A stretch of DNA of 64,000 bases from Microbacterium sp. 10M-3C3 (GTDB lineage Bacteria > Actinomycetota > Actinomycetes > Actinomycetales > Microbacteriaceae). Numbering within the stretch: position 1 is the first letter of the stretch; each line of letters opens with the position of its first letter. Under the pieces are notes generated by a model. It did no database searches. It was not told the origin of the DNA and worked only from the letters and a program-made list of their open reading frames with translations. The stretch covers positions 1,364,001 to 1,428,000 of the forward strand of contig NZ_CP034245.1 of assembly GCF_003931875.1 (NCBI RefSeq), in the 5' to 3' direction. A program made the position numbers and the translations under genes. Shown here piece by piece: positions 1-64,000 of the stretch.

Positions 1-15
1 CCGCGGAAGGAACGC

Positions 16-1248
16 ATGATCACGACCGCCCCGACGCTCGCCGAGTTCGAGGACGCCGCCGCCGTCCTGGCCGGCATCATCGCCCGCACGCCGCTCGACG
101 AGTCCCAGCACCTCGGCGAGCTGCTCGGCGTGCCGGTACATCTCAAGCTCGAGAATCTGCAGCGCACCGGGTCGTTCAAGATCCGCGGGGCGACCTACCG
201 GCTGTCGCGCCTGACGGCCGAGGAGCGCGCCCGCGGCGTCGTCGCCGCATCCGCCGGCAACCACGCGCAGGGCGTCGCGCACGCGGCGCAGCAGCTGGGA
301 ATTCCGGCGACGATCTTCATGCCGCTGGGCGTGCCCGTCCCGAAGCTGCTGGCCACCCGCGGTTACGGCGCGCACGTGATCCTCGAGGGAGCCACGGTCG
401 AGACGCCGCTGCGCCTGGCCGCCGAATACGCCGAACGCACCGGGGCGGTGCTCATCCACCCCTTCGACCACCGTGACATCATCGTCGGTCAGGGCACGCT
501 CGGTCTCGAGCTCATCGAGGACGTGCCCGACCTCGAGACGCTCGTGATCGGCATCGGCGGGGGAGGCCTCGCCGCAGGTGTGGCCGCCGCCGTGAAGGCG
601 CGCGCCGCCGCCGTGGGCCGCAGCATCCGCATCATCGGCGTGCAGGCGGAGAACTCCGCGGCCTATCCCACCTCGCTCGCGTCGGGCTTCCCCGTCGAGG
701 TCGAGACGCGTCCGACGATCGCGGACGGCATCGCCGTCGCCCGGCCCGGGGACCTGCCCTTCGCGCTCATCCGCGAGTTCGTCGACGAGGTCGTCACCGT
801 CAGCGAGGACGACATCGCCCGCGCGCTGCTCGTGCTGCTCGAGCGCGCGAAGCAGGTCGTCGAGCCCGCCGGCGCGGTCGGCGTCGCCGCGATCCTCGCC
901 GGCAAGGTGCGCGCGACCGGGCCCACCGTCACGGTGCTGTCGGGCGGCAACATCGACCCGCTGCTGCTGCAGCGCGTCGTCGCGCACGGGCTCGCCGCGT
1001 CGGGGCGGTACATGACCCTGCGCGTTCCGCTGCCCGATCGCCCGGGTCAGCTGGCCCGCGTGTCGGAGCTGCTCGCGCAGGCCGGTGCCAACGTCGTCGA
1101 GGTGCTGCACACCCGTCACGGCCAGGGACTGCAGATCAGCGAGGTGATCCTGCAGCTCAGCGTCGAGACGCGCGGCGAGGAGCACCGCGCGCTCGTGATC
1201 GAGACCCTCGAGCAGGCGGGGTTCGCGCCGACCGTCGTGGCCGACTAG
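16..1248 (+). CDS. ilvA: Threonine ammonia-lyase (threonine dehydratase) with C-terminal ACT domain
   Basis: PLP enzyme that deaminates L-threonine to 2-oxobutanoate, the entry to isoleucine synthesis, in the cytosol. The PLP lysine is K55 in TGSFKIRGA, the glycine loop GIGGGGL is near residue 178, and the last ~75 residues form one ACT domain (RVPLPDRPGQLARV). A catalytic part plus a single ACT domain in about 410 residues is the short form common in Actinobacteria. ATG at 16 follows a purine-rich GGAAGGA ribosome site. It converges on greA with 8 bases between stops. Upstream context is cut by the window edge. The ACT domain suggests amino-acid feedback; the ligand is not readable from sequence. 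Confidence 0.93.
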   Translation: MITTAPTLAEFEDAAAVLAGIIARTPLDESQHLGELLGVPVHLKLENLQRTGSFKIRGATYRLSRLTAEERARGVVAASAGNHAQGVAHAAQQLGIPATIFMPLGVPVPKLLATRGYGAHVILEGATVETPLRLAAEYAERTGAVLIHPFDHRDIIVGQGTLGLELIEDVPDLETLVIGIGGGGLAAGVAAAVKARAAAVGRSIRIIGVQAENSAAYPTSLASGFPVEVETRPTIADGIAVARPGDLPFALIREFVDEVVTVSEDDIARALLVLLERAKQVVEPAGAVGVAAILAGKVRATGPTVTVLSGGNIDPLLLQRVVAHGLAASGRYMTLRVPLPDRPGQLARVSELLAQAGANVVEVLHTRHGQGLQISEVILQLSVETRGEEHRALVIETLEQAGFAPTVVAD

Positions 1249-1256
1249 AGCTGCGC

Positions 1257-1748
1257 CTACTGCCCGGAATAGGTCTCGACCTTGACGATCTCGACGGAGA
1301 TCTCGCGACCGTTCGGTGCAGTGTACGAGCCCTTCTCGCCCTCGCGCATGCCGAGGATCGCCGCCCCGAGCGGCGACGCCTCGCTGTAGACGTCGAGCTC
1401 GGAGTCGGCCGCGATCTCGCGGTTGCCGAGGAGGAACACCTCTTCGCCGCCGGCGATGAGGGCCGTCACCACCGTGCCGGACTCGACCACGCCGGTGCTC
1501 TCGGGCGCCTCGCCGACCTTCGCGTTCTTCAGCAGCTGCTGCAGGGTGCGGATGCGCGCCTCCTGCTTGCCCTGCTCGTCCTTCGCAGCGTGATAGCCGC
1601 CGTTCTCCTTGAGGTCGCCCTCCTCGCGGGCGGCCTCGATGCGCTTGGCGATCTCCTCGCGGCCCGTCGTGGAGAGGTGCTCGAGCTCGGCGGCGAGCCG
1701 GTCGTAGGCCTCCTGGGTGAGGAACGTCACCTGTGCGTCGCTGGACAC
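1257..1748 (-). CDS. greA: Transcription elongation factor GreA
   Basis: Binds the RNA polymerase secondary channel and stimulates cleavage of backtracked transcripts. The 163 residues match the family length: an N-terminal coiled coil (about residues 10-75, with EEGDLKENGGYHAAKDEQG forming the acidic tip) and a C-terminal FKBP-like domain containing SPLGAAILG. It lies downstream of the DUF4307 gene on the same strand, an arrangement common in Actinobacteria, but a strong hairpin between the two suggests separate transcription. Confidence 0.95.
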   Translation of the reverse strand: MSSDAQVTFLTQEAYDRLAAELEHLSTTGREEIAKRIEAAREEGDLKENGGYHAAKDEQGKQEARIRTLQQLLKNAKVGEAPESTGVVESGTVVTALIAGGEEVFLLGNREIAADSELDVYSEASPLGAAILGMREGEKGSYTAPNGREISVEIVKVETYSGQ

Positions 1749-1801
1749 GTCGCTCTCCTTCGATCAGGGGTGCCGGGCGATTCGCCGCCCGGTATGTCGA
1801 A

Positions 1802-1825
1802 ACGCCCCGGCAGCAGCCGGGGCGT
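1802..1825 (-). terminator. Intrinsic terminator after the DUF4307 gene
   Basis: Ten-base-pair GC stem (ACGCCCCGGC against GCCGGGGCGT) with an AGCA loop. On the minus strand the stem is followed by a short T run (GTTTCGAC). It lies 20 bases past the DUF4307 stop and upstream of greA. Confidence 0.75.
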
Positions 1826-1844
1826 CGAGTGGATGTCCGTCAGC

Positions 1845-2243
1845 CTACGGGAGCCAGCAGGAGTTCACCAAACCCGTCGTGGCCTCCGCGACGGTGGGCA
1901 CGATCTCGGTGAACTGCTGTCCGTGCGACTCGGCGGCGGGGTAGCGCACGATCCGCCAGCCGACGATGCCGTGCTCCTCGTCCTGTGCTTCGATCGCGCA
2001 CGCGATGTCGCGGCCGGGCGGCGCGGTCAGCTGGAACGTGACCGACACGGTGCGCGCATCCTCGACGGCGTAGGAGAGCCCGTCGATGTTGACCGACTCG
2101 ATCGAGCGCTGCACCGTCGTCCAGCCCAGGGCCGCGACGGCCGCCGTCGCCAGCACGCCGAGCACGCTCCAGCCCACGATGCGACGGCGTCGCGAGCGGC
2201 TGCGGCCGTAGCGCTCGTCGAGCATCTGCTGCGTCGTCATCAT
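1845..2243 (-). CDS. DUF4307 domain membrane-anchored protein
   Basis: 132 residues: a short basic N-terminus (RYGRSRSRRRR), one transmembrane helix at about residues 23-43, then an extracytoplasmic domain ending in NSCWLP. This layout and its place next to greA are typical of the actinobacterial DUF4307 family, often found near the mycothiol S-conjugate amidase gene. Function is unknown. Two cysteines (in DIACAIEA and NSCW) could form an extracellular disulfide. It is divergent from the small membrane protein at 2303. Confidence 0.8.
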   Translation of the reverse strand: MMTTQQMLDERYGRSRSRRRRIVGWSVLGVLATAAVAALGWTTVQRSIESVNIDGLSYAVEDARTVSVTFQLTAPPGRDIACAIEAQDEEHGIVGWRIVRYPAAESHGQQFTEIVPTVAEATTGLVNSCWLP

Positions 2244-2302
2244 TCCCCGGACATCTAAGCTGATGTTCCTAGGCTAAGCGCTCCCCCGAGGATCGAGGAC
2301 AC

Positions 2303-2602
2303 ATGCACGACGCGCTCGTCGCCCTCGCGGCGACCCCCGCACCCACTCCCTCGTCGCCGCCTGACGACCTCGTGACCCCCGGTCCGTGGGGCTTCGCCGT
2401 GATCGCGGTGCTGGGCATCGTGGTGATCCTGCTGATCCTCGACATGCTCCGCCGCATCCGCCGAGGTCGGTACCGCGAGGAGATCCGCGCGGAGCTGGAT
2501 GCGCAGGAGCAGGCGGACGCGGCGGTTCGTGCGAGCGACGTCGACGACCAGGACATCGACAAGGACGAGGACGGGTCGGGGGACCACCCCGCGCGACGCT
2601 AG
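2303..2602 (+). CDS. Small single-pass membrane protein, function unknown
   Basis: 99 residues: a Pro/Ala-rich N-terminus, one hydrophobic helix at about residues 30-52 (GFAVIAVLGIVVILLILDML), a basic stop-transfer RRIRRGR and a strongly acidic tail. ATG follows GAGGATCGAGGA. I do not recognise a named family. It converges on the hemolysin III gene at a 33-base distance. Confidence 0.6.
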   Translation: MHDALVALAATPAPTPSSPPDDLVTPGPWGFAVIAVLGIVVILLILDMLRRIRRGRYREEIRAELDAQEQADAAVRASDVDDQDIDKDEDGSGDHPARR

Positions 2603-2635
2603 CGCGCGCGTCCGCCCGCGGGTGCGGGACGGGCG

Positions 2636-3376
2636 TCAGCCCCCGTGGAACGCGGGGTGCAGCGCGATGAGCAGGCTCGCCGTCCAGTGACACAGGAACG
2701 CCAGCACCGTGCACACGTGGAAGATCTCGTGGAACCCGAAATGTCCCGGCCACGGGTTGGGGCGCTTGAGGGCGTACACGACCGCACCCACCGTGTAGAG
2801 CACGCCGCCCACGACGACGAGGACCATCATCGCCGCGTTGGCCTGGAACAGGTCGACGATGTACATCACGGCCGCCCAGCCGAGCGCCAGATACAGCGCG
2901 ACGTAGAGCCATCGCGGCGCGTGGATCCAGAACACGCGGAAGAAGATGCCGAGGATCGCCCCGCTCCACACGATCGACAGCAGGATGATCGTCTTGTCGG
3001 TGGGGAGGGCGAGCACCGCGAGCGGGGTATAGGTGCCGGCGATCAGCAGCAGGATGTTCGCGTGATCGATCCGCTTGAGGACGCTCTTGGTCTTCGGCTT
3101 CCAGTTGAAGCGGTGGTACAGCGCCGAGTTGCCGAACAGCAGCATCGAGGTGAGCATGAACACCGCCGACGCCCACTTCGCCGGCGCGCCCTGCGCGAGC
3201 GAGACGAGGACGATCCCCGCGGCGATCGCGACGGGGAACGTGCCGGCGTGGATCCAGCCGCGCCACGTGGGCTTGAGCTCGTCCTGCGCCGACACGGCGG
3301 CCGCGTCGATGAGCGGGAGCTGAGGCATGTCCGCGCCGTCGACGGGCGCATCGGGGGAGGGCGTGCGTCGGGTCAC
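2636..3376 (-). CDS. Hemolysin III family (TrhA/PAQR-like) integral membrane protein
   Basis: 246 residues with about seven transmembrane segments and the family's histidine signatures: SALYHRFNW near residue 105 and HEIFHVCTVLAFLCHW near the C-terminus, residues proposed to bind metal in the PAQR/CREST superfamily. Homologues are named hemolysin III or TrhA; haemolytic activity is doubtful and a lipid or membrane-homeostasis role is usually proposed. Divergent from uppS. Confidence 0.88.
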   Translation of the reverse strand: MTRRTPSPDAPVDGADMPQLPLIDAAAVSAQDELKPTWRGWIHAGTFPVAIAAGIVLVSLAQGAPAKWASAVFMLTSMLLFGNSALYHRFNWKPKTKSVLKRIDHANILLLIAGTYTPLAVLALPTDKTIILLSIVWSGAILGIFFRVFWIHAPRWLYVALYLALGWAAVMYIVDLFQANAAMMVLVVVGGVLYTVGAVVYALKRPNPWPGHFGFHEIFHVCTVLAFLCHWTASLLIALHPAFHGG

Positions 3377-3485
3377 GAAGGAAGCCTATGCAACGACGCA
3401 TTCCGCTTCGCGCACGGGAGCGCTTTCCCCATGCGTTGCACAGGTCCCCTCGCCGCACAGGAGGGGCACGGGCGTGCGCGCGCGA

Positions 3486-3491
3486 TAGCGT
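3486..3491 (+). promoter_or_regulatory. Putative -10 hexamer for leaderless uppS
   Basis: TAGCGT ends six bases before the GTG start, and no Shine-Dalgarno sequence fits between. This spacing is expected when transcription starts at the start codon. The same pattern precedes several other genes in this window. Inferred from spacing only. Confidence 0.5.
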
Positions 3492-3497
3492 AGGGGC

Positions 3498-4283
3498 GTG
3501 ACGACGAGCCGAGAAGGTGCGGGCCAGGGCCCCCTCTACCGGCTCTACATCAACCGGCTCCGCCGACGCCTGCGGCCCGAGGCCGTGCCGCACCACGTCG
3601 CCATGATGATCGACGGCAACCGCCGCTGGGCCCGCCAGCTCGGCTATGACTCCGCCGCCCACGGCCACCGCGCGGGCGCCGCGAAGATGCGCGAGTTCCT
3701 CCGCTGGTGCGACGACCTGGGCATCCAGGTCGTGTCGCTCTATCTGCTGTCGACCGACAACGTGCGCAAGCGCGACTCGCGCGAGCTCGCCGACCTCATC
3801 GAGATCATCGCCGAGCTCGCCGACGAGATCTCCCGTGAGCCGAACTGGCGCGTGCAGCACGTCGGCCGCGCCGACCTGCTTCCGCCGGAGCTCGCCCGCG
3901 TCCTCGCCGAGGCCCAGGAGCGCACACGCGCGCACACCGGCCTGCATGTGAACCTCGCGGTCGGCTATGGGGGGCGCAGCGAGATCGTGGACGCGGTGCG
4001 CAGCATCATCGCCCAGCACCGGAGCGAGGGCGGGTCGCTGGAGGAGCTCGCCGCGAGCCTCACGCCCGAGCAGATCGGCGAACACCTGTACACCGGCGGA
4101 CAGGCCGACCCCGATCTCGTGATCCGCACGTCGGGGGAGCAGCGTCTCAGCGACTTCCTGCTGTGGCAGTCGGCGCACAGCGAGTTCTACTTCGTCGAGG
4201 CGCTCGGGCCGGATCTGCGCGAGGTCGACTTCCTCCGCGCCATCCGTGACTACGGCGACCGCGACCGCCGCTACGGCGGCTGA
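3498..4283 (+). CDS. uppS: Isoprenyl transferase (cis-prenyl diphosphate synthase)
   Basis: Condenses isopentenyl diphosphate with an allylic diphosphate in Z configuration to make the polyprenyl carrier lipid used in cell-wall synthesis. The catalytic [14 protein letters not shown] (Asp near residue 38) is followed by [15 protein letters not shown], and the C-terminal [15 protein letters not shown] and [17 protein letters not shown] motifs are intact. The 261-residue length is normal for Actinobacteria, which often carry two such enzymes of different chain length; which one this is cannot be decided. GTG start fits the upstream -10 hexamer. Confidence 0.92.
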
Positions 4284-4506
4284 CGCCCGCATCGCGGCAG
4301 CCGGGCGCCCGCGCGGACCCGCGCCGAGGAATTCACCTCGGCGTAACAATCCCGTCGGGGCGTGTCGCTCGCGCCGATCCGCACCCCGGTCCTACGGTGA
4401 TCGCATCGGGCAAGGAGCCCGGTCGAGTCGGCCATTCAGGATCACGGCTCGTGACCCACGGTCGACTCGTGACTGCCGGGACGAAGTCCCGGGTCGGGAG
4501 TGGGTT

Positions 4507-5889
4507 GTGACCGCACGAGCACCACAGAAGCAGCGCCGCACGATCGCCGAAGACGGGTACGCGGACGCGTACGCCGTGGAGCCGCGAGACCTCTCGCAGG
4601 ATCTGCGCACGTACGTCCTCGACACCTCGGTCCTCCTGAGCGATCCGCGCGCGTTCTTCCGCTTCGCCGAGCATTCCGTTGTGATCCCCGTCGTCGTGAT
4701 CACCGAGCTCGAAGGCAAGCGCCACGATCCCGAGATCGGCTACTTCGCCCGTCAGGCGTTGCGCCACCTCGACGAGCTGCGCGTCGAGCACGGCCGCCTC
4801 GACTTCCCGGTGCCGGTGGGTGAGGGCGGGACGCTCCGCGTGGAACTGAACAACACCGACCCCACCGTCCTGCCCTCGGGCATCCGACTCGGCGACAACG
4901 ACAGCCGCATTCTCGCCGTCGCCGCGCATCTCGCGCAGGACGGCGCCGAGGTGACGATCGTGTCCAAGGACCTCCCGATGCGCGTGAAGGCCGCCTCGCT
5001 CGGCCTCACCGCCGAGGAGTACCTCGCCGAGCAGGCCGTGGACTCGGGGTGGACCGGCATCGCCGACCTGGACGTCAGCGGCGACGAGATGAGCGACCTG
5101 TACGAGTCGGAGGTCTCGCACAGCGACGACGTCGTCGGGCTGCCGGTGAACACAGGTCTCATCATCCACTCCGAGCGCGGCTCGGCGCTCGGACGCGTCA
5201 TCGGCGACGGCGCCTTCAAGCTCGTCCGCGGCGACCGCGAGGTCTTCGGCCTCCACGGCCGGTCGGCCGAGCAGCGCATCGCGATCGACCTCCTGCTCGA
5301 CCCCGAGGTGGGGATCGTCTCCCTCGGCGGCCGAGCCGGCACCGGCAAGTCCGCGCTCGCGCTGTGCGCCGGGCTCGAGGCGGTGCTCGAGCGCCAGCAG
5401 CAGAAGCGGATCATCGTGTTCCGCCCGCTGTTCGCCGTCGGCGGTCAGGAGCTCGGCTACCTGCCCGGCGACCAGGCCGAGAAGATGAACCCGTGGGGCC
5501 AGGCCGTGTTCGACACGCTCGGCTCTGTCGTGTCGGGCAACGTGCTCGAGGAGGTGCTGGCGCGGGGGCTCCTCGAGGTGCTGCCGCTCACGCACATCCG
5601 CGGCCGGTCGCTGCACGACGCCTTCGTGATCGTCGACGAGGCGCAGTCGCTCGAGCGCAACGTGCTGCTGACCGTGCTCAGCCGGATGGGCCAGAACTCG
5701 CGCGTCGTGCTCACTCACGACGTCGGGCAGCGCGACAACCTGCGCGTCGGGCGGCACGACGGCGTCGCCTCGGTCATCGAGACGCTGAAGGGCCACGGCC
5801 TGTTCGGACACGTCACGCTGACGCGCTCGGAGCGGTCGGCGATCGCCGCGCTCGTGACCGATCTCCTGGAGGCCGGCGAGCTCTCCTGA
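4507..5889 (+). CDS. PhoH-family ATPase with N-terminal PIN domain
   Basis: 460 residues. Residues 35-170 form a PIN nuclease domain ([12 protein letters not shown] with the first metal-binding Asp; [17 protein letters not shown]). The rest is a PhoH P-loop domain with Walker [14 protein letters not shown] and Walker [17 protein letters not shown]-PhoH proteins are linked to RNA unwinding and cleavage in Actinobacteria. I chose GTG at 4507 because GGGAG precedes it; the open frame extends upstream to 4246 but that part is low-complexity and overlaps uppS. A strong hairpin follows the stop. Confidence 0.88.
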
Positions 5890-5902
5890 CGCACGCGGTT
5901 CC

Positions 5903-5940
5903 GAGAGCCGGGGATGAGAGACCTCTCATCCCCGGCTCTC
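5903..5940 (+). terminator. Intrinsic terminator of the PhoH gene
   Basis: An 18-base perfect inverted repeat (GAGAGCCGGGGATGAGAG and its complement) lies 13 bases after the stop, followed by ATCGTTCTC. Confidence 0.8.
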
Positions 5941-6055
5941 ATCGTTCTCACGTCCCTCGCGCACGATGGAGGCATTGCGGGAAACCGCATCCGTCCCCGC
6001 GACGGATTCCCCCCACGGAGAGGAACGGATCCGACTCGATCCGACCATGGTGAGA

Positions 6056-6154
6056 CCCCACCGCGTTTTCGGGTGACGCAGTGGGGCGAACCCCGGAGTT
6101 TCCCCCGACTCCGGTGCTCCCACAGCCCCCGGCGTTCCCCCGACGCCGGGGGCT
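6056..6154 (+). ncRNA. Candidate structured RNA with two C5-loop hairpins (6C-RNA-like)
   Basis: The 310-base gap between phoH and the response regulator holds three consecutive hairpins. The first (6056-6086) has six-pair CCCCAC/GTGGGG arms around a GCGT/ACGC inner stem. The second (6093-6114) and third (6124-6154) share the loop TTCCCCCGA on 7- and 12-bp GC stems. Two neighbouring hairpins with cytosine-run loops are the hallmark of the actinobacterial 6C RNA, though here the runs have five C's. On the minus strand the last hairpin could instead terminate the response-regulator transcript, 46 bases past its stop. Strand and identity are inferred. Confidence 0.35.
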
Positions 6155-6199
6155 CTCCACGTCTGCGGGCGGTTCCCGATCGGCGCGGGAGCAGGATGC

Positions 6200-6856
6200 T
6201 CACTCCCAGCGGTAGCCGGCGCCGCGCACCGTCGTGATGCGCTCGTGCCCGAACTTGCCGCGCAGATACCGCACGTACACGTCGACCACGTTCGAGCCGG
6301 GATCGAAGTCGAGGCCCCACACGCGGCTGAGCAGCTGCTCGCGGCTGAGCACCTGACCCGGATGCCGCAGGAACTGCTCCGCGAGCGCGAACTCTCGCGC
6401 GCTCAGGTCGATCTCCCGGCCGGCGACCGTCGCGCGGCGCGTGAGCACGTCGAGCGAGACATCGCCGTGCACGACGGCGATCGTCCCGGTCTGCACGTTC
6501 TCGCGCAGGCGAGAGCGCACACGTGCGAGAAGCTCGTCGAACTTGAACGGCTTCGCCATGTAGTCGTTCGCGCCGGCATCGAGGCCATCGACGGTGTCGC
6601 GCGTGCTCGAGCGCGCCGTGAGCATGATCACCGGCACGGTCGAACCCTGACCTCGCAGATGCCGGAGCACCTCGAAGCCGTCCATCGTGGGCAGCCCGAC
6701 GTCCAGCAGCACGAGGTCGACGTCGCCGGCGAGGGCCTCGTCGAGCGCCTCACCGCCGTCCTCGACGATGTGGGTGAGGTAGCCGGCGGACTCGAGTCCC
6801 CGACTGACGAAGGCGGAGATGCGCGGTTCGTCTTCGGCGATGAGGATGCGTGTCAT
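6200..6856 (-). CDS. OmpR/PhoB-family response regulator
   Basis: 218 residues: a receiver domain with acidic pocket EDE (residues 8-10), phospho-acceptor D52 (LLDVGLPTMDG), T80 and K102 (MAKPF), then a winged-helix DNA-binding domain (residues 125-218; LSAREFALAEQFLRHPG, NVVDVYVRYLRGK). ATG at 6856 overlaps the kinase stop in ATGA, so kinase and regulator are one operon with the kinase... downstream in translation order: the regulator follows the kinase on the minus strand. It resembles MprA/TcrA-type regulators; the signal and targets are unknown. Confidence 0.92.
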   Translation of the reverse strand: MTRILIAEDEPRISAFVSRGLESAGYLTHIVEDGGEALDEALAGDVDLVLLDVGLPTMDGFEVLRHLRGQGSTVPVIMLTARSSTRDTVDGLDAGANDYMAKPFKFDELLARVRSRLRENVQTGTIAVVHGDVSLDVLTRRATVAGREIDLSAREFALAEQFLRHPGQVLSREQLLSRVWGLDFDPGSNVVDVYVRYLRGKFGHERITTVRGAGYRWE

Positions 6857-8277
6857 CCGGAGGCCTCTCGCTGTTGGACCACGTCGCCGGCACGCACGGG
6901 CGCCGGCAGGTCGGCGGATGCCCGGCCGACGCCGGGCGGGAGGTGGATCGTGAAGGTCGCGCCGCCGCCGGGGGTGTCGGTCACGGCGCAGTGGCCGTCG
7001 TGACCCTTCGCGATCGCGTCGACGATCGCGAGGCCCAGCCCCGACCCGCCCACGGTGCGGCGGCCGTCGGCACGGTCGAAGCGGCGGAAGATGCGGTGCC
7101 GCGCGGCCGGCGGGATTCCCGGCCCGTGATCGCGCACCCAGAGCCGGGCGCCGCTGTCGTCGAGGGCGCTGCCGATCTCGATGCCGGAGCCCTCGGGCGT
7201 GTATTTGACGGCGTTGTCGGCCAGTTGGAGCCACGCCTGCAGCAGGCGGTCGTAGTCTCCGTCGATGCGGCCGTAGCCGCGCGCCTCGACGCTCCAGCGG
7301 TGGCCGGGGATGACCGACACGAGATCGCCCACACGCGTCGTGAGGGCGTCGACATCGACCACGCCCATCTCGAACCCGCCGCCCTCGACCGTGGCGAGCA
7401 GGTCGATGTCGTCGACCAGACGCGTCATGCGGTCGAGCTCCGCGATGCCGATCTCGCGTGTGGCGGCGACCTCGTCGGGGTCGGTCGTGTCCATCGTCTC
7501 GAGGTGGCCGCGCACGATCGTGATGGGCGTCTTGAGCTCGTGCCGCACGTCGTCCAGGAGCTGGCGCTGCACGTCGACGGAGGTCTCGATCCGGTCGAGC
7601 ATGGAATTCACGGTGCGGGTGAGGCCGTCGATCTCGTCGGTGCCCGCCGGCGGCAGACGTGCGCCGAGGTCGCCGATGGAGATCGCGTCGGCGGTGGCGC
7701 GCAGCTCGCGGATGGGGGAGAAGAGGCGGCCGGCGACGAACCACCCCACGATCGCGATCGCCACGAGCATGACCGCCCCGGCGACGGCGTACGTGCCGAC
7801 GCCGAGGGTCACGAGCTCCATGCGTGCGTCCAGGGACACGGCGTGGACGACGACGAGGCCCTGGATCGGGATCGCGACATACCGGATCGTGCCGAGATCA
7901 CCCGACACCTGGCCGTACCGCACATCTTCGATGGGAGCGGAGGCCAGGGTCCGCACGAGCGCGGCGTCGCCGGACAGATCGATGCCCACCGGCGGTGCCG
8001 TGGCCACGACCGTCTCGCCGCGGAGGGCGAGGGTGTCGTCGGTACGACCAGGCACGATCGACTCGACGGCGTCGACGACCGCGCTCTGGGAGTCGAGCCG
8101 CTGCGCGACGAGCGTCGCCGCGAACCCGCGCAGCTGCGTATCGGTGTTCGCGAGCACGCGATCTCGCTGGATCCAGAAGGTGATCCCGCCCACGACGACC
8201 AGCCCGACGCACGCCACGGCGAGGACTGCCCCCAGGATCCGCGCGCGCGCCGAGGTCATCCTCGGCGTCCGACTCAC
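6853..8277 (-). CDS. Membrane sensor histidine kinase
   Basis: 474 residues: TM1 (about 14-36), an extracellular sensor loop (about 37-155), TM2 (about 157-183), HAMP, HisKA with phospho-histidine H246 (RHELKTPITIVRGH), and HATPase with N box LADNAVKYTP and G boxes RDHGPGIP and GGSGLGLAIV. Partner of the adjacent response regulator (4-base overlap). The sensor loop matches no named domain I recognise. A second in-frame ATG six codons in is an equally good start. Confidence 0.92.
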   Translation of the reverse strand: MSRTPRMTSARARILGAVLAVACVGLVVVGGITFWIQRDRVLANTDTQLRGFAATLVAQRLDSQSAVVDAVESIVPGRTDDTLALRGETVVATAPPVGIDLSGDAALVRTLASAPIEDVRYGQVSGDLGTIRYVAIPIQGLVVVHAVSLDARMELVTLGVGTYAVAGAVMLVAIAIVGWFVAGRLFSPIRELRATADAISIGDLGARLPPAGTDEIDGLTRTVNSMLDRIETSVDVQRQLLDDVRHELKTPITIVRGHLETMDTTDPDEVAATREIGIAELDRMTRLVDDIDLLATVEGGGFEMGVVDVDALTTRVGDLVSVIPGHRWSVEARGYGRIDGDYDRLLQAWLQLADNAVKYTPEGSGIEIGSALDDSGARLWVRDHGPGIPPAARHRIFRRFDRADGRRTVGGSGLGLAIVDAIAKGHDGHCAVTDTPGGGATFTIHLPPGVGRASADLPAPVRAGDVVQQREASG

Positions 8278-8317
8278 GGATCGATTATGGCCCGCTCGTG
8301 CGCCGCCCGGTGACGCG

Positions 8318-9712
8318 TCAGCCCGCGTGCGTCATCGAGAGCAGGTCGAGCTTGGCGTCCAGCTGCTCCTCGGTGATCTCGCCGCGCTCGACGTAGCCGA
8401 GGTCGATGACGGCCTCGCGCACCGTGATGCCCTTGGCCACCGAGTGCTTCGCGATCTTCGCCGCCGCCTCGTAGCCGATGAGCTTGTTCAGCGGCGTGAC
8501 GATCGACGGCGACATGCCGGCGAACGCGGCCGCTCGCTCGACGTTGGCCTGGAGGCCCGTGATGGTCTTGTCGGCGAGCACGCGCATGCTGTTGGCGAGC
8601 AGGCGGATCGACTCCAGCAGCGCGGTGCCCATGACGGGGATCGCGACGTTCAGCTCGAACGCGCCGGATGCGCCGGCCCACGCGATGGTCGCGTCGTTGC
8701 CGATCACCCGCGCGCACACCATGAGGGTCGCCTCGGGGACGACGGGGTTGACCTTGCCCGGCATGATCGACGAGCCCGGCTGCAGGTCGGGGATGTGCAG
8801 CTCGCCGAGTCCGGTGTTCGGACCCGAGCCCATCCACCGCAGGTCGTTGTTGATCTTCGTGAGCGACACCGCGATCGTGCGCAGCGCCCCGGAGGCCTCG
8901 ACCAGGCCGTCGCGGTTCGCCTGCGCCTCGAAGTGGTCGAGCGCCTCGGTGATCGGCAGCTCCGTCTCCGACACGATCAGCTCGATGACCTTCTGCGGGA
9001 AACCGAGCGGCGTGTTGATGCCGGTGCCCACGGCGGTGCCGCCCAGCGGCACCTCGGCGACACGGGGGAGCACCGCCTGCACGCGCTCGATGCCCAGGCG
9101 CATCTGCCGCGCGTAGCCGCCGAACTCCTGACCGAGGGTGACGGGCGTGGCGTCCATGAGGTGCGTGCGGCCGGACTTCACGACCGACTTCCACGCCTGC
9201 GCCTTCTCCTCGAACGCCACGGCGAGGTGGTCGAGCGCGGGGATCAGATCGTCGATGAGCGCCTGCGTGACGGCGATGTGCACGGAGGTGGGGAAGACGT
9301 CGTTCGACGACTGCGAGGCGTTGACGTGGTCGTTCGGATGCACCGCGCTGCCGAGGTCGCGCGACGCCAGCGTGGCGAGCACCTCGTTCATGTTCATGTT
9401 CGAGGACGTGCCGCTGCCGGTCTGGTACACGTCGATCGGGAACTGGTCGGCGTGCTCGCCCGCGATGATGCGGTCGGCGGCGCGGGCGATCGCGTCGGCG
9501 ATCGTGCCGTCGAGCGTGCCGAGCTCCTTGTTCGCGAGGGCCGCGGCCTTCTTGATGCGCGCGAGCGCGACGATCTGCGCGGGGTCGAGGGCGTCGCCCG
9601 AGATCGGGAAGTTCTCCACGGCCCGCTGCGTCTGCGCGGCGTAGAGCGCGTCCTTCGGAACCCGCACCTCGCCCATGGTGTCGTGCTCGATGCGGTATCC
9701 GGTGTCGGTCAC
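8318..9712 (-). CDS. fumC: Fumarate hydratase, class II
   Basis: Reversibly hydrates fumarate to malate in the TCA cycle, without an Fe-S cluster. The signature [11 protein letters not shown] is intact, as are [12 protein letters not shown] and [11 protein letters not shown] chose GTG at 9712 (464 residues, normal length) because AGGAGG lies just upstream; the frame continues further up inside the carbonic anhydrase gene. It is the last gene of the leftward xseA-xseB-DUF4245-can-fumC series, 34 bases after can. Confidence 0.94.
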
Positions 9713-9746
9713 GTCGTCGTCCTCCTGTTGCCGATGGTGGGAAAAG

Positions 9747-10397
9747 TCACGCGGCGGGCTGGTCCCCGGCGTCGCCGATGATGACGACGGGGCTCGCGGT
9801 GCCCTCGGCGAGGCGGTAGTTCGCCCCGACGATCGCGAGGCGCCCGTCCGCGACGGCCTGCGAGATGAGCTCGGAGGCGTGCAGCAGCTGAGCGACGGTG
9901 TCGCGCAGGTGCTCGCGTCCGACCTCTTCGGGGTCGAGCGCGGTCGCGGCGTCGCGGCCCCCGAGCACGCGTCGCACCGCGGGGACGATGGGTGCGATCT
10001 GACGCCAGATGAGCGGCGGCAGCGCCGGCGCATCCGGTCGCACGCTCTCGATCGCGGCCCCCACGGCGCCGCACGCGTCGTGCGCCAGCACGACGATGAG
10101 GGGAACTTCGAGCACGCCGACCGCGTACTCGAGGCTGCCGACGACGGAGTCGGAGATGACCTGCCCCGCGTTGCGCACGACGAAGAGGTCGCCGAGACCC
10201 TCATCGAAGATGATCTCGGCGGCCAGACGCGAGTCGGAGCAGCCGAACAGCGCGGCGCGCGGACGCTGGCCGCCGGCGAGCTCGTTGCGACGCTCGACGT
10301 CCTGCCGCGGGTGACGCGGTTCGCCGGCGACGAAGCGCGCGTTGCCCTCGGTCATCTCGTCCCAGACCCGGCGCGGAGTGGGGGTGGTCACGGTCAC
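9747..10397 (-). CDS. Beta-class carbonic anhydrase
   Basis: Interconverts CO2 and bicarbonate using zinc. The ligands are visible in FGCSDSRLA (C53 with catalytic D55) and LAHDACGAV (His and Cys). 216 residues, a usual beta-class length. GTG at 10397 overlaps the stop of the DUF4245 gene as GTGA and is preceded by AGGAGG, so it is translationally coupled. It probably supplies bicarbonate for carboxylations. Confidence 0.92.
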
Positions 10398-11023
10398 TGA
10401 TCCTCCTGGAGCGCTTGGATGCCGTCGGCGAGGGAGGCGGCGACGGCGGCCGCCTGCTCGGGCGCGACCGAGCCGAGGACCATCACGCGGTCGGTGCCGG
10501 CGGTGGTCGCCAGCGCATATGAGACGTTCCCCGCCGTGGATGCGTCGGCGATGCGGTACTCGTCCCACGTGATGCCGCCGGCATCCACGGTCCCGCTCGA
10601 GCGCGTGCCGGCGACGCGCTCGGTCACCCAGGCGTCATCGGCGTCGAAGCCCTGCTCGACACGGAGGAAGCCGGAGTCGCCGGGCGGCGCATAGGCGACC
10701 GTCCACGTCTCGACGGTCTCGCTGTCGAGGACCGCGGAGTTGACGCGCCAGTCGTCGGGGACGCGGGCCACGAGGACGGGGCGGTCGAGGGTGTCCGAGA
10801 GCGCGGAAGCCTCGGCGGAGACGTCGATCTCCGGCGTCGGGGCGGGGGTTCCGCGCGGGACGCCGAAGACGACGACGGCGACGATCGCGAGGGTCGCGAG
10901 CAGCGCCGCCACGAGATTGCGGACGTTCTGACTGGAGCGATAGATGCGCGAGGACTCCGCCTTGCGCGCGGCGGTCTCCTCCGGGGTCTCCGGGCGGCCG
11001 AGCTCGGCGACGACGCGGGCCAT
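10394..11023 (-). CDS. DUF4245 domain membrane-anchored protein
   Basis: 209 residues: a basic cytoplasmic N-terminus, one transmembrane helix (about 34-54, NLVAALLATLAIVAVVVFGV), and an extracytoplasmic domain with DWRVNSAVLDSE and WTVAYAPPGDSGFLRVEQG that is typical of DUF4245. Its place between xseB and a carbonic anhydrase is conserved in Microbacteriaceae. Function unknown. The start overlaps the xseB stop by one base (TGATG). Confidence 0.82.
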   Translation of the reverse strand: MARVVAELGRPETPEETAARKAESSRIYRSSQNVRNLVAALLATLAIVAVVVFGVPRGTPAPTPEIDVSAEASALSDTLDRPVLVARVPDDWRVNSAVLDSETVETWTVAYAPPGDSGFLRVEQGFDADDAWVTERVAGTRSSGTVDAGGITWDEYRIADASTAGNVSYALATTAGTDRVMVLGSVAPEQAAAVAASLADGIQALQEDQ

Positions 11024-11265
11024 CACGCCTCCGCGGCGCCCGCGTCGGCGCGGGCCGCGTCCAGGCGCCGCTTGGCGCCGAGGAGCCATTCCTCGCAGCG
11101 GGCCGCGAGCGCCTCGCCGCGCTCCCACAGGGCGAGCGATTCCTCGAGCGTCGGCGCGCCCTGCTCGAGCTCGGCGACCACGCGGACCAGCTCGTCGCGG
11201 GCCTGCTCGAACGACAGTGCCGCGACGTCGGCGGAGCCGGGGGTCGACGCGGTCATGCCGTCCAT
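11023..11265 (-). CDS. xseB: Exodeoxyribonuclease VII small subunit
   Basis: 80 residues of mainly helical sequence with the XseB core SFEQARDELVRVVAELEQG and LWERGEALAARCEEWL. It assembles with XseA into the processive single-strand exonuclease. One base separates it from the xseA stop. The fourth codon (ATG) is an alternative start. Confidence 0.92.
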   Translation of the reverse strand: MDGMTASTPGSADVAALSFEQARDELVRVVAELEQGAPTLEESLALWERGEALAARCEEWLLGAKRRLDAARADAGAAEA

Positions 11266-11266
11266 T

Positions 11267-12562
11267 CTAGGCGGGACCGGCGGACGCGTCGGACTCGGGC
11301 ACCTCGCCCTCGGAACGTGCGGCGATCGAGCCGCGGCCGACCGTCACGGTCATCTCGGCCCCGGCCGGCGCCTGTGCGGCGTCGCGCACGATCACGCCGC
11401 CGTGGAGGTGGGCGATCGCGTATCCGCGGGCGAGTGTCGCCAGCGGCGACAGCGCGCGCAGCGACGCCCGCAGCTCCGTGGTGCGGCGATCGTGTGCCGC
11501 CACGAGCCGGTCGACGACGTCGCGGCCGCGGGTCGCGAGCATCCACACCTCCTGAGCGCGTCCCGTCAGCAGCGTGTCGGGGGAGCGCAGCACGGGCCGG
11601 GAGCGCAGCTGCTCGAGCTGTGCGATGTCGTGCGTGATGCGATGCGTGAGACGACCGGCCAGGCGCGCGCGCAGCTGCGCGACGAGGGCGCGCTGCTCGC
11701 TGACATCCGGCACGACGCGCTTGGCGGCGTCGGTCGGCGTCGACGCGCGGACGTCGGCGACGTCGTCGAGGAGCGGATGGTCGTTCTCGTGCCCGATCGC
11801 GCTGACGACCGGCGTCTGCGCCGCGGCGACCACCCGCACGAGCCGCTCGTCGCTGAATCCGAGCAGAGTCTGCGGGTCGCCCCCGCCGCGCGCGATGACG
11901 ATGACGTCGACCTCGGGATCGGCGTCGAGGGCTTTGAGCGCCGCGATCGTCTCGGGTACGCACCGGTCGCCCTGGACGGCGGCGTGCTTGGTGCGGAAGC
12001 GCACGTGCGGCCAGCGCAGCTGGGCGTTGCGGTGCACGTCCTTCTCGGCGTCGGAGTTCTCGCCGGTGATGAGGCCGATGAGGTGCGGCAGGAAGGGCAA
12101 GGACTTCTTGCGGGCGGGGTCGAACAGTCCCTCGGCGCGCAGCGTGACGCGCAGGCGCTCGAGACGCTCCAGCTGGTCGCCGAGCCCGACGTGGCGCAGC
12201 GCCGACACGGCGAAGCTGAAGTCGCCGGTACGCGGGAAGTAGTCGGCCTTCACGCACGCGATGACATGGTCGCCGACCTTCCAGTCCTTCGGCAGGCGGG
12301 CCAGAGTGCTCGACCACACGCGGAAGGAGATCGTCGCGTCCGTCGCGAGGTCTTTGAGGCGGCCGAACACGTTGCCGCCCCGCACGTTCCACGACGTGAT
12401 CTCGCCCTCGACCCATACCGACCCCCAGCGGTCGACGAACCCGCGGATCGTGTCGTTCAAGCGGGACACCGACGTCGGCGCCTGCGGGCTCGAGTCGCGC
12501 GGGGCGACCGAGTCGGGCGGGGGCGCCTCGCCGGGAACCGTGTCGGGCTGGAAGGTGGTCAT
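11267..12562 (-). CDS. xseA: Exodeoxyribonuclease VII large subunit
   Basis: 431 residues: an N-terminal OB-fold (WVEGEITSWNVRGGNVFGRL) and the catalytic domain with GLITGENSDAEKDV, VIVIARGGGD and SAIGHENDHPLLDDVADVRAS. Degrades single-stranded DNA into acid-soluble oligonucleotides in repair and recombination. First gene of the leftward operon, divergent from ispH across 86 bases. Confidence 0.95.
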   Translation of the reverse strand: MTTFQPDTVPGEAPPPDSVAPRDSSPQAPTSVSRLNDTIRGFVDRWGSVWVEGEITSWNVRGGNVFGRLKDLATDATISFRVWSSTLARLPKDWKVGDHVIACVKADYFPRTGDFSFAVSALRHVGLGDQLERLERLRVTLRAEGLFDPARKKSLPFLPHLIGLITGENSDAEKDVHRNAQLRWPHVRFRTKHAAVQGDRCVPETIAALKALDADPEVDVIVIARGGGDPQTLLGFSDERLVRVVAAAQTPVVSAIGHENDHPLLDDVADVRASTPTDAAKRVVPDVSEQRALVAQLRARLAGRLTHRITHDIAQLEQLRSRPVLRSPDTLLTGRAQEVWMLATRGRDVVDRLVAAHDRRTTELRASLRALSPLATLARGYAIAHLHGGVIVRDAAQAPAGAEMTVTVGRGSIAARSEGEVPESDASAGPA

Positions 12563-12636
12563 CGAATCTCGCAGATCGCTCGGCGCCCGATCTCTCGACG
12601 AGGGGGCGGATGCGGCCGTCGTTCAGGGGCGCCTCG

Positions 12637-12642
12637 TAGAAT
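12637..12642 (+). promoter_or_regulatory. Putative -10 hexamer for leaderless ispH
   Basis: TAGAAT lies six bases before the GTG start of ispH, within the divergent xseA/ispH gap. Confidence 0.5.
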
Positions 12643-12648
12643 CGAGGG

Positions 12649-13710
12649 GTGAGCTCACCGGTCGTGTCGCTGCCCGTTCCCCGCATCCCGGAGCGCCGCG
12701 GGCGCCTCCAGGATATCCCCGTCGAGGGACGCAAGAAGGTGCTGCTGGCCTCACCCCGGGGATACTGCGCGGGTGTGGATCGCGCGGTGGTCGCGGTGGA
12801 GAAGGCGCTCGAGCGCTTCGGTGCGCCCGTGTACGTCCGCAAGCAGATCGTCCACAACGTGCACGTCGTCTCGGAGCTCGAGGCCAAGGGTGCGATCTTC
12901 GTCGAGGAGGTCGACGAGGTGCCCGAGGGCGCCCATGTCGTGTTCAGCGCGCACGGTGTCTCGCCGGCGGTCGTGTCCTCCGCCGCGGAGCGCGGCCTGC
13001 AGGCGATCGATGCGACATGCCCGCTCGTGACGAAGGTGCACCGCGAAGCGGTCCGCTTCGCCCGCGACGACTTCGAGATCCTCCTGATCGGGCACCTCGG
13101 GCACGAAGAGGTCGAGGGCACCGCGGGCGAGGCACCCGACCACGTGACGATCGTCAACTCGCCCGACGAGGCCGACACCGTGCAGGTGCGCGATCCCGAG
13201 AAGGTCGTGTGGCTGTCGCAGACCACGCTCTCCGTCGACGAGACGATGGAGACGGTGCGGCGCCTGCGCGCCCGGTTCCCCCAGCTGCAGGACCCGCCCT
13301 CCGACGACATCTGCTACGCGACGCAGAACCGGCAGGTCGCCATCAAGAAGGTCGCCACCGGCGCCGACCTCGTCATCGTCGTAGGGTCGGCGAACTCGTC
13401 CAACAGCGTCCGCCTCGTCGAGGTCGCCCTCGAGCACGGGGCGAAGGCGGCTTACCGGGTCGACTATGTCGACGAGGTGAAGCAGGAGTGGCTCGAGGGC
13501 GTCGAGACCGTCGGCGTCACCAGCGGCGCGTCCGTGCCGGAGGTGCTCGTGCAGGAAGTGCTCGAGGAGCTCGCCGGCGCCGGCTACCGCGACGTCGAGG
13601 AGGTGCGCACCGCCGAGGAGGACCTCATGTTCTCGCTGCCCAAGGAGCTGCGCTCCGATGCGGCGGGCCGCCGCGACGCGCGAGCCCTCGGCGGTCGAGG
13701 CCGCGGATGA
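12649..13710 (+). CDS. ispH: 4-hydroxy-3-methylbut-2-enyl diphosphate reductase
   Basis: Last enzyme of the MEP isoprenoid pathway; an Fe-S protein producing IPP and DMAPP. The three cluster cysteines are visible in [23 protein letters not shown] and [11 protein letters not shown], with the catalytic Glu in the [14 protein letters not shown] region. 353 residues, slightly long at both ends, as in other Actinobacteria. It supplies precursors to uppS elsewhere in the window. It overlaps the DUF6264 gene by ATGA. Confidence 0.95.
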
Positions 13711-14258
13711 GCGATCCCGACGGGCGCCCGCGCCCCCAGTACGGCGAATACGCCACACCGGAGGAGCAGCGCGCGCGGATCGCACGTCCCGATACGACCG
13801 ACGCGCTCGACAGCGGGCAGCGTCCCGCGGCGGATCCGCCGCATCCGCTCGCGCAGCCCGTCCCCCCGCCGGCGTCGGGGCCGCGCCTGGCCGACCGCAT
13901 CGTCACGATCGCCCTCCTGGCGTACGGCCTCGTCAACGTCGCGTTCACGGTGCCACGCCTGTTCGACTTCACGACCTTCACGAACGACTACCTCGCCGTG
14001 CTCGGCGTCGGGGGCACCTTCACGAACACCGCCGGGGCGTCGGTGTGGGGCCCCGCCGCGGCGATGACCTACGCGGTGGGATTCGCCGTGACGGCGATCC
14101 TGTCGTGGCGCCGCGTCCGCCGCGGCGGTATCGCCTTCTGGATGCCGCTCGTCGGGGCGGTCGCCACGACCACCGTCGTCGCGGTGCTCCTCACGATCCC
14201 GCTCCTGTCGGATCCTGCCTTCCTCGACGCGATCCGATCGGCGTCCGCTCCGCGGTGA
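13707..14258 (+). CDS. DUF6264-type membrane protein
   Basis: 183 residues: a Pro-rich cytoplasmic N-terminus of about 60 residues, then four hydrophobic segments (about 63-85, 98-113, 114-130, 143-165). The composition and its ispH-coupled position match the Microbacteriaceae DUF6264 family. Function unknown. The ATGA overlap with ispH implies co-translation. Confidence 0.7.
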
Positions 14259-14309
14259 ACCGCACCGCGCCGCGTCTCGTGTCACCGGTGAGGGACTCCA
14301 GGAGGCACG

Positions 14310-14813
14310 ATGCGCACCGGCGATGAGCGCGGACTCGCGGCGCTGTACGACGCCCACGCGGCGCCGGTCTGGCGGTACGTCGTGAGCCTCACCGGAGACC
14401 GCGCCGGTGCCGAGGACGTCGTGCAGGAGGCGCTGCTGCGCGCGTGGCGCTTGCCGCGGATCCTCGACGATCCGGCGTCGGCGCGGGCGTGGCTCATGAC
14501 CGTCGCGCGCAACCTCGTCATCGACGAGGCGCGCAGCGCGCGGCGCCGGCACGAGGCGGTCGTCGCTGAGCTGCCGGAGACCGAGCGCCCCGACGACACC
14601 GACGCGCTGTTCGACGCGCTGCTCATCGAGGACGCGCTGGCGACGCTCAGCAACGACCACCGCGCCGTCATCGTCACGGCCTACTACGGCGGGCGCAGCA
14701 CGGCGCAGACCGCACAGGAGCTGGGGATCCCCGAGGGCACCGTGAAGTCGCGGCTGCACTACGGGATGCGTGCGCTGCGGCTCGCGCTGCAGGAGAGGGG
14801 GGTGACGCGATGA
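14310..14813 (+). CDS. ECF RNA polymerase sigma factor
   Basis: 167 residues with sigma-70 region 2 (ALYDAHAAPVWRYV, AEDVVQEALLRAW, ARAWLMTVARNLVID) and region 4 (ALATLSNDHRAVIVTAYYGG, ELGIPEGTVKSRLHYGMRAL). It overlaps the following anti-sigma gene by ATGA, the standard paired arrangement of SigK/SigL-like factors. Confidence 0.93.
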   Translation: MRTGDERGLAALYDAHAAPVWRYVVSLTGDRAGAEDVVQEALLRAWRLPRILDDPASARAWLMTVARNLVIDEARSARRRHEAVVAELPETERPDDTDALFDALLIEDALATLSNDHRAVIVTAYYGGRSTAQTAQELGIPEGTVKSRLHYGMRALRLALQERGVTR

Positions 14814-15496
14814 GCGCCGAGCACGACCGCGTCGCGGAATGGGACGGCGCCTACGTCCTGGGGGCGCTGTCGCCGACCGATCGACGGATCTTCGAGGAGC
14901 ACATGGCCGAGTGCGCTGCGTGCCGAGACGCCGTGGCGCGGCTCGCGCCTACGGCGGGCCTGCTCTCCCGCGTGCCGGCGGAACGCGCCCGCGCGCTCGG
15001 CGACGTCGCCGACGAGCCGCCGGCGCAGCTGCGGGCCGGCGTCGTGCGGGCGTTCGGCCAGCGTCGCGCGCGCCGGCGCGCGATCTGGACGCTCGCGGCC
15101 GCCGCCGCGCTCATCATCGGCAGCATCTCCATTCCGGTCGCGGTCGCCCTGACGCAGCCGCAAGGCGTCACCCACGTGCTCGACGACGTCGCCGGGGCGC
15201 CGCTGGAGGCTTCGGTGCGCTTGACGGATGCGCCGTGGGGCACGGAGATCGAGCTCGTGTGCCAGTACACCGGCGCGGTGCTCGACACGCCGGAGGACGG
15301 CTTCCCGTACGCGCTCGCGGTCGTCGGCCGGGATGGGACGACGTCGACGCTGTCGACATGGCGCGCCGCGCCCGGATCGACCACGCGGCTCAGCGCGGGC
15401 ACCGACCTCCCGCTCGGCGACATCGGGTCGATCGAGATCCGCCGCCTCGACGGCACGCAAGACGTCGTCATGCGCTACGACGCGGCCTCGTCCTGA
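14810..15496 (+). CDS. Zinc-binding, membrane-anchored anti-sigma factor (RskA-like)
   Basis: 228 residues. The N-terminal ZAS-type motif HMAECAAC (H31, C35, C38) binds zinc and clamps the sigma factor. One transmembrane helix at about 88-110 is followed by an extracytoplasmic RskA-like domain that would sense the signal through regulated proteolysis. Partner of the preceding ECF sigma factor. Confidence 0.9.
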   Translation: MSAEHDRVAEWDGAYVLGALSPTDRRIFEEHMAECAACRDAVARLAPTAGLLSRVPAERARALGDVADEPPAQLRAGVVRAFGQRRARRRAIWTLAAAAALIIGSISIPVAVALTQPQGVTHVLDDVAGAPLEASVRLTDAPWGTEIELVCQYTGAVLDTPEDGFPYALAVVGRDGTTSTLSTWRAAPGSTTRLSAGTDLPLGDIGSIEIRRLDGTQDVVMRYDAASS

Positions 15497-15519
15497 TCGG
15501 TCGCGCGGCGAACCGCCGA

Positions 15520-15525
15520 TACGAT
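15520..15525 (+). promoter_or_regulatory. Putative -10 hexamer for leaderless MOSC gene
   Basis: TACGAT is followed after six bases by the ATG of the MOSC gene; no ribosome site is visible. Confidence 0.45.
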
Positions 15526-15531
15526 CGCGGG

Positions 15532-16077
15532 ATGCCCGTCCTCCTCGCCGCCTGCGTCGTCCACGAGCTGCACCGCGATTCCGGTTCGGTCGGCGTCACC
15601 GCGATCGACAAGCGCCCCGTCGCCGGGGCGGTGCGCGTCGGGGTGTACGGACTGCGCGGTGACGTGCAGGCCAGCCGCAAGCACCACGGCGGCCGCGAGA
15701 AGGCCGTCTACGCCTACGCGCAGGACGACGCCGCCTACTGGGAGGGCGAGCTCGGCCGCGATCTGCCGCCTGGATGGTTCGGCGAGAACCTCCGCATCGA
15801 CGGCCTCGACGTCAATCGGGCGCGCGTGGGCGAGCGCTGGCGCATCGGCGGCTCCGTCGAGCTCGAGGTGACCTCGCCCCGCACTCCGTGCGCCACGTTC
15901 GCCCGCTGGGTCGGCGGTCGCGACGAGCGCGGCTGGGTGCGACGCTTCGGTGACGCACGCCGGTTGGGCGCCTACCTGCGCGTCGTGCGGGCGGGGGAGA
16001 TCAGCGCCGGCGACGCGATCGCGGTCACGCCGGCGCCGGAGGGCGCGCCCACGATCCTCGACGTGTACGACGCCTGA
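15532..16077 (+). CDS. MOSC domain protein
   Basis: 181 residues of the YiiM-like MOSC type: KHHGGREKAVYAYA near residue 48, GWFGENLRIDGLDV, and the conserved cysteine in SPRTPCATFARW (near residue 123) that would carry a sulfur or bind molybdenum cofactor. MOSC proteins handle sulfur for molybdenum enzymes or detoxify hydroxylated N-compounds; the substrate is not deducible here. Converges on fba across a shared hairpin. Confidence 0.87.
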   Translation: MPVLLAACVVHELHRDSGSVGVTAIDKRPVAGAVRVGVYGLRGDVQASRKHHGGREKAVYAYAQDDAAYWEGELGRDLPPGWFGENLRIDGLDVNRARVGERWRIGGSVELEVTSPRTPCATFARWVGGRDERGWVRRFGDARRLGAYLRVVRAGEISAGDAIAVTPAPEGAPTILDVYDA

Positions 16078-16112
16078 CCCGACCGCCGTGGCGGGGGCCG
16101 GCGCCCGGGACG

Positions 16113-16156
16113 CCGGATGCCCCGGCCTCGCGCGAACGCGGGACCGGGGCATCCGG
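16113..16156. terminator. Bidirectional terminator between the MOSC gene and fba
   Basis: A 13-base perfect inverted repeat (CCGGATGCCCCGG and its complement) with an 18-base loop lies between the convergent stops at 16077 and 16165. Confidence 0.75.
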
Positions 16157-16164
16157 GATCGGCG

Positions 16165-17196
16165 TCAGGCGCCGAGCGACTTGCCGTGCGAGCCGAGCTG
16201 CTGCGTGGCCTCGACGACGCGCGCGGCCATCGCCGACTCCGCGACTTTGCCCCACGCGCGCGGGTCGTACTGCTTCTTGTTGCCGACCTCGCCGTCGACC
16301 TTGAGGACGCCGTCGTAGTTGCCGAACATGTACCCGGCGATCGACCGGGTGAAGGCGTACTGCGTGTCGGTGTCGATGTTCATCTTGACGACGCCGTTGG
16401 CGACGGCCTCGGCGATCTCGGCGTCGGTCGAGCCGCTGCCGCCGTGGAAGACGAGGTCGAGGGGCTTCGGGCCGGTGCCGAAGCGCTCGGCGATGCCCGC
16501 CTGGATCTCGCCGAGGAGCTCGGGGCGCAGCTTGACGTTGCCCGGCTTGTACACGCCGTGCACGTTGCCGAACGTGAGCGCGGCGATGTAGCGACCCTGC
16601 TCGCCGAGGCCGAGCGCCTCGACGGCCTTCGTGACGTCGCCGACAGTCGTGTAGAGGGCCTCGTTCGAGCCCTCGTGCTGCACGCCGTCCTCCTCGCCGC
16701 CCACGACGCCCACCTCGATCTCGAGGATCGCGTGGATGTTCTTCATGCGGGGGAGGAGGTCCTTCGCGATCGCGATGTTCTCGTCCAGCGGCACCGCCGA
16801 GCCGTCCCACATGTGGGACTGGAAGATCGGGTTGCGGCCGGCGCGCACCTCCTCCTCGGACGCCTCGATGAGGGGCAGCACGAAGCCGGGCAGCGCGTCC
16901 TTCGGGCAGTGGTCGGTGTGGAGGGCGACCGTGATCGGGTAGTTCTTGGCGACCTCGGTGGCGAAGCGCGCGAAGGCGAGCGCCCCCGAGGCGCGGGCCT
17001 TGACGCTCTGGCCGGCGAAGTAGTCCGCGCCGCCGGTCGTGACCTGGATGATGCCGTCGGATCCGGCTTCGGTGAGGCCCTGCAGGACGGCGTTGATCGT
17101 CTGCGAGCTCGACACGTTGATGGCGGGATAGGCGAAGCCTCCGGCCTTGGCGCGGTCCAGCATCTCTGCGTACTGGTCGGGAGTGGCGACGGGCAT
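16165..17196 (-). CDS. fba: Class II fructose-bisphosphate aldolase
   Basis: Zinc-dependent aldolase of glycolysis and gluconeogenesis. Zinc and catalytic residues are in ALHTDHCPKD, and the phosphate-binding loop is FHGGSGSTDAEI. 343 residues, the normal length. Divergent from glpX, so the two fructose-1,6-bisphosphate enzymes share a 184-base control region. GAGG precedes the ATG. Confidence 0.95.
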   Translation of the reverse strand: MPVATPDQYAEMLDRAKAGGFAYPAINVSSSQTINAVLQGLTEAGSDGIIQVTTGGADYFAGQSVKARASGALAFARFATEVAKNYPITVALHTDHCPKDALPGFVLPLIEASEEEVRAGRNPIFQSHMWDGSAVPLDENIAIAKDLLPRMKNIHAILEIEVGVVGGEEDGVQHEGSNEALYTTVGDVTKAVEALGLGEQGRYIAALTFGNVHGVYKPGNVKLRPELLGEIQAGIAERFGTGPKPLDLVFHGGSGSTDAEIAEAVANGVVKMNIDTDTQYAFTRSIAGYMFGNYDGVLKVDGEVGNKKQYDPRAWGKVAESAMAARVVEATQQLGSHGKSLGA

Positions 17197-17368
17197 GGGT
17201 GCTCCTCGGGGAAAGCGTGTGGATTCCCGGTCAGCCTAGCGAAGGCCGATCCCGGCGGACGCTCGCTCATCCGGCCTGGGAGCGCCCGCGACCTTGCCAG
17301 CTGGAAAGAATCGCGATTCCTTCGTTGAACGTCCGTGCGATACCGGTCGATTCCTTTACCCCGCTGGC

Positions 17369-17374
17369 TAGGCT
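17369..17374 (+). promoter_or_regulatory. Putative -10 hexamer for leaderless glpX
   Basis: TAGGCT ends six bases before the glpX ATG. A second TAGGCT in the same gap (about 17233) reads towards glpX but lies close to fba. Confidence 0.5.
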
Positions 17375-17380
17375 GACCGC

Positions 17381-18370
17381 ATGGTGAGCCTTACAGCCGA
17401 CATGAGCCCGCTGCATCCGGATCGCAACCTTGCCCTCGAGCTCGTGCGCGCGACGGAGGCTGCCGCGATCCGCGCCGTCCCCTTCATCGGTCGCGGCGAC
17501 AAGGAGGCCGCCGACGGCGCCGCCGTCGACGCGATGCGGGCCTTCTTCTCGACGGTGAACTTCGACGGCACGATCGTCATCGGCGAGGGTGAGAAGGATC
17601 ACGCGCCGATGCTCTACAACGGCGAAAAGGTCGGAAACGGACGCGGCCCACAGTGCGACGTCGCCGTCGACCCGATCGACGGCACGTCGCTGACCGCCGC
17701 GGGGCGCCAGAACGCGCTTTCGGTGATCGCGGTCTCCGACGCCGGCACGATGCTCGACGCGTCGAGCGTGTTCTACATGGACAAGCTCGTCACCGGCCCA
17801 GCCGGGGTCGGCGTCGTCGACATCCGCCTGCCCGTCGGAGAGAACATCCGTCGCCTCGCCACGGCGCTCGACAAGCCGGTCGACGAGATCGTGGTGTCGG
17901 TGCTGAACCGCCCGCGGCACGAGAAGCTCATCGAGGAGATCCGCGAGGCCGGCGCGGGCACCCGCCTCATGAGCGACGGCGACGTGGCGGGCGGCATCAA
18001 CGCCGCTCGGCACAACGCGCGCACCGACATGTGCATCGGCATCGGCGGCAGCCCCGAGGGCATCGTCACGGCGTGCGCGATCAAGGCGCTCGGCGGGCAC
18101 ATCCAGGGGCGGCTGTGGCCGCAGACCGACGACGAGAAGCAGCGCGGCATCGACGCCGGCCTGAAGTTCGACGACTACGTCTACGAAGCGGACGACCTGG
18201 TGACCGGCCGGAACACGATCTTCGTCGCGACGGGCGTCACCGACGGTCAGCTGGTCGCCGGCGTCCGTCGAGAGCGCGACTACGTCTACACCGAGAGCGT
18301 CGTGCTGCGCGGCGCCTCGGGCACCCTGCGGCGCATCTCGTCGGAGCACCTCACGTCGAAGTGGCTCTGA
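17381..18370 (+). CDS. glpX: Class II fructose-1,6-bisphosphatase
   Basis: Gluconeogenic phosphatase making fructose 6-phosphate. Metal-binding motifs GEGEKD and DPIDGTSL are intact, as are SDGDVAGGINAA and GGSPEGIVTACAIKALGG. 329 residues. Its divergent partner fba makes its substrate in the gluconeogenic direction. Confidence 0.95.
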   Translation: MVSLTADMSPLHPDRNLALELVRATEAAAIRAVPFIGRGDKEAADGAAVDAMRAFFSTVNFDGTIVIGEGEKDHAPMLYNGEKVGNGRGPQCDVAVDPIDGTSLTAAGRQNALSVIAVSDAGTMLDASSVFYMDKLVTGPAGVGVVDIRLPVGENIRRLATALDKPVDEIVVSVLNRPRHEKLIEEIREAGAGTRLMSDGDVAGGINAARHNARTDMCIGIGGSPEGIVTACAIKALGGHIQGRLWPQTDDEKQRGIDAGLKFDDYVYEADDLVTGRNTIFVATGVTDGQLVAGVRRERDYVYTESVVLRGASGTLRRISSEHLTSKWL

Positions 18371-18589
18371 CCGGTCGCGGTGCATTCCCGCAACCCGCGC
18401 TGAGGGGCGATCACTACGGCAACCCGACGCGCCGCGCAAGAGGCCACGTGGCGAGCGCGCACGGGTGGATGATCGCTTCGGCACCGTCGTGATCGAGTCG
18501 TGACGACCTCTTCCAGGGTTCTCTGGCAAAATTGCCTGCGGTGTCGATGGGGATGCTGGTTCATCTGACCGATCATCGAGGGGTAGTCA

Positions 18590-18799
18590 ATGTCCGCCAC
18601 GACAGGCACGCCCGCACCGAAGACGGGTGCCCACGCTGTCATCGCCGACGCAGTCGACCCTGCGCGCCGGCCCGACGTGCTGTTCCGCGTCCGCCGCGAC
18701 GAAGGTCACCAGCCGAGCGCGTGGTGGATGATCGGGGCGTTCGTGCTCGTCTCCACGGCCGTCATCGCGCTCCTGAGCTTCGTCCCCGGCGGCGCCTGA
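18590..18799 (+). CDS. Small membrane protein, function unknown
   Basis: 69 residues: a hydrophilic N-terminus of about 42 residues and one C-terminal transmembrane helix (WWMIGAFVLVSTAVIALLSF). Followed by a strong hairpin, which supports it as a real transcription unit. No family recognised. The 219 bases upstream hold no other gene that I can see. Confidence 0.55.
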   Translation: MSATTGTPAPKTGAHAVIADAVDPARRPDVLFRVRRDEGHQPSAWWMIGAFVLVSTAVIALLSFVPGGA

Positions 18800-18866
18800 C
18801 CCGCCGCATCCGTCGCGCCTTCGAGTGGCGCGTCGCGCCGCATCCCCTGGGCGGATGCGGCAACAA

Positions 18867-18910
18867 CTGACACCCGTCGCGGCGCTCGGCCGCGGGGCTG
18901 CGGGTGTCAG
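18867..18910. terminator. Bidirectional terminator overlapping the rmuC stop
   Basis: Ten-base perfect inverted repeat (CTGACACCCG and complement) with a 24-base GC-rich loop. The right arm contains the rmuC stop codon, so the hairpin serves both convergent genes. Confidence 0.65.
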
Positions 18911-20232
18911 TCCTGCAGGCGCCCGCGCAGGTCGCCGACGTCGGCGCTGAGCGCCGGATCCGGCGCCGGCTCAGCGTCCGCGTCAGGCACGACGGACCCT
19001 GCGGCGAGGAAGTCGGGGGCGACGAGCTCGGGCGCCGTCCACCGGCGCATCGGCTTGTCGACGAGCGCCGGCGCCGCGACGGCGTCGAGCTTCGTGTCGT
19101 CGACGCCCGGGAAGCGGCGCGCGCTCGCGAGCACGCGCGACTCGAGCGACCCGGCGAAACGGTTGTAGCTGTCGACCGTGCGCTCGAGCGCGCGGCGGAG
19201 GTCGTCGGCGTGGCCCGCGACCGTCCCGATGCGCTCGTACAGTTCGGTGCCGAGCGCGAACAGGCGCCGCGCCTCGTCGGAGACGTCCTGCTGCGTCCAC
19301 GTGAAGGCGACCGTCTTGAGCACCGCCCACAGGTTCACGGGCGAAGCGAGTGCGACCCGCTTGCCGAACGCGTAGTCGAGGAGCCCCGCGTCGGCGTCGA
19401 GGGCGGCGGCCAGCAGCGACTCGCTGGGGATGAAGCAGATGACGAACTCGGGGCTCGTCTCCAGCGCCGACCAGTACGCCTTCTTCGCCAGGGCGTCCAC
19501 ATGCGCGCGGACCGCCTTCACGTGACGCTCGACCAGCTGGGCGCGGCGGGCGGCCTCGGCGCCGGTGGCGGTGTGCGGGAGGGCGCTGGCCTCGAGGTAC
19601 GCGTCGAGCGGCACCTTGGCGTCGACCGCGAGCGACTTGCCGCCGGGAAGACGCACGATCATGTCGGGTCTCGCCGTGCCGGCGTCGGTCGCGACGGTCG
19701 CCTGCACGTCGAAGTCGACGTAGCGCGTGAGGCCCGCCGCCTCCACGACCCGGCGCAGCTGCGTTTCGCCCCACACGCCGCGCGTGCTCCCCGACCGCAG
19801 CGCGGATGCCAGCGACTCGGTCGTCGCGCGCAGCGACTCCTCCGCGGCGTGCGCGCGGCGCAGCTGCTCGCTGAGCGTCGCGAACTGCGTGCCACGCTCG
19901 CGCTCGAGGTCTTCCACCTTGCGCTGCATCGTCGTGAGCGTCTCCTGCACCGGGACGAGCGCACGCAGCACCGTCTGCTCGCGACGCTCGCGCTCCTCGC
20001 GCGAGGCCTGGTCGGCGCGCGTCTGCGACGCGAGCTCCCGGTAGAGCAGCTGCTGGTGCTCGAGCTGCGCCTGCACGCCCGAGCGGGCGGCCTCGGCGGC
20101 GGCGACGCGTGCGGCGAGATCGGATCGCTCGCGCGCTGCGCGACCGGCGGCGCGCGCGGATCCGACGGCGAACCCGGCGACGAGGCCGACGAGTGCGCCG
20201 ACGATCAGCAGGAGGAGGGCGAATGCGTCCAT
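18907..20232 (-). CDS. rmuC: DNA recombination protein RmuC
   Basis: 441 residues: an N-terminal membrane helix (about 3-23), a long coiled coil (about 28-135) and a C-terminal nuclease-like RmuC domain (WGETQLRRVVEAAGL, DMIVRLPGGKSLAVDAKVPLDAY, VICFIPSES). It limits rearrangements at inverted repeats in other bacteria. ATG at 20232 places the helix at the very start. Confidence 0.9.
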   Translation of the reverse strand: MDAFALLLLIVGALVGLVAGFAVGSARAAGRAARERSDLAARVAAAEAARSGVQAQLEHQQLLYRELASQTRADQASREERERREQTVLRALVPVQETLTTMQRKVEDLERERGTQFATLSEQLRRAHAAEESLRATTESLASALRSGSTRGVWGETQLRRVVEAAGLTRYVDFDVQATVATDAGTARPDMIVRLPGGKSLAVDAKVPLDAYLEASALPHTATGAEAARRAQLVERHVKAVRAHVDALAKKAYWSALETSPEFVICFIPSESLLAAALDADAGLLDYAFGKRVALASPVNLWAVLKTVAFTWTQQDVSDEARRLFALGTELYERIGTVAGHADDLRRALERTVDSYNRFAGSLESRVLASARRFPGVDDTKLDAVAAPALVDKPMRRWTAPELVAPDFLAAGSVVPDADAEPAPDPALSADVGDLRGRLQD

Positions 20233-20264
20233 GGCACGAGCATGAGGGGGGCCTCCGACACGCG

Positions 20265-20912
20265 TCAGGCGACGGCGAGCAAGGCCGCTTCGGTCGCCGC
20301 GAGCTGCGACACGCGGACCCCCACGACCGCGGCGAGGCCCGCTACGTCGTCGGCGCCGGCCCGGGCGGCGGCGTCGATCACGATGTGCGCGCAGGCCGTG
20401 GCATCCGCCAGTGCGTCGTGATGCGCGAACCCGGTGAACCCCGCGGCCGCGGCGGCCGACGGCAGGCGGTAGGAGTCGAGGTCGTACGTGCGCCGGGCGA
20501 CCTGCAGGCTGCACAGGTACCGGTACGGCGGGCACGCGTCGCCGGTCACCTCGCACGCGCGGCGGAGGACCGCCATGTCGAAGCCCGCGTTGTGCGCGAC
20601 GAGCACGTCGGCGCCGGCGAACGCCGTCAGGCGCGACAGCTGCGTGCTCCAGTCGTCGGCGTGCGCGACGTCGGCGGCGCGGATGCCGTGGATCCCGGTG
20701 TTGAACTCGGAGAACGCATCGTGCCCCGCGGGCGGGCGGATGAGCCATTCCGCGGAGGCGACGACCCGACCGTCGCGCACCCGCACCATCCCCACCGCAC
20801 AGGCCGACGCGTTGCTGGCATTCGCCGTCTCGAAGTCGATCGCGGTGAAATCCAGTGGCACGACTTCAGCGTCGCGGGCCGCCGCCGTCGGGCGCGGAGG
20901 CGCGCCGGGCAC
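20265..20912 (-). CDS. DnaQ-like 3'-5' exonuclease
   Basis: DEDDh fold: D and E in TAIDFETANAS, N/D in LVAHNAGFDMAVL, and H/D in HHDALADA. At 215 residues it is an epsilon-type exonuclease without polymerase or BRCT domain, so a repair or RNA-processing role is more likely than a replisome subunit. The start is uncertain: GTG at 20861 gives 198 residues starting just before the fold. Upstream of rmuC on the same strand (32 bases). Confidence 0.85.
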   Translation of the reverse strand: MPGAPPRPTAAARDAEVVPLDFTAIDFETANASNASACAVGMVRVRDGRVVASAEWLIRPPAGHDAFSEFNTGIHGIRAADVAHADDWSTQLSRLTAFAGADVLVAHNAGFDMAVLRRACEVTGDACPPYRYLCSLQVARRTYDLDSYRLPSAAAAAGFTGFAHHDALADATACAHIVIDAAARAGADDVAGLAAVVGVRVSQLAATEAALLAVA

Positions 20913-21034
20913 GTCACGAACTCAGGCTGCGGATGCGGCGGGCCGGTGCCGTCCGCCGCCGATCCGCGGTCCGCGGCGGTCGGATCGGCGGCGGAGCCTG
21001 AGTACGTGACGCCGAGCGGGCGTACGGTGGCCGT

Positions 21035-21787
21035 ATGGCGAGCCGCGAAGAGATGTCGACGTCGTTCGGGGCCGTGGCCGCCGAGTACGAGGCGGGCCGG
21101 CCGGGCTACCCGGCCGAGGCCATCGCGTGGCTGCTCGAGCCCGTGCGCGCACCCGAGCGGCCGGCGCGTGTCGCGGATGTGGGCGCCGGCACCGGCAAGC
21201 TCACGCGCGTGGCGGTGGAGCTCGGCGCCGAGGTCGTCGCGATCGACCCGGATGCGGCGATGCTCGAGACCCTGCGGACCCATGTCGCGGGCGTCCCCAC
21301 CTTCGTCGGACGCGCCGAGAGCCTGCCGCTCCCGGATGCGGCGGTCGACGCCGTGCTGTTCGGACAGGCGTGGCACTGGGTCGACGTCGCAGCGGCGTCC
21401 GCCGAGGTCGGCCGGGTCGTGCGGGCCGGGGGAGTGCTCGGGATGGTGTGGAACATCCGCGACGACCGGGTGCCGTGGGTGGCCGAGCTGTCCGCGGTGA
21501 TGCATGGCAGCCACGCCGAGGAGGTGCTGTCGGAGGAGGGCGGGGTCGCGGTGGCCGCGCCCTTCGCGGACATCGAGCGCGAACGCTGGGAGTGGTCGCG
21601 CGCCATGACCCGCGCCGACCTGCTCGCGATGGCGCGCTCGCGCAGCTACATCGTCACCGCCGCCCCCGATGAGCGCGCCCGCATCGAGGCCGCGCTCGGC
21701 GACCTCCTCGACCGCGTCGGCGCCGTCGGGGAGGCGACCGTCGAGCTGCCCTACGTCACCCACGCCTTCCGGAGCATCCGCCCATGA
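21035..21787 (+). CDS. Class I SAM-dependent methyltransferase
   Basis: 250 residues with motif I VADVGAGTGKLT, motif II acidic VAIDPD, and the post-I region AESLPLPDAAVDAVLFGQAWHW typical of Methyltransf_11 proteins. Substrate unknown. TACGGT lies six bases before ATG (leaderless type). The gene overlaps the next by ATGA. Confidence 0.87.
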   Translation: MASREEMSTSFGAVAAEYEAGRPGYPAEAIAWLLEPVRAPERPARVADVGAGTGKLTRVAVELGAEVVAIDPDAAMLETLRTHVAGVPTFVGRAESLPLPDAAVDAVLFGQAWHWVDVAAASAEVGRVVRAGGVLGMVWNIRDDRVPWVAELSAVMHGSHAEEVLSEEGGVAVAAPFADIERERWEWSRAMTRADLLAMARSRSYIVTAAPDERARIEAALGDLLDRVGAVGEATVELPYVTHAFRSIRP

Positions 21788-22407
21788 CCACCGCACGCCC
21801 GCTCATCGTCTGCAACTTCGTCACTGTCGACGGCCGGTACGAGGACGACGACCACGACATCGCGTCGTTCTTCGAGTTCCACCACCCGGACTACGACGGT
21901 GCCGACTCCTTCGACCACTACACGCTGTCGCTGCTCGAGGAGGCCGGCACCCTGCTGCTCGCGGGGAAGCGCTCGTCGCTCGGCAACCTGAGCTACTGGT
22001 CGGGTGTGCGCGACAACCCGTCGGCGACGCCGGTGCGGCGACGCTTCGCCGAGCTGTTCCTCGCGGCGGAGAAGTTCGTCGTGTCGGACACCCTCACCGC
22101 CGACGACCTCGCGCCCTATCCGTCGACGCGGATCGTGCGCCTCGCCGACGCGGTCGCCGAGGTGAACCGGCTCAAGACGACCGGGTCGGGCACGATCCTC
22201 ATCCTCCTCGGCCGGCGCCAGTGGAACGACCTCATGCACGAGGGTCTCGTCGACGAGCTGCACCTCGTGACCTTCCCTCTCATCGCCGGCACCGGGGTGG
22301 CGCTGTTCGATCGGCGTCCACCTGTCGCGCTGCGCCTTCTGGAGACGCGCACGTGGGCGGAGTCGGCCAACGTGCTCATGCGCTGGCGGGTGGACGCCGC
22401 CGGCTGA
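21784..22407 (+). CDS. RibD C-terminal/dihydrofolate-reductase-like protein
   Basis: 207 residues with the RibD_C-type start LIVCNFVTVDGRYEDDD, the central LEEAGTLLLAGKRSS and C-terminal EGLVDELHLVTFPLIAGTG. Such proteins are NADPH-dependent reductases of unknown substrate. Translationally coupled to the methyltransferase. Confidence 0.85.
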   Translation: MTTARPLIVCNFVTVDGRYEDDDHDIASFFEFHHPDYDGADSFDHYTLSLLEEAGTLLLAGKRSSLGNLSYWSGVRDNPSATPVRRRFAELFLAAEKFVVSDTLTADDLAPYPSTRIVRLADAVAEVNRLKTTGSGTILILLGRRQWNDLMHEGLVDELHLVTFPLIAGTGVALFDRRPPVALRLLETRTWAESANVLMRWRVDAAG

Positions 22408-22458
22408 CGACGCCGCCCGCGGCGGGCCGCCGCATCCGCCCGCCTAGACTGGACTCCC

Positions 22459-23535
22459 GTGGCTCTCACCATCGGAATCGTCGGACTGCCGAACGTCGGC
22501 AAGTCCACTCTCTTCAACGCGCTGACCAAGAACTCGGTGCTCGCGGCGAACTACCCGTTCGCCACGATCGAGCCGAACGTGGGCGTGGTGAACCTCCCCG
22601 ATCCGCGGCTGGACAAGCTCGCCGAGGTGTTCCACTCCGAGCGGGTCGTGCCGGCCACGGTGTCGTTCGTCGACATCGCCGGGATCGTCCGCGGTGCGAG
22701 CGAGGGCGAGGGCCTCGGCAACCAGTTCCTCGCCAACATCCGCGAGGCCGACGCGATCGCGCAGGTCGTGCGCGGATTCTCCGACGACGACGTCGTGCAC
22801 GTCGAAGGTGCAGTCAATCCCGCGAGCGACATGGAGACGATCAACGCCGAGCTGCAGCTCGCCGACCTCCAGACGCTCGAGAAGGCGATCACGCGGTACG
22901 AGAAGGAGGTCAAGGGCCGCAAGCTCGACCCCGCCGTCCTCGAGACCGCGCTCGCCGCGCAGGACGCCTTGCAGAAGGGGCAGCTGCTGTCGGCAACAGG
23001 CCTCGACCTCGCGCCGATCCGCGAGCTGGGCTTGCTCACCGCCAAGCCGTTCATCTTCGTCTTCAACGTCGACGAGGCGGTGCTGACGGATGCGGCGCGC
23101 AAGGCGGAGCTCGCGGCCCTCGTCGCGCCCGCCCAGGCGGTGTTCCTCGACGCCAAGATCGAGTCTGAGCTCATCGACCTCGACCCGGAGGAAGCCGCCG
23201 AGCTCCTCGCCTCGACCGGGCAGGAGGAGTCGGGCCTCGATCAGCTGGCCCGCATCGGGTTCGACACGCTCGGGCTGCAGACGTACCTGACCGCAGGGCC
23301 GAAAGAGGCGCGCGCGTGGACCATCGGCAAGGGGTGGAAGGCGCCGCAGGCGGCCGGTGTCATCCACACCGACTTCGAGAAGGGCTTCATCAAGGCCGAG
23401 GTGATCTCGTTCGACGACCTCGTCGCGCTCGGGTCGGTGGCCGAGGCCCGTGCGAAGGGCAAGGCGCGCCTCGAGGGCAAGGACTACGTCATGCAGGACG
23501 GCGACGTCGTGGAGTTCCGCTTTCAACGTGGATGA
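22459..23535 (+). CDS. ychF: Ribosome-binding ATPase YchF/OLA1 with altered C-terminus
   Basis: 358 residues: G1 GLPNVGKSTLFN, G3 DIAGIVRGAS, a coiled-coil insertion and a C-terminal TGS domain. TAGACT lies eight bases before the GTG start. The last codons are odd: family members usually end GDVVEFRFN(V), but here a TTT gives EFRFQRG. Two further copies of this 3' segment follow downstream, and the last one (24203-24226) ends in frame as VEFRFNN, which I take for the ancestral end. Confidence 0.93.
   Translation: MALTIGIVGLPNVGKSTLFNALTKNSVLAANYPFATIEPNVGVVNLPDPRLDKLAEVFHSERVVPATVSFVDIAGIVRGASEGEGLGNQFLANIREADAIAQVVRGFSDDDVVHVEGAVNPASDMETINAELQLADLQTLEKAITRYEKEVKGRKLDPAVLETALAAQDALQKGQLLSATGLDLAPIRELGLLTAKPFIFVFNVDEAVLTDAARKAELAALVAPAQAVFLDAKIESELIDLDPEEAAELLASTGQEESGLDQLARIGFDTLGLQTYLTAGPKEARAWTIGKGWKAPQAAGVIHTDFEKGFIKAEVISFDDLVALGSVAEARAKGKARLEGKDYVMQDGDVVEFRFQRG
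23509..23535 (+). repeat. ychF 3'-end repeat, copy A
   Basis: Begins GTGGAGTTCCGCTTTCAAC and runs on as GTGGATGA. It contains the present ychF stop. It shares the 11-base core GTGGAGTTCCG with copies B and C. Confidence 0.8.
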
Positions 23536-23544
23536 TGACATGCA

Positions 23545-23721
23545 TCAGCGCTGAGCCTTCCGCATCAGGAAGACCGCCCTCGCCTCCCGCGCGGCGGACA
23601 CTCCGGCGCACAGGCTGAGCAGCCCGTACACCAGCGGCGAGGGCAGCACGTAGGTGGTGTAGCCGAAGCTGGCGAAGGTCAGGACGACGAAGCCGATGAA
23701 GAGCACCCCTAAGACGCTCAT
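23545..23721 (-). CDS. Small membrane protein in ychF-tail module 1 (possibly frameshifted)
   Basis: 58 residues from the only in-frame ATG: a hydrophobic helix MSVLGVLFIGFVVLTFASFG, a second segment and a basic end (FLMRKAQR). The frame stays open upstream without a start codon. In another frame ATG AAC GGC begins MNGFTFP just before the point where this frame would continue as VHIVFM, suggesting one extra C near 23744 broke a longer start. Base composition is visibly less GC-rich than in ychF. Function unknown. Confidence 0.4.
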   Translation of the reverse strand: MSVLGVLFIGFVVLTFASFGYTTYVLPSPLVYGLLSLCAGVSAAREARAVFLMRKAQR

Positions 23722-23813
23722 AAAGACGATGTGGACGGGAAGGTAAAGCCGTTCATCTTCTGCTTCGCGGTGAGGGTACCGCGCGACGGCAGACGGGCGA
23801 ACTCGGCAGATCG

Positions 23814-23839
23814 GTGGAGTTCCGTTTTCACGTGGATGA
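23814..23839 (+). repeat. ychF 3'-end repeat, copy B
   Basis: Begins GTGGAGTTCCGTTTTCACG and continues TGGATGA. It differs from copy A by one substitution and one missing base. It contains the stop codon of the leftward 102-residue ORF. Confidence 0.8.
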
Positions 23840-24136
23840 CGTGGCGAGCGCCCGAAGCTGGTCGGAGCTTGGCGTCGTGGCCCTGAATGCACCGACGGTG
23901 CCGCCGATGACAAAACCCACTGCGCCGCACACAATGGCCCACGTGGCGCACCACGCTAGAAGAGAGAGGCGCGGATCAACGTAATTCGGGTGCTCGGCAA
24001 ATGCCGCCATAGCACCGGGAAACCACCCGATCAGCACACACATGACACCGAGGATCGCGCCGCACGCGAACCCGATTGCCGCGCAAGTTAGCAGGTGACG
24101 ACTTACGGAGAGCGCTCGGCGCACGGACGGAGCCAT
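23828..24136 (-). CDS. Small Gly/Ala-rich membrane protein in ychF-tail module 2
   Basis: 102 residues with two strongly hydrophobic glycine-rich segments (about 16-38 and 62-86, the latter CGAVGFVIGGTVGAF). TATCTT ends six bases before the ATG on the minus strand, supporting this start. Its stop lies inside repeat copy B. No family recognised. Confidence 0.55.
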   Translation of the reverse strand: MAPSVRRALSVSRHLLTCAAIGFACGAILGVMCVLIGWFPGAMAAFAEHPNYVDPRLSLLAWCATWAIVCGAVGFVIGGTVGAFRATTPSSDQLRALATSST

Positions 24137-24202
24137 GGGCTAAAGATAGGGCGTACTGTCGCCGATAGCGACGCGCTCGTGTTGACACATGACAACAACA
24201 CG

Positions 24203-24226
24203 GTGGAGTTCCGCTTCAACAACTGA
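24203..24226 (+). repeat. ychF 3'-end repeat, copy C (probable original gene end)
   Basis: GTGGAGTTCCGCTTCAAC followed by AACTGA: read in the ychF frame it gives VEFRFNN and a stop, which resembles the normal end of YchF. Confidence 0.75.
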
Positions 24227-24244
24227 GCGCTCGCCGGGCCGCCG

Positions 24245-24634
24245 TCAGCGGGTGGCGTGCACGATCTGCACGAGATGGCCGTCCGGGTCTTCGACCCATG
24301 CGATGAGGAGCCGGTCGAGCCACGGCTCCGGTGGTTTCGCCGAGCGCGCGCCGAGGCCGGCGAGCCGCGCATACCCGGCGTGGACGTCGTCCGTCCACAG
24401 GATCACCGCGGCGCGTTGACCGTGCGCGACCGGCTGGAGCCCGTGGTCCTCGCGGGTGCTGGTCTCGGTGGCGAGTCCGACGCGGTAGCCGTCCAGGACG
24501 AGGTCGACGTGGATCGGCGTCCCGGTCGACGGCGTGCGGAACGCCTCCTCGAAGCCGACCGCGCGGTAGAAGGCCACCGCGCGGTCGATGTCCCGGGTGA
24601 ACAGCACGATCTGAGGAGTGCGGAAGTCTCCCAT
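24245..24634 (-). CDS. VOC-family (glyoxalase/bleomycin-resistance fold) protein
   Basis: 129 residues in two beta-alpha-beta-beta-beta halves: IVLFTRDIDRAVAFYRAVGF and WVEDPDGHLVQIVH, with VDLVLDG between. Metal-binding positions include Glu in VEDPDG. Substrate unknown. The first IS copy lies 120 bases upstream of its start. Confidence 0.85.
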   Translation of the reverse strand: MGDFRTPQIVLFTRDIDRAVAFYRAVGFEEAFRTPSTGTPIHVDLVLDGYRVGLATETSTREDHGLQPVAHGQRAAVILWTDDVHAGYARLAGLGARSAKPPEPWLDRLLIAWVEDPDGHLVQIVHATR

Positions 24635-24746
24635 GCCGCGATTGTGGCACGGGAGCTCGGCGGCGGCGTCGATCTCGGGCCGCCGCCAGGCGGGACGCCG
24701 AGCGGCGCTACACCGTCCGCGGCCGGGTGACCCGGAGCCGGTTATC

Positions 24747-24754
24747 CGAGTCGG
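24747..24754. repeat. Target-site duplication, left, IS copy 1
   Basis: CGAGTCGG, repeated at 26194-26201. A ninth base (C) also matches on both sides, so the duplication is 8 or 9 bp, as expected for IS256 elements. Confidence 0.9.
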
Positions 24755-26193
24755 GGCTGAGTCCCTTAGCGTGGTGTCACTTCCCGCGGGGTTCTCGTCG
24801 TCGTAGGCGATGAAGGGCCACCGTGGGATGACCAGTTGTTTCCGCCAAGAAGCAAAGAAGAGATCCCACGATGACCCACCACCAGTCTGCCTTGACGACT
24901 CTGATCGGCGAAGTCCTTGCCGACCCCGACCTGGCTCACTCGGACGTGTTCCGTCGGATGCTGCAGGCGGGCCTGCAGGACCTGATCAACGCGGAAGCGA
25001 CCGTGAAGATCGGCGCGGCCCCGCATGAGCGCACCCCTGAGCGCACCACACGCCGCAACGGCACCCGACCCAAGACGCTGGCGACCCCGGCCGGGGAGGT
25101 GGACCTGCAGATCCCGAAGCTGCGGGAGGGGTCGTTCTTCCCGAGCCTGCTGCACCCGCGTCGCCGGGTCGATAAGGCCCTCTACGCCGTGATCTGCCAG
25201 GCATGGATCGACGGGGTCTCCACCCGCAAGGTCGACCAGCTGATCCGCGCGCTGGGCAACGACACCGGCATCTCCCGGTCGACGGTCTCTCGGATCTGCT
25301 CAGAGATCGACGAAACCGTGCACGAGTTCCTGCACCGCCGACTCGATCACACCTGGTTCCCGTACCTGTTCCTCGACGCCACCTACCTCGACGTCCGCCA
25401 CCGCGGCCGCGTCGTCTCCCAAGCCCTCGTGGTCGCCACCGGCGTCAGCGGCGACGGGCGCCGCGAGATCCTCGGCATGAGCCTCGGGGATGCGGAGACC
25501 ACCGACTTCTGGACCGAGTTCCTCCGCAGCCTGCGCGACCGGGGACTGAAGGTCGCCACCGACGCCGATCCGCTCGGCGTCGCCCTGGTCACCTCCGATG
25601 CCCACGCCGGCCTGAAAGCCGCGATCAAGGCGATCCTGCCCGGATCCGGGTGGCAGAGATGCCGAGTCCATTTCGCCCGCAACGTCACCCAGAAGCTCGG
25701 CTCGGCCCGCTCCAAGCCCGTCAACGCGCTGATCTCGACGATCTTCGCGCAGACCACCTCCGAGGCGGTGCTTGCCCAATACAAAGCCGTCGCGGACAGC
25801 CTGCGCAGCTCCTTCCCGGAGGTCGCCGAGATGCTCGAGGCCGCCGAACCCGACCTCACCGCGTTCGCACCACTACCCCGCGAGCACTGGCAGAAAGTCT
25901 GGTCCAACAACCCCATCGAACGCCTCAACCGCGAGATCAAACGCCGCGCCGACGTCGTCCAGATCTTCCCCGACCAAGGCTCCGTGACCCGCCTGATCGG
26001 CGCCGTCATCCAAGAGCAGCACGAGGAATGGTCCTACGGCGAACGCCGCTACTTCTCCGACATCTCCATGCGCAAACTCGTCCACACCCTCCACGACCAC
26101 GCAGAGCCGGCACGCCCCGAGCTCTACCTCACCGCCTGACCACCACCCACCACAGGGAACAACTGGAGTGACACCACGCAAAGGGACTTGACC
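24755..26193 (+). mobile_element. IS256-family insertion sequence, copy 1 (1,439 bp)
   Basis: Bounded by imperfect terminal inverted repeats of about 29 bp, left GGCTGAGTCCCTTAGCGTGG and right (complement) GGTCAAGTCCCTTTGCGTGG, flanked by CGAGTCGG on both sides. Carries a single transposase gene. Copy 2 at 31458-32896 appears to differ at one base only (A at 26182, C at 32885, in the right repeat). The insertion is intergenic, between the VOC gene and the DUF4287 gene. Confidence 0.95.
24871..26139 (+). CDS. IS256-family transposase
   Basis: 422 residues, full length for the family. DDE residues are placed at D in FLDATYLDVRHRG (about 169), D in VTSDAHAGLKAAI (about 243) and E in NPIERLNREIKRR (about 354). 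An N-terminal helix-turn-helix (ISRSTVSRICSEIDETV) precedes the catalytic core. No frameshift, so probably active. Confidence 0.95.
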   Translation: MTHHQSALTTLIGEVLADPDLAHSDVFRRMLQAGLQDLINAEATVKIGAAPHERTPERTTRRNGTRPKTLATPAGEVDLQIPKLREGSFFPSLLHPRRRVDKALYAVICQAWIDGVSTRKVDQLIRALGNDTGISRSTVSRICSEIDETVHEFLHRRLDHTWFPYLFLDATYLDVRHRGRVVSQALVVATGVSGDGRREILGMSLGDAETTDFWTEFLRSLRDRGLKVATDADPLGVALVTSDAHAGLKAAIKAILPGSGWQRCRVHFARNVTQKLGSARSKPVNALISTIFAQTTSEAVLAQYKAVADSLRSSFPEVAEMLEAAEPDLTAFAPLPREHWQKVWSNNPIERLNREIKRRADVVQIFPDQGSVTRLIGAVIQEQHEEWSYGERRYFSDISMRKLVHTLHDHAEPARPELYLTA

Positions 26194-26201
26194 CGAGTCG
26201 G
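26194..26201. repeat. Target-site duplication, right, IS copy 1
   Basis: CGAGTCGG, the partner of 24747-24754. Confidence 0.9.
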
Positions 26202-26302
26202 CGGACGTCGACGCAACCCAGAGGAGATCCGCCGCAGCAGCATCGCGCGTGACGCGACGCGCCCGCGACAGGTCGCGGTTCGTCCGCGGGCAAAGCCGGG
26301 CG

Positions 26303-26368
26303 GAATTCAGGCTCAGCGGCTCCATCGAGGCGTGATCGTGGCGCCGAACGTCGCTTGAGCCTGAATTC
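26303..26368. repeat. Inverted repeat of unknown role in the IS1-DUF4287 gap
   Basis: Arms GAATTCAGGCTCA (26303-26315) and TGAGCCTGAATTC (26356-26368), with a further partly matching base triplet outside, around a 40-base loop. It sits in the 266-base gene-free stretch between the IS and DUF4287. No U tract. It could be a terminator, a small RNA or a miniature element. Confidence 0.5.
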
Positions 26369-26467
26369 TGCGCGGCACGAGACGAAGTAAGGGGCCGTGG
26401 CGGGGGGCAGACGCGAATTGTCAGCCGGGTGAGGCGCGCGTCGGCGCTCGCCGCTAGCGTGGGCGGC

Positions 26468-26716
26468 ATGGCCGAGCATCGCGTGACCGCCCCCACCCCG
26501 CCCGCCGACGGGACGAAGGTGAAGGGGCCGGCGTCGTACTTCCCGAGCATCGAGAAGACGTACGGCCGGCCGGTCCAGGAGTGGCTCGATCTCATCGTCG
26601 AGCGCTGGGATGGGCAGAAGCACATGGAGGTCGTCGACTGGCTCAAGACCGAGCACGGACTCGGTCACGGTCACGCCAACGCGCTCGTCGCCTACGTGAA
26701 GGCGAAGCTCGCCTGA
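26468..26716 (+). CDS. DUF4287 domain protein
   Basis: 82 residues containing the domain core PASYFPSIEKTYGRPVQEWL and EHGLGHGHANALVAYVKAK. Function unknown; often annotated next to DUF5655. TAGCGT ends seven bases before the ATG, arguing for this start over an upstream in-frame one at 26429. Confidence 0.85.
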   Translation: MAEHRVTAPTPPADGTKVKGPASYFPSIEKTYGRPVQEWLDLIVERWDGQKHMEVVDWLKTEHGLGHGHANALVAYVKAKLA

Positions 26717-26734
26717 CCTGTCGCGGTGTGCCCG

Positions 26735-27103
26735 TCAGCCGCGGTCGTGGAGGGTGACGTGGTACCCGTTGGGGTCGGCGAAGGTGAAGGTCCGCCCGAA
26801 GGGGCCGTCGATCGGCGCGGAGACGATCGTGTGACCGTCGGCGGCGAGGGCGTCGTGGATCTGCTGCACGTCGGTCGCCTGCAGCCACAGCGCGACGCCG
26901 ACGCCCGGCCGCGCGACGTCGGTCAGGTCGGTGCCGGGAGCCAGGTCGCGCAGGGCGAACGCGATCGGGGTGGTCTCGAAGACGACCGCGTGCGGTGGCC
27001 CGGCGGGGGAGCGGGTGAGGCCGAGATAGCGGGCGTAGAAGGCGTGCGCCGCATCCAGATCGCGGGTCTGCAGGGAGATGAAGTCGGGGCCGGTGACAGG
27101 CAT
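26735..27103 (-). CDS. VOC-family protein divergent from a MarR regulator
   Basis: 122 residues, glyoxalase fold: FISLQTRDLDAAHAFYARYLGL and FADPNGYHVTLHDRG. It shares its 56-base promoter region with the MarR gene, whose operators lie there, so it is the probable target. Substrate unknown; family members include thiol-dependent detoxification enzymes. Confidence 0.86.
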   Translation of the reverse strand: MPVTGPDFISLQTRDLDAAHAFYARYLGLTRSPAGPPHAVVFETTPIAFALRDLAPGTDLTDVARPGVGVALWLQATDVQQIHDALAADGHTIVSAPIDGPFGRTFTFADPNGYHVTLHDRG

Positions 27104-27119
27104 GTCGCGTCCAATCGTG

Positions 27120-27161
27120 TGTCAGATAACTGACATCGAATATATGTCAGAATACTGACAT
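27120..27161. promoter_or_regulatory. Tandem palindromic operators between the VOC and MarR genes
   Basis: Two palindromes built on TGTCAG-N4-CTGACA: 27120-27135 with ATAA at the centre, and 27144-27161 as ATGTCAG-AATA-CTGACAT. Their centres are 25 bases apart. The second overlaps the MarR start codon. Placement predicts autorepression and control of both genes by the MarR protein. Confidence 0.85.
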
Positions 27162-27615
27162 GAGTCAAGGCGTCGACGGCATCGATCTCGAGACCTCGGT
27201 GGGGTACGCGCTCAAGGAGGCTTCCAGCGCGTTGCGCACGGCGATGGAGGCCGTGCTGCGTCCACTCGGAATGACGATGACGCACTACTCGTGCCTCGAA
27301 CTGCTCGCGCAGCGTCCGGGCATGTCGAATTCCGAGCTCGCGCGCGGCGCCTTCGTGACCCGGCAGTCCATGAACGTGCTGCTGCAGGCGCTCGAGCGCG
27401 ACGGCGACGTCACGCGCCCCGACGCGGCCCCGAGCGGCAAAGCGCTGCCCACGCAGCTCACCGAGCGCGGGAGGCGGCGCCTCGCCGCTGCGACGGCGGC
27501 CGTCCGGGATGTCGAGGCGCGCATGCTCGCCGACCTCGACGCCGACGACCAGGCGCGGCTGTTCCGGATGCTGCGGGGCATGACCGCGGCGCTCCGCGAC
27601 GACGGGCGCCCCTGA
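27160..27615 (+). CDS. MarR-family transcriptional regulator
   Basis: 151 residues, winged helix: MTHYSCLELLAQRPGMSNSELARG, the recognition helix FVTRQSMNVLLQALERDG, wing and TERGRRRLAAA dimer helix. Adjacent palindromic operators are the evident binding sites. Ligand unknown. Confidence 0.9.
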   Translation: MSQGVDGIDLETSVGYALKEASSALRTAMEAVLRPLGMTMTHYSCLELLAQRPGMSNSELARGAFVTRQSMNVLLQALERDGDVTRPDAAPSGKALPTQLTERGRRRLAAATAAVRDVEARMLADLDADDQARLFRMLRGMTAALRDDGRP

Positions 27616-27705
27616 CCGAGCGCCGCCACCCGATCGCATCGGGCACGGGAAGTCGGGTGCCCCACGGCGCGGCAGGCGAGAGTCGAAGGAGAAGGGAGGC
27701 CGGCC

Positions 27706-28572
27706 GTGATCGAGATCCTCAACGGACTCGTCGAGGAGATCGAGGCGCACCTCGACGGTGACCTCGACGTCGACGCTTTCGCCGCGGCATCCGGGACCAC
27801 CGGCCACCACCTACGGCGGATGTTCTCGTCTCTCGCGGGCATGCCCGTGTCGGAGTACGTCCGGCGGCGCCGGATGACCGCGGCCGCGGTCGATGTCGTC
27901 GGTGACGAGGATCTGCTCACGATCGCGGTGCGCTACGGCTACGGCTCGACCGAGGCGTTCGGACGCGCCTTCCAGGCGGTGCACGGCGTCAGCCACGGCG
28001 ACGTCCGTCGCGGCGGCGGCCCCCTTCGAAGTCAACCTCTCCTCCGGTTCCGCCTGACTGTCGAAGGGAGCACCCCCATGGATGCCCGCATCATCGAGAA
28101 GCCCGGTTTCCGCCTCGTCGGCCACGCCGCCCGCGTGCCGCTCATCCACGACGGCATCGATCCCCATATCCAGGCGCACATCGCCGCGCTGCCTGCCGAC
28201 GAACACGAGCGGCTCAAGGCCCTGAGCAGCACGGAGCCGGCAGGCCTGCTGCAGGTGAGCGCTGACGTCGATCCCGACTACACCGAGGGGAGCGAGCTCA
28301 CCTACCTGCACGGTGTGGCCGTTGCAGGCGACGCGGAGGTGCCCGATGATCTCGCGGCGATCGAGGCCCCCGGGGGCGTATGGGCGGTGTTCCGCACCTC
28401 GGGCGAATATCCGGCCGCGTTGCAGACGACGTGGGCGGCGACCGCGACGGAGTGGTTCCCGTCGAACCCGTGGCGCCTGCGGCCGGGCCCGTCTATCGTC
28501 GCGGTGCTCGAGCGTTCGCCCGACTTCGCTGCGGCGACGACCGAGCTCTGGCTGCCCGTCGAGCGAGCGTGA
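27706..28572 (+). CDS. AraC-family regulator with GyrI-like effector domain
   Basis: 288 residues: an N-terminal AraC double HTH (about 1-105: DLDVDAFAAASGTTGHHLRRMF, LTIAVRYGYGSTEAFGRAFQ) joined to a GyrI-like ligand domain from about residue 125 (ARIIEKPGFRLVGHAARVPL). This is the Rob/SAV-type order, where the C-terminal domain binds hydrophobic compounds. Possible role in drug or solvent response. Confidence 0.88.
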   Translation: MIEILNGLVEEIEAHLDGDLDVDAFAAASGTTGHHLRRMFSSLAGMPVSEYVRRRRMTAAAVDVVGDEDLLTIAVRYGYGSTEAFGRAFQAVHGVSHGDVRRGGGPLRSQPLLRFRLTVEGSTPMDARIIEKPGFRLVGHAARVPLIHDGIDPHIQAHIAALPADEHERLKALSSTEPAGLLQVSADVDPDYTEGSELTYLHGVAVAGDAEVPDDLAAIEAPGGVWAVFRTSGEYPAALQTTWAATATEWFPSNPWRLRPGPSIVAVLERSPDFAAATTELWLPVERA

Positions 28573-28630
28573 GCGGCGCTGCACGCTCGCCGCGTTCGGA
28601 GCGGCCGGGCGTGTCCGGGAGAATGGACGC

Positions 28631-29407
28631 ATGACTTCCGACAGCACCGAGATCTTCGAGCCCGACGGACGCGCCATCCCGGTCGCCGAGGAAGGCGACG
28701 GTCCGGTCGCGGTCGTGCTGCTGCCCGCCCGCGGGTTCGGGATCGACTCGCTTGGAACGATCGCGCACGTGCTCGAGGAGGAGGGCTTTCGCACGCTCCG
28801 CATCGGCGTGCGCACGGCGCAGACCGACGGCGTGACCCTGCACGACCTCGCCCGCGACGTCGCCGACGTGCTCGATGACCGCGGCGTGAAGAGCGCGTAC
28901 ATCGCCGGCCACGCGTTCGGCGGAGCGCTCGCACGCGTCGTGGCGCTCGATCACCACGATCACGTCGAGGGGCTCATCCTGCTCGGCGTCGCCGAGCCCG
29001 GTGCGCTCGAGGGTGATGTCGCCGAGGCGATGCGCACCGCGATCTCGGATGCGCCGGCCGCCGACGTGCGCGAGGCGACGCGCGTGCTCGCCGGCGACGC
29101 CGCGAACCTCGACCTCGCCGTCGCGCACCTCGTCCGCACGCGCGATGTCGTGGCGGCCGCCGTGCAGGATGCCGCGCTCGCCGCGACGCCGGCCGACGAG
29201 TGGACGCCGCTCGCGCCGAGCCTCGCGGTGCTCGTGATCCAGGCGGGAGCCGATCCCGTCACCCCGCCGGCAGCCGCCGAGCGGCTGCAGGCGTCCGAGC
29301 CCGCCCGCGTCAGCCTCGCGCGTGTCGACGGTGCCGGCCATCTCTCCCCGCTCACCCACCCCGGCGAGACGGCGTGGGAGATCGAGGACTACCTCGCGTG
29401 GGACTGA
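28631..29407 (+). CDS. Alpha/beta hydrolase-fold protein lacking the nucleophile serine
   Basis: 258 residues with an alpha/beta hydrolase fold (VVLLPARGFGIDS, GHAFGGALARVV, LVIQAGADPVTPP, VDGAGHLSPLTHP). The nucleophile elbow reads G-H-A-F-G, with Ala95 where serine is expected, while the Asp and His positions remain. GAGAAT six bases before ATG fits a leaderless start. It may be a non-hydrolytic fold member; GHAFG variants occur in Actinobacteria. Confidence 0.8.
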   Translation: MTSDSTEIFEPDGRAIPVAEEGDGPVAVVLLPARGFGIDSLGTIAHVLEEEGFRTLRIGVRTAQTDGVTLHDLARDVADVLDDRGVKSAYIAGHAFGGALARVVALDHHDHVEGLILLGVAEPGALEGDVAEAMRTAISDAPAADVREATRVLAGDAANLDLAVAHLVRTRDVVAAAVQDAALAATPADEWTPLAPSLAVLVIQAGADPVTPPAAAERLQASEPARVSLARVDGAGHLSPLTHPGETAWEIEDYLAWD

Positions 29408-29434
29408 CCGCCCGCCGCATCCGGAGGTGACGCC

Positions 29435-30556
29435 ATGACCGCGACGCTCGTCGCCACGCACCTCGCCGGTGGGTACGGCCACCGCATCCTGTTCGACGAG
29501 CTCGACCTCACCGTCGCGTCGGGCGATGTGGTGGGTGTCGTCGGCGTCAACGGCGCCGGCAAGTCGACGCTCCTGCGCGTGCTCGCGGGCGTGGAGGCGC
29601 CGCAGGCGGGCACGCTCGCTCTCGCGCCGACCGACGCGTTCGTCGGCTTCCTCCCGCAGGAGCACGAGCGGGTGCCGGAGGAGACGGTCGCGCAGTACAT
29701 CGCGCGCCGCACCGGATGCGCCGACGCCACGCGTGCGATGGACGCGGCGGCGGCAGCCCTCGCCGATGCGGCCGGCGCCGAACCCGCCGCGTCCGTCGCC
29801 GCCGATGCCTACTCCGCGGCACTGGACCGCTGGCTCGCCAGCGGCGCCGCCGACCTCGACGAGCGGATGCCGGCGGTGCTGGCCGACCTCGGTCTCGAGC
29901 TGCCCGACGCGGCCGACGCCGCGCTCATGACCGGCCTGTCGGGCGGGCAGGCCGCGCGCGTCGGACTCGCGGCGCTGCTGTTGTCGCGCTTCGACATCGC
30001 GCTGCTCGATGAGCCGACGAACGACCTCGACCTCGACGGGCTGGAGCGGCTCGAGGCGTTCGTGCGGGGCCTGCGCGGGGGTGTCGTGCTCGTGAGTCAC
30101 GATCGCGAGTTCCTGGCCCGGTGCGTCACGCGCGTGCTCGAACTCGATCTCGCGCAGCGCACGACGCGCCTGTACGGCGGCGGCTACGACGCGTATCTCG
30201 AGGAGCGCGCGACGGTGCGGCGCCACGCGCGGGAGAAATACGACGAATTCGCGGCGACGAAGGCCGACCTCGTTGCGCGGGCGCGCACGCAGCGCGAGTG
30301 GTCGAGCCAGGGCGTCCGCAATGCGATGCGCAAGGCGCCCGACAACGACAAGATCCGCCGCAAGGCAGCGACCGAGTCCAGCGAGAAGCAGGCGCAGAAG
30401 GTGCGGCAGATGGAGAGCCGCATCGCGCGGCTCGAAGAGGTCGAGGAGCCGCGCAAGGAGTGGCGCCTCGAATTCACGATCGGCGCCGCGCCGCCCTCCA
30501 GTGCGGTCGTGGCGACGCTGAACGGCGCCGTCGTGCGGGAGGGGTCGTTCATGTAA
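29435..30556 (+). pseudogene. ABC-F ATPase, 5' part, interrupted by the island
   Basis: Complete first nucleotide-binding domain (Walker A GVNGAGKST near 37-45, LSGGQAAR, Walker B IALLDEPTNDLD, VSHDREFL), the interdomain linker, and the first strand of the second domain (VVREGSF). Homology stops at base 30550; two island-encoded bases-in-frame codons (ATG TAA) end the frame. The second domain resumes at 56348. ABC-F proteins act on the ribosome, some giving antibiotic protection. The 373-residue product would lack one ATPase site. Confidence 0.9.
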
Positions 30557-30699
30557 CCGAGGTGGGCGGCGAGGGCGGTGCAGTCGGCTCGTTGTTGCTC
30601 TATAGAGGCGTGTTCGCTGGTGCGGTTCGCGGAGATCCGCAGGTAGAGCAGCGCGGTCGTTGTTCTGATGGGGATACTCCGAGCAGGCGCAGCCCACAC
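30553..30699 (-). pseudogene. Serine recombinase, N-terminal remnant at the left island edge
   Basis: The minus strand encodes the catalytic start of a large serine recombinase, TALLYLRISANRT with the nucleophile Ser in YLRIS, then IEQQRADCTALAAHLGY, and is cut exactly where the ABC-F sequence begins. It parallels but is not identical to the intact recombinase at 54693-56051. Confidence 0.7.
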
Positions 30700-30751
30700 C
30701 TGCTTCCCGCGGGGGCGAGAGCATCAGACCGGACCGCGGGTGGGCGGTTGG

Positions 30752-31408
30752 TCAGGGACGGTAGGTGATGCGGACGCGGCCGGGGTCGAAGCTTCGCCCG
30801 GGGCGTCCGGGAGTGATCCGGAGGCGGGTGATCAGCGTGGTGATCACCGCGCGCCGGTCGGTGACATCCAGGGCGTCCCACCAGGCCTGTAGCGCGTGCC
30901 GGTTCCCGATCGGTGCCGCGTAGAGCGCGATCGCCCCGTTGGCGGTGACAAGGCGCCGCTCGATATCGCGAAGCGCAGCAGTGGCGGCCTCGACCCCGCT
31001 GCGGTGTTCCCCGCGGGTGATGACACGGTCCTGGTAGTCCTGATCGAGTTGCCCGATCCGCGTGTTGATCTCCACGACCTGCCGCAGTAGCCCGCTGGTC
31101 GACGCGTTGTCCGCGCCGGCTCGCGGATGGGTGAGGCGGTGCAGGACGCGTTCGGTGACACAGGCATCGAGATGGGCGGCGTTGATGCTCAGCCCGCCGC
31201 GTTCCGGACGGGACGGGTTCTTCTGGCAGGCGTATCGCCGCGTGTCGCCGGCGGGAGAGAGCTTCCCGGTGATGGTGAGTCCGGCGCCGCACTTCCCGCA
31301 CCGCGCGATCCCACCCAACAGCGTCGGGCGGGCCGGTGCGGTGCGGCGGCGGGTGGGGTCGGTGAGGATCGCCCGGATCTGCGCGGTCTCCTCCCCGATT
31401 TCGGATCT
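30752..31408 (-). pseudogene. Serine recombinase, C-terminal remnant
   Basis: Continuous frame beginning EETAQIRAILTDPTRRRT, then the zinc ribbon (CGKCGAGLTITGK, YACQKN), a coiled coil and a C-terminal RVRITYRP. This is the C-terminal half of a large serine recombinase; the catalytic and recombinase domains are missing upstream, where an unrelated ORF fragment begins. It lies 52 bases before the start of the N-terminal remnant, so two recombinase genes once stood in tandem. Confidence 0.75.
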
Positions 31409-31449
31409 TCATCCTCGCTCGGCGCGCTGTTCCGCACCCCGCTAGCCTC

Positions 31450-31457
31450 GGACGTCG
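31450..31457. repeat. Target-site duplication, left, IS copy 2
   Basis: GGACGTCG, repeated at 32897-32904; it differs from the duplication of copy 1. Confidence 0.9.
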
Positions 31458-32896
31458 GGCTGAGTCCCTTAGCGTGGTGTCACTTCCCGCGGGGTTCTCG
31501 TCGTCGTAGGCGATGAAGGGCCACCGTGGGATGACCAGTTGTTTCCGCCAAGAAGCAAAGAAGAGATCCCACGATGACCCACCACCAGTCTGCCTTGACG
31601 ACTCTGATCGGCGAAGTCCTTGCCGACCCCGACCTGGCTCACTCGGACGTGTTCCGTCGGATGCTGCAGGCGGGCCTGCAGGACCTGATCAACGCGGAAG
31701 CGACCGTGAAGATCGGCGCGGCCCCGCATGAGCGCACCCCTGAGCGCACCACACGCCGCAACGGCACCCGACCCAAGACGCTGGCGACCCCGGCCGGGGA
31801 GGTGGACCTGCAGATCCCGAAGCTGCGGGAGGGGTCGTTCTTCCCGAGCCTGCTGCACCCGCGTCGCCGGGTCGATAAGGCCCTCTACGCCGTGATCTGC
31901 CAGGCATGGATCGACGGGGTCTCCACCCGCAAGGTCGACCAGCTGATCCGCGCGCTGGGCAACGACACCGGCATCTCCCGGTCGACGGTCTCTCGGATCT
32001 GCTCAGAGATCGACGAAACCGTGCACGAGTTCCTGCACCGCCGACTCGATCACACCTGGTTCCCGTACCTGTTCCTCGACGCCACCTACCTCGACGTCCG
32101 CCACCGCGGCCGCGTCGTCTCCCAAGCCCTCGTGGTCGCCACCGGCGTCAGCGGCGACGGGCGCCGCGAGATCCTCGGCATGAGCCTCGGGGATGCGGAG
32201 ACCACCGACTTCTGGACCGAGTTCCTCCGCAGCCTGCGCGACCGGGGACTGAAGGTCGCCACCGACGCCGATCCGCTCGGCGTCGCCCTGGTCACCTCCG
32301 ATGCCCACGCCGGCCTGAAAGCCGCGATCAAGGCGATCCTGCCCGGATCCGGGTGGCAGAGATGCCGAGTCCATTTCGCCCGCAACGTCACCCAGAAGCT
32401 CGGCTCGGCCCGCTCCAAGCCCGTCAACGCGCTGATCTCGACGATCTTCGCGCAGACCACCTCCGAGGCGGTGCTTGCCCAATACAAAGCCGTCGCGGAC
32501 AGCCTGCGCAGCTCCTTCCCGGAGGTCGCCGAGATGCTCGAGGCCGCCGAACCCGACCTCACCGCGTTCGCACCACTACCCCGCGAGCACTGGCAGAAAG
32601 TCTGGTCCAACAACCCCATCGAACGCCTCAACCGCGAGATCAAACGCCGCGCCGACGTCGTCCAGATCTTCCCCGACCAAGGCTCCGTGACCCGCCTGAT
32701 CGGCGCCGTCATCCAAGAGCAGCACGAGGAATGGTCCTACGGCGAACGCCGCTACTTCTCCGACATCTCCATGCGCAAACTCGTCCACACCCTCCACGAC
32801 CACGCAGAGCCGGCACGCCCCGAGCTCTACCTCACCGCCTGACCACCACCCACCACAGGGAACAACTGGAGTGACACCACGCAACGGGACTTGACC
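31458..32896 (+). mobile_element. IS256-family insertion sequence, copy 2 (1,439 bp)
   Basis: Same length and orientation as copy 1, apparently identical except C for A at 32885. Its own target duplication shows a separate transposition event. It lies inside the island and interrupts an ORF. The two direct copies, 6.7 kb apart, bracket the left island boundary. Confidence 0.95.
31574..32842 (+). CDS. IS256-family transposase (identical to the copy at 24871)
   Basis: 422 residues, the same predicted protein as the first copy with intact DDE residues. Sequence identity indicates recent transposition. Confidence 0.95.
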   Translation: MTHHQSALTTLIGEVLADPDLAHSDVFRRMLQAGLQDLINAEATVKIGAAPHERTPERTTRRNGTRPKTLATPAGEVDLQIPKLREGSFFPSLLHPRRRVDKALYAVICQAWIDGVSTRKVDQLIRALGNDTGISRSTVSRICSEIDETVHEFLHRRLDHTWFPYLFLDATYLDVRHRGRVVSQALVVATGVSGDGRREILGMSLGDAETTDFWTEFLRSLRDRGLKVATDADPLGVALVTSDAHAGLKAAIKAILPGSGWQRCRVHFARNVTQKLGSARSKPVNALISTIFAQTTSEAVLAQYKAVADSLRSSFPEVAEMLEAAEPDLTAFAPLPREHWQKVWSNNPIERLNREIKRRADVVQIFPDQGSVTRLIGAVIQEQHEEWSYGERRYFSDISMRKLVHTLHDHAEPARPELYLTA

Positions 32897-32904
32897 GGAC
32901 GTCG
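32897..32904. repeat. Target-site duplication, right, IS copy 2
   Basis: GGACGTCG, partner of 31450-31457. Confidence 0.9.
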
Positions 32905-33144
32905 CCCGCGGTAGGGAGACGCTGGAACAGGTGCGAGCCCGACGCGGCACGATCGCCCTCTCGCATCAGATCATCGACCTGGCGCAGAACGGCCCCCGAC
33001 CCAGGCGAGGCCAGGAGCCGGTCGGACTGTGGCCGCTGATCGAGCAACTGTTCGACGATGGGGACACTACGCCGGAGCCATCCGACGATGGGAACACCTC
33101 AGCGGATGACCCGCCCCAGCTCCGGCGGTGCTGAACCATGACGG

Positions 33145-33687
33145 TCAGCTCCGCCCCGCGCCGCGCTTCCTGGAATGGCTCATGGGCCTGCCAGACGGCT
33201 GCGCCCCGAGCACTGGGACGTGCGCGATCGGGAACGGCAGCGCCGCGTATACCTCGGTGAGCAGGTGATGGATCCGCTGTTGGGCGGCGGTGTCCTCGGT
33301 GCGGGCGTAGTCCGGCGCCAGCGGCAGTAGGTCCAGGATGAACGTCGTGCGGTAGTCCACCTGCTCGAGCGCGGCCACCAGGATCGGGTCGGATTCGAAC
33401 TGCAGGAAGCGGTAGTAGGCCAGCGAGTCTGGGATGGCCCGGTCCAGAAACACCGTCGTGGCCGGATCGAGGGCGGCTTCCTCGGCGAGCCGCATGTCCA
33501 GCACACCGCGCTCGAACTCGCGCTGCTTGGCGCGGACCTCCTCGACGGTGCGACCGGCGATGCGCTGCAGGTCAAGGTAGTGGCGGGCGTGCTCGATCGT
33601 CGTCGTGGAGCCGCGGTCGCGCAACAGATTCACGGTGGTGATCTTCCCTGAGCTCGGCCCACCCGTGATCACGTACCAGTTGGTCAC
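33145..33687 (-). CDS. AAA-family P-loop ATPase (AAA_28/NadR-like kinase fold)
   Basis: 180 residues: Walker A ITGGPSSGKITTVNLL at the N-terminus, VFLDRAIPDSLAYYRF as lid/Walker B region, and LDLLPLAPDYARTED. Such proteins resemble small-molecule or nucleotide kinases; substrate unknown. GTG at 33687 has AGGAGGG at good spacing; the frame extends upstream across csoR and is not real there. It is divergent from csoR over the CsoR operator, so may be copper-controlled. Confidence 0.75.
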   Translation of the reverse strand: MTNWYVITGGPSSGKITTVNLLRDRGSTTTIEHARHYLDLQRIAGRTVEEVRAKQREFERGVLDMRLAEEAALDPATTVFLDRAIPDSLAYYRFLQFESDPILVAALEQVDYRTTFILDLLPLAPDYARTEDTAAQQRIHHLLTEVYAALPFPIAHVPVLGAQPSGRPMSHSRKRGAGRS

Positions 33688-33737
33688 GTTCGCCCTCCTG
33701 TCTGTGCGGTCGGGAATATCCGACCGCGAAGGCACCT

Positions 33738-33756
33738 TATACCCCCAGCGGGTATA
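33738..33756. promoter_or_regulatory. CsoR-type operator upstream of csoR
   Basis: Perfect palindrome TATACCC-CCAGC-GGGTATA, 25 bases before the csoR start. GC-tract palindromes with TA ends are the known CsoR binding type. The right arm contains the likely -10 (TATAGC), so repressor binding would block polymerase. Confidence 0.85.
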
Positions 33757-33780
33757 GCATCGGGATCGGAGGTGATCGGA

Positions 33781-34065
33781 ATGGCACACGGATATGTCGA
33801 CGACAAGCAGGCGCTGCTGGCGCGGTTGCGGCGCGCGGAGGGGCAGGTGCGCGGGATCGCGCGGATGGTCGATGAGGACGTGTACTGCATCGACATCCTC
33901 ACCCAGGTGTCCGCGGTGACCAAGGCGCTGGAGTCGGTGGCGCTGACACTGCTGGAGGACCATCTCGGGCACTGCGTCGCGCAGGCGACCGCGGAGGGCG
34001 GCCCCGTTGCGGCGGAGAAGCTCCGTGAGGCCAACGCCGCGATCGCCCGGCTCGTGCGCTCCTAA
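33781..34065 (+). CDS. csoR: Copper-sensing transcriptional repressor CsoR
   Basis: 94 residues, all-helical DUF156 family. Copper(I) ligands are C36, H61 and C65, the same numbering as the characterised mycobacterial CsoR. GGAGGTGATC precedes ATG at 33781; an in-frame GTG three codons earlier is less well placed. Cu(I) binding should release the operators at 33738, 45722 and 45766. Starts the csoR-copZ-copA-YHS operon. Confidence 0.93.
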   Translation: MAHGYVDDKQALLARLRRAEGQVRGIARMVDEDVYCIDILTQVSAVTKALESVALTLLEDHLGHCVAQATAEGGPVAAEKLREANAAIARLVRS

Positions 34066-34114
34066 CCCCACCCCCGCATTCGCATTCACTCGACGCTCTT
34101 GAAGGGAGCACATC

Positions 34115-34471
34115 ATGACCGGACAGGGTTTCCAGGACCTCGGCCTGCAGGCGACCAGCGGGGGCGGGTGTGCGTGCTGCAGCCCCACCTCCCACGGCAC
34201 GGGAGCCAAGGACACCGGCACGCCGGTGCAGCGGACGGCGGCGGGTGAGACCGTGTCGGCGCAGTTCCTGGTGGAGGGGATGACCTGCTCGCACTGCGTG
34301 CGCAGCGTGACTGAGGAGGTCTCCGCGATTGAGGGAGTCTCCGATGTCGCGGTCGATCTGCACGCCGGCGGCGTGTCCACGGTGACGGTGTCCAGTGCCG
34401 CGCCGGTGGATGCGGAGCGGGTGCGGGCGGCGGTGGAGGAGGCCGGCTACAGCCTCGCCTCAGCATCATGA
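34115..34471 (+). CDS. CopZ-like copper chaperone with extra N-terminal cysteines
   Basis: 118 residues: a single HMA domain with GMTCSHC (C58, C61) and a 45-residue N-terminal extension carrying GCACCS (C19, C21, C22), which may add a metal site. Delivers Cu(I) to the ATPase encoded next, with which it overlaps by ATGA. Confidence 0.9.
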
Positions 34472-36759
34472 CCACGACGACCACGGATGTTGATCTCGAC
34501 ATCACCGGGATGACCTGCGCGTCGTGCGCGGCTCGGGTGGAGCGGAAGCTGAACAAGCTGCCCGGGGTGGCGGCGACGGTGAATTTCGCCACCGAGAAGG
34601 CGCGCGTGCACGCCGAGTCCCCGGTGCCGGTGGAGGAGTTGATCGCGGCGGTCGAGCAGGCCGGGTACGGGGCATCCGTCCCCGCCCCACCGGCCACCGA
34701 AGCCACCGACGAACAGGCCACGGTGCCGCGGGATGCGGAGTTGGTGTCGCTGCGGCAGCGGCTGATCGTCTCGACGATTCTGGCGGTGCCGGTGGCGGTG
34801 TTGTCGATGATTCCGGCGCTGCAGTTCACCTACTGGCAGTGGCTGACCCTGACCCTGGCTGCGCCGGTGGTGGTGTGGGGGGCGTGGCCGTTCCACCGTG
34901 CCGCGGCGATCAACGCCCGCCACGGTGCGGCGACGATGGACACCCTGATCAGCCTGGGCGTGCTGGCCGCGTTCGGCTGGTCGCTGTATGCCCTGTTCTT
35001 CGGCGGCGCCGGGATGCCCGGCATGCGGATGAGCGTCACCTTCGTCGGCACCCCGCAGTCCGGCGGCCATGAGGTGTATCTGGAGGTCGCCGCCCTGGTG
35101 ACGGTGTTCATCCTCCTCGGCCGCTACCTGGAGACCCGCGCCAAGCGGCAATCCGGCGAGGCCCTGCGTGCCCTGCTGGAGCTGGGTGCGAAAGACGCCG
35201 TCGTCCTCCGCACAGGTAGCGAGCAGCGCGTCCCCGTCGCCCAGCTCGTCCCCGGCGACATCGTGGTGGTGCGGCCCGGGGAGAAGATCCCCGCGGACGG
35301 CGTCGTCACCGAGGGTGTCTCCGCGGTGGACGAGTCGATGCTGACCGGCGAGTCCGTCCCCGTCGAAGTCGCCCCCGGCTCGAAGGTGGTCGGCGCGACG
35401 GTGAACACCGGCGGCCGGCTGCTGGTGGAGCTCACCCGGGTCGGCGCGGACACGGAGCTGGCCCGGATGGCCAGGTTGGTGGAGGAGGCGCAGACCGGGA
35501 AGGCGCAGGTGCAGCGCCTCGCCGACCGGGTCTCCGCGATCTTCGTCCCCATCGTCATCGTCCTTGCCATCGTCGCGTTCACGGTGTGGTTGCTGGTCGG
35601 GGCTTCCCCGGAGGTCGCGTTCACCGCCGCGGTGACGACGCTGATCATCGCGTGCCCGTGCGCGCTCGGCTTGGCGACCCCGACCGCGCTGCTGGTCGGC
35701 ACCGGTCGGGGCGCGCAGCTGGGCATCCTCATCCGCGGACCCCAGGTGCTGGAGCAGACCCGCCGCATCGACACCGTCGTGCTGGACAAGACCGGCACCA
35801 TCACCGCCGGCACCATGACCGTCACCGTTACGCATCCGACTCCCGGCACCGACAAGGCGGAGCTGGTGCAGATCGCCGCGGCGCTCGAGCACGGCTCGGA
35901 ACACCCCATCGGCCGCGCCATCACCACCGCCGCCACCGGGCCGCTCGCGGCAGTGGAGTCGTTCGCCGCGGTGGCCGGGCAGGGCGTGCAGGGCATCGTC
36001 GACGGCCGCCTGGTCGCCGCCGGCCGCGCCTCCTGGATCACCACCCAATGGGCACTTCCCGTCCCTACCGACCTCGCCGCGACCATCGCGGCGGACGAGG
36101 CGGCGGGGGCGACGGTAACGGTAGTGGCGTGGGACGGGCAGGTGCGCGGGGCGATCAGCGTCGCCGATACCATCAAACCCACCAGCCGTGAGGCGGTCGC
36201 ACGGCTCCGGGAACTCGGGTTGACCCCGATCCTGCTCACCGGCGACAACCCCGGCGCCGCGGGCGCGATCGCCGACCAGGCCGGGATCGATGACGTCCGC
36301 GCCGGTGTCACCCCGCAGGGCAAGCTCGACACCATCCGCGACCTGCAGACCGTGGGCCGGGTGGTCGCGATGGTCGGCGACGGCGTCAACGACGCCGCCG
36401 CCCTCGCCGCCGCCGACCTCGGGATCGCGATGGGCACCGGCACCGACGCGGCCATCACCGCCGCCGACCTGACCATCGTCTCCGGCGACCTCGTGCTGGT
36501 CCCGGACGCGATCCGGCTGGCCCGCCGCACCTTGGGCACGATCAAGGGGAATCTGTTCTGGGCGTTCGCGTACAACGTCGCCGCCCTCCCGGTCGCGATG
36601 CTCGCCCTGCTCAACCCCATCCTCGCGGGAGCGGCGATGGCGTTCAGCAGCGTGTTCGTCGTCACCAACAGTCTCCGACTGCGCCGCTTCCGCCCCCTCC
36701 GCACCCCGACGCCCGCCACCGCGCCGGTGACCCGGGAATCCGCCCCGGTTCGCGTCTGA
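34468..36759 (+). CDS. copA: Cu(I)-exporting P1B-type ATPase CopA
   Basis: 763 residues: one N-terminal HMA domain (GMTCASC), eight transmembrane helices, actuator TGES, the metal-binding CPC at 396-398, phosphorylation DKTGT at 440-444, SEHPIG and the hinge [10 protein letters not shown]. This is the standard P1B-1 copper exporter. Coupled to copZ, followed by the YHS protein after 26 bases. Confidence 0.95.
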
Positions 36760-36785
36760 ACCGCCCGCATCAGAAGGAGCACACC

Positions 36786-37064
36786 ATGACCCACGACCAC
36801 ACCGACCACGAGCACGGGTCGCACCATCACCACGACCACGGCTCGCATGACCATGGCTCTCACGAGCCCCACCACCATGAGCCGCGGGCCGGGGCGACGA
36901 ACCTGGTGACCTGTCCGGTGATGCCCGGCAACCAGGTCGACCCGGCCTGGGCCGAGCAGCGCGGCCTGTTCCGCGACTATGAGGGCACCCGGTACTGGTT
37001 CTGCTGCGCCGAGTGCGGGCCGCTGTTCGACGCCGACCCCGCCCGCTACACAAGCGCCGCCTGA
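36786..37064 (+). CDS. His-rich YHS/TRASH-domain metal-binding protein
   Basis: 92 residues. The first 35 are dominated by His, Asp, Gly and Ser; the rest is a YHS-like domain with VTCPVMPGN and YWFCCAECGPLF. Probably a copper-binding or storage protein working with CopA. Last intact gene of the csoR operon. Confidence 0.82.
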   Translation: MTHDHTDHEHGSHHHHDHGSHDHGSHEPHHHEPRAGATNLVTCPVMPGNQVDPAWAEQRGLFRDYEGTRYWFCCAECGPLFDADPARYTSAA

Positions 37065-37094
37065 CCGGCCAGATAACTCGGTCGGAGATAGAGG

Positions 37095-37355
37095 GTGGAC
37101 ACGGCGGTCGGGCTGGTGCAGGCATACCTGCGGGTCAACGGCTACTTCACCGTCGCCGAATACCCGGTGCTGGACGCCACCGGGCCCGGCGGGCCGCGCA
37201 CCATCACCGACCTGGACATCCTCGCCGTACGGCTGCAACGCGCACCGGGAGCGTCCGGGGTCGTCGACGCACCGCTGGACCCCGCCCCGGCCAGGACCAC
37301 CGGGGTGCCGACGGTGGTGTTCGAGGCGGGATCGGCGGCGACCCGCTCCACCTGA
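37095..37355 (+). pseudogene. Truncated hypothetical protein, 5' fragment
   Basis: 86 residues starting VDTAVGLVQAYLRVNGYF, TVAEYPVLDA and ITDLDILAVRLQRA, with a plausible ribosome site (GGAGATAGAGG). The start looks like a conserved actinobacterial protein of unknown function; the rest is missing and the next gene fragment starts within four bases, indicating a deletion fusion. Confidence 0.5.
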
Positions 37356-37358
37356 ACG

Positions 37359-38082
37359 TTGGTGCAGGCCAGGGTCGCCGCGTTCACGCGGGCAGTGGTT
37401 CATGACCGGGCAGGGGCTGGGCCGGTCCGCCCCGGATGGGTTAGGGCGCACACTGGACCGGATGGCCGACGACCTGAACGATCTGCTGGACGGCCTCGAG
37501 TCGAGCAGCGGGTTCGTGCTGGTGGGGCATTCGGCAGGCGGTCCGATCGTGCGGCTGGCCGCGTCCCGCCGCCCGGGCCGGGTGGCCGGGCTGGTGCTGG
37601 TGGATCCGACCGATGAGGCCGCGTATCTCCTGTTCGGTGTGCCGTTCCGGGTCGGGGAGAAGATCGTGATCGCCGTCGAGTGGGTGCTGGCCCAGGTGGG
37701 GTTGCTGGAGCGGTTCTTCCGGCTCCGCGGGGAGGGGATGCCCGAGGATGTGCGGGCGGATCTTCACCGTGAGGCGTTCCGGCCCGCGGTGGTTATCACC
37801 CAGGGTCGGCAGGCGCGCACGTTCCTCACCGAGCTGCACGCCTGGCGCGGCGACCCGCCGGTGCTGCCCGATGTCCCGGTCACCGTCATCTCCGGCAGTC
37901 TCGCGGACGGGATGCCGCGACGGGTCCGGGATGCCGCGACCGCCGCCGGGTGGTATCGGGCCGCACAGTCCCGGCAGGGCCGGCACGTGGTCGCTGCCCG
38001 CTCCGGCCACTACATCCCCGCCACAGAACCGGACCTGATCGCGGGGGAGATCCGCCGCCTCATCCTCCCGCCCGCAGGATAG
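37359..38082 (+). pseudogene. Alpha/beta hydrolase, 5'-truncated and frameshifted
   Basis: One frame gives VQARVAAFTRAVVHDRAGAG; the continuation GRSAPDGLGRTLDRM is in another frame, so a shift lies near 37,405-37,415. The downstream part is normal: nucleophile elbow VLVGHSAGG and the C-terminal histidine in RSGHYIPA. ATG at 37402 could start a 226-residue product lacking the first strands of the fold. Confidence 0.6.
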
Positions 38083-38110
38083 CCCCGGGTCCTCTGGCGG
38101 GCATGCCTGG

Positions 38111-38618
38111 TCAGGCCACGGCAGGGGTGCGTCGCCGCCGGGCGATCACGCCGGTGAGGGCGAGACCACCCAGCCCACCCCACAGGGTGACAGTGGAGAC
38201 ACCTTGCCCGATGAGGACGGCGGGGGTGAGCCCGGCGCGCAGGTCAGTGTCGGCGATCATCGCCCCGGCTTGCCCGGCGGGCAGACCTTTGAGGGTGCTG
38301 CCGTCGGGGCGGATGATCTGGCTGGTGCCGACGGTGGAGATGTTCACCACGGTGCGGCCGGTCTCCACCGCGCGGATCCGGGCGACCGCGAGCTGCTGCA
38401 GGTTCTCGTCCGTGCCGCGGAAGTCGGCGTTGTTGGTCTGGAACACCAGCAGCTCCGCACCGGCGGTGACGCTCTCGGCGATGACTTCGTCGTAGATCAC
38501 GTCGAAGCAGATCGCCAACCCCACCGGCACGTCGCCGACGGTGATCAGCGGCACGTCCGTGCCGTGCGCGTAGTCGCGTTGTAGCAGCCCGACCAGGTCG
38601 GGGGCGAGCAGGGTGTAG
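38111..38618 (-). pseudogene. Apolipoprotein N-acyltransferase (Lnt), C-terminal remnant
   Basis: Encodes the end of the nitrilase-like domain: LAICFDVIYDEVIAES with the catalytic-type Cys, FQTNNADFRGTDENLQQLA, and a final transmembrane helix. The membrane N-terminal half is missing; the frame joins another gene fragment near 38618. An Lnt gene fits the neighbouring lgt functionally. An intact copy elsewhere would be needed for this step. Confidence 0.7.
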
Positions 38619-38972
38619 CGTCGGCGGGGGCGGCCGCCGCGGTCGCGACCGCCGCGGCGACCGCGAGGGCGAACCCGGGCGTGCGGAACACGGCGGTCAC
38701 GGAGCGTGTCGCGGCCAGCCGCCGCCACCCCCAGCCGCGATCACGACCCCGACGGTGGGGATCGACGCATACAGCAGCAGGTGGGGAGGGATGAAGGTGC
38801 TGTCCCGGCCGAGGGTGGTGTGCCAGGAGTCGTCCCAGTACGCCGACCCGACCCCGGCGGCTGCGGCGGCGGCGGCGACCCAGACGCCCCCGGCCCCCAG
38901 CGCCGGGGAGCCGCGGGCCGGGTCCGGCTCGGACGGGATGGGGGCGCGGTCACGGCTGCCGTGTGGTCGCAT
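38619..38972 (-). pseudogene. Integral membrane protein, frameshifted and 3'-truncated
   Basis: Starts MRPHGSRDRAPIPS and has two hydrophobic segments, with SAYWDDSWHTTLGRDS between. After VGVVIAAG the frame shifts near 38725: the other frame continues WRRLAATRSVTAVFRTPG and FALAVAAAVATAAAAP and is then cut at the Lnt remnant. Named function unknown. Confidence 0.5.
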
Positions 38973-39061
38973 GATCTGTCCTTTCTGCGATGCGGCAGGG
39001 AGCCGGTCCGCCCCTGCCAGGCGGCTAACGCCATGGCGTCGCTCCCGGCGGCAGCGGGGTG

Positions 39062-39790
39062 TTAGAGGGGGAGCACGGTGGCTCCGATGAGGTTCTGGAT
39101 GCTGGAGATGAGAAGTGTCCAAGCTCCGCTGATCATCGCGATGCCGGTGGCGATCATGAGGACCCCGCCGGTGATGTTGATGGTGCGGATGTGGCGGCGC
39201 AGGAACGTGATGCTTCCGGTGGCCCAGTTCAGGCCGGCCGCGGCGGCGATGAAGGGCAACCCCAGGCCCAGGCAGTAGGTGACGGCGAGGAGGGCGCCGC
39301 GGGCGGGGTTGCCGGTGGTGAGGCTGAGCGCGGAGATCGCGGCGAGGGTCGGGCCCAGGCACGGGGTCCAGCCGAGCCCGAACGCGATGCCGAGCAGGGG
39401 AGCTCCGGCCAGCCCGCTGGGCGGGTGGATGGCGGGTTTCGCGGTGCGTTGGAGAAGCCGGAACACGCCGAGGAACACAAGCCCCATCAGCAGGACCATG
39501 ATCCCGAGGACGCGGGTGAGGAGATCTTGCCAGCGGATGAGCCAGCCACCCAGGGCGCCGAACGCGGCCCCGTAGCCGATGAACAGGACGGAGAAGCCGA
39601 GGGTGAACAGCCCGGTCCCGGCCACCGCCCGCCACCGGGAGACCCCCGCGGTGGTGGTGGTGCCGGTGAGGTAGCCGAGGTAGCCGGGCACGAGGGGAAG
39701 CACGCAGGGGGAGGCGAAGGACACCAGCCCGGCGAGGAGGGCGAGGGGGAGGGCGGCCCAGATGCTGCCGGCGGTGATGATCTCCCCCAT
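39062..39790 (-). CDS. ccdA: CcdA-type transmembrane thiol-disulfide transporter
   Basis: 242 residues, six transmembrane helices, with the redox pair in SFASPCVLPLVPGYLG (C29) and GWTPCLGPTLAAIS. Passes electrons from cytosolic thioredoxin to extracytoplasmic acceptors such as the TlpA-like lipoprotein encoded just upstream (TGATG overlap). Confidence 0.9.
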   Translation of the reverse strand: MGEIITAGSIWAALPLALLAGLVSFASPCVLPLVPGYLGYLTGTTTTAGVSRWRAVAGTGLFTLGFSVLFIGYGAAFGALGGWLIRWQDLLTRVLGIMVLLMGLVFLGVFRLLQRTAKPAIHPPSGLAGAPLLGIAFGLGWTPCLGPTLAAISALSLTTGNPARGALLAVTYCLGLGLPFIAAAAGLNWATGSITFLRRHIRTINITGGVLMIATGIAMISGAWTLLISSIQNLIGATVLPL

Positions 39791-40410
39791 CAGGGGCTCG
39801 TCTCGGCGAGGACGGTGTCGATGAGGGCGGCGAGGGTGGTGCGGGTAGGCAGCTGCCCGATGATACGGGCGGCCATCCGGCCGGTGCGGTCCAGGACGAT
39901 GGTGGTAGGCACGGCGCCGGGGGCGGCTTTCCCGGCGAACGCGGCTTGCACCGTGCCGGTGGTGGCGTCCAGGATCGACGGGTAGGTGATGCCGAACTGG
40001 TTCTCGAACGCGGCGGCGGTGTCGGCGCTGTCGCGCACGTTGACGCCGATGAACACGACACCGTCGGGCTGGTAGGTCTGGGCGAGGGCTTCCAGGTCCG
40101 GCGCTTCGGCACGGCAGGGCGGGCAGGCGGCGTACCAGAAGTTCACCACAACGACCGAACCCGCCCACGCGGTGGAATCCGCCTGGACCCCGGTGCCGGT
40201 GGTGCCGGTGAAGGTGACCGGGTCGTCGCGCTGATCGGCGGGGATCTCCCGCACGGTCTCGTCCGCGGACAGATACCCCGGAGACGGGGAGGAAGACAAC
40301 AGGCCAGGCGTCTGGGCGGTGCACCCGACCAGAAGCAGGGCGAACACGGCGACCGCGGCGGCGGTGACCGTGCGGCGGGGTGGGCGTGTCAGGGCGGTGG
40401 GGGTGCGCAT
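39790..40410 (-). CDS. TlpA/ResA-like thioredoxin-fold lipoprotein
   Basis: 206 residues: lipoprotein signal with lipobox LLLVGC (C30), then a thioredoxin fold with FWYAACPPCRAEAP (C96, C99) and VPTTIVLDRTGR. Extracytoplasmic reductant for apocytochrome or other cysteines; the likely acceptor from CcdA. Its lipidation would need Lgt, encoded in the same operon. Confidence 0.9.
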   Translation of the reverse strand: MRTPTALTRPPRRTVTAAAVAVFALLLVGCTAQTPGLLSSSPSPGYLSADETVREIPADQRDDPVTFTGTTGTGVQADSTAWAGSVVVVNFWYAACPPCRAEAPDLEALAQTYQPDGVVFIGVNVRDSADTAAAFENQFGITYPSILDATTGTVQAAFAGKAAPGAVPTTIVLDRTGRMAARIIGQLPTRTTLAALIDTVLAETSP

Positions 40411-40431
40411 GCGGGGATCACTCCGGTCGGG

Positions 40432-40707
40432 TCAGGTGTTCGTGCTCTTGCGGGTGGGGCGGCGACGGCCGGCGAGGATCGCGCCGGTGATCAGCAGCAG
40501 CGCCCCGGTCGGGTACCCGGCGACCAGGTCGAGCCAGCCGGGGGGCTGGCCGGGGCCGAACACTTCCAGGTGCGCGAGCCAGTGGATGATCGCGACGATC
40601 GCGCCGGCGGCCATCAGGGCCTGGCCGACCCGGACGAGCAGGCGGTGTCGCCGCCAGGCACGTTGCGGGTCCTCGGCCGGGGCGGGGCGGGGGGTGGTGC
40701 GGGTCAT
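40432..40707 (-). CDS. Small two-helix membrane protein
   Basis: 91 residues with two hydrophobic segments (about 25-46 and 66-84: YPTGALLLITGAILAG) and basic ends. Sits between ccsB and the TlpA gene, so perhaps an accessory of cytochrome c biogenesis. No family recognised. Confidence 0.65.
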   Translation of the reverse strand: MTRTTPRPAPAEDPQRAWRRHRLLVRVGQALMAAGAIVAIIHWLAHLEVFGPGQPPGWLDLVAGYPTGALLLITGAILAGRRRPTRKSTNT

Positions 40708-40733
40708 GAGCGGGTCCTTTCGCAGGGGGCGGG

Positions 40734-41729
40734 TCACAGTCCGGAGTAGGAGTGCAGGCCGGTGAAGAAGACGTTGACGACGCCGAAGTTGAACAGCACG
40801 GCGGCGAAGCCGACGATGCACAGCCAGGCGGCGCGGGTGCCGGCCCAGCCACGGGTGGCGGTGGCGTGCAGGTATCCGGCGTAGAGCACCCAGATGATGA
40901 ACGTCCACACCTCTTTCACGTCCCACCCCCAGAACCTGCCCCAGGCGCGGCCGGCCCAGATCGCCCCGGCGATCAGGGTGAAGGTCCACAGGATGAACCC
41001 GACGATCGTCAGCCGGTATGCGATCCGGTCCAGATCCTCCGGCCCGGGCAGACTGTCACGCAGCCGGGTGAGCCGGGAGGGGAGGCTGCGGCGGCGGGTG
41101 GTGAGCAGGTAGGTGAGGGAGACGAGGAACGCGAGCCCGAAGAACGCGGTCGCCAGCAGCGCGACCAGCACGTGGATGACCAGCCACCCGGATTGCAGGG
41201 CGGGCATCAGGGGGACGACGGGGACGTAGAAGCTGACCGTCGCGACGCCGAGCAGCAGCACGGTCAGCCCGAGCACGGCGCTGCCCAGGTACGCCAACCG
41301 CACCCGCAGCGACACGGCCAGGAAGGTGGCGATGATCAGGGCGGTGCCGGTGAGGGAGAACTCGAACATGTTCGCCCACGGCACCCGGTCCGCGGCGACC
41401 CCGCGCAGCACCACCCCGGCAAGATGGAACACCCAGCCCAGCACGGTCAACGCGAACCCGACCCGCGCCGCCTTCCCCGCCCCCCGGCCGCCCCCCGGGG
41501 CAGGGGCGGCGGGTGCGGTGTCGGGGGCGGGGGCGGTGGGTGTGCCTGCCAGGTCCGGGTCGGTGGTGCTGGTGGCGCCGGCGGTGACCGGCACCCGGGC
41601 GGTGACCGGGACGGCAGGGGTGCTCGCGCGGCGGGCGAGGTGAAGGGTGTAGGCGACGAACGCGGCGGCGTAGATCGCGATCGCCGAGTACACCAGCAGC
41701 AGGGACAGGGCGTCAAGGAACGGGGTCAT
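40734..41729 (-). CDS. ccsB: Cytochrome c biogenesis protein CcsB/CcsA (ResC)
   Basis: 331 residues, polytopic. The tryptophan-rich heme-handling motif is seen in WGRFWGWDVKEVWTFIIW; histidines in LAGVVLRG-proximal helices and HATATRGW are further heme-ligand candidates. Works with ResB to move heme and ligate it to apocytochrome c (System II). Overlaps resB by 17 bases. Confidence 0.92.
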   Translation of the reverse strand: MTPFLDALSLLLVYSAIAIYAAAFVAYTLHLARRASTPAVPVTARVPVTAGATSTTDPDLAGTPTAPAPDTAPAAPAPGGGRGAGKAARVGFALTVLGWVFHLAGVVLRGVAADRVPWANMFEFSLTGTALIIATFLAVSLRVRLAYLGSAVLGLTVLLLGVATVSFYVPVVPLMPALQSGWLVIHVLVALLATAFFGLAFLVSLTYLLTTRRRSLPSRLTRLRDSLPGPEDLDRIAYRLTIVGFILWTFTLIAGAIWAGRAWGRFWGWDVKEVWTFIIWVLYAGYLHATATRGWAGTRAAWLCIVGFAAVLFNFGVVNVFFTGLHSYSGL

Positions 41730-43359
41730 CAGAGCCTCCTCGAGGGGGTGTGGGGGTCGGGGTGAGGCGGGTGGCGAGGGTGTCGACGGTGGGTTGCAGG
41801 CGGGGGTCGTCGCCGCGGGCGAGCCCGGCGACCTCGAGCACCGTGCCGCCGTCCGGGCCGGTGCTTGTGCGGACCCAGAGGCGGCGGCGGGGCACGAACA
41901 GGGACAGGGCCAGCCCGGTCATCGCGGCGACCGCGGCGATCAGGGTGGGGGTTTGGGTGGGGTCGGCGGCGATCTCCAGCGACGCGAACCGGGGGATCGG
42001 GCCGAGCTCGATCGTGCCCAGCCCGTCCGGCAGTGGAACCGGGGTGCCGGGGACCAGCTGCAGGGCGGGGGTGGGGGTGCCGCGCCCGGCGATCTGGGTG
42101 AGGGTGCTGGTGTCCAGCGCGTACACCGACACCGGGACCCCGGTGTTCAGGCCCAGGTCGCCGACGTACACGTTGAAGGTGACGACCGGGTCCAGCAGGT
42201 CTGGGTAGCTGGACGCGAACGCCCCGGTGGGGGTAGTGGCGCGGGTGGGGTACAGCATCCCGACCAGGCCGACCTGCTCGGCCAGCCCGTCGGGAACCTT
42301 CACGATGCCCAGGCTGGTCATCTTCGCGTCCTGCGGCAGGAACGGGACCGTGTCACTGAACACGATCTTCCCAGCCGGGTTTCGGACGGTGAGGGTGGGG
42401 GCGTACCCGTTGCCGAGCAGGTAGATGTCGGTGCCGGCCACCGGCAGCGGCTCGTTGACCCGGATGCTGGAGGCCTGCCGGGTGCCGCCTGTGGTGGTGG
42501 TGACCTGCGCGTCGAAGCTCTTCGGCATGCCGAGCGCGTTGACGTTGTCCAGGACGTAGTCGACGCGGAACCGGTCCAGGGTGAGGGAGAACGTCGGGAT
42601 CTGCGTGTCGGTGATGAACCGGCCGGCGGTGAACGAGTCGTACGCGATCCGGGTGGACGCGAATGTCTGTCCCTCGACCAGCACCCGCTGCCCGGTGAAC
42701 CGGAACCCGCCGCCGACGCCGACCACGACCAGCACCGCCAGCAGCGCCACGTGGAACAGCAGGTTCCCGGTCTCCCGCAGGTAGCCGCGTTCGGCCGCGA
42801 CTGAGTCCCGTCCGTCGTCGCCGCGGATCCGGCGGGTGCGGTACTGCTGCCGGCGCAGCGCCTTTTCGGCCGCGTCCAGGACCGCACCGGGGGGCGTGTC
42901 GGGGAGGACGCGGCGGGTGTGGGCGGGCAGGTGGGACAGGTTGCGGGGGGTGGCCGGGGGCGGGGCGAGCAGCGCGGTCAGGTGGTGGCGGATGCGGGGG
43001 ATGACGCAGCCGATCAGCGACGCGAACAGCAGCAGGTAGATCGCGGAGAACCACACCGACCCGAACACGTCGTGCAGCTGCAGCAGGTCCACCGCCCACA
43101 TCCAGCCCGGGTTGGTCTTGTCGAACTGGATCACCCCGTTCGGGTCGGAGGAGCGTTGCGGGATCAATGACCCGGGGATCGCGGCCACCGCGAGCAGCAG
43201 CAACAACACCACGGCGGTACGCATGCTGGTCAGCTGCCGCCACGCCCATCGCGCCCACCCCGAAACGCTCAGGCGCGGATTCGTAGGCTCGTCCACCGGC
43301 CGGTCGACGTGATCGGCGGGCAGCTGCGGGGCCTGCTCACTGCGGATCGACACGCGCAT
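41713..43359 (-). CDS. resB: Cytochrome c biogenesis protein ResB
   Basis: 548 residues: three N-terminal transmembrane helices (MRTAVVLLLLLAVAAIPGSL; FSAIYLLLFASLIGCVI; LLFHVALLAVLVVVGVGGG), a large extracytoplasmic domain and a last helix (LIAAVAAMTGLALSLFV). Partner of CcsB. It overlaps both lgt (23 bases) and ccsB, showing a tight operon. Confidence 0.92.
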   Translation of the reverse strand: MRVSIRSEQAPQLPADHVDRPVDEPTNPRLSVSGWARWAWRQLTSMRTAVVLLLLLAVAAIPGSLIPQRSSDPNGVIQFDKTNPGWMWAVDLLQLHDVFGSVWFSAIYLLLFASLIGCVIPRIRHHLTALLAPPPATPRNLSHLPAHTRRVLPDTPPGAVLDAAEKALRRQQYRTRRIRGDDGRDSVAAERGYLRETGNLLFHVALLAVLVVVGVGGGFRFTGQRVLVEGQTFASTRIAYDSFTAGRFITDTQIPTFSLTLDRFRVDYVLDNVNALGMPKSFDAQVTTTTGGTRQASSIRVNEPLPVAGTDIYLLGNGYAPTLTVRNPAGKIVFSDTVPFLPQDAKMTSLGIVKVPDGLAEQVGLVGMLYPTRATTPTGAFASSYPDLLDPVVTFNVYVGDLGLNTGVPVSVYALDTSTLTQIAGRGTPTPALQLVPGTPVPLPDGLGTIELGPIPRFASLEIAADPTQTPTLIAAVAAMTGLALSLFVPRRRLWVRTSTGPDGGTVLEVAGLARGDDPRLQPTVDTLATRLTPTPTPPRGGSDDPVP

Positions 43360-44221
43360 CCCCCCTCTCCCGGACGGGTGCGCGGCGGCGGGCGCGCCAG
43401 GAGGCGTGGGCGAGCAGCCCGACCCCCAGGGCGGCGGCCACCAGGGCGGTGAGCACGTTCGCTTTGAGCCCGCCGGCGAGCAGCTCGGTGGGATCCAGCC
43501 GGATGGACTCCAGCACCGCCCGCCCCGCCCCGTACCACAGCAGGTACATGCCCAGACTCCGCCCGGTGCCCAACGTGATCCGGCCGTGCCTGCGGCGGTG
43601 CTGCTCGAGCAGCACGATCACGGCGGCCCCGGCCAGGTTCCACAGCAGCTCGTACAGGAACAGCGGATGAAACAGGGTCCCCGCCGGGGTCCCCGGCGGG
43701 ATCGCGGGAGCGGAGGGGTCGATCTGCAATCCCCACGGCAAGGTGGTGGGTGGGCCGAACAGTTCCTGGTTGAAGTAGTTCCCCAGCCGCCCCACCGCTT
43801 GGGCGACCAGCATCCCCGGGGCGAGCGCGTCCAGGAACAGCAGCATCGGGATCCCGGCGCGACGGGTGCCGATCACGATGCCGACCAGCCCGCCCAGGAT
43901 CGCACCGAAGATCGCGATCCCGCCCTCCCAGATGTAGAGCACCCGCCACAGGTCCGCGCCAGGGAAGAAGTAGTCGCCCGGATGGGTGAGCACATGGTAG
44001 ATCCGGGCGCCGAGGATCCCGAACGGCACCGCCCACATCGCCACATCCACCACGACCCCGGCCGGGTGCCCGACCGCCCGCAACCGACGGCCGGTGATCA
44101 GCACCGCCAGCACGATCCCGGCCAGGATCGCCAGCGCGTAGAACCGGATCTGGAACGGCCCGACCTGCACGAAGCTGATCCCCGGGCTCGGGATCAGCGC
44201 TGGAACCACGATGGTGCGCAT
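43337..44221 (-). CDS. lgt: Prolipoprotein diacylglyceryl transferase
   Basis: 294 residues with the Lgt signature AVGRLGNYFNQELFG, GARIYHVL, and seven hydrophobic segments. It lipidates the lipobox cysteine of exported lipoproteins; several are encoded in the island (TlpA-like, DUF305, beta-propeller). A chromosomal lgt is expected elsewhere, so this is probably an extra, island-dedicated copy. Confidence 0.93.
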   Translation of the reverse strand: MRTIVVPALIPSPGISFVQVGPFQIRFYALAILAGIVLAVLITGRRLRAVGHPAGVVVDVAMWAVPFGILGARIYHVLTHPGDYFFPGADLWRVLYIWEGGIAIFGAILGGLVGIVIGTRRAGIPMLLFLDALAPGMLVAQAVGRLGNYFNQELFGPPTTLPWGLQIDPSAPAIPPGTPAGTLFHPLFLYELLWNLAGAAVIVLLEQHRRRHGRITLGTGRSLGMYLLWYGAGRAVLESIRLDPTELLAGGLKANVLTALVAAALGVGLLAHASWRARRRAPVRERGDARVDPQ

Positions 44222-45012
44222 CAGGTTCTCCTGTTCGCGGGGATCCACACCAGCGGATCGACCGGTTCCCCGCCGACGCGCACCTCGAAATGCAGGTGCG
44301 CGCCGGTGCTGCGTCCACTGTTCCCGACCCGGCCGACCAGTTGCCCCACCCGCACGGTCTGCCCCGGGGTGAGCGCGAGGGACCCTTCCCGCATGTGCGC
44401 GTAGACGCTCTCCACGACCTGTCCGTCGATCTCGTGCCGGATCACCACATACACCCCGTACGCGCCGCCCTGCTCCGGCGCAGTGGTGACCACCCCGTCG
44501 GCCATTGCCTGGATCGGGGTGCCGATGCCCGGGGTCATATCCAGGCCGGCATGATCGCTGGAACACGACGGGCACGGCCGGGTGCGGTACCCGAACATGC
44601 TGCTGATCGGCACCCCCACCGTGAACGGCCACTGCACCGCCGACGCCGGGTCGTTGGTGAACGTGTCCGCGGTGTGCGCGTACGACTCGGTCCCGGCAGG
44701 GGCGGTCACCGCCACCGTGTAGTCCCCGCGAGCGATCACCGTCCCAGTGACGGTGTCGGGGGTGGTGAACGTCTGGGCGCGTACCGGGGTGCGGGGCGGC
44801 TCGGCGGCGAATGCCGGCTCCGGCGCCAACGGGATCAGCAACGGCAGTGCGGCGATGGAAGCGACCGTGAGCATCACGGTGCCGGCGAGCATCCGACGGT
44901 GGGCGAGCCTGCTGCGAGGCGTGTGTCGAGGTGTCCGCGCGGCACGGGTGGGCCGCCGGCGTCGATCGCGTCGCGTCGGGACGGGCGGGGAAGAGAGGGC
45001 GGGTTCGGGCAT
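44221..45012 (-). CDS. M23-family metallopeptidase, exported
   Basis: 263 residues: a basic N-terminus, signal/anchor helix (about 42-68) and a LytM-type domain with zinc ligands in SSDHAGLDM and GAHLHFEV. The motif PCPSCSSDH has two cysteines close to the active site. Probably a peptidoglycan hydrolase or an inactive-scaffold relative. Its stop overlaps the lgt start; the 246 bases upstream hold no gene that I see. Confidence 0.87.
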   Translation of the reverse strand: MPEPALSSPPVPTRRDRRRRPTRAARTPRHTPRSRLAHRRMLAGTVMLTVASIAALPLLIPLAPEPAFAAEPPRTPVRAQTFTTPDTVTGTVIARGDYTVAVTAPAGTESYAHTADTFTNDPASAVQWPFTVGVPISSMFGYRTRPCPSCSSDHAGLDMTPGIGTPIQAMADGVVTTAPEQGGAYGVYVVIRHEIDGQVVESVYAHMREGSLALTPGQTVRVGQLVGRVGNSGRSTGAHLHFEVRVGGEPVDPLVWIPANRRT

Positions 45013-45258
45013 ACAAGTCTTTCCTGAGGGAGGGGACGATGAAGGTGCGCACGGTCACCACCGCCGTCACACGGTCCAACCGGGCGCCGCGGCCGAGAGT
45101 GTGCCGCTTCCGCGGCGAGAATCTCGGATCGGGTCACACACGGTGCTGCCGCAGGCGCGGCGCGCTTACCTACGGGGCGCACATCGTGGCCGTCGGCGAC
45201 ATCACGCACACGGCCACACCAGCGGTGGCTCAGACGGCGGGCGCGGGCGGAGTGTTGA

Positions 45259-45690
45259 TCAGGTGCGGCTGATCGACAAAACGATCAGGGAGGGCCGCAG
45301 AAGAGGCGACCCGGACGTGAACGAGGCCGACCTGCCGGGGAGGGATCGCAGCCACGCCAGCAGCGACATCCACCCGTCCCGGGTCGGTAGCACCAGGATG
45401 AGCAGGGTCAGCAACGCGAGCAGACACGTCACGGCAGCTACAGCATGAGATGTCCCGCAGACCGTCTCCTCGCACGAGGGCGTCGCCACCCCGCTGACCA
45501 GGACGTCAGCGGCGGCATCGGGGGCCGCAACGACTGCGGCGGCGGACACGACAGTGCCCGCCTGGTCGTCTTCCAGACTCAGCGAGTGCATTGCGAGCAG
45601 CCCCGCGATGATCGCGGTCACCGCGGCCAGGTAGAACCAGAGGGCACGCCGGGACCCGAGTGCCCGCCGTTGCGCCACCACCTGGTTCAC
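45259..45690 (-). CDS. DUF6153-type small membrane protein, leftward copy
   Basis: 143 residues: TM1 (about 18-35, FYLAAVTAIIAGLLAMHSL), an extracytoplasmic loop with a cysteine pair (SCEETVC), TM2 (VTCLLALLTLLILVL) and the terminal heptapeptide VLSISRT. I chose GTG at 45690: AGGAAGGGG precedes it, and a TATGAT -10 at 45719-45724 overlaps the ATG codons further up. This matches the GTG-AAC start of the divergent paralogue. Confidence 0.75.
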   Translation of the reverse strand: MNQVVAQRRALGSRRALWFYLAAVTAIIAGLLAMHSLSLEDDQAGTVVSAAAVVAAPDAAADVLVSGVATPSCEETVCGTSHAVAAVTCLLALLTLLILVLPTRDGWMSLLAWLRSLPGRSASFTSGSPLLRPSLIVLSISRT

Positions 45691-45721
45691 CGTCGACGCC
45701 CCTTCCTCGATGACGCCCATC

Positions 45722-45738
45722 ATACCCCGGGCGGGTAG
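45722..45738 (-). promoter_or_regulatory. CsoR-type operator for the leftward unit
   Basis: ATACCC-CGGGC-GGGTAG, near-palindromic, overlapping the minus-strand -10 TATGAT. Similar to the csoR operator. Should control DUF6153 and, if read through, the peptidase-lgt-resB-ccsB-tlpA-ccdA series. Confidence 0.7.
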
Positions 45739-45765
45739 CCATCCCCGAAGCGATCCCCATCCTGG

Positions 45766-45782
45766 ATACCCCGGATGGGTAT
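45766..45782 (+). promoter_or_regulatory. CsoR-type operator for the rightward unit
   Basis: ATACCC-CGGAT-GGGTAT palindrome; the right arm forms the plus-strand -10 (TATAAG). It lies about 90 bases before the rightward DUF6153 start and 44 bases from the leftward box. Confidence 0.8.
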
Positions 45783-45873
45783 AAGCTGGGTGGAAGGACG
45801 TGCTCCCGGTGCGTGGTTCTGACCGTGTTGCGGGGGCAGGGCGCCGCTAGCCTGGACGGGAAGGAGGTCGGTC

Positions 45874-46344
45874 GTGAACGTGATTCGCTTGCACACGCGT
45901 CTGACCCCCGGGGTGCGCCGACTTCTGCTGGCCGCTCCGATCGCCCTGGCGATCATCACCGGGCTGCTGTCCATGCACGTCCTGACCGGTTCCCACCAGC
46001 CCGCCCTGGCATCAGAGACCAGCGCGATGAGCACGCACAGCCAGGTCGGCTCCGCGCCAGCCGCCGCCGACGATACGCCGATGACCGCAGCTGCGGCGGA
46101 GGGCGCTGGGGGGCATTGCCAGGACGGGTGCGGCAGCCCTGCGGGGATGCCGGATCACTCGATGCTGATGATGGTGTGTGTGCTGGCGCTGCTGGCCGCG
46201 GTGATCGTCCTGCTCGCCCCGACGTTCCGTGCCCTTCTCACATACGCCGTCGCCCGCTCGCGCTCCCATACCCGGACGCTGCTGGCCGGATTGCCGCATC
46301 CCCGCCCGCCTTCACTGCTTGTCCTGTCCATCAGTCGCACCTGA
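45874..46344 (+). CDS. DUF6153-type small membrane protein, rightward copy
   Basis: 156 residues: TM1 (LLLAAPIALAIITGLLSMHV), a His/Met-containing loop with HCQDGCGSPAGMPDHSMLMM, TM2 and the same final VLSISRT as the leftward paralogue. GTG start with AAGGAGG six bases upstream. The Cys/His/Met loop suggests extracytoplasmic copper binding; this is inferred. First gene of the rightward unit. Confidence 0.75.
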   Translation: MNVIRLHTRLTPGVRRLLLAAPIALAIITGLLSMHVLTGSHQPALASETSAMSTHSQVGSAPAAADDTPMTAAAAEGAGGHCQDGCGSPAGMPDHSMLMMVCVLALLAAVIVLLAPTFRALLTYAVARSRSHTRTLLAGLPHPRPPSLLVLSISRT

Positions 46345-46355
46345 TTCCGCCTGAA

Positions 46356-46379
46356 CCCCGGCGACCCTCGCCGCCGGGG
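46356..46379 (+). terminator. Weak hairpin after the rightward DUF6153 gene
   Basis: Eight-pair stem CCCCGGCG/CGCCGGGG with an eight-base loop 12 bases after the stop. No U tract, so more likely an attenuator or mRNA-stabilising structure. Confidence 0.4.
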
Positions 46380-46448
46380 ATGCTGCACTCTGCCCTCCCG
46401 GGCACCGAATCAGACCCTCACCGACTGAATAGATAAGGACAACCCCTG

Positions 46449-47063
46449 ATGCGTTTTCGTACTCTCACGCTGACCGCCGGCGCCCTGGCCACCGTGGTTG
46501 TGCTCGCCGGCTGCGCCCCGACCGACGGCACCATGCCCGGCATGGACCACGGGCCTGGGGGGATGACCAGCACCGCCCCGTCCCAGTCCGCCGCGGCGTT
46601 CAACGCCGCGGACGAGATGTTCGTGACGATGATGATCCCGCACCACCAGCAGGCCATCGCGATGGCCGATCAGATCCTCGCGAAAGACGGCATCGACGAG
46701 CGGGTCGTCTCCCTCGCCGAGCAGATCAAGGCCGCACAGGACCCGGAGATCCAGACCATGAAGGGCTGGCTGGAGGAGTGGGGCGTCCCGTACGACGACT
46801 CCATGTCCGGTATGGACGGCATGGACATGGGCGACGGGATGATGTCGGAGGACGACATGGCCGCTCTGGATGCCGCGACCGGGGTCGAGGCGACCCGACT
46901 GTTCCTGAACGGCATGATCGCTCACCACCAGGGCGCCGTGACGATGGCGCAGTCGGTGCTCACCGACGGGCAGAACACGGACGTGGCCGCCCTCGCGCAG
47001 CAGATCATCGACGGGCAAACCGCCGAGATCACCACGATGCAGGACATCCTCGCCAGCCTCTGA
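46449..47063 (+). CDS. DUF305 copper-binding-type lipoprotein
   Basis: 204 residues: lipobox VVLAGC, a Met/Gly/His-rich segment, then the ferritin-like DUF305 bundle with two MMIPHHQQAIAMA / MIAHHQGAVTMA repeats. A second Met-rich stretch (MSGMDGMDMGDGMM) lies between. Common in copper and heavy-metal clusters; probably binds copper outside the membrane. Confidence 0.9.
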   Translation: MRFRTLTLTAGALATVVVLAGCAPTDGTMPGMDHGPGGMTSTAPSQSAAAFNAADEMFVTMMIPHHQQAIAMADQILAKDGIDERVVSLAEQIKAAQDPEIQTMKGWLEEWGVPYDDSMSGMDGMDMGDGMMSEDDMAALDAATGVEATRLFLNGMIAHHQGAVTMAQSVLTDGQNTDVAALAQQIIDGQTAEITTMQDILASL

Positions 47064-47072
47064 CCCGGTACC

Positions 47073-47115
47073 CCTCGGACGGGACCCGCGCTCCCGATGC
47101 CGGTCCCGTCCGAGG
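47073..47115 (+). terminator. Strong hairpin between DUF305 and the beta-propeller gene
   Basis: Perfect 14-pair stem CCTCGGACGGGACC and its complement with a 15-base loop, nine bases after the stop. No U run follows, so partial termination or processing may set the DUF305 to downstream gene ratio. Confidence 0.55.
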
Positions 47116-47180
47116 CCCCACCCTCGACCCCTGTGCGGTCACCGGTATCCGGCGTACCCGCACGGAAAGGCCCTCCGCCC

Positions 47181-48041
47181 ATGATTCCCCCTGCCACCCG
47201 AAGAGTCGCGATCACGGCCACCGTCACCGTCGCGCTGCTGCTCACGGGCTGCAGCACCACCCCTGCGGAGCCCGATGCCCCCGCGAGCACCGCGGCCGGG
47301 CTCGGGCATGTGCACGGCATCGTCGACGCCGGTGACGGCACCGTGCTGCTCGGCACCCACACCGGCCTGTACACGCTGGGCGAGGACGGCACCGTCACCG
47401 GCCCGGTCGGTGGCATCGACCTGGACGCGATGGGACTGACCGCCACCGGTGACACCCTCTACGCGTCCGGGCACCCCGGCCCGTCCACCCCGGCGGAGCT
47501 CGGCGCCCCCAACCTCGGCATCATCCGCAGCCTCGACGCCGGCGCCTCGTGGGAACCGGTCGCGTTCACCGGGGAAGAAGACTTCCACGTCCTCACCGTC
47601 ACCGGCGACGGCACCCTGTACGGGATCGGATCCTCCCGCCCGCTGCTGCGCACCAGCGGTGACGGCGGGCAGACTTGGGCGGACGGTGCCCAGCTGCCCG
47701 CCGTCGACCTGGCCGCCGCGACCGACGGCACCCTGTACGCCGCCACCCAGGACGGGCTGCAGCACAGCACCGATGGTGGCGCCACCTTCACCCCGGCCCC
47801 GGACGCGCCGGTGCTGTACATGGTGGAGACCGACCCAACCGGTGGGGTGGTCGGAGTGGACACCGACGGGACGTTGCGGCGCCTAGTCGGCACCGGCTGG
47901 GAGAACGTCGGCACCACCACGGGAACCGTCCAAGCCCTCGGGGTCACGACGGACGGTGCAATCGTCCTGGTCGATGACCGTGGCGTGGTCTGGATCCGCG
48001 ACACCACCGCCACCGTCCTCATCCCGGCGGCAACACCATAA
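47181..48041 (+). CDS. Beta-propeller lipoprotein (F510_1955/sortilin-like)
   Basis: 286 residues: lipobox LLLTGC, then repeated blades with BNR/sortilin-type boxes ([33 protein letters not shown]). GHVHGI near the N-terminus is typical of this family, which accompanies DUF305 and copper genes in Actinobacteria. Exact role unknown. ATG at 47181 is chosen because the signal peptide starts there. Confidence 0.8.
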
Positions 48042-48099
48042 CCACCGTCATTCGCACCTGGCGCGACCCGAGCGGCCGCGGATCGGAAGGAGACCGACC

Positions 48100-50553
48100 A
48101 TGACCCCCACACCAGCAGCCCCGGCGTGGGCGCACCGCACCACCGATGCCACCGCCGAGCAGTTGGCGGAGGTGGATGCGTGGTGGCGGGCGGCGAACTA
48201 TCTGAGCATCGGGCAGATCTACCTGCAAGGTAACCCGCTGCTGCGCCACCGCCTCAGCCGGGAGGACATCAAGCCGCGGCTGCTCGGCCATTGGGGCACC
48301 ACCCCGGGCCTGAACTTCCTCTACGCCCACCTGAACCGCGCCATCCGCGACCGCGACCTGAACACCCTGTACGTGACCGGGCCCGGGCACGGCGGACCGG
48401 GCATGGTCGCCAACGCCTACCTGGACGGCACCTACACCGAACGCTACCCGGGCATCGACCGCACCGAAGAGGGGCTGCGGGCGCTGTTCCGCCAGTTCTC
48501 CTTCCCGGGCGGGATCCCCTCGCACGCCTCCCCGGAAACGCCGGGGTCGATCAACGAGGGCGGCGAGCTGGGCTACTCCCTCGTGCACGCCTACGGGGCG
48601 GCGTTCGACAACCCCGACCTGCTGGTCGCCTGCGTGATCGGCGACGGTGAGGCCGAGACCGGGCCGTTGGCGACCGCGTGGCACGGCAACAAGTTCCTCA
48701 ACCCCGCCGCCGATGGGGTGGTGCTGCCGATCCTGCATCTGAACGGGTACAAGATCGCCAACCCGACCGTGCTGTCCCGCATCCCCGAGGAGGAGCTGGT
48801 CGCGCTGCTGCGCGGCTACGGCCACGACCCCCACGTCGTCACGGTCGGCTTCGACGACGAGACCCCGGCCGAGTCCCACGCGACGTTCGCGGCGGTGCTG
48901 GATACGGTGCTGGATGAGATCGCGGAAATCAAGGCCGCCGCGGCGGCCGGGACGTTGGAGGGGCGGCCGGCGTGGCCGGCGATCGTGCTGCGCAGCCCGA
49001 AGGGGTGGACCTGCCCGAAGATCATCGACGGTCTGCCGGTGGAGGGCACCTGGCGGGCCCACCAGGTGCCGCTCCCCGAGGTCCGCGACAATCCCGAGCA
49101 CCTGCGGATCCTCGAGGACTGGCTGGCGTCCTACCGTCCGCACGGGCTGTTCGACGTGATCGGCGCCCCACGCCCGACCACGGTCGCGATCGCCCCGGAT
49201 GGGGATCGGCGGATGAGCGCGAACCCGGCCGGCAACGGCGGACAACTCACGATCCCGCTGCGGCTCCCGGACTTCCGCGAGCACGCCCACCACGTCGACC
49301 CCGCCGCGCGCGGGGCGTTGACCGGCGAAGCGACCCGGACTTTGGGGGATTGGCTGGCGGGGGTGATCCGGGACAACCCGGACAACTTCCGCATCTTCGG
49401 CCCGGACGAGACCGCCTCCAACCGGCTCGCCCCACCCGTCTACTCGGTTACCGGCAAGCAGTGGAACGCGGCCGTGGAGCCCGTCGACGAGCACCTGGCC
49501 CCGACCGGGCGGGTGATGGAGGTGCTCAGCGAGCACCAGTGCCAGGGCTGGCTCGAGGGCTACGTCCTGACCGGCCGGCACGGCCTGTTCAACTGCTACG
49601 AGGCATTCACCCACATCGTCGACTCCATGTTCAACCAGCACGCCAAATGGCTCGAAGCGGCCCGGGAGGTGGCCTGGCGGGACCCGATCCCGAGCTTCAA
49701 CTACCTGCTCTCCAGCCACGTCTGGCGGCAGGACCACAACGGGTTCTCCCACCAGGACCCCGGGTTCATCGACCTCGCCCTGAACAAGAGCCCCGACATC
49801 GTCCGCGTCTACCTCCCGTTCGACGCGAACACGCTGCTGTCCACCTACGACCACTGCCTGCGCTCCACCGGGTACATCAACGTCGTCGTCGCCGGGAAGC
49901 AGCCCGCCCCGCAGTGGCTCACGATGGACGAGGCGATCGAGCACTGCACCCGCGGGCTGGGCATCCTGCCGTGGGCGGGCACCGAAACCGAAGGCACCGA
50001 GCCGGATGTGGTGCTCGCCGCCGCCGGCGACGTCCCCACCCTCGAAACCCTCGCCGCTGCGGCGCTGCTGCGCGAGCACATCCCCGACCTGAAGGTGCGG
50101 GTGGTGAACGTGGTCGACCTGACCCGGCTGCAATCCGAGGACCAGCACCCGCACGGTCTCCCGGACCGGGAGTTCGATGCGATCTTCACCCCCGACAAGC
50201 CGGTGATCTTCGCCTACCACGGCTACCCGTGGCTGATCCACCGTCTCACCTACAAGCGCGCCGGGCACCAGAACCTGCATGTGCACGGCTTCCAGGAGCG
50301 GGGCACCACCACGACCCCGTTCGACATGGTCATGCTCAACGACCTGGACCGGTACCGGCTCGCGATCGACGTCCTCGACCACGTTCCGGGCCTCGCCGCC
50401 CGCCGCGCGGAGCTGCGGCAGGAACTGCAGGACGCGCGCCTGCATGCCCGCGCCCACACCCGTGAGCACGGCACCGACATTCCAGCCGTCGCCGACTGGC
50501 ACTGGCCCCACCCCGACACCACCGACCCCGCCATCGGGAAGGAACCGAAATGA
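48100..50553 (+). CDS. xfp: Phosphoketolase (xylulose-5-P/fructose-6-P)
   Basis: 817 residues, normal length. ThDP enzyme cleaving xylulose 5-P or fructose 6-P with phosphate to acetyl phosphate plus glyceraldehyde 3-P or erythrose 4-P. Signatures: [27 protein letters not shown] and [21 protein letters not shown] follows GGAAGGAGA. Its stop overlaps the copper ATPase start (ATGA), so it is co-translated with copper efflux genes, an unusual setting. Confidence 0.95.
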
Positions 50554-53057
50554 GTGACACCAGAACCGTGACCTTGCAGGTGGGCGGCATGATCCGCGCG
50601 ACCTCTAAGAACGTCACCGAAGCCCACCTGGGCCGCCAGCCCGGGGTGATCGCCGTCGACGCGAACCCGGTCTCGCAGACCGCGACCGTCACCTACGACC
50701 CCGAGACCACCTCGGTCGCGCACCTGCAGCAATGGGTCATCGACTGCGGTTACCACTGCGCCGGCCAGTCCGTCCCCGACCACATCTGCGACCCCGCGCA
50801 CGACCCGCAGGCCCACCCTGCCCAGGCCGGACCCGACGAGCACGCCGACCACGGTGCGCACGCCGGAGACGCTGCGCACGCAGGGCACGATGCGCACGCC
50901 GATGCCGACCAATCCGAGGCGCATCAGCACCACGACGGGGCCGCCGTCGCCGGCGGGCACGATCACGGTGGGAGTGCGGTGGCGGGCCATAGCGCGCAGG
51001 ACATGATGGGTCACGGCGGGCATCACGGCGGCATGTCGATGGCGTCGATGATCCGCGACATGCGCAACCGGTTCCTGGTCGCGTTGATCTTGTCGATCCC
51101 GATCACCTTGTGGTCTCCGATCGGGCGGGAGGTGATCGGATTCGAGGTGCCGGCCCCGTTCGGGCTGCGGGACGACGTGTTCATGCTGATCCTGTCGCTG
51201 CCGGTGATCTTCTACTCGGCGTGGATCTTCTTCGACGGCGCCTACCGAGCGCTGCGGGCGAAGACCCTGGACATGATGGTGCTCGTCGCGGTCGGAGTCG
51301 GTGCCGGCTGGCTCTACAGCCTGATCATCACCCTGACCGGCGGCGGCGAGGTGTTCTACGAGGCCGCGACCGTGCTGGCCACCTTCGTGCTCCTGGGCCA
51401 TTGGGTGGAGATGCGGGCCCGCGGCGGGGCGAACGACGCGATCCGCCGACTGCTGGAGCTCGCGCCGGCCCGCGCCGTCGTGCTCCGCGACGGCAATGAG
51501 GTCGAGATCCCCACCTCCGACGTCGTCCCGGGCGATCTGATGCTGATCCGCCCCGGCGCGAAAGTCCCCACCGACGGCACCGTCGAGGAGGGCGAATCCG
51601 AGGTCGACGAGTCGATGGTCACCGGCGAATCCATGCCGGTAGACAAGGCCCCCGGCGCCGAGGTGATCGGCGCGACCGTGAACACCGTCGGCACCCTGCG
51701 GGTGCGGGCCACGAAGGTCGGCGCCGACACCGCGCTGGCGCAGATCGTGAAGCTCGTGCAGGAGGCGCAGAACTCCAAAGCCCCCGGCCAGCGCCTCGCC
51801 GACCGGGCCGCGTTCTGGCTGGTCCTGGTGGCCCTGATCGGTGGCACCCTCACCTTCCTGGTGTGGTTCCTCGCCGGGGCTGAACTGCCGATGGCGATCC
51901 TGTTCGCCATCACCGTCGTCGTCATCACCTGCCCCGACGCGCTCGGCCTCGCCACCCCGACGGCGATCATGGTCGGCACCGGGCTCGGTGCCAAGCGCGG
52001 GGTGCTGTTCAAGAACGCCTCCGGGATCGAGACCTCCGCCCACATCGACACGGTGGTGCTGGACAAGACCGGCACTCTTACCAAGGGGGAACCGGAGGTC
52101 ACCGATTACCTCCCGGTCGGGATGGACGACCTCGAGCTGCTCTCCCTCGCCGCCGCACTCGAGCGGGAGTCCGAGCATCCGCTGGCCAAAGCGATCGTGC
52201 AGTACGCCGACCGCCGGGACATCCCCCGCCGCACCGCGACCGCCTTCCGCAACGTGACCGGCCAAGGCGCGACCGCCACCGTCGACGGCAAGCAGGTCGT
52301 GCTCGGCAACGCCCGCCTGATGGCCGCCGAAGGCATCGACATCTCCCCGGTCGCCGCGCAGCAGCAGGCCCTCGCCGACGGCGGACGCACCGCGATCATG
52401 TTCGCCGTCGACGGGCAGATCGCCGGCGTCATCGCCCTGGCCGACGCGCCGCGCGACACCGCCAAAGCCGCCATCGACGCCCTCCACGAACAGGGCATCG
52501 AGGTGGCCATGCTCACCGGCGACAACAAACCCACCGCCGACCGCATCGCCGCACTGCTGGGCATCGACACCGTGATCGCCGACGTGCTCCCCGAAGACAA
52601 ATCCGCCAAGATCGCCGAGCTGCAGAAAACGGGCAAGAAGGTTGCGATGGTCGGCGACGGCGTCAACGACGCCCCCGCGCTGGCCCAAGCCGACCTCGGC
52701 ATCGCGATCGGCGCCGGCACCGACGTCGCGATCGAGACCGCCGACGTCGTCCTGATGCGCTCCGACCCGCTGGACGTGGCCATCGCGCTCAAGATCGGCA
52801 AGGGCACGCTGCGGAAGATGCGGCAGAACCTCGGCTGGGCCGTCGGCTACAACGCGATCGCCCTCCCGATCGCCGCCGGCGTGTTCTACCCCGCGTTCGG
52901 GATCATGCTCACCCCCGAGATCGCGGCGATCAGCATGTCCGGCTCCTCCGTCATCGTCGCCGTCAACGCCCTCCTCCTCAAGCGACTGCGGCTCCCGGCA
53001 CAACCCAGCGCAAGCGCCGCGCCAACCGCTGTGCTCGCGAACGAGGTGCAGCCGTGA
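50550..53057 (+). CDS. P1B-type copper ATPase, CopB-like, with CPD motif
   Basis: 835 residues: a degenerate N-terminal HMA fold ([10 protein letters not shown], no CxxC), a His/Asp/Met-rich segment of about 100 residues (from [14 protein letters not shown] to GHHGGMSM), eight transmembrane helices, TGES, CPD at 461-463 in place of CPC or CPH, DKTGT at 505-509, SEHPLA and GDGVND. His-rich N-terminus is CopB-like. Substrate probably copper, from the context; the CPD motif leaves some doubt. Confidence 0.9.
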
Positions 53058-54574
53058 GCACGAGTCGTCCTGTGCTCAGCGCGTCCCTCACCCGCCGCGG
53101 CTTCCTCGGCGTCAGCGTCGGCGCGCTCGCCACTGTCGCCCTAGCGTCCTGCGCGCCGGCAGCGACTTGGGTGCAACCGGACGGCACCGCGGTGAAGGAT
53201 GCGGAGCGGCGACGTGGCGGCACCGGCAAGGTCACCACCGCGACCCTTGCCGCCGCCCCGCTCGTGCTGGACCTGGCCGGCAAGACAGCGGCCACCTGGG
53301 CGTTCGGCTCCACCCCGGCGCCCGTCATCCGCCTCGGCGCCGGAGACACCCTCCAGGCCACCGTCCGCAACCAGCTCGACACCGACACCTCCGTGCACTG
53401 GCACGGGATCGCGCTGCGCAACGACATGGACGGGGTGCCCCCCATCACGCAGAAGCCCATCGGCGCCGGCGCAGCCTTCGACTACGAGTTCATCGTCCCC
53501 GACCCTGGCACCTACTGGTTCCACCCCCACGTCGGCGTGCAACTGGACCGCGGCCTCTACGGCGCCCTGATCGTCGAGGACCCGGACGAACCGCTGGCCT
53601 ACGACGACGAATGGGTGATCATTCTCGACGACTGGCTCGACGGCGTCACCGCCAACCCCGACCAGGTACTCGAAGAACTCTCCGCCGGGATGGGCGACAT
53701 GGGCGGGATGGACGACATGTTCATGCGGATGGGCAACACGCTCATGGGCGCCACCTCCGACCTGCTCGGCGGCGATGCCGGCGATGTCTACTACCCCCTC
53801 TACCTCATCAACGGGAAGCCGGTCGACGACCCCACCCAGTTCACCGGCAAGCCCGGCAATCGAGTCCGATTGAGGATCATCAACGCCGGCAGCGACACCG
53901 CGTTCCGTCTCGCAGTCGGCGGCCACGGGTTGACCATCACCCACAGCGACGGGTTCCCCGTGACCCCGGTGGAGGTCGACAGCATCCTGATCGGGATGGG
54001 CGAACGCTACGACGCGACCATCACCCTGGGCGACGGGGCGTTCCCGCTCATCGCTCAAGCCGAGGGAAAGCGAGCTCGCGGATTCGCGGTCATCCGCACC
54101 GGCGCCGCGGCCGCAGCCCCGGCGGCCGACGTGAGCATCCCAGAGCTGACCAGCAGCCGAGTCGGGACCGCGCAGTTGCTGGCCGCCGACAGCCGTGCGG
54201 CGCTGTCCTCCCGGCAGCCCGACAGGTCCATCGCGATCGCCCTCACCGGAGGGATGGCCGACTACGACTGGGGCATCGACGGGCGCCGGTTCGACATGAC
54301 CCAGCCCCTGAACGCAGCGCACGAGATCCGGGAAGGCGAACGCGTTCGGCTCACCATCACCAACGACACCGAGATGTGGCACCCGTTTCACCTGCACGGG
54401 CACACATACCAGCACCAGGGCGACGGCCCGCGGAAGGACACCTCAATCATCCTGCCGAAACAGACCCTCACCGTCGACTTCGACGCCGACAACCCCGGCC
54501 TCTGGATCGCGCACTGCCACAACGTCTACCACGCCGAAACCGGCATGACCACTGTCATCGGCTATCGGGCGTGA
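53054..54574 (+). CDS. Exported multicopper oxidase, CueO/CopA-type
   Basis: 506 residues: Tat signal TRRGFLGVSVGALATVALASC, whose final Cys suggests lipidation. Copper ligands are complete: HWHG, WFHPHVG, HPFHLHGH and HCHNVYHAETGM with the type-1 axial Met. A Met-rich stretch (MGDMGGMDDMFMRMGNTLMG, about residues 215-235) resembles the cuprous-oxidase lid. Oxidises Cu(I) outside the membrane. Start overlaps the ATPase stop (GTGA). Confidence 0.93.
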   Translation: MSTSRPVLSASLTRRGFLGVSVGALATVALASCAPAATWVQPDGTAVKDAERRRGGTGKVTTATLAAAPLVLDLAGKTAATWAFGSTPAPVIRLGAGDTLQATVRNQLDTDTSVHWHGIALRNDMDGVPPITQKPIGAGAAFDYEFIVPDPGTYWFHPHVGVQLDRGLYGALIVEDPDEPLAYDDEWVIILDDWLDGVTANPDQVLEELSAGMGDMGGMDDMFMRMGNTLMGATSDLLGGDAGDVYYPLYLINGKPVDDPTQFTGKPGNRVRLRIINAGSDTAFRLAVGGHGLTITHSDGFPVTPVEVDSILIGMGERYDATITLGDGAFPLIAQAEGKRARGFAVIRTGAAAAAPAADVSIPELTSSRVGTAQLLAADSRAALSSRQPDRSIAIALTGGMADYDWGIDGRRFDMTQPLNAAHEIREGERVRLTITNDTEMWHPFHLHGHTYQHQGDGPRKDTSIILPKQTLTVDFDADNPGLWIAHCHNVYHAETGMTTVIGYRA

Positions 54575-54692
54575 CCACGGCGCAACCTTCCAGGGGCCAC
54601 CCAGCTGGCCGCATCAATCAACGCGTGACGACGCCAGTGATCCGACGGGATGCGGCCGCACCCCTGCGGGATCTTGACGGCACCGGCGGCGG

Positions 54693-56051
54693 CTACGTTA
54701 TTGGTAGGCCGGCCGGGCCGCCGTTGTCGGCGGTGGAGAGCGCGGACCCACGGTTCACCCTGCCGAGAGCAAGTTCCGCGTCGTGTACGGCGCTCTGAGC
54801 CGCGACACGACCCGCGTGGTACTCACCGCGGCTCAACATTCCTGCCCCGTAGTCACGGGCGAGGTCTTCCATCCGCTCGCGTGCGGCCAAGATACGTCCC
54901 ATCGCCTCCGCGACCGCGCCGCCCGTCTCGGGAGTGTCGGCCGGGAGCGTGGTCGCGGCCAGCCGGGCGATCACCGCTTCCTTGACGACTGCTTCCAGAC
55001 CGGAGGCGCTGACCGACGGCCCGCCTCGCTCCGGATGCCCTGGCACGGGCATGCAGCGATAGTAGTTCCGCTTCGCGTCCGATGGTCCGAGCTTGGCCTT
55101 GCCCGCGACGAGCCCGGAGCCACACTTGCCGCACGTCGCGATCGCCGACAGCAGGTTGATCGAAGATGCGCCGACCCGGCGGTCAGGGTTGGAAAGCATC
55201 GCCCGGATACGGGTCGTCTCCTCCGGGGTGATGATCGCCGGCCAGTTCCCCGGCCCGAGGATCTCCCGCCCGTTCGGGGCGTCTCCACGCTTACGGCCCG
55301 GCTCATACGCCCGCTGTCCGCTGATCCGCGCGGAAACCAAGATCGACTTCACGGTGGTCGCGTGCCACACCCCGAGCGTCTTCCCCGTCCCCGCTTGCGG
55401 TGCAGGGACCCCCGACTCCTCGTTCAGCCATGACGTGATCGACCGCAGCGACTGACCAGCCAGGAACCTGTCGGCCATCTCTCGGACCACCGCGGCCTGC
55501 TCGGAAATCAGCACGCCGCCAGTGCCGTAGCCGAACTTGGCCGCGCCGCGCCAGTCACCGCGCTCGGCCTTCTGTCGGTTCGCGCGGCGGATACGGTCGG
55601 CCTTGTGCCCGGACTCGTAAGCGGCCATCGCAACGAGCTGGCGAGCCATCAGCCGGCCCTCGTGGGTAATCAGGTCAAACGCACCGCCCATGACCGCCTC
55701 GATACGGATTGGCTGCGTCTCCACGAGGTCGATCAAGTCCTCGAGCTCACGGGGCCGCCGGTACAGGCGGTCGACGTGCCACACCACGACCCGTGAGGGG
55801 CCGAGCTTGATCCGGGCGAGCATCCGCGCGAAGTCCGGCCGCTTCTTGTCCAAGTAGGCCGACGTGTCGTTGTCCATAAACACGTCGCCCTCGGCGACGT
55901 CCAAGCCCAGCCGGGCGCACAACGCGAGGCAGTCGTCCCGCTGCCGTTCGACGCCGGCTTCTTCCCCGGTGCGGTCCTCGCTGATCCGCAGATACACCAG
56001 CACCTGCTCCGTGATCGTCCCGGTGCTGCTCGTCGTTGCCCTAGAGAGCAT
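54693..56051 (-). CDS. Large serine recombinase (site-specific integrase)
   Basis: 452 residues: catalytic domain with nucleophile S24 in VLVYLRISEDRT, then VVVWHVDRLYRRPRELEDL, ARQLVAMAAYESGHKADR, the recombinase domain, zinc ribbon (CGKCGSGL ... YRCMP), coiled coil and short tail. Probably mobilises the island. ATG at 56051 overlaps the upstream small ORF by 11 bases; an in-frame ATG at 56090 is possible. Confidence 0.93.
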   Translation of the reverse strand: MLSRATTSSTGTITEQVLVYLRISEDRTGEEAGVERQRDDCLALCARLGLDVAEGDVFMDNDTSAYLDKKRPDFARMLARIKLGPSRVVVWHVDRLYRRPRELEDLIDLVETQPIRIEAVMGGAFDLITHEGRLMARQLVAMAAYESGHKADRIRRANRQKAERGDWRGAAKFGYGTGGVLISEQAAVVREMADRFLAGQSLRSITSWLNEESGVPAPQAGTGKTLGVWHATTVKSILVSARISGQRAYEPGRKRGDAPNGREILGPGNWPAIITPEETTRIRAMLSNPDRRVGASSINLLSAIATCGKCGSGLVAGKAKLGPSDAKRNYYRCMPVPGHPERGGPSVSASGLEAVVKEAVIARLAATTLPADTPETGGAVAEAMGRILAARERMEDLARDYGAGMLSRGEYHAGRVAAQSAVHDAELALGRVNRGSALSTADNGGPAGLPIT

Positions 56052-56301
56052 CACGATCAGCTCGATCGGAGCCCTGCTCCATCGACGCATCTAGCGCGAA
56101 CTGAGCCCGCGCCCGGAGCATCTCCCTTGAGGAGCGATCGACAGTCAGGCGGGTCGTCCGCAGCGTCGCCGCAACGACTAGGTTATTCTCGCGGCAGTAC
56201 CGCTCAATGTCTCGTCGCTGCGCCTCCGTGTCCCTGCCAACGTCTCGCACGCGGGCCACCCGCACGTACACCGCGACGTTCCTCTTGCGCTCGACATCCA
56301 T
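56041..56301 (-). CDS. Small resolvase-like protein without catalytic serine
   Basis: 86 residues resembling the first half of a serine-recombinase catalytic domain: VAVYVRVARVRDVGRD, EAQRRDIERYCRENNL. The residue aligned to the nucleophile serine (Y-x-R-x-S) is alanine. GGAGGTGATC sits six bases before ATG at 56301. Translationally coupled to the integrase. It could modulate the integrase, for example as a directionality factor, or be a remnant. Confidence 0.6.
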   Translation of the reverse strand: MDVERKRNVAVYVRVARVRDVGRDTEAQRRDIERYCRENNLVVAATLRTTRLTVDRSSREMLRARAQFALDASMEQGSDRADRDAL

Positions 56302-56312
56302 GCCGATCACCT

Positions 56313-56345
56313 CCACTGACTAGGTGCGTCAGATGCACCAAGTGG
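56313..56345. repeat. Imperfect palindrome at the right island edge (candidate att site)
   Basis: Outer arms CCACT/AGTGG and inner arms GGTGC/GCACC around GTCAGAT, between the small resolvase-like ORF and the first recognisable ABC-F codon. Large serine recombinase sites are imperfect palindromes of 30-50 bp with this kind of placement. Confidence 0.5.
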
Positions 56346-56347
56346 AG

Positions 56348-56824
56348 AAGACGACACTCCTGCGCACCCTCCTCGGCCGCCGCAGGCTCGACGAGGGGAC
56401 GGCGGCCCTCGGTGCGAGCGTCGAGATCGGCGAGATCGACCAGGCACGGTCGCTGCTGACCGGCGACGAGCCGCTCTCGGCGGCAGTCGAGCGACTCCTG
56501 CCGACGCTGGCGTCCGGGGAGGTGCGCACCCTGCTGGCCAAGTTCGGGCTGAAGGCCGACCACGTCACACGGCCGGTGGGCGCACTGTCGCCGGGCGAGC
56601 GCACGCGCGCGGCGATGGCGCTCTTACAGGCGCGCGGCGTCAACGTGCTCGTCCTGGACGAGCCGACCAACCACCTCGACCTGCCCGCGATCGAGCAGCT
56701 CGAGCAGGCGCTCGAGTCGTACGAGGGCACGCTGCTCCTCGTCAGCCACGACCGCCGGATGCTCGACGCGGTGCGTCTGGATCGGCGGTGGCGGGTCGAA
56801 GACGGCCGCGTGCGCGAGCTCTGA
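56348..56824 (+). pseudogene. ABC-F ATPase, 3' part
   Basis: Resumes the second ATPase domain at KTTLLRTLLGRRRLDEG, then the signature LSPGERTRAAMALLQARG, Walker B LLVLDEPTNHLDLPAIEQL and LVSHDRRMLDAVRL. Only the last residues of Walker A remain. It is the other half of the gene at 29435-30550; an ATG at 56333 could in principle start a short product. Confidence 0.9.
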
Positions 56825-56835
56825 CGACCGCGCGG

Positions 56836-57180
56836 CTACCGGCCCTGCCGCTTCCTGTACGGCTTCGGCTGCCCCTTCACGATCGGCGCCCTGCCCTGGC
56901 CCTTCGACGCCTTCGCCTTGCCGCCCGCCGACGCCGCGGGCTTGGCGACGGGCGCCGGCGCGGCGGCGATCCGCTCGCGCGCCTCGTCGAGGAGCAGCTC
57001 GCCGGCCGGCGTGAGACGCGTGCCGCCTTCCCGCCGGAAGAGCGGGTGGCCGACCTCGGCCTCGAGCTTGTCGATGGTGGAGTACAGCGATGCCAGAGGG
57101 ATGCCGAGCGTCTGCGCCGCACGGGGGAAGTGCAGTTCGTCCGCGACGGCGACGAAGCGGCGTAGTGCCTCGAGCTTCAT
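56836..57180 (-). CDS. LysR-type HTH protein without effector domain
   Basis: 114 residues: residues 1-60 are a LysR N-terminal winged HTH (LEALRRFVAVADELHFPRAA, TLGIPLASLYSTIDKLEAEV, GHPLFRREGG), followed not by a substrate-binding domain but by an Ala/Pro/Lys-rich basic tail. Coupled by ATGA to the DUF1684 gene. It may act as a basic DNA-binding protein; ligand sensing by itself is unlikely. Confidence 0.75.
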   Translation of the reverse strand: MKLEALRRFVAVADELHFPRAAQTLGIPLASLYSTIDKLEAEVGHPLFRREGGTRLTPAGELLLDEARERIAAAPAPVAKPAASAGGKAKASKGQGRAPIVKGQPKPYRKRQGR

Positions 57181-57800
57181 CCGTACAGCTCCCCGACCCG
57201 GACGGGCACGCCCAGCCGGTTGCCGAGCGGCGCGAGCGGGCACGCCCACGCCGGGTCGTACGCGCACGACGGGTTGTAGGCGAAGTTGAAATCCAGCACG
57301 ATCGTGCCGGTCTCCGGGTCGGCGCCCAGGTCGGCGCCCTTGATGGTGTCGATGAGGTAGCGCCCGCCGCCGTAGGTGCCGCCGGGCGTGCCCGCCGACG
57401 CGTCGCGGAACGGGATGAAGATCCCGCCGCCGTAGGAGGTGAGGCGCCACACGTCGAGGCTGCCCGCATCCGGGACCTGGACGCGACCGACCCGTTCGAA
57501 CGTCACGACGCCGTCCGTGCCGGTGGTGAAGTCGAACGACCCGGGCTCGGCGGGCTCGATCGCGCACGTGAAGCGCCAGGCGGCGTCGTAGGCGGCGACG
57601 GGCGCGCCTGCGAAACCCGGTCGGTCTCGGGGGAGGAGCGGGGTCGCCGGATGCTCCGAGAGCAGCCGATCCCGGCCGCGTCGCCAGAGCTCGTGTGCGG
57701 CCGCGGGCTCCGGCGTGTCACGCACCCGGTCGTAGAGCGCGAAGACGCTGCGGCGCCAATCGGCGACATGGAGAGCGGTGCGGGCGGCGTCGTCGATCAC
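57177..57800 (-). CDS. DUF1684 domain protein
   Basis: 207 residues with the family features GGGIFIPFRDASAG, GTYGGGRYLIDTIKG and VLDFNFAYNPSCAYDPAWACPLAPLGN (cut here as three blocks of one C-terminal region). Cytosolic, function unknown. Coupled to the HTH protein, which might use it as a partner. Confidence 0.88.
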   Translation of the reverse strand: MIDDAARTALHVADWRRSVFALYDRVRDTPEPAAAHELWRRGRDRLLSEHPATPLLPRDRPGFAGAPVAAYDAAWRFTCAIEPAEPGSFDFTTGTDGVVTFERVGRVQVPDAGSLDVWRLTSYGGGIFIPFRDASAGTPGGTYGGGRYLIDTIKGADLGADPETGTIVLDFNFAYNPSCAYDPAWACPLAPLGNRLGVPVRVGELYG

Positions 57801-58005
57801 GCCGTGAGTCTAGGCGAGCGCCTGCACGCGCATGCGACACGCCCGGGCGCGCATCGGGGAGGGTCGGGAACGTGCCTTCCCCTTGCGGGCAGGCGGGAGG
57901 GGGAGGAGCGTCGGAGGTCACCAGCACGCGCGGTCCCCCCGGACCCCTCGCCTTCCGACCCTTCGGACATTCCGGTGGCCCGCGCGCGCACGGGAGGAGC
58001 CGATC

Positions 58006-58380
58006 ATGGGCAAGTTCACCTTCGAGACCACGACCAAAGCCGAGTTCGAGGATCGTCTGCTCGCGCACCTGCAGCAGGTCATCACGTCCAAGCTCCGGCG
58101 CGACGAGTGCTTCCTGTTCACGTGGAAGGAGGACATCAGCGTCGGCGGCGGGCGCACGTCGGTGTGGGTCCACCGTGGCGCGAACCTGGTGTTCAAGTTC
58201 CACGGCGGCCGCACGCCGGCGATCAATCCGGCGTGGTTGCAGGCGTTGACCTACACCGCCAACGGCCCGCACGGCCTCTACGTCGTCCCTGAGCCCGACG
58301 CCCGCCAGGTGGAGCGCCTCCACGCCCCCCAGGAGTCTCTGAAGTTCGACATCGTCGAAGACCGCATGAGCACCGCCTGA
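58006..58380 (+). CDS. DUF7882-type small protein
   Basis: 124 residues: MGKFTFETTTKAEFEDRLL and RRDECFLFTWKED, SVWVHRGANLVFKFHGGR. A Microbacteriaceae family often mislabelled ATP-dependent DNA ligase; no ligase motif is present. ATG follows GGGAGGAG. The 205 bases upstream, between two divergent genes, hold nothing I recognise. Confidence 0.72.
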   Translation: MGKFTFETTTKAEFEDRLLAHLQQVITSKLRRDECFLFTWKEDISVGGGRTSVWVHRGANLVFKFHGGRTPAINPAWLQALTYTANGPHGLYVVPEPDARQVERLHAPQESLKFDIVEDRMSTA

Positions 58381-58414
58381 CGGCGCGCGGCAGCCGTCGC
58401 CCGCGCCCGCCGGC

Positions 58415-58585
58415 CTAAACCAAGCCCCTCAACAGCGACGCGGCCCACAGCGCGACGGCGAGGACGGCGCCGCCGGCCACGATCAGCATGCCGAACATCG
58501 CCGCCACCGTCGCGGCGATGGCGGCCAGGCCCGCGGCCGTGCGCGAGCGGGCGCGCTGAGGGAGATCGATGCTGTGCGTGGTCAT
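58415..58585 (-). CDS. 56-residue membrane protein
   Basis: Starts MTTHSIDLPQRARSRTAAG and has two hydrophobic stretches (AAIAATVAAMFGMLIVAGG; AVLAVALWAASLL). Codon use is strongly GC at third positions, like its neighbours, and it fills an otherwise empty 270-base gap. Function unknown. Confidence 0.5.
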   Translation of the reverse strand: MTTHSIDLPQRARSRTAAGLAAIAATVAAMFGMLIVAGGAVLAVALWAASLLRGLV

Positions 58586-58653
58586 GCTTCGACGCTACGG
58601 ACCGAGCCGTCGCGGCGGATCCGCCCGCGGTCGTTGCGTCATCCGACTCCAGG

Positions 58654-59436
58654 ATGACCTCGTCCCTCGTCGCGGCTGGCAGACTCGGCACAGTGGACGA
58701 CGTCGAACTGGTCTCGCTCCCCGGAGGACGGGTGACACTGCACGACGCGCGGCGCCGCGTGCAGCGCACCGTCGAGCTCGCACCCTTCGACATCGCCGCG
58801 TTCCCGGTGACCGAAGCCCAGCTCGGCCAGATGCTCGGGCTCGGCGCGCCGCATCCGCGGCACCCCGCCGCATCCGTCAGCTGGCTGCGCGCCGTGCGCT
58901 TCTGCAACGCGCTGTCGGAGTGGGAGGGCCTTGATCCGGTGTACTCCCACGACGGCGAGGTCGTGACCTGGCATGCGGATGCGGACGGCTACCGACTGCC
59001 GACCGAGGCGGAGTGGGAGTTCGCGTGCCGGGCCGGGTCGACAGGCCCGCACTACGGCCCGCTGCCCGACGTCGCGTGGACCGCGCTGGACGGTGGTGAT
59101 CGGCCGCACGACGTCGGCGGGAAGTTGCCGAACCTGTTCGGGCTCTTCGACACGCTCGGCAACGTGTGGGAGTGGTGCTGGGACCTGCTGGACCCCGCGC
59201 GCTACGCCGACTATCGCGTCTTCCGCGGCGGAGGATTCGCCGACGATCCCGCCAGCGTGCGCGCGGGTGTCCGCCGCGGCGGACCGCCCCGGGTCGAGCA
59301 CGACGACGTCGGCTTCCGCGTCGCGCGCGGGCCGTCCGAGACCCCGGATGCGGCGCAGGGCTGGTCTGCGGAGGCCGATCGCGAGCGCGCCGAGGTGACC
59401 GGGCCGGTGCCGTTCGGATGGACACCCCTGCGCTGA
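58654..59436 (+). CDS. Formylglycine-generating-enzyme-fold (SUMF1) protein
   Basis: 260 residues: VELVSLPGGRVTLHD, FPVTEAQLGQMLG, RLPTEAEWEFACRAG, GNVWEWCWDLLDP, FRGGGFADDP. The fold is clear, but the cysteine pair needed for sulfatase activation is not evident, so another role (as in ergothioneine-type or regulatory FGE-like proteins) is possible. GTG at 58693 is an alternative start just before the domain. Confidence 0.8.
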   Translation: MTSSLVAAGRLGTVDDVELVSLPGGRVTLHDARRRVQRTVELAPFDIAAFPVTEAQLGQMLGLGAPHPRHPAASVSWLRAVRFCNALSEWEGLDPVYSHDGEVVTWHADADGYRLPTEAEWEFACRAGSTGPHYGPLPDVAWTALDGGDRPHDVGGKLPNLFGLFDTLGNVWEWCWDLLDPARYADYRVFRGGGFADDPASVRAGVRRGGPPRVEHDDVGFRVARGPSETPDAAQGWSAEADRERAEVTGPVPFGWTPLR

Positions 59437-59449
59437 CACGCGGCCGCGG

Positions 59450-59953
59450 TCATGCGGTCGCGGCGAGGGCCTCCAGGGCGGCACCGCTCATGCGCTGCGT
59501 CGTCCATTCGTCCATCGGCTCGGCCCCGACCGACCGGTAGAACGCGATGGACGGCGCGTTCCAGTCGAGCACGGTCCACTCCAGTCGGGAGTAGCCGCGC
59601 TCGACGCACTCGGCGGCGAGGGAGGCAAGCAGCGCCTTGCCGTAGCCGCGACCGCGCTCGCTCTCGGCCACCCACAGGTCTTCGAGCCAGATGCCGTGTC
59701 GGCCCGTCCACGTCGAGTAGGTGAGGAACCAGATCGCGATGCCGAGGATGGCGCCGTCGCGCTCCACCACGTGAGCGAAGGCGCGCGGCGACGGGCCGAA
59801 CAGCGACTCCCGCAGATCGGCCTCCGAGTTCTCGACGGCGTCCGGCTCGCGCTCGTAGACGGCCAGAGCGACGATGGCCGCGAGGATCCCCGCTTCGTCG
59901 CCGGGTCGTGCCGGTCGCAGGACGGTGCGGTCATCCAGGTCGCGGGGCTGCAT
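59450..59953 (-). CDS. GNAT-family N-acetyltransferase
   Basis: 167 residues; acetyl-CoA loop ESERGRGYGKALL, motif B region WTVLDWNAPSIAFYRSVGAEP. Resembles the diamine/spermidine acetyltransferase-like group (EDLWV preceding the loop). Substrate not certain. Ten bases from the CinA gene on the same strand. Confidence 0.88.
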   Translation of the reverse strand: MQPRDLDDRTVLRPARPGDEAGILAAIVALAVYEREPDAVENSEADLRESLFGPSPRAFAHVVERDGAILGIAIWFLTYSTWTGRHGIWLEDLWVAESERGRGYGKALLASLAAECVERGYSRLEWTVLDWNAPSIAFYRSVGAEPMDEWTTQRMSGAALEALAATA

Positions 59954-59962
59954 CCGGGAAGC

Positions 59963-60451
59963 CTATCGACGTGCGGACTCCGCTTCCGCCACACCCGCCA
60001 GCAGGAGCCGCAGCCCGTGCGCCACCGACTGCTCGATGACCGCGGCGGGGTCACCGTCGAAGGAGTAGAGCTCGGCGCGCACGCCGGCATCCGTCGCCAG
60101 CGCGAAGTGCACCGTGCCGGGGGTGTGGCCGTCCTGCTCGTCGGGGCCGCCGACACCGGTCACCGAGACGGCGATGTCGGCGCCGAGGACCTCCCGCGCA
60201 CCGGCCGCCATCTGCCGCGCGCACGCCTCCGAGCACGGATCCACATAGGGGTGGACCCCGAGCGCTCGCGTCTTGGACGCGAGCTGATACGCGACGACGC
60301 CGCCGCGGAACCATTCGCCCGCGCCGTCGCCCCGGCCGAGGGCGGAGCTCAGCGCGCCGCTCGTGAGCGACTCGGCGGCCGCGATCGTGACGCCCGCGTC
60401 CCGCGTGGCCCGCGACAGCTCGTCGACCAGTTCCATTCCGCCTCCGTCCAT
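59963..60451 (-). CDS. CinA-family nicotinamide-nucleotide amidohydrolase
   Basis: 162 residues: the isolated CinA C-terminal domain with AAAESLTSGALSSALG, FRGGVVAYQLASKTRALGV, AVSVTGVGGPDEQDG and GTVHFALA. Deamidates NMN in NAD salvage. Catalytic Ser/Thr-type motif ESLTSG is intact. Confidence 0.88.
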   Translation of the reverse strand: MDGGGMELVDELSRATRDAGVTIAAAESLTSGALSSALGRGDGAGEWFRGGVVAYQLASKTRALGVHPYVDPCSEACARQMAAGAREVLGADIAVSVTGVGGPDEQDGHTPGTVHFALATDAGVRAELYSFDGDPAAVIEQSVAHGLRLLLAGVAEAESARR

Positions 60452-60580
60452 CGGCCCCGACGCTATGGCCCGGATCCCCTCGTGCCCGCCGGGATTGCGA
60501 CGAGGGCCGGGCGTTTGCTAGCGGATGTGGATGGGTGGTCCGTAACATCGGAGGCACGTCCGACGATCGAGGGAGTCGCC

Positions 60581-61177
60581 ATGCACGCGTCCGCTGCCCG
60601 GATGTCCATCGCCGTCGGTCTGATCGCGGCCGCGCTCGCCCTCGCCGGATGCGGCGGCGGGTCCACCGCGCCCAGCGCATCGCCGGCGCCGCAGGTCAGC
60701 ACGATCCCGCCCGAGACGCCGAAGCCGACCCCCAGCCCCGTCGAGACCAACCTCCCGCAGTCCGATCCGCAGATCCCCACCGACTGCCAGACGCTCGCCT
60801 CACCCGAGACGCGCGCGGCCGCCATCGGCGACCTGACGCTGCAGAGCAACGGCGAGGGATTCGTGCGTCCGGTTCCGGAGGGCGCGACGCTGCGCCTCGG
60901 CTGCGACTGGTTCACGGGAGACACCACGGGCATCCTTCTGCTGATCAGCACGGCTGCGCCCGAGGCGGTGACGGCCGCGCTGCAGCAGCTTCCGGCCCAG
61001 GGCTACACGTGTCAGGCGGCGGAGGACTTCGGCGCGCAGTACTGCCAGCTGCCCGGCACCGGCCCCGACACCGAGGAGACGATCACGGCGCGCGACGGCG
61101 TCTGGATCTACATGTCGACCTCGAACCGCAACGGCCGCGCCTTCCTGTCCGAGATCGTCTCGGGCATCTTCGGCTGA
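60581..61177 (+). CDS. Lipoprotein, function unknown
   Basis: 198 residues: signal peptide with lipobox ALALAGC, a Pro/Ser/Thr-rich linker (about 25-58), then a folded domain with four cysteines (DCQTLAS, LGCDWF, YTCQAA, QYCQLP), which could form two disulfides. No named family recognised. Followed by the glycosylase gene after two bases, so probably co-transcribed. Confidence 0.78.
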   Translation: MHASAARMSIAVGLIAAALALAGCGGGSTAPSASPAPQVSTIPPETPKPTPSPVETNLPQSDPQIPTDCQTLASPETRAAAIGDLTLQSNGEGFVRPVPEGATLRLGCDWFTGDTTGILLLISTAAPEAVTAALQQLPAQGYTCQAAEDFGAQYCQLPGTGPDTEETITARDGVWIYMSTSNRNGRAFLSEIVSGIFG

Positions 61178-61179
61178 CC

Positions 61180-62010
61180 GTGCCCGAGTCTCCCGAGGTC
61201 GACGCCCTCACCGGATTCCTGCGCGACACGCTCGTCGGCGCCCGTGTCGCCGACACGGACCTCGCCGAGTTCCGCGCCCTGAAGACCCGCACGCGGCCGC
61301 TTGAGACGCTGGTCGGGACGACCGTCTCCGCCGTGGAGCGGCACGGCAAGCACATCGCCGTGCACACCGACGGCGGTGTCCTCGTCGTCAGCTTCGGCCG
61401 CGCGGGCTGGGCCACGTGGCGCGGTGCCGCGGAGGAGGTCCCCGCCGAGTCGCCCGCGCCCGTCATCGCGACGATCGGGTTCGCGGGACGCGGAGTGGTG
61501 GGGCTCACGGATGCGGGGGACTGGCTGTCGCTCGGCGTCTCGGTCGTCGACGCGCCCGCCGACGTCGCCGCGATCGCGAAGCTCGGGCCCGACCCGCTGG
61601 CCGCGTCGTGGACGGCCGACGACCTCGAACGCGCCGTGGTCGGACGGCGCAAGCAGCTGAAGGCGCTGCTGCAGGAGCAGGAGTCGATCGCGGGAATCGG
61701 CAACGCCTACTCCGACGAGATCCTGTACGACGCGGGCCTGTCACCCGTGGTCCACGCCGCCGCGCTCGACGAGGACGAGCGTGCCCGTCTCGCTGCATCC
61801 GTCGTCGGCGTGCTGCGCGGGGCGCAGGCCGCGCGCAGCGGTGTGCCGATCGCCGAGCAGAAGGCCGCCAAGGTCGCCTCGATGCGCGTGCACGGCCGCA
61901 CTGGAGAGCCGTGCGGCACCGCGGGCACGGTGCTCGACGTGCCGGGGTCGAAGGGCCGCGCGCAGTACTGCCCGGAACGTCAGACCGGCGGTGTGCCCCT
62001 GCCGGAGTGA
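61180..62010 (+). CDS. Fpg/Nei-family DNA glycosylase with atypical zinc region
   Basis: 276 residues. GTG start gives N-terminal PESPEVDAL with catalytic Pro1/Glu2, and the helix-two-turn-helix QESIAGIGNAYSDEILYDAGL is typical. The zinc finger is abnormal: the region GEPCGTAGT ... YCPERQTGG keeps only two of four cysteines. Excises oxidised bases or acts as an AP lyase. The frame upstream overlaps the lipoprotein gene and is not used. Confidence 0.87.
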   Translation: MPESPEVDALTGFLRDTLVGARVADTDLAEFRALKTRTRPLETLVGTTVSAVERHGKHIAVHTDGGVLVVSFGRAGWATWRGAAEEVPAESPAPVIATIGFAGRGVVGLTDAGDWLSLGVSVVDAPADVAAIAKLGPDPLAASWTADDLERAVVGRRKQLKALLQEQESIAGIGNAYSDEILYDAGLSPVVHAAALDEDERARLAASVVGVLRGAQAARSGVPIAEQKAAKVASMRVHGRTGEPCGTAGTVLDVPGSKGRAQYCPERQTGGVPLPE

Positions 62011-62017
62011 CGCCGCC

Positions 62018-62043
62018 GAGCCGGTCGGACGGTGGGCCGGCTC
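62018..62043. terminator. Hairpin between the convergent glycosylase and flavoprotein genes
   Basis: Seven-pair stem GAGCCGG/CCGGCTC with a 12-base loop; the right arm reaches the flavoprotein stop codon. Confidence 0.45.
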
Positions 62044-63685
62044 AGCCGGCCAGCGCCCGATGCACCGAGGCGACGGCGCTCGACCCCTCGCCGACGGCGG
62101 CCGCGACGCGCTTCATCGATCCTCGGCGCACATCGCCGGCGGCGAAGACGCGCGGCACCGATGTCTCGAACGGCAGCGGCTCGCGCCCGAGCGCCTGCCA
62201 CGGCTCGCCGAGGCGCTCGAGCGGGATGTCGGTGCCGGTGCGGAGGAAACCGTCACGGTCGCGGTCGAGATCCGGGAGCCAGCGCGTGGCGGGGTCGGCG
62301 CCGATGAAGCAGAACAGCCCGCGCGCGTCGACGTCGCCGACGGCGTCGATCCGTACGCGCTCGAGACTGCCGTCGCCGTCCAGCCCCGTCACGTTCGCAC
62401 CTGTCAGCACCTCGACCCGGGCGTCTTCGTGCAGCCGGTCGACGAGATACGCCGACATGCGTGCGCTCAGGTCGTCGCCGCGTACGACGAGGCGCACCGG
62501 GCATCCGTTCGAGGAGAGGAAGAGCGCGGCCTGCCCGGCGGAGTTCGCGCCGCCCACGACGACGACGGGGTGCTCGAACACGTGGCGCAGCTCGAACTGC
62601 GTTGCGGCGTAGTAGATGCCCGCGCCCTCGAAGTCGTTCCAACGGTCGAGGGGCAGCCGGCGGTACGCCGCGCCCGAGGTGACGATCGCGGTGCGGGTGT
62701 GGATGACACGGCCGTCGGTGAGGGTCACCTCGAGGCCGTCATCCGTCGAGCGCAGCTGCGCGGCCTCGCACGGGGCGTAGACGCGCACGCCGAACTTCAG
62801 CGCCTGCAACGAGGCCTGGCCGATGAGGTCGCCGCCGCTGACGCCGAACGGGAAGCCGAGGAAGTTCTCGATGCGGGAGGTCGCCGCGGCCTGTCCGCCG
62901 GGCGCGACCGCGTCCAGCAGCACCGTGCTGAGACCCTCGGACGCGCCGTAGATCGCGGCCGCGAGTCCGGCGGGTCCGCCGCCGACCACGACGAGGTCCA
63001 CGATCTCGTCGGACTGCCCGTTGTAGCTGAGCCCCAGCTTGTCGGCGACGAGCCCCGGCGTCGCGCGGTAGATGGGCTCCCCTTGCACGAACGCGATCGG
63101 CAGGTCCTCCGGTGCGACATTGTGGTGGTCGTACTGATACGTGTTGCCCGGATCGATTTCGAAGGCGGTGTGCACGAGGTCGAGCCGGTCGGCGAAGCGC
63201 TGCAGCGCCTCGAACTCCCGCGAGGATTCGGTGCCGACGAACTTCAGGGTGAGCGCGGCCGGGCCCTTGCGCAGGGCCTCGCGACGGTTCCACAGCATGC
63301 GCAGCAGCACGTCGCACAGCTCGTCGTCCTCGCTCATGACGCGGCGCAGCGCCTCGCGCGGAAGGCGGTACACGCGGCCGCTGCGCGAGACACGGGCCGA
63401 GAGGAAGGCGCCCTGCCCGTTGAGGACGCCGAGCTCGCCCGCGACGGCATGACGGCCGTTCACGACGAGCACGGACTCGCCGAGCGTCCACAGCGAATCC
63501 CGGACGATCTCGACCTCGGCGGTGTCGACGAGGATGAGGTCGTACGATGGATCGCCGGATCGGAAGACGTAATCGCCCTCGGACACGTCCTCGGGCGTGG
63601 CGTACGGAAGGATTCGGGCCCACTGGTCGTCGGTGAGCGGGGCGGACTGCGGCGGGTTTTCGGTGACGGACTCTGACGTTCCCAC
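62042..63685 (-). CDS. cNMP-binding-domain / thioredoxin-reductase-like flavoprotein
   Basis: 547 residues: an N-terminal cyclic-nucleotide-binding-like domain (about 20-130), a thioredoxin-fold-like linker (about 140-220), then FAD domain VVVGGGPAGLAAAIYGASEG, NADPH site VVVGGANSAGQAALFLSS and the final FAD motif RVFAAGDVR. The CxxC of true thioredoxin reductases is absent (YYAATQFE instead), as is usual in this fused family. Probably a redox sensor or reductase without disulfide exchange. Confidence 0.88.
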   Translation of the reverse strand: MGTSESVTENPPQSAPLTDDQWARILPYATPEDVSEGDYVFRSGDPSYDLILVDTAEVEIVRDSLWTLGESVLVVNGRHAVAGELGVLNGQGAFLSARVSRSGRVYRLPREALRRVMSEDDELCDVLLRMLWNRREALRKGPAALTLKFVGTESSREFEALQRFADRLDLVHTAFEIDPGNTYQYDHHNVAPEDLPIAFVQGEPIYRATPGLVADKLGLSYNGQSDEIVDLVVVGGGPAGLAAAIYGASEGLSTVLLDAVAPGGQAAATSRIENFLGFPFGVSGGDLIGQASLQALKFGVRVYAPCEAAQLRSTDDGLEVTLTDGRVIHTRTAIVTSGAAYRRLPLDRWNDFEGAGIYYAATQFELRHVFEHPVVVVGGANSAGQAALFLSSNGCPVRLVVRGDDLSARMSAYLVDRLHEDARVEVLTGANVTGLDGDGSLERVRIDAVGDVDARGLFCFIGADPATRWLPDLDRDRDGFLRTGTDIPLERLGEPWQALGREPLPFETSVPRVFAAGDVRRGSMKRVAAAVGEGSSAVASVHRALAG

Positions 63686-63731
63686 GGGGACAGGCTAGTG
63701 GCCCCCGCGGGAACGCCGGGCCGGCTCCGGT

Positions 63732-64000
63732 TCAGACGGTCTGGCCGGGGTGCTCGCCCTCGCCGATCTCCTCCACGAGCTTGTCGTTGAAGGCCGGCAG
63801 ATCGTCCGGCGTCCGACTCGAGACCAGGCCGTTGTCGACGTGCACCTCTTCGTCCACCCACGTCGCGCCGGCGTTGCGCAGGTCTGTCTCCAGGCTCGGA
63901 TAGCTCGTCAGCGTGCGGCCCGTCACGACGTCCGCCTCGGTGAGGATCCAGCCGCCGTGGCAGATGACGCCGACGGGCTTGTGCTGCGCGAAGAACTCCT
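63732..64000 (-). CDS. DJ-1/PfpI-family protein, 3' part (cut by window end)
   Basis: The last 89 residues: nucleophile Cys in VGVICHGGWIL, then ADVVTGRTLTSYPS, GATWVDEEVHVDNGLVSSRT and DLPAFNDKLVEEI. Matches the YhbO/PfpI type (deglycase or protease-like stress proteins). The start lies beyond base 64000. Confidence 0.85.
   Translation of the reverse strand, partial: EFFAQHKPVGVICHGGWILTEADVVTGRTLTSYPSLETDLRNAGATWVDEEVHVDNGLVSSRTPDDLPAFNDKLVEEIGEGEHPGQTV

Follow-up and report, generated by a model that had tools for sequence, protein, structure and literature searches.

A probably mobile copper-resistance island in Microbacterium sp. 10M-3C3 that joins putative CsoR-controlled efflux and oxidation genes to genes for lipoprotein lipidation, cytochrome c assembly and a phosphoketolase

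Gene content of the island

The window analysed here, a 64-kb stretch of the genome of Microbacterium sp. 10M-3C3, contains an inserted element that interrupts a gene for an ABC-F ATPase (Table 1). In alignments the left flank matches genes of the same genus until ~30523-30551 and the match on the right restarts at ~56344-56352, with ~80 bases of the ABC-F target unaligned at the insertion. The element is probably a mobile copper-resistance island of modular build. The csoR-copZ-copA genes lie in its left part, and the local CsoR has, as judged by eye, the Cu(I)-binding Cys/His/Cys set (YC...DHLGHC; Cys and His-x3-Cys) known from M. tuberculosis CsoR.

Table 1. Features of the inserted element, in window coordinates.
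Feature	Position	Strand	Basis or remarks
Inserted element, ~25.8 kb	30545..56345	.	Interrupts ABC-F ATPase gene; large serine recombinase at right end, recombinase-like piece at left end
Recombinase-like piece, left end	30752-31318		Judged by eye
CsoR box of csoR-copZ-copA	33740..33754	+	TATAGC 33753-33758 overlaps box end
csoR	33772..34065	+	PF02583, 105 bits
copZ-like chaperone	34115..34471	+	Read from sequence; kept in syntenic loci
copA, P1B ATPase with CPC	34468..36759	+	CPC present
Small His-rich YHS-like protein	36786..37064	+	Named by eye; kept in syntenic loci
lnt remnant	38111..38620	-	Partial alignment (see text)
ccdA	39062..39790	-	DsbD-type matches under cut-off
tlpA/resA-like lipoprotein	39790..40410	-	CPPC; lipobox LVGC
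Small membrane protein	40432..40707	-	Conserved in such operons
ccsB	40734..41729	-	Cytochrom_C_asm; WGRFWGWDVKEVW
resB	41713..43359	-	PF05140, 430 bits
Second lgt	43337..44221	-	TIGR00544, PF01790; GRLGNYFNQELFG
M23 peptidase	44221..45012	-	Profile search
DUF6153 (left)	45259..45690	-	Profile search
CsoR box, left unit	45723..45737	-	TATGAT 45724-45719
CsoR box, right unit	45767..45781	+	TATAAG 45780-45785
DUF6153 (right)	45874..46344	+	Profile search
DUF305 lipoprotein	46449..47063	+	Lipobox LAGC
F510_1955-type propeller lipoprotein	47181..48041	+	Lipobox LTGC
Phosphoketolase (xfp)	48100..50553	+	XFP_N, XFP and XFP_C domains all present
Second P1B ATPase	50550..53057	+	CPD replaces CPC; N-terminal HMA without CxxC; His-rich
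Multicopper oxidase (MCO)	53054..54574	+	Lipobox LASC; HCHNVYHAETGM
Large serine recombinase, right end	54693..56090	-	Profile search

The leftward unit combines a second lgt with a further System II cytochrome c assembly set. The Lgt product scores 148 bits against TIGR00544 (cut-off 118.9), also matches PF01790 and contains GRxGN, the Lgt signature; the assembly set comprises ResB and a CcsB with a WWD-type motif, which together form the haem-handling core of System II, with CcdA and TlpA for thiol supply. An initial reading made from the sequence alone had these genes packed with overlapping starts and stops; the order and four overlaps stand (M23-lgt -1, lgt-resB -23, resB-ccsB -17, tlpA-ccdA -1), but 26 and 21 bases flank the gene for the small membrane protein on its ccsB and tlpA sides, 246 bases separate DUF6153 from M23, and the left-end lnt is only a remnant. 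An intact lnt at 38111-38728 was ruled out, since the alignment there covers just residues 333-475 of the 511 positions in an Lnt reading. The 246-base gap, whose RNA fold has a z of 0.25, could house a separate promoter. The genome has two Lgt and four ResB copies. Apart from the ResB/CcsB/TlpA/CcdA set at 2.83 Mb, it has two other such sets, and no CsoR box was seen in the stretches read for these two.

The rightward order DUF6153-DUF305-propeller-xfp-P-ATPase-oxidase was borne out, with successive gaps of 104, 117, 58, -4 and -4 bases. The xfp gene is the only phosphoketolase gene of the genome, and four island proteins (TlpA, DUF305, propeller and MCO) carry lipoboxes. Cu(I) ATPases of the P1B-1 group are marked by a membrane CPC motif and an HMA domain with CxxC; the second ATPase, with CPD and no CxxC, does not fit that description.

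CsoR-type boxes and their promoters

Three perfect TACCC-N5-GGGTA boxes are present in the window, one before csoR-copZ-copA, as first noted, and two between the divergent units. The pair and its 44-base spacing hold as the sequence-only reading had them, with each position shifted by one base (45723 and 45767 for 45722 and 45766). At least three perfect boxes occurred in 0 of 300 dinucleotide shuffles of the window, and among all 1024 half-sites with the same spacing only TACCC occurs in the window as neighbours separated by 15-100 bases. It is not the most frequent palindrome of this kind there, 10 half-sites being commoner. Across the whole genome there are seven CsoR-type boxes, compared with one match to a reversed control pattern. 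Three of the boxes stand before csoR genes, one before a P-ATPase gene, one in the interval that separates a P-ATPase remnant from an MFS gene, and two before the divergent units described here, so that all seven adjoin copper-type genes or a remnant. Chance as the origin of the pair at 45.7 kb is thus ruled out by the shuffles, the half-site comparison and the genome-wide counts. The boxes fit TAC-N9-GTA with G/C tracts, the operator described for Streptomyces lividans CsoR being TAC-N9-GTA (PMC3902906).

Each box of the pair had also been placed over a -10 element. By eye the final TA of each of the three boxes is the first TA of TATGAT, TATAAG or TATAGC, but sigma-70 consensus scans gave no promoter above threshold at the 45.7-kb boxes, which leaves the overlap plausible at most. 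For the left DUF6153 gene the start GTG 45690 is preferred by eye over ATG 45723, because the latter overlaps the box and -10. These features strongly suggest that CsoR controls the island; the genes within each unit are probably co-transcribed, and we infer that transcription passes the 246-base gap to M23...ccdA.

Related loci in other genomes

The search for the same combination elsewhere, which the sequence-only reading had proposed, found both units, with a perfect CsoR box ahead of each, in two genomes (G060 and G041) from two other genera of the Microbacteriaceae, supporting the view that the copper response, as a combination, is wider than efflux. In both, the box before DUF6153-M23-lgt sits in a divergent gap facing an acetate kinase gene, and maturation and carbon metabolism therefore face each other there.

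Extra Lgt loci are frequently linked to copper genes. Among the matches listed in 150 genomes, some further copies in G041, G066, G036 and G042 being left out, a copper marker lies beside 12 of 23 extra Lgt loci and 0 of 27 trp-linked controls (Fisher p 1.1e-5), under a marker rule drawn up after related neighbourhoods had been inspected and with the window itself one of the 12. Six loci from a 299-genome search rather than the 150-genome set were dropped before counting, four copper-linked (L137, L149, L151, L154) and two neither copper- nor trp-linked (L156, L157); the controls are 13 loci from multi-Lgt genomes and 12 from hand-picked single-Lgt genomes, with the organism's own housekeeping copy (L148) and one locus of the 299-genome set (L150).

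Phosphoketolases are not generally copper-linked, 78 of 80 XFP loci having no copper marker and the remaining two (L049 and L050) being near-identical. The 11 copper-linked XFP copies, two of which (L162 and L163) are labelled solely through a CPD-type ATPase and two of which are the near-identical pair, require three label changes on a 90-row tree from which the very long branch L167 was left out, and so fall in three places. A single clade is rejected with a p-AU of 3e-112 when the tree is reduced to 35 rows chosen by hand (the 11 copper rows and 24 of 79 others) and a simpler model is used, although the starred branches of this subset force just two changes; one copper-linked lineage is thereby ruled out. 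The three changes may also represent one gain and two losses.

The carbon partners vary. An ackA gene accompanies the loci L049, L050, L129 and L130, and L049 and L050 also have a type II GAPDH (GAPDH-II) and a GH65 fusion. Of 396 genomes from the organism's own order, 9 have GAPDH-II, always beside a copper marker (9/9) and mostly with a perfect CsoR box (7/9); xfp is in the stretch read at one of the nine (L181) and a GH65 gene at four, and the carbon genes are therefore not a fixed set. Three GAPDH-II sets in Proteobacteria lie in stretches without annotated csoR, copA, MCO or DUF305, two of the three with a CPD-type ATPase. GAPDH-II was not found in the genome of Microbacterium sp. 10M-3C3 and its single acetate kinase gene is not part of the island and has no perfect box nearby; a bypass here would therefore consist of xfp alone.

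Possible functions and alternative explanations

Judging from gene content and arrangement, we favour, with a probability of roughly 0.6, a probably mobile island derepressed through CsoR that would detoxify copper, stand in for surface assembly steps sensitive to it and open a route round copper-sensitive GAPDH. Apo-CsoR would occupy the boxes over the -10 elements until Cu(I) frees it and the three promoters fire; csoR-copZ-copA would then export cytosolic copper, and the DUF305 and propeller lipoproteins, CPD-type ATPase and lipoprotein oxidase would deal with copper outside the membrane. The roles that we infer for xfp, lgt and resB-ccsB complete this picture: the second Lgt may lipidate the island's own prolipoproteins, and ResB-CcsB with TlpA-CcdA may provide a further System II set with thiol supply, replacing surface machinery oxidised or blocked by copper. 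Phosphoketolase would split xylulose-5-P/fructose-6-P to yield acetyl-phosphate, skirting GAPDH or giving ATP when respiration fails. GapA of Staphylococcus aureus is inhibited by the Cu(I) that it binds, yet its over-expression did not raise copper tolerance (PMC6350627), and a bypass of copper-sensitive GAPDH is our hypothesis for what this enzyme may do.

Its main competitor, a real possibility, is an energy-stress module, made up of phosphoketolase, acetate kinase, the GH65 fusion and GAPDH-II, that yields ATP at substrate level under low oxygen or blocked respiration, with copper linked through blocked respiration or plasmid cargo and not through GAPDH poisoning. On Acidovorax and Sulfitobacter plasmids the neighbours of GAPDH-II are either genes for acetate kinase and Prs or those of the arginine deiminase pathway, with no csoR or copA in view, and xfp or GAPDH-II copies of Rhodococcus and Mycolicibacterium lie near universal or general stress proteins; the CsoR boxes at seven of nine own-order GAPDH-II loci argue the other way, and a second GAPDH is harder to account for by oxygen shortage alone.

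It is unlikely that CsoR acts only on the genes adjoining the boxes (the two DUF6153 genes and perhaps DUF305 and propeller), with M23...ccdA and xfp-ATPase-MCO on copper-independent promoters of their own. The gap before M23 and those of 58 to 117 bases in the right unit would permit this, but a crude scan found no terminator-like site in the gaps, and five lgt/resB operons with no adjoining DUF6153 by tblastn (L135, L137, L152, L153, L199) nevertheless show a perfect box no more than 8.5 kb from lgt. Quite unlikely, too, is a left unit devoted to maturing copper proteins (with TlpA acting like a Sco chaperone, at the CuA site of oxidase), to which a CtaG-like gene in a related set at 2.98 Mb (L145:5162-5971; 25.8 bits, far under cut-off) could point; the haem-handling core formed by ResB and CcsB argues for cytochrome c assembly. 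Shuffling of mobile-element cargo with no joint function is very unlikely. In its favour, the insert in the ABC-F gene bears a recombinase, unit order differs between the window and L129/L130, the lgt unit is missing from 22 kb of L049/L050 and a copper marker is absent at 11 of the 23 extra Lgt loci; against it, a box precedes each unit in both arrangements, copper-linked XFPs occupy three places in the tree and the lgt linkage is 12/23 against 0/27.

Part of the breadth of the favoured response already has published parallels in copper-induced lgt2/lit2, tlpA, ccsA and ccsB. In Listeria and Enterococcus the additional lgt of the lit2/lgt2 operons (PMC8275575) also belongs to a mobile element, shares a transcript with copper-resistance genes and is induced by copper, as would be the case here; the island lgt is instead joined with M23, ResB-CcsB, TlpA-CcdA and an lnt remnant, and no lit was called, the Lit profile lying outside the search set. 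Copper stress in Corynebacterium glutamicum raises tlpA 236-fold and ccsA/ccsB ~3.6-fold, and its divergent CopRS locus cg3281-cg3289 has a CopB ATPase, a secreted multicopper oxidase and TlpA, but is under two-component control, with cytochrome genes elsewhere and no lgt or phosphoketolase named in the portion of that account available to us (PMC3140484). S. lividans shares the operator before csoR and copZA, but its three described sites serve only csoR and two copZA operons (PMC3902906). Plasmid pCETAM of Corynebacterium comes likewise has CcdA, TlpA, MCO, a copper ATPase, DUF305 and phosphoketolase within one region; it differs in having a response regulator/kinase pair rather than csoR, a type II GAPDH, FBP aldolase and a GH65 fusion, and a 17.6-kb stretch without annotated lgt or resB. 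The Ccm pathway, which is System I and not System II, is described as a major target when copper is in excess in the periplasm (PMC8456105).

More tentatively, actinobacterial copper islands might, besides export, carry a target-replacement kit under CsoR, with spares or by-passes for what copper destroys: phosphoketolase (some with acetate kinase) or type II GAPDH where glycolysis is poisoned, and an additional Lgt and cytochrome c assembly line at the surface. A CPD-type P1B ATPase often accompanies the metabolic genes. Resistance through spare targets is familiar for antibiotics, and a literature search at the level of listings met no description of it for copper. If true, copper resistance would widen from efflux and oxidation to the replacement of damaged targets, and island cargo, which points to cytochrome c assembly, lipoprotein lipidation and the GAPDH step, would be a natural test of which copper targets matter in vivo. 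The type II GAPDHs of this order, the phosphoketolases linked to copper and the CPD-type P1B ATPases would also gain a likely context.

Setting and predicted operators of the island

The genome of Microbacterium sp. 10M-3C3 is a single contig of 3,387,846 bases, of which the window spans 1364001-1428000, and the copper genes of the window lie on an insert of about 25.8 kb that, by alignment to same-genus loci, splits a gene for an ABC-F ATPase. The gene is unsplit in seven same-genus loci, and about 80 bases of the target are unaligned at the insertion. A transposase gene, IS256-like by eye, is present in two identical copies, the second within the left end of the element.

The sequence-only reading had placed a pair of CsoR-type boxes at the divergent units and a third, perfect one at csoR-copZ-copA; all three are present and perfect. 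The perfect pattern, TACCC-N5-GGGTA, occurs at seven sites genome-wide vs one for a reversed control pattern, and matches the S. lividans CsoR operator as excerpted from PMC3902906 (TAC-N9-GTA inside a pseudopalindrome). The proposed overlap of the boxes with -10 elements is plausible: the last TA of all three window boxes opens a TATnnn on the transcribed side, but a sigma-70 scan gave no match there, so that the promoters are only putative. At one box outside the window an MFS gene starts about 50 bases past the site, perhaps a captured operator.

Coordinates of features (window positions, unless in Mb or with a locus prefix; the position marked genome is on the contig)
Feature	Position	Remark
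ABC-F ATPase gene, left part	29435-30545	
ABC-F ATPase gene, right part	56345-56824	
Recombinase-like piece	insert left end	by eye
Large serine recombinase	insert right end	
Transposase genes	24871-26139; 31574-32842	
CsoR box	33740	csoR-copZ-copA
CsoR boxes	45723; 45767	divergent units
Second P1B ATPase	50550-53057	CPD at ~51925
CsoR box	0.319 Mb	before P-type ATPase gene
CsoR box	2368022 (genome; L132:2023), 2.368 Mb	between copA-like remnant and MFS transporter gene
CsoR box	2.688 Mb	before csoR
CsoR box	2.971 Mb	before csoR-copZ-copA
Maturation set L146	1.878-1.893 Mb	
Maturation set L145	2.9755-2.992 Mb	
Type II (archaeal-type) GAPDH beside copper genes	L049:18447-19505; L166; L181-L189	

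Gene content and the second Lgt

Gene families were assigned by Pfam and NCBIfam profiles, which bear out the gene orders first read from the sequence: DUF6153, M23, Lgt, ResB, CcsB, a small membrane protein, TlpA and CcdA in the left unit, which ends in a truncated Lnt, and DUF6153, DUF305, propeller, phosphoketolase, P1B ATPase and multicopper oxidase in the right. TlpA, DUF305, the propeller and the oxidase carry lipoboxes, and the island therefore supplies lipoproteins together with a lipidating enzyme. The genome encodes two Lgt, four ResB, one phosphoketolase and one acetate kinase, the last outside the island, and no type II GAPDH at E <= 1e-40. Two further TlpA-CcdA-ResB-Lnt-M23-CcsB sets (L145, with a full-length Lnt, and L146) are apparently one duplicated stretch in opposite orientations; the stretches read contain no CsoR box.

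Among 150 Microbacteriaceae genomes, 18 carry at least two Lgt matches (E <= 1e-30). A copper marker (perfect box, csoR, copA, copZ, DUF305, multicopper oxidase or CPD-type ATPase within 8.5 kb) lies near 12 of the 23 non-trpA-linked Lgt loci read in multi-Lgt genomes, the window included, vs none of 27 trp-linked loci (Fisher p 1.1e-5), under a marker rule fixed only after part of the neighbourhoods had been read and with four of the 12 (L136, L204, L206, L211) depending on a single marker.

Recurrence of the units and their carbon genes

Both units are kept in two genomes from other genera of the family, G060 (L129, L158) and G041 (L130, L159), as the search for the same gene order proposed by the sequence-only reading established. 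One run, csoR-copZ-copA-YHS-DUF6153-DUF305-propeller-phosphoketolase-ATPase-oxidase, has one perfect box in front; the other, DUF6153-M23-lgt-resB-ccsB-TM-tlpA-ccdA, runs in the opposite direction behind its own perfect box, within the divergent gap between acetate kinase and DUF6153. Among named records, the window phosphoketolase has its nearest relatives in Microbacterium and Cryobacterium. Loci recorded under these two names (L049 and L050, respectively) are nearly identical to each other and retain the right unit after csoR...YHS, their boxes having one mismatch; the lgt unit was not found in these 22-kb stretches.

The second P1B ATPase is His-rich, with an HMA domain lacking CxxC, and CPD takes the place of the CPC typical of copper ATPases. 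The CPD motif is shared by 16 further loci that encode a closely related enzyme, including plasmids of Mycolicibacterium, Rhodococcus, Streptomyces, Methylocystis and Sulfitobacter; no CPD match was found in the GAPDH-II loci L166 and L186-L188. By coordinates, a phosphoketolase (best 60 of 208 records) lies within 5 kb of a related ATPase in at least 14 of 41 plasmid records (ATPase identity >=60%, from the best 60 of 4548), some of the 14 looking clonal.

With the copper label fixed before any tree, 11 copper-linked phosphoketolases fall in three separate places on a 90-row tree: the window's group, next to non-copper Microbacteriaceae enzymes; six mostly plasmid-borne enzymes; and a single Mycolicibacterium plasmid enzyme. 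Forcing the copper-linked enzymes into one clade was rejected for a 35-row subset (190 log units, p-AU 3e-112). No copper marker was found at 78 of 80 background phosphoketolase loci.

In L049 the interval between ATPase and oxidase holds a type II GAPDH (NF003251, 432 bits vs a cut-off of 185) and a fusion of beta-phosphoglucomutase with GH65; an acetate kinase lies upstream. Type II GAPDH occurs in nine of 396 genomes of the order (E <= 1e-40), every time with some copper marker: seven neighbourhoods have a perfect box plus pump or csoR genes, and the others, on short contigs (5.7 and 11.3 kb), DUF305 or copZ only. It is again beside copper genes on a Corynebacterium comes plasmid. Among 72,556 plasmid records 37 match, of which at least 22 are also among the best 60 of 4548 for the island's second ATPase. 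Within the stretches read, only one of the nine loci of the order has xfp (L181) and four have GH65 (L181, L183, L185, L187), so that GAPDH-II and xfp seem to stand in for each other or to be loosely associated, rather than to belong to a fixed set.

Detoxification, replacement or energy stress

On our reading the island would combine detoxification with substitutes for functions damaged by copper, in part because phosphoketolase yields acetyl-phosphate without GAPDH. This reading draws further on excerpts of published work, in which copper binds and inhibits S. aureus GapA (PMC6350627) and inhibits Prs (PMC10249872), cytochrome c maturation by the Ccm system is named among the main targets of surplus copper in the periplasm (PMC8456105, citing Durand 2015), tlpA, ccsA and ccsB rise under copper in C. 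glutamicum (PMC3140484), and Lgt2 with Lit2 is copper-induced in Listeria and Enterococcus (PMC8275575). Against replacement, however, type II GAPDH is missing from this genome, extra gapA expression gave S. aureus no benefit (PMC6350627, in excerpt), and Ccm differs as a machine from the ResB-CcsB encoded here. The carbon genes could instead form a module for making ATP at low oxygen or under blocked respiration, a reading favoured for part of the data by the occurrence of similar modules elsewhere with no csoR, copA, multicopper oxidase or DUF305 annotated in the stretch. The plasmid GAPDH-II regions of Acidovorax p1-T1 (L167) and Sulfitobacter dubius (L193), near acetate kinase and Prs or arginine deiminase pathway genes, look like such modules.

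Among the matches listed in a literature search, no paper links phosphoketolase or type II GAPDH to copper-resistance islands. Copper-linked lgt and tlpA/ccs responses are already in print, and the island of detoxification and putative replacement genes therefore extends a known type rather than founding a wholly new one.
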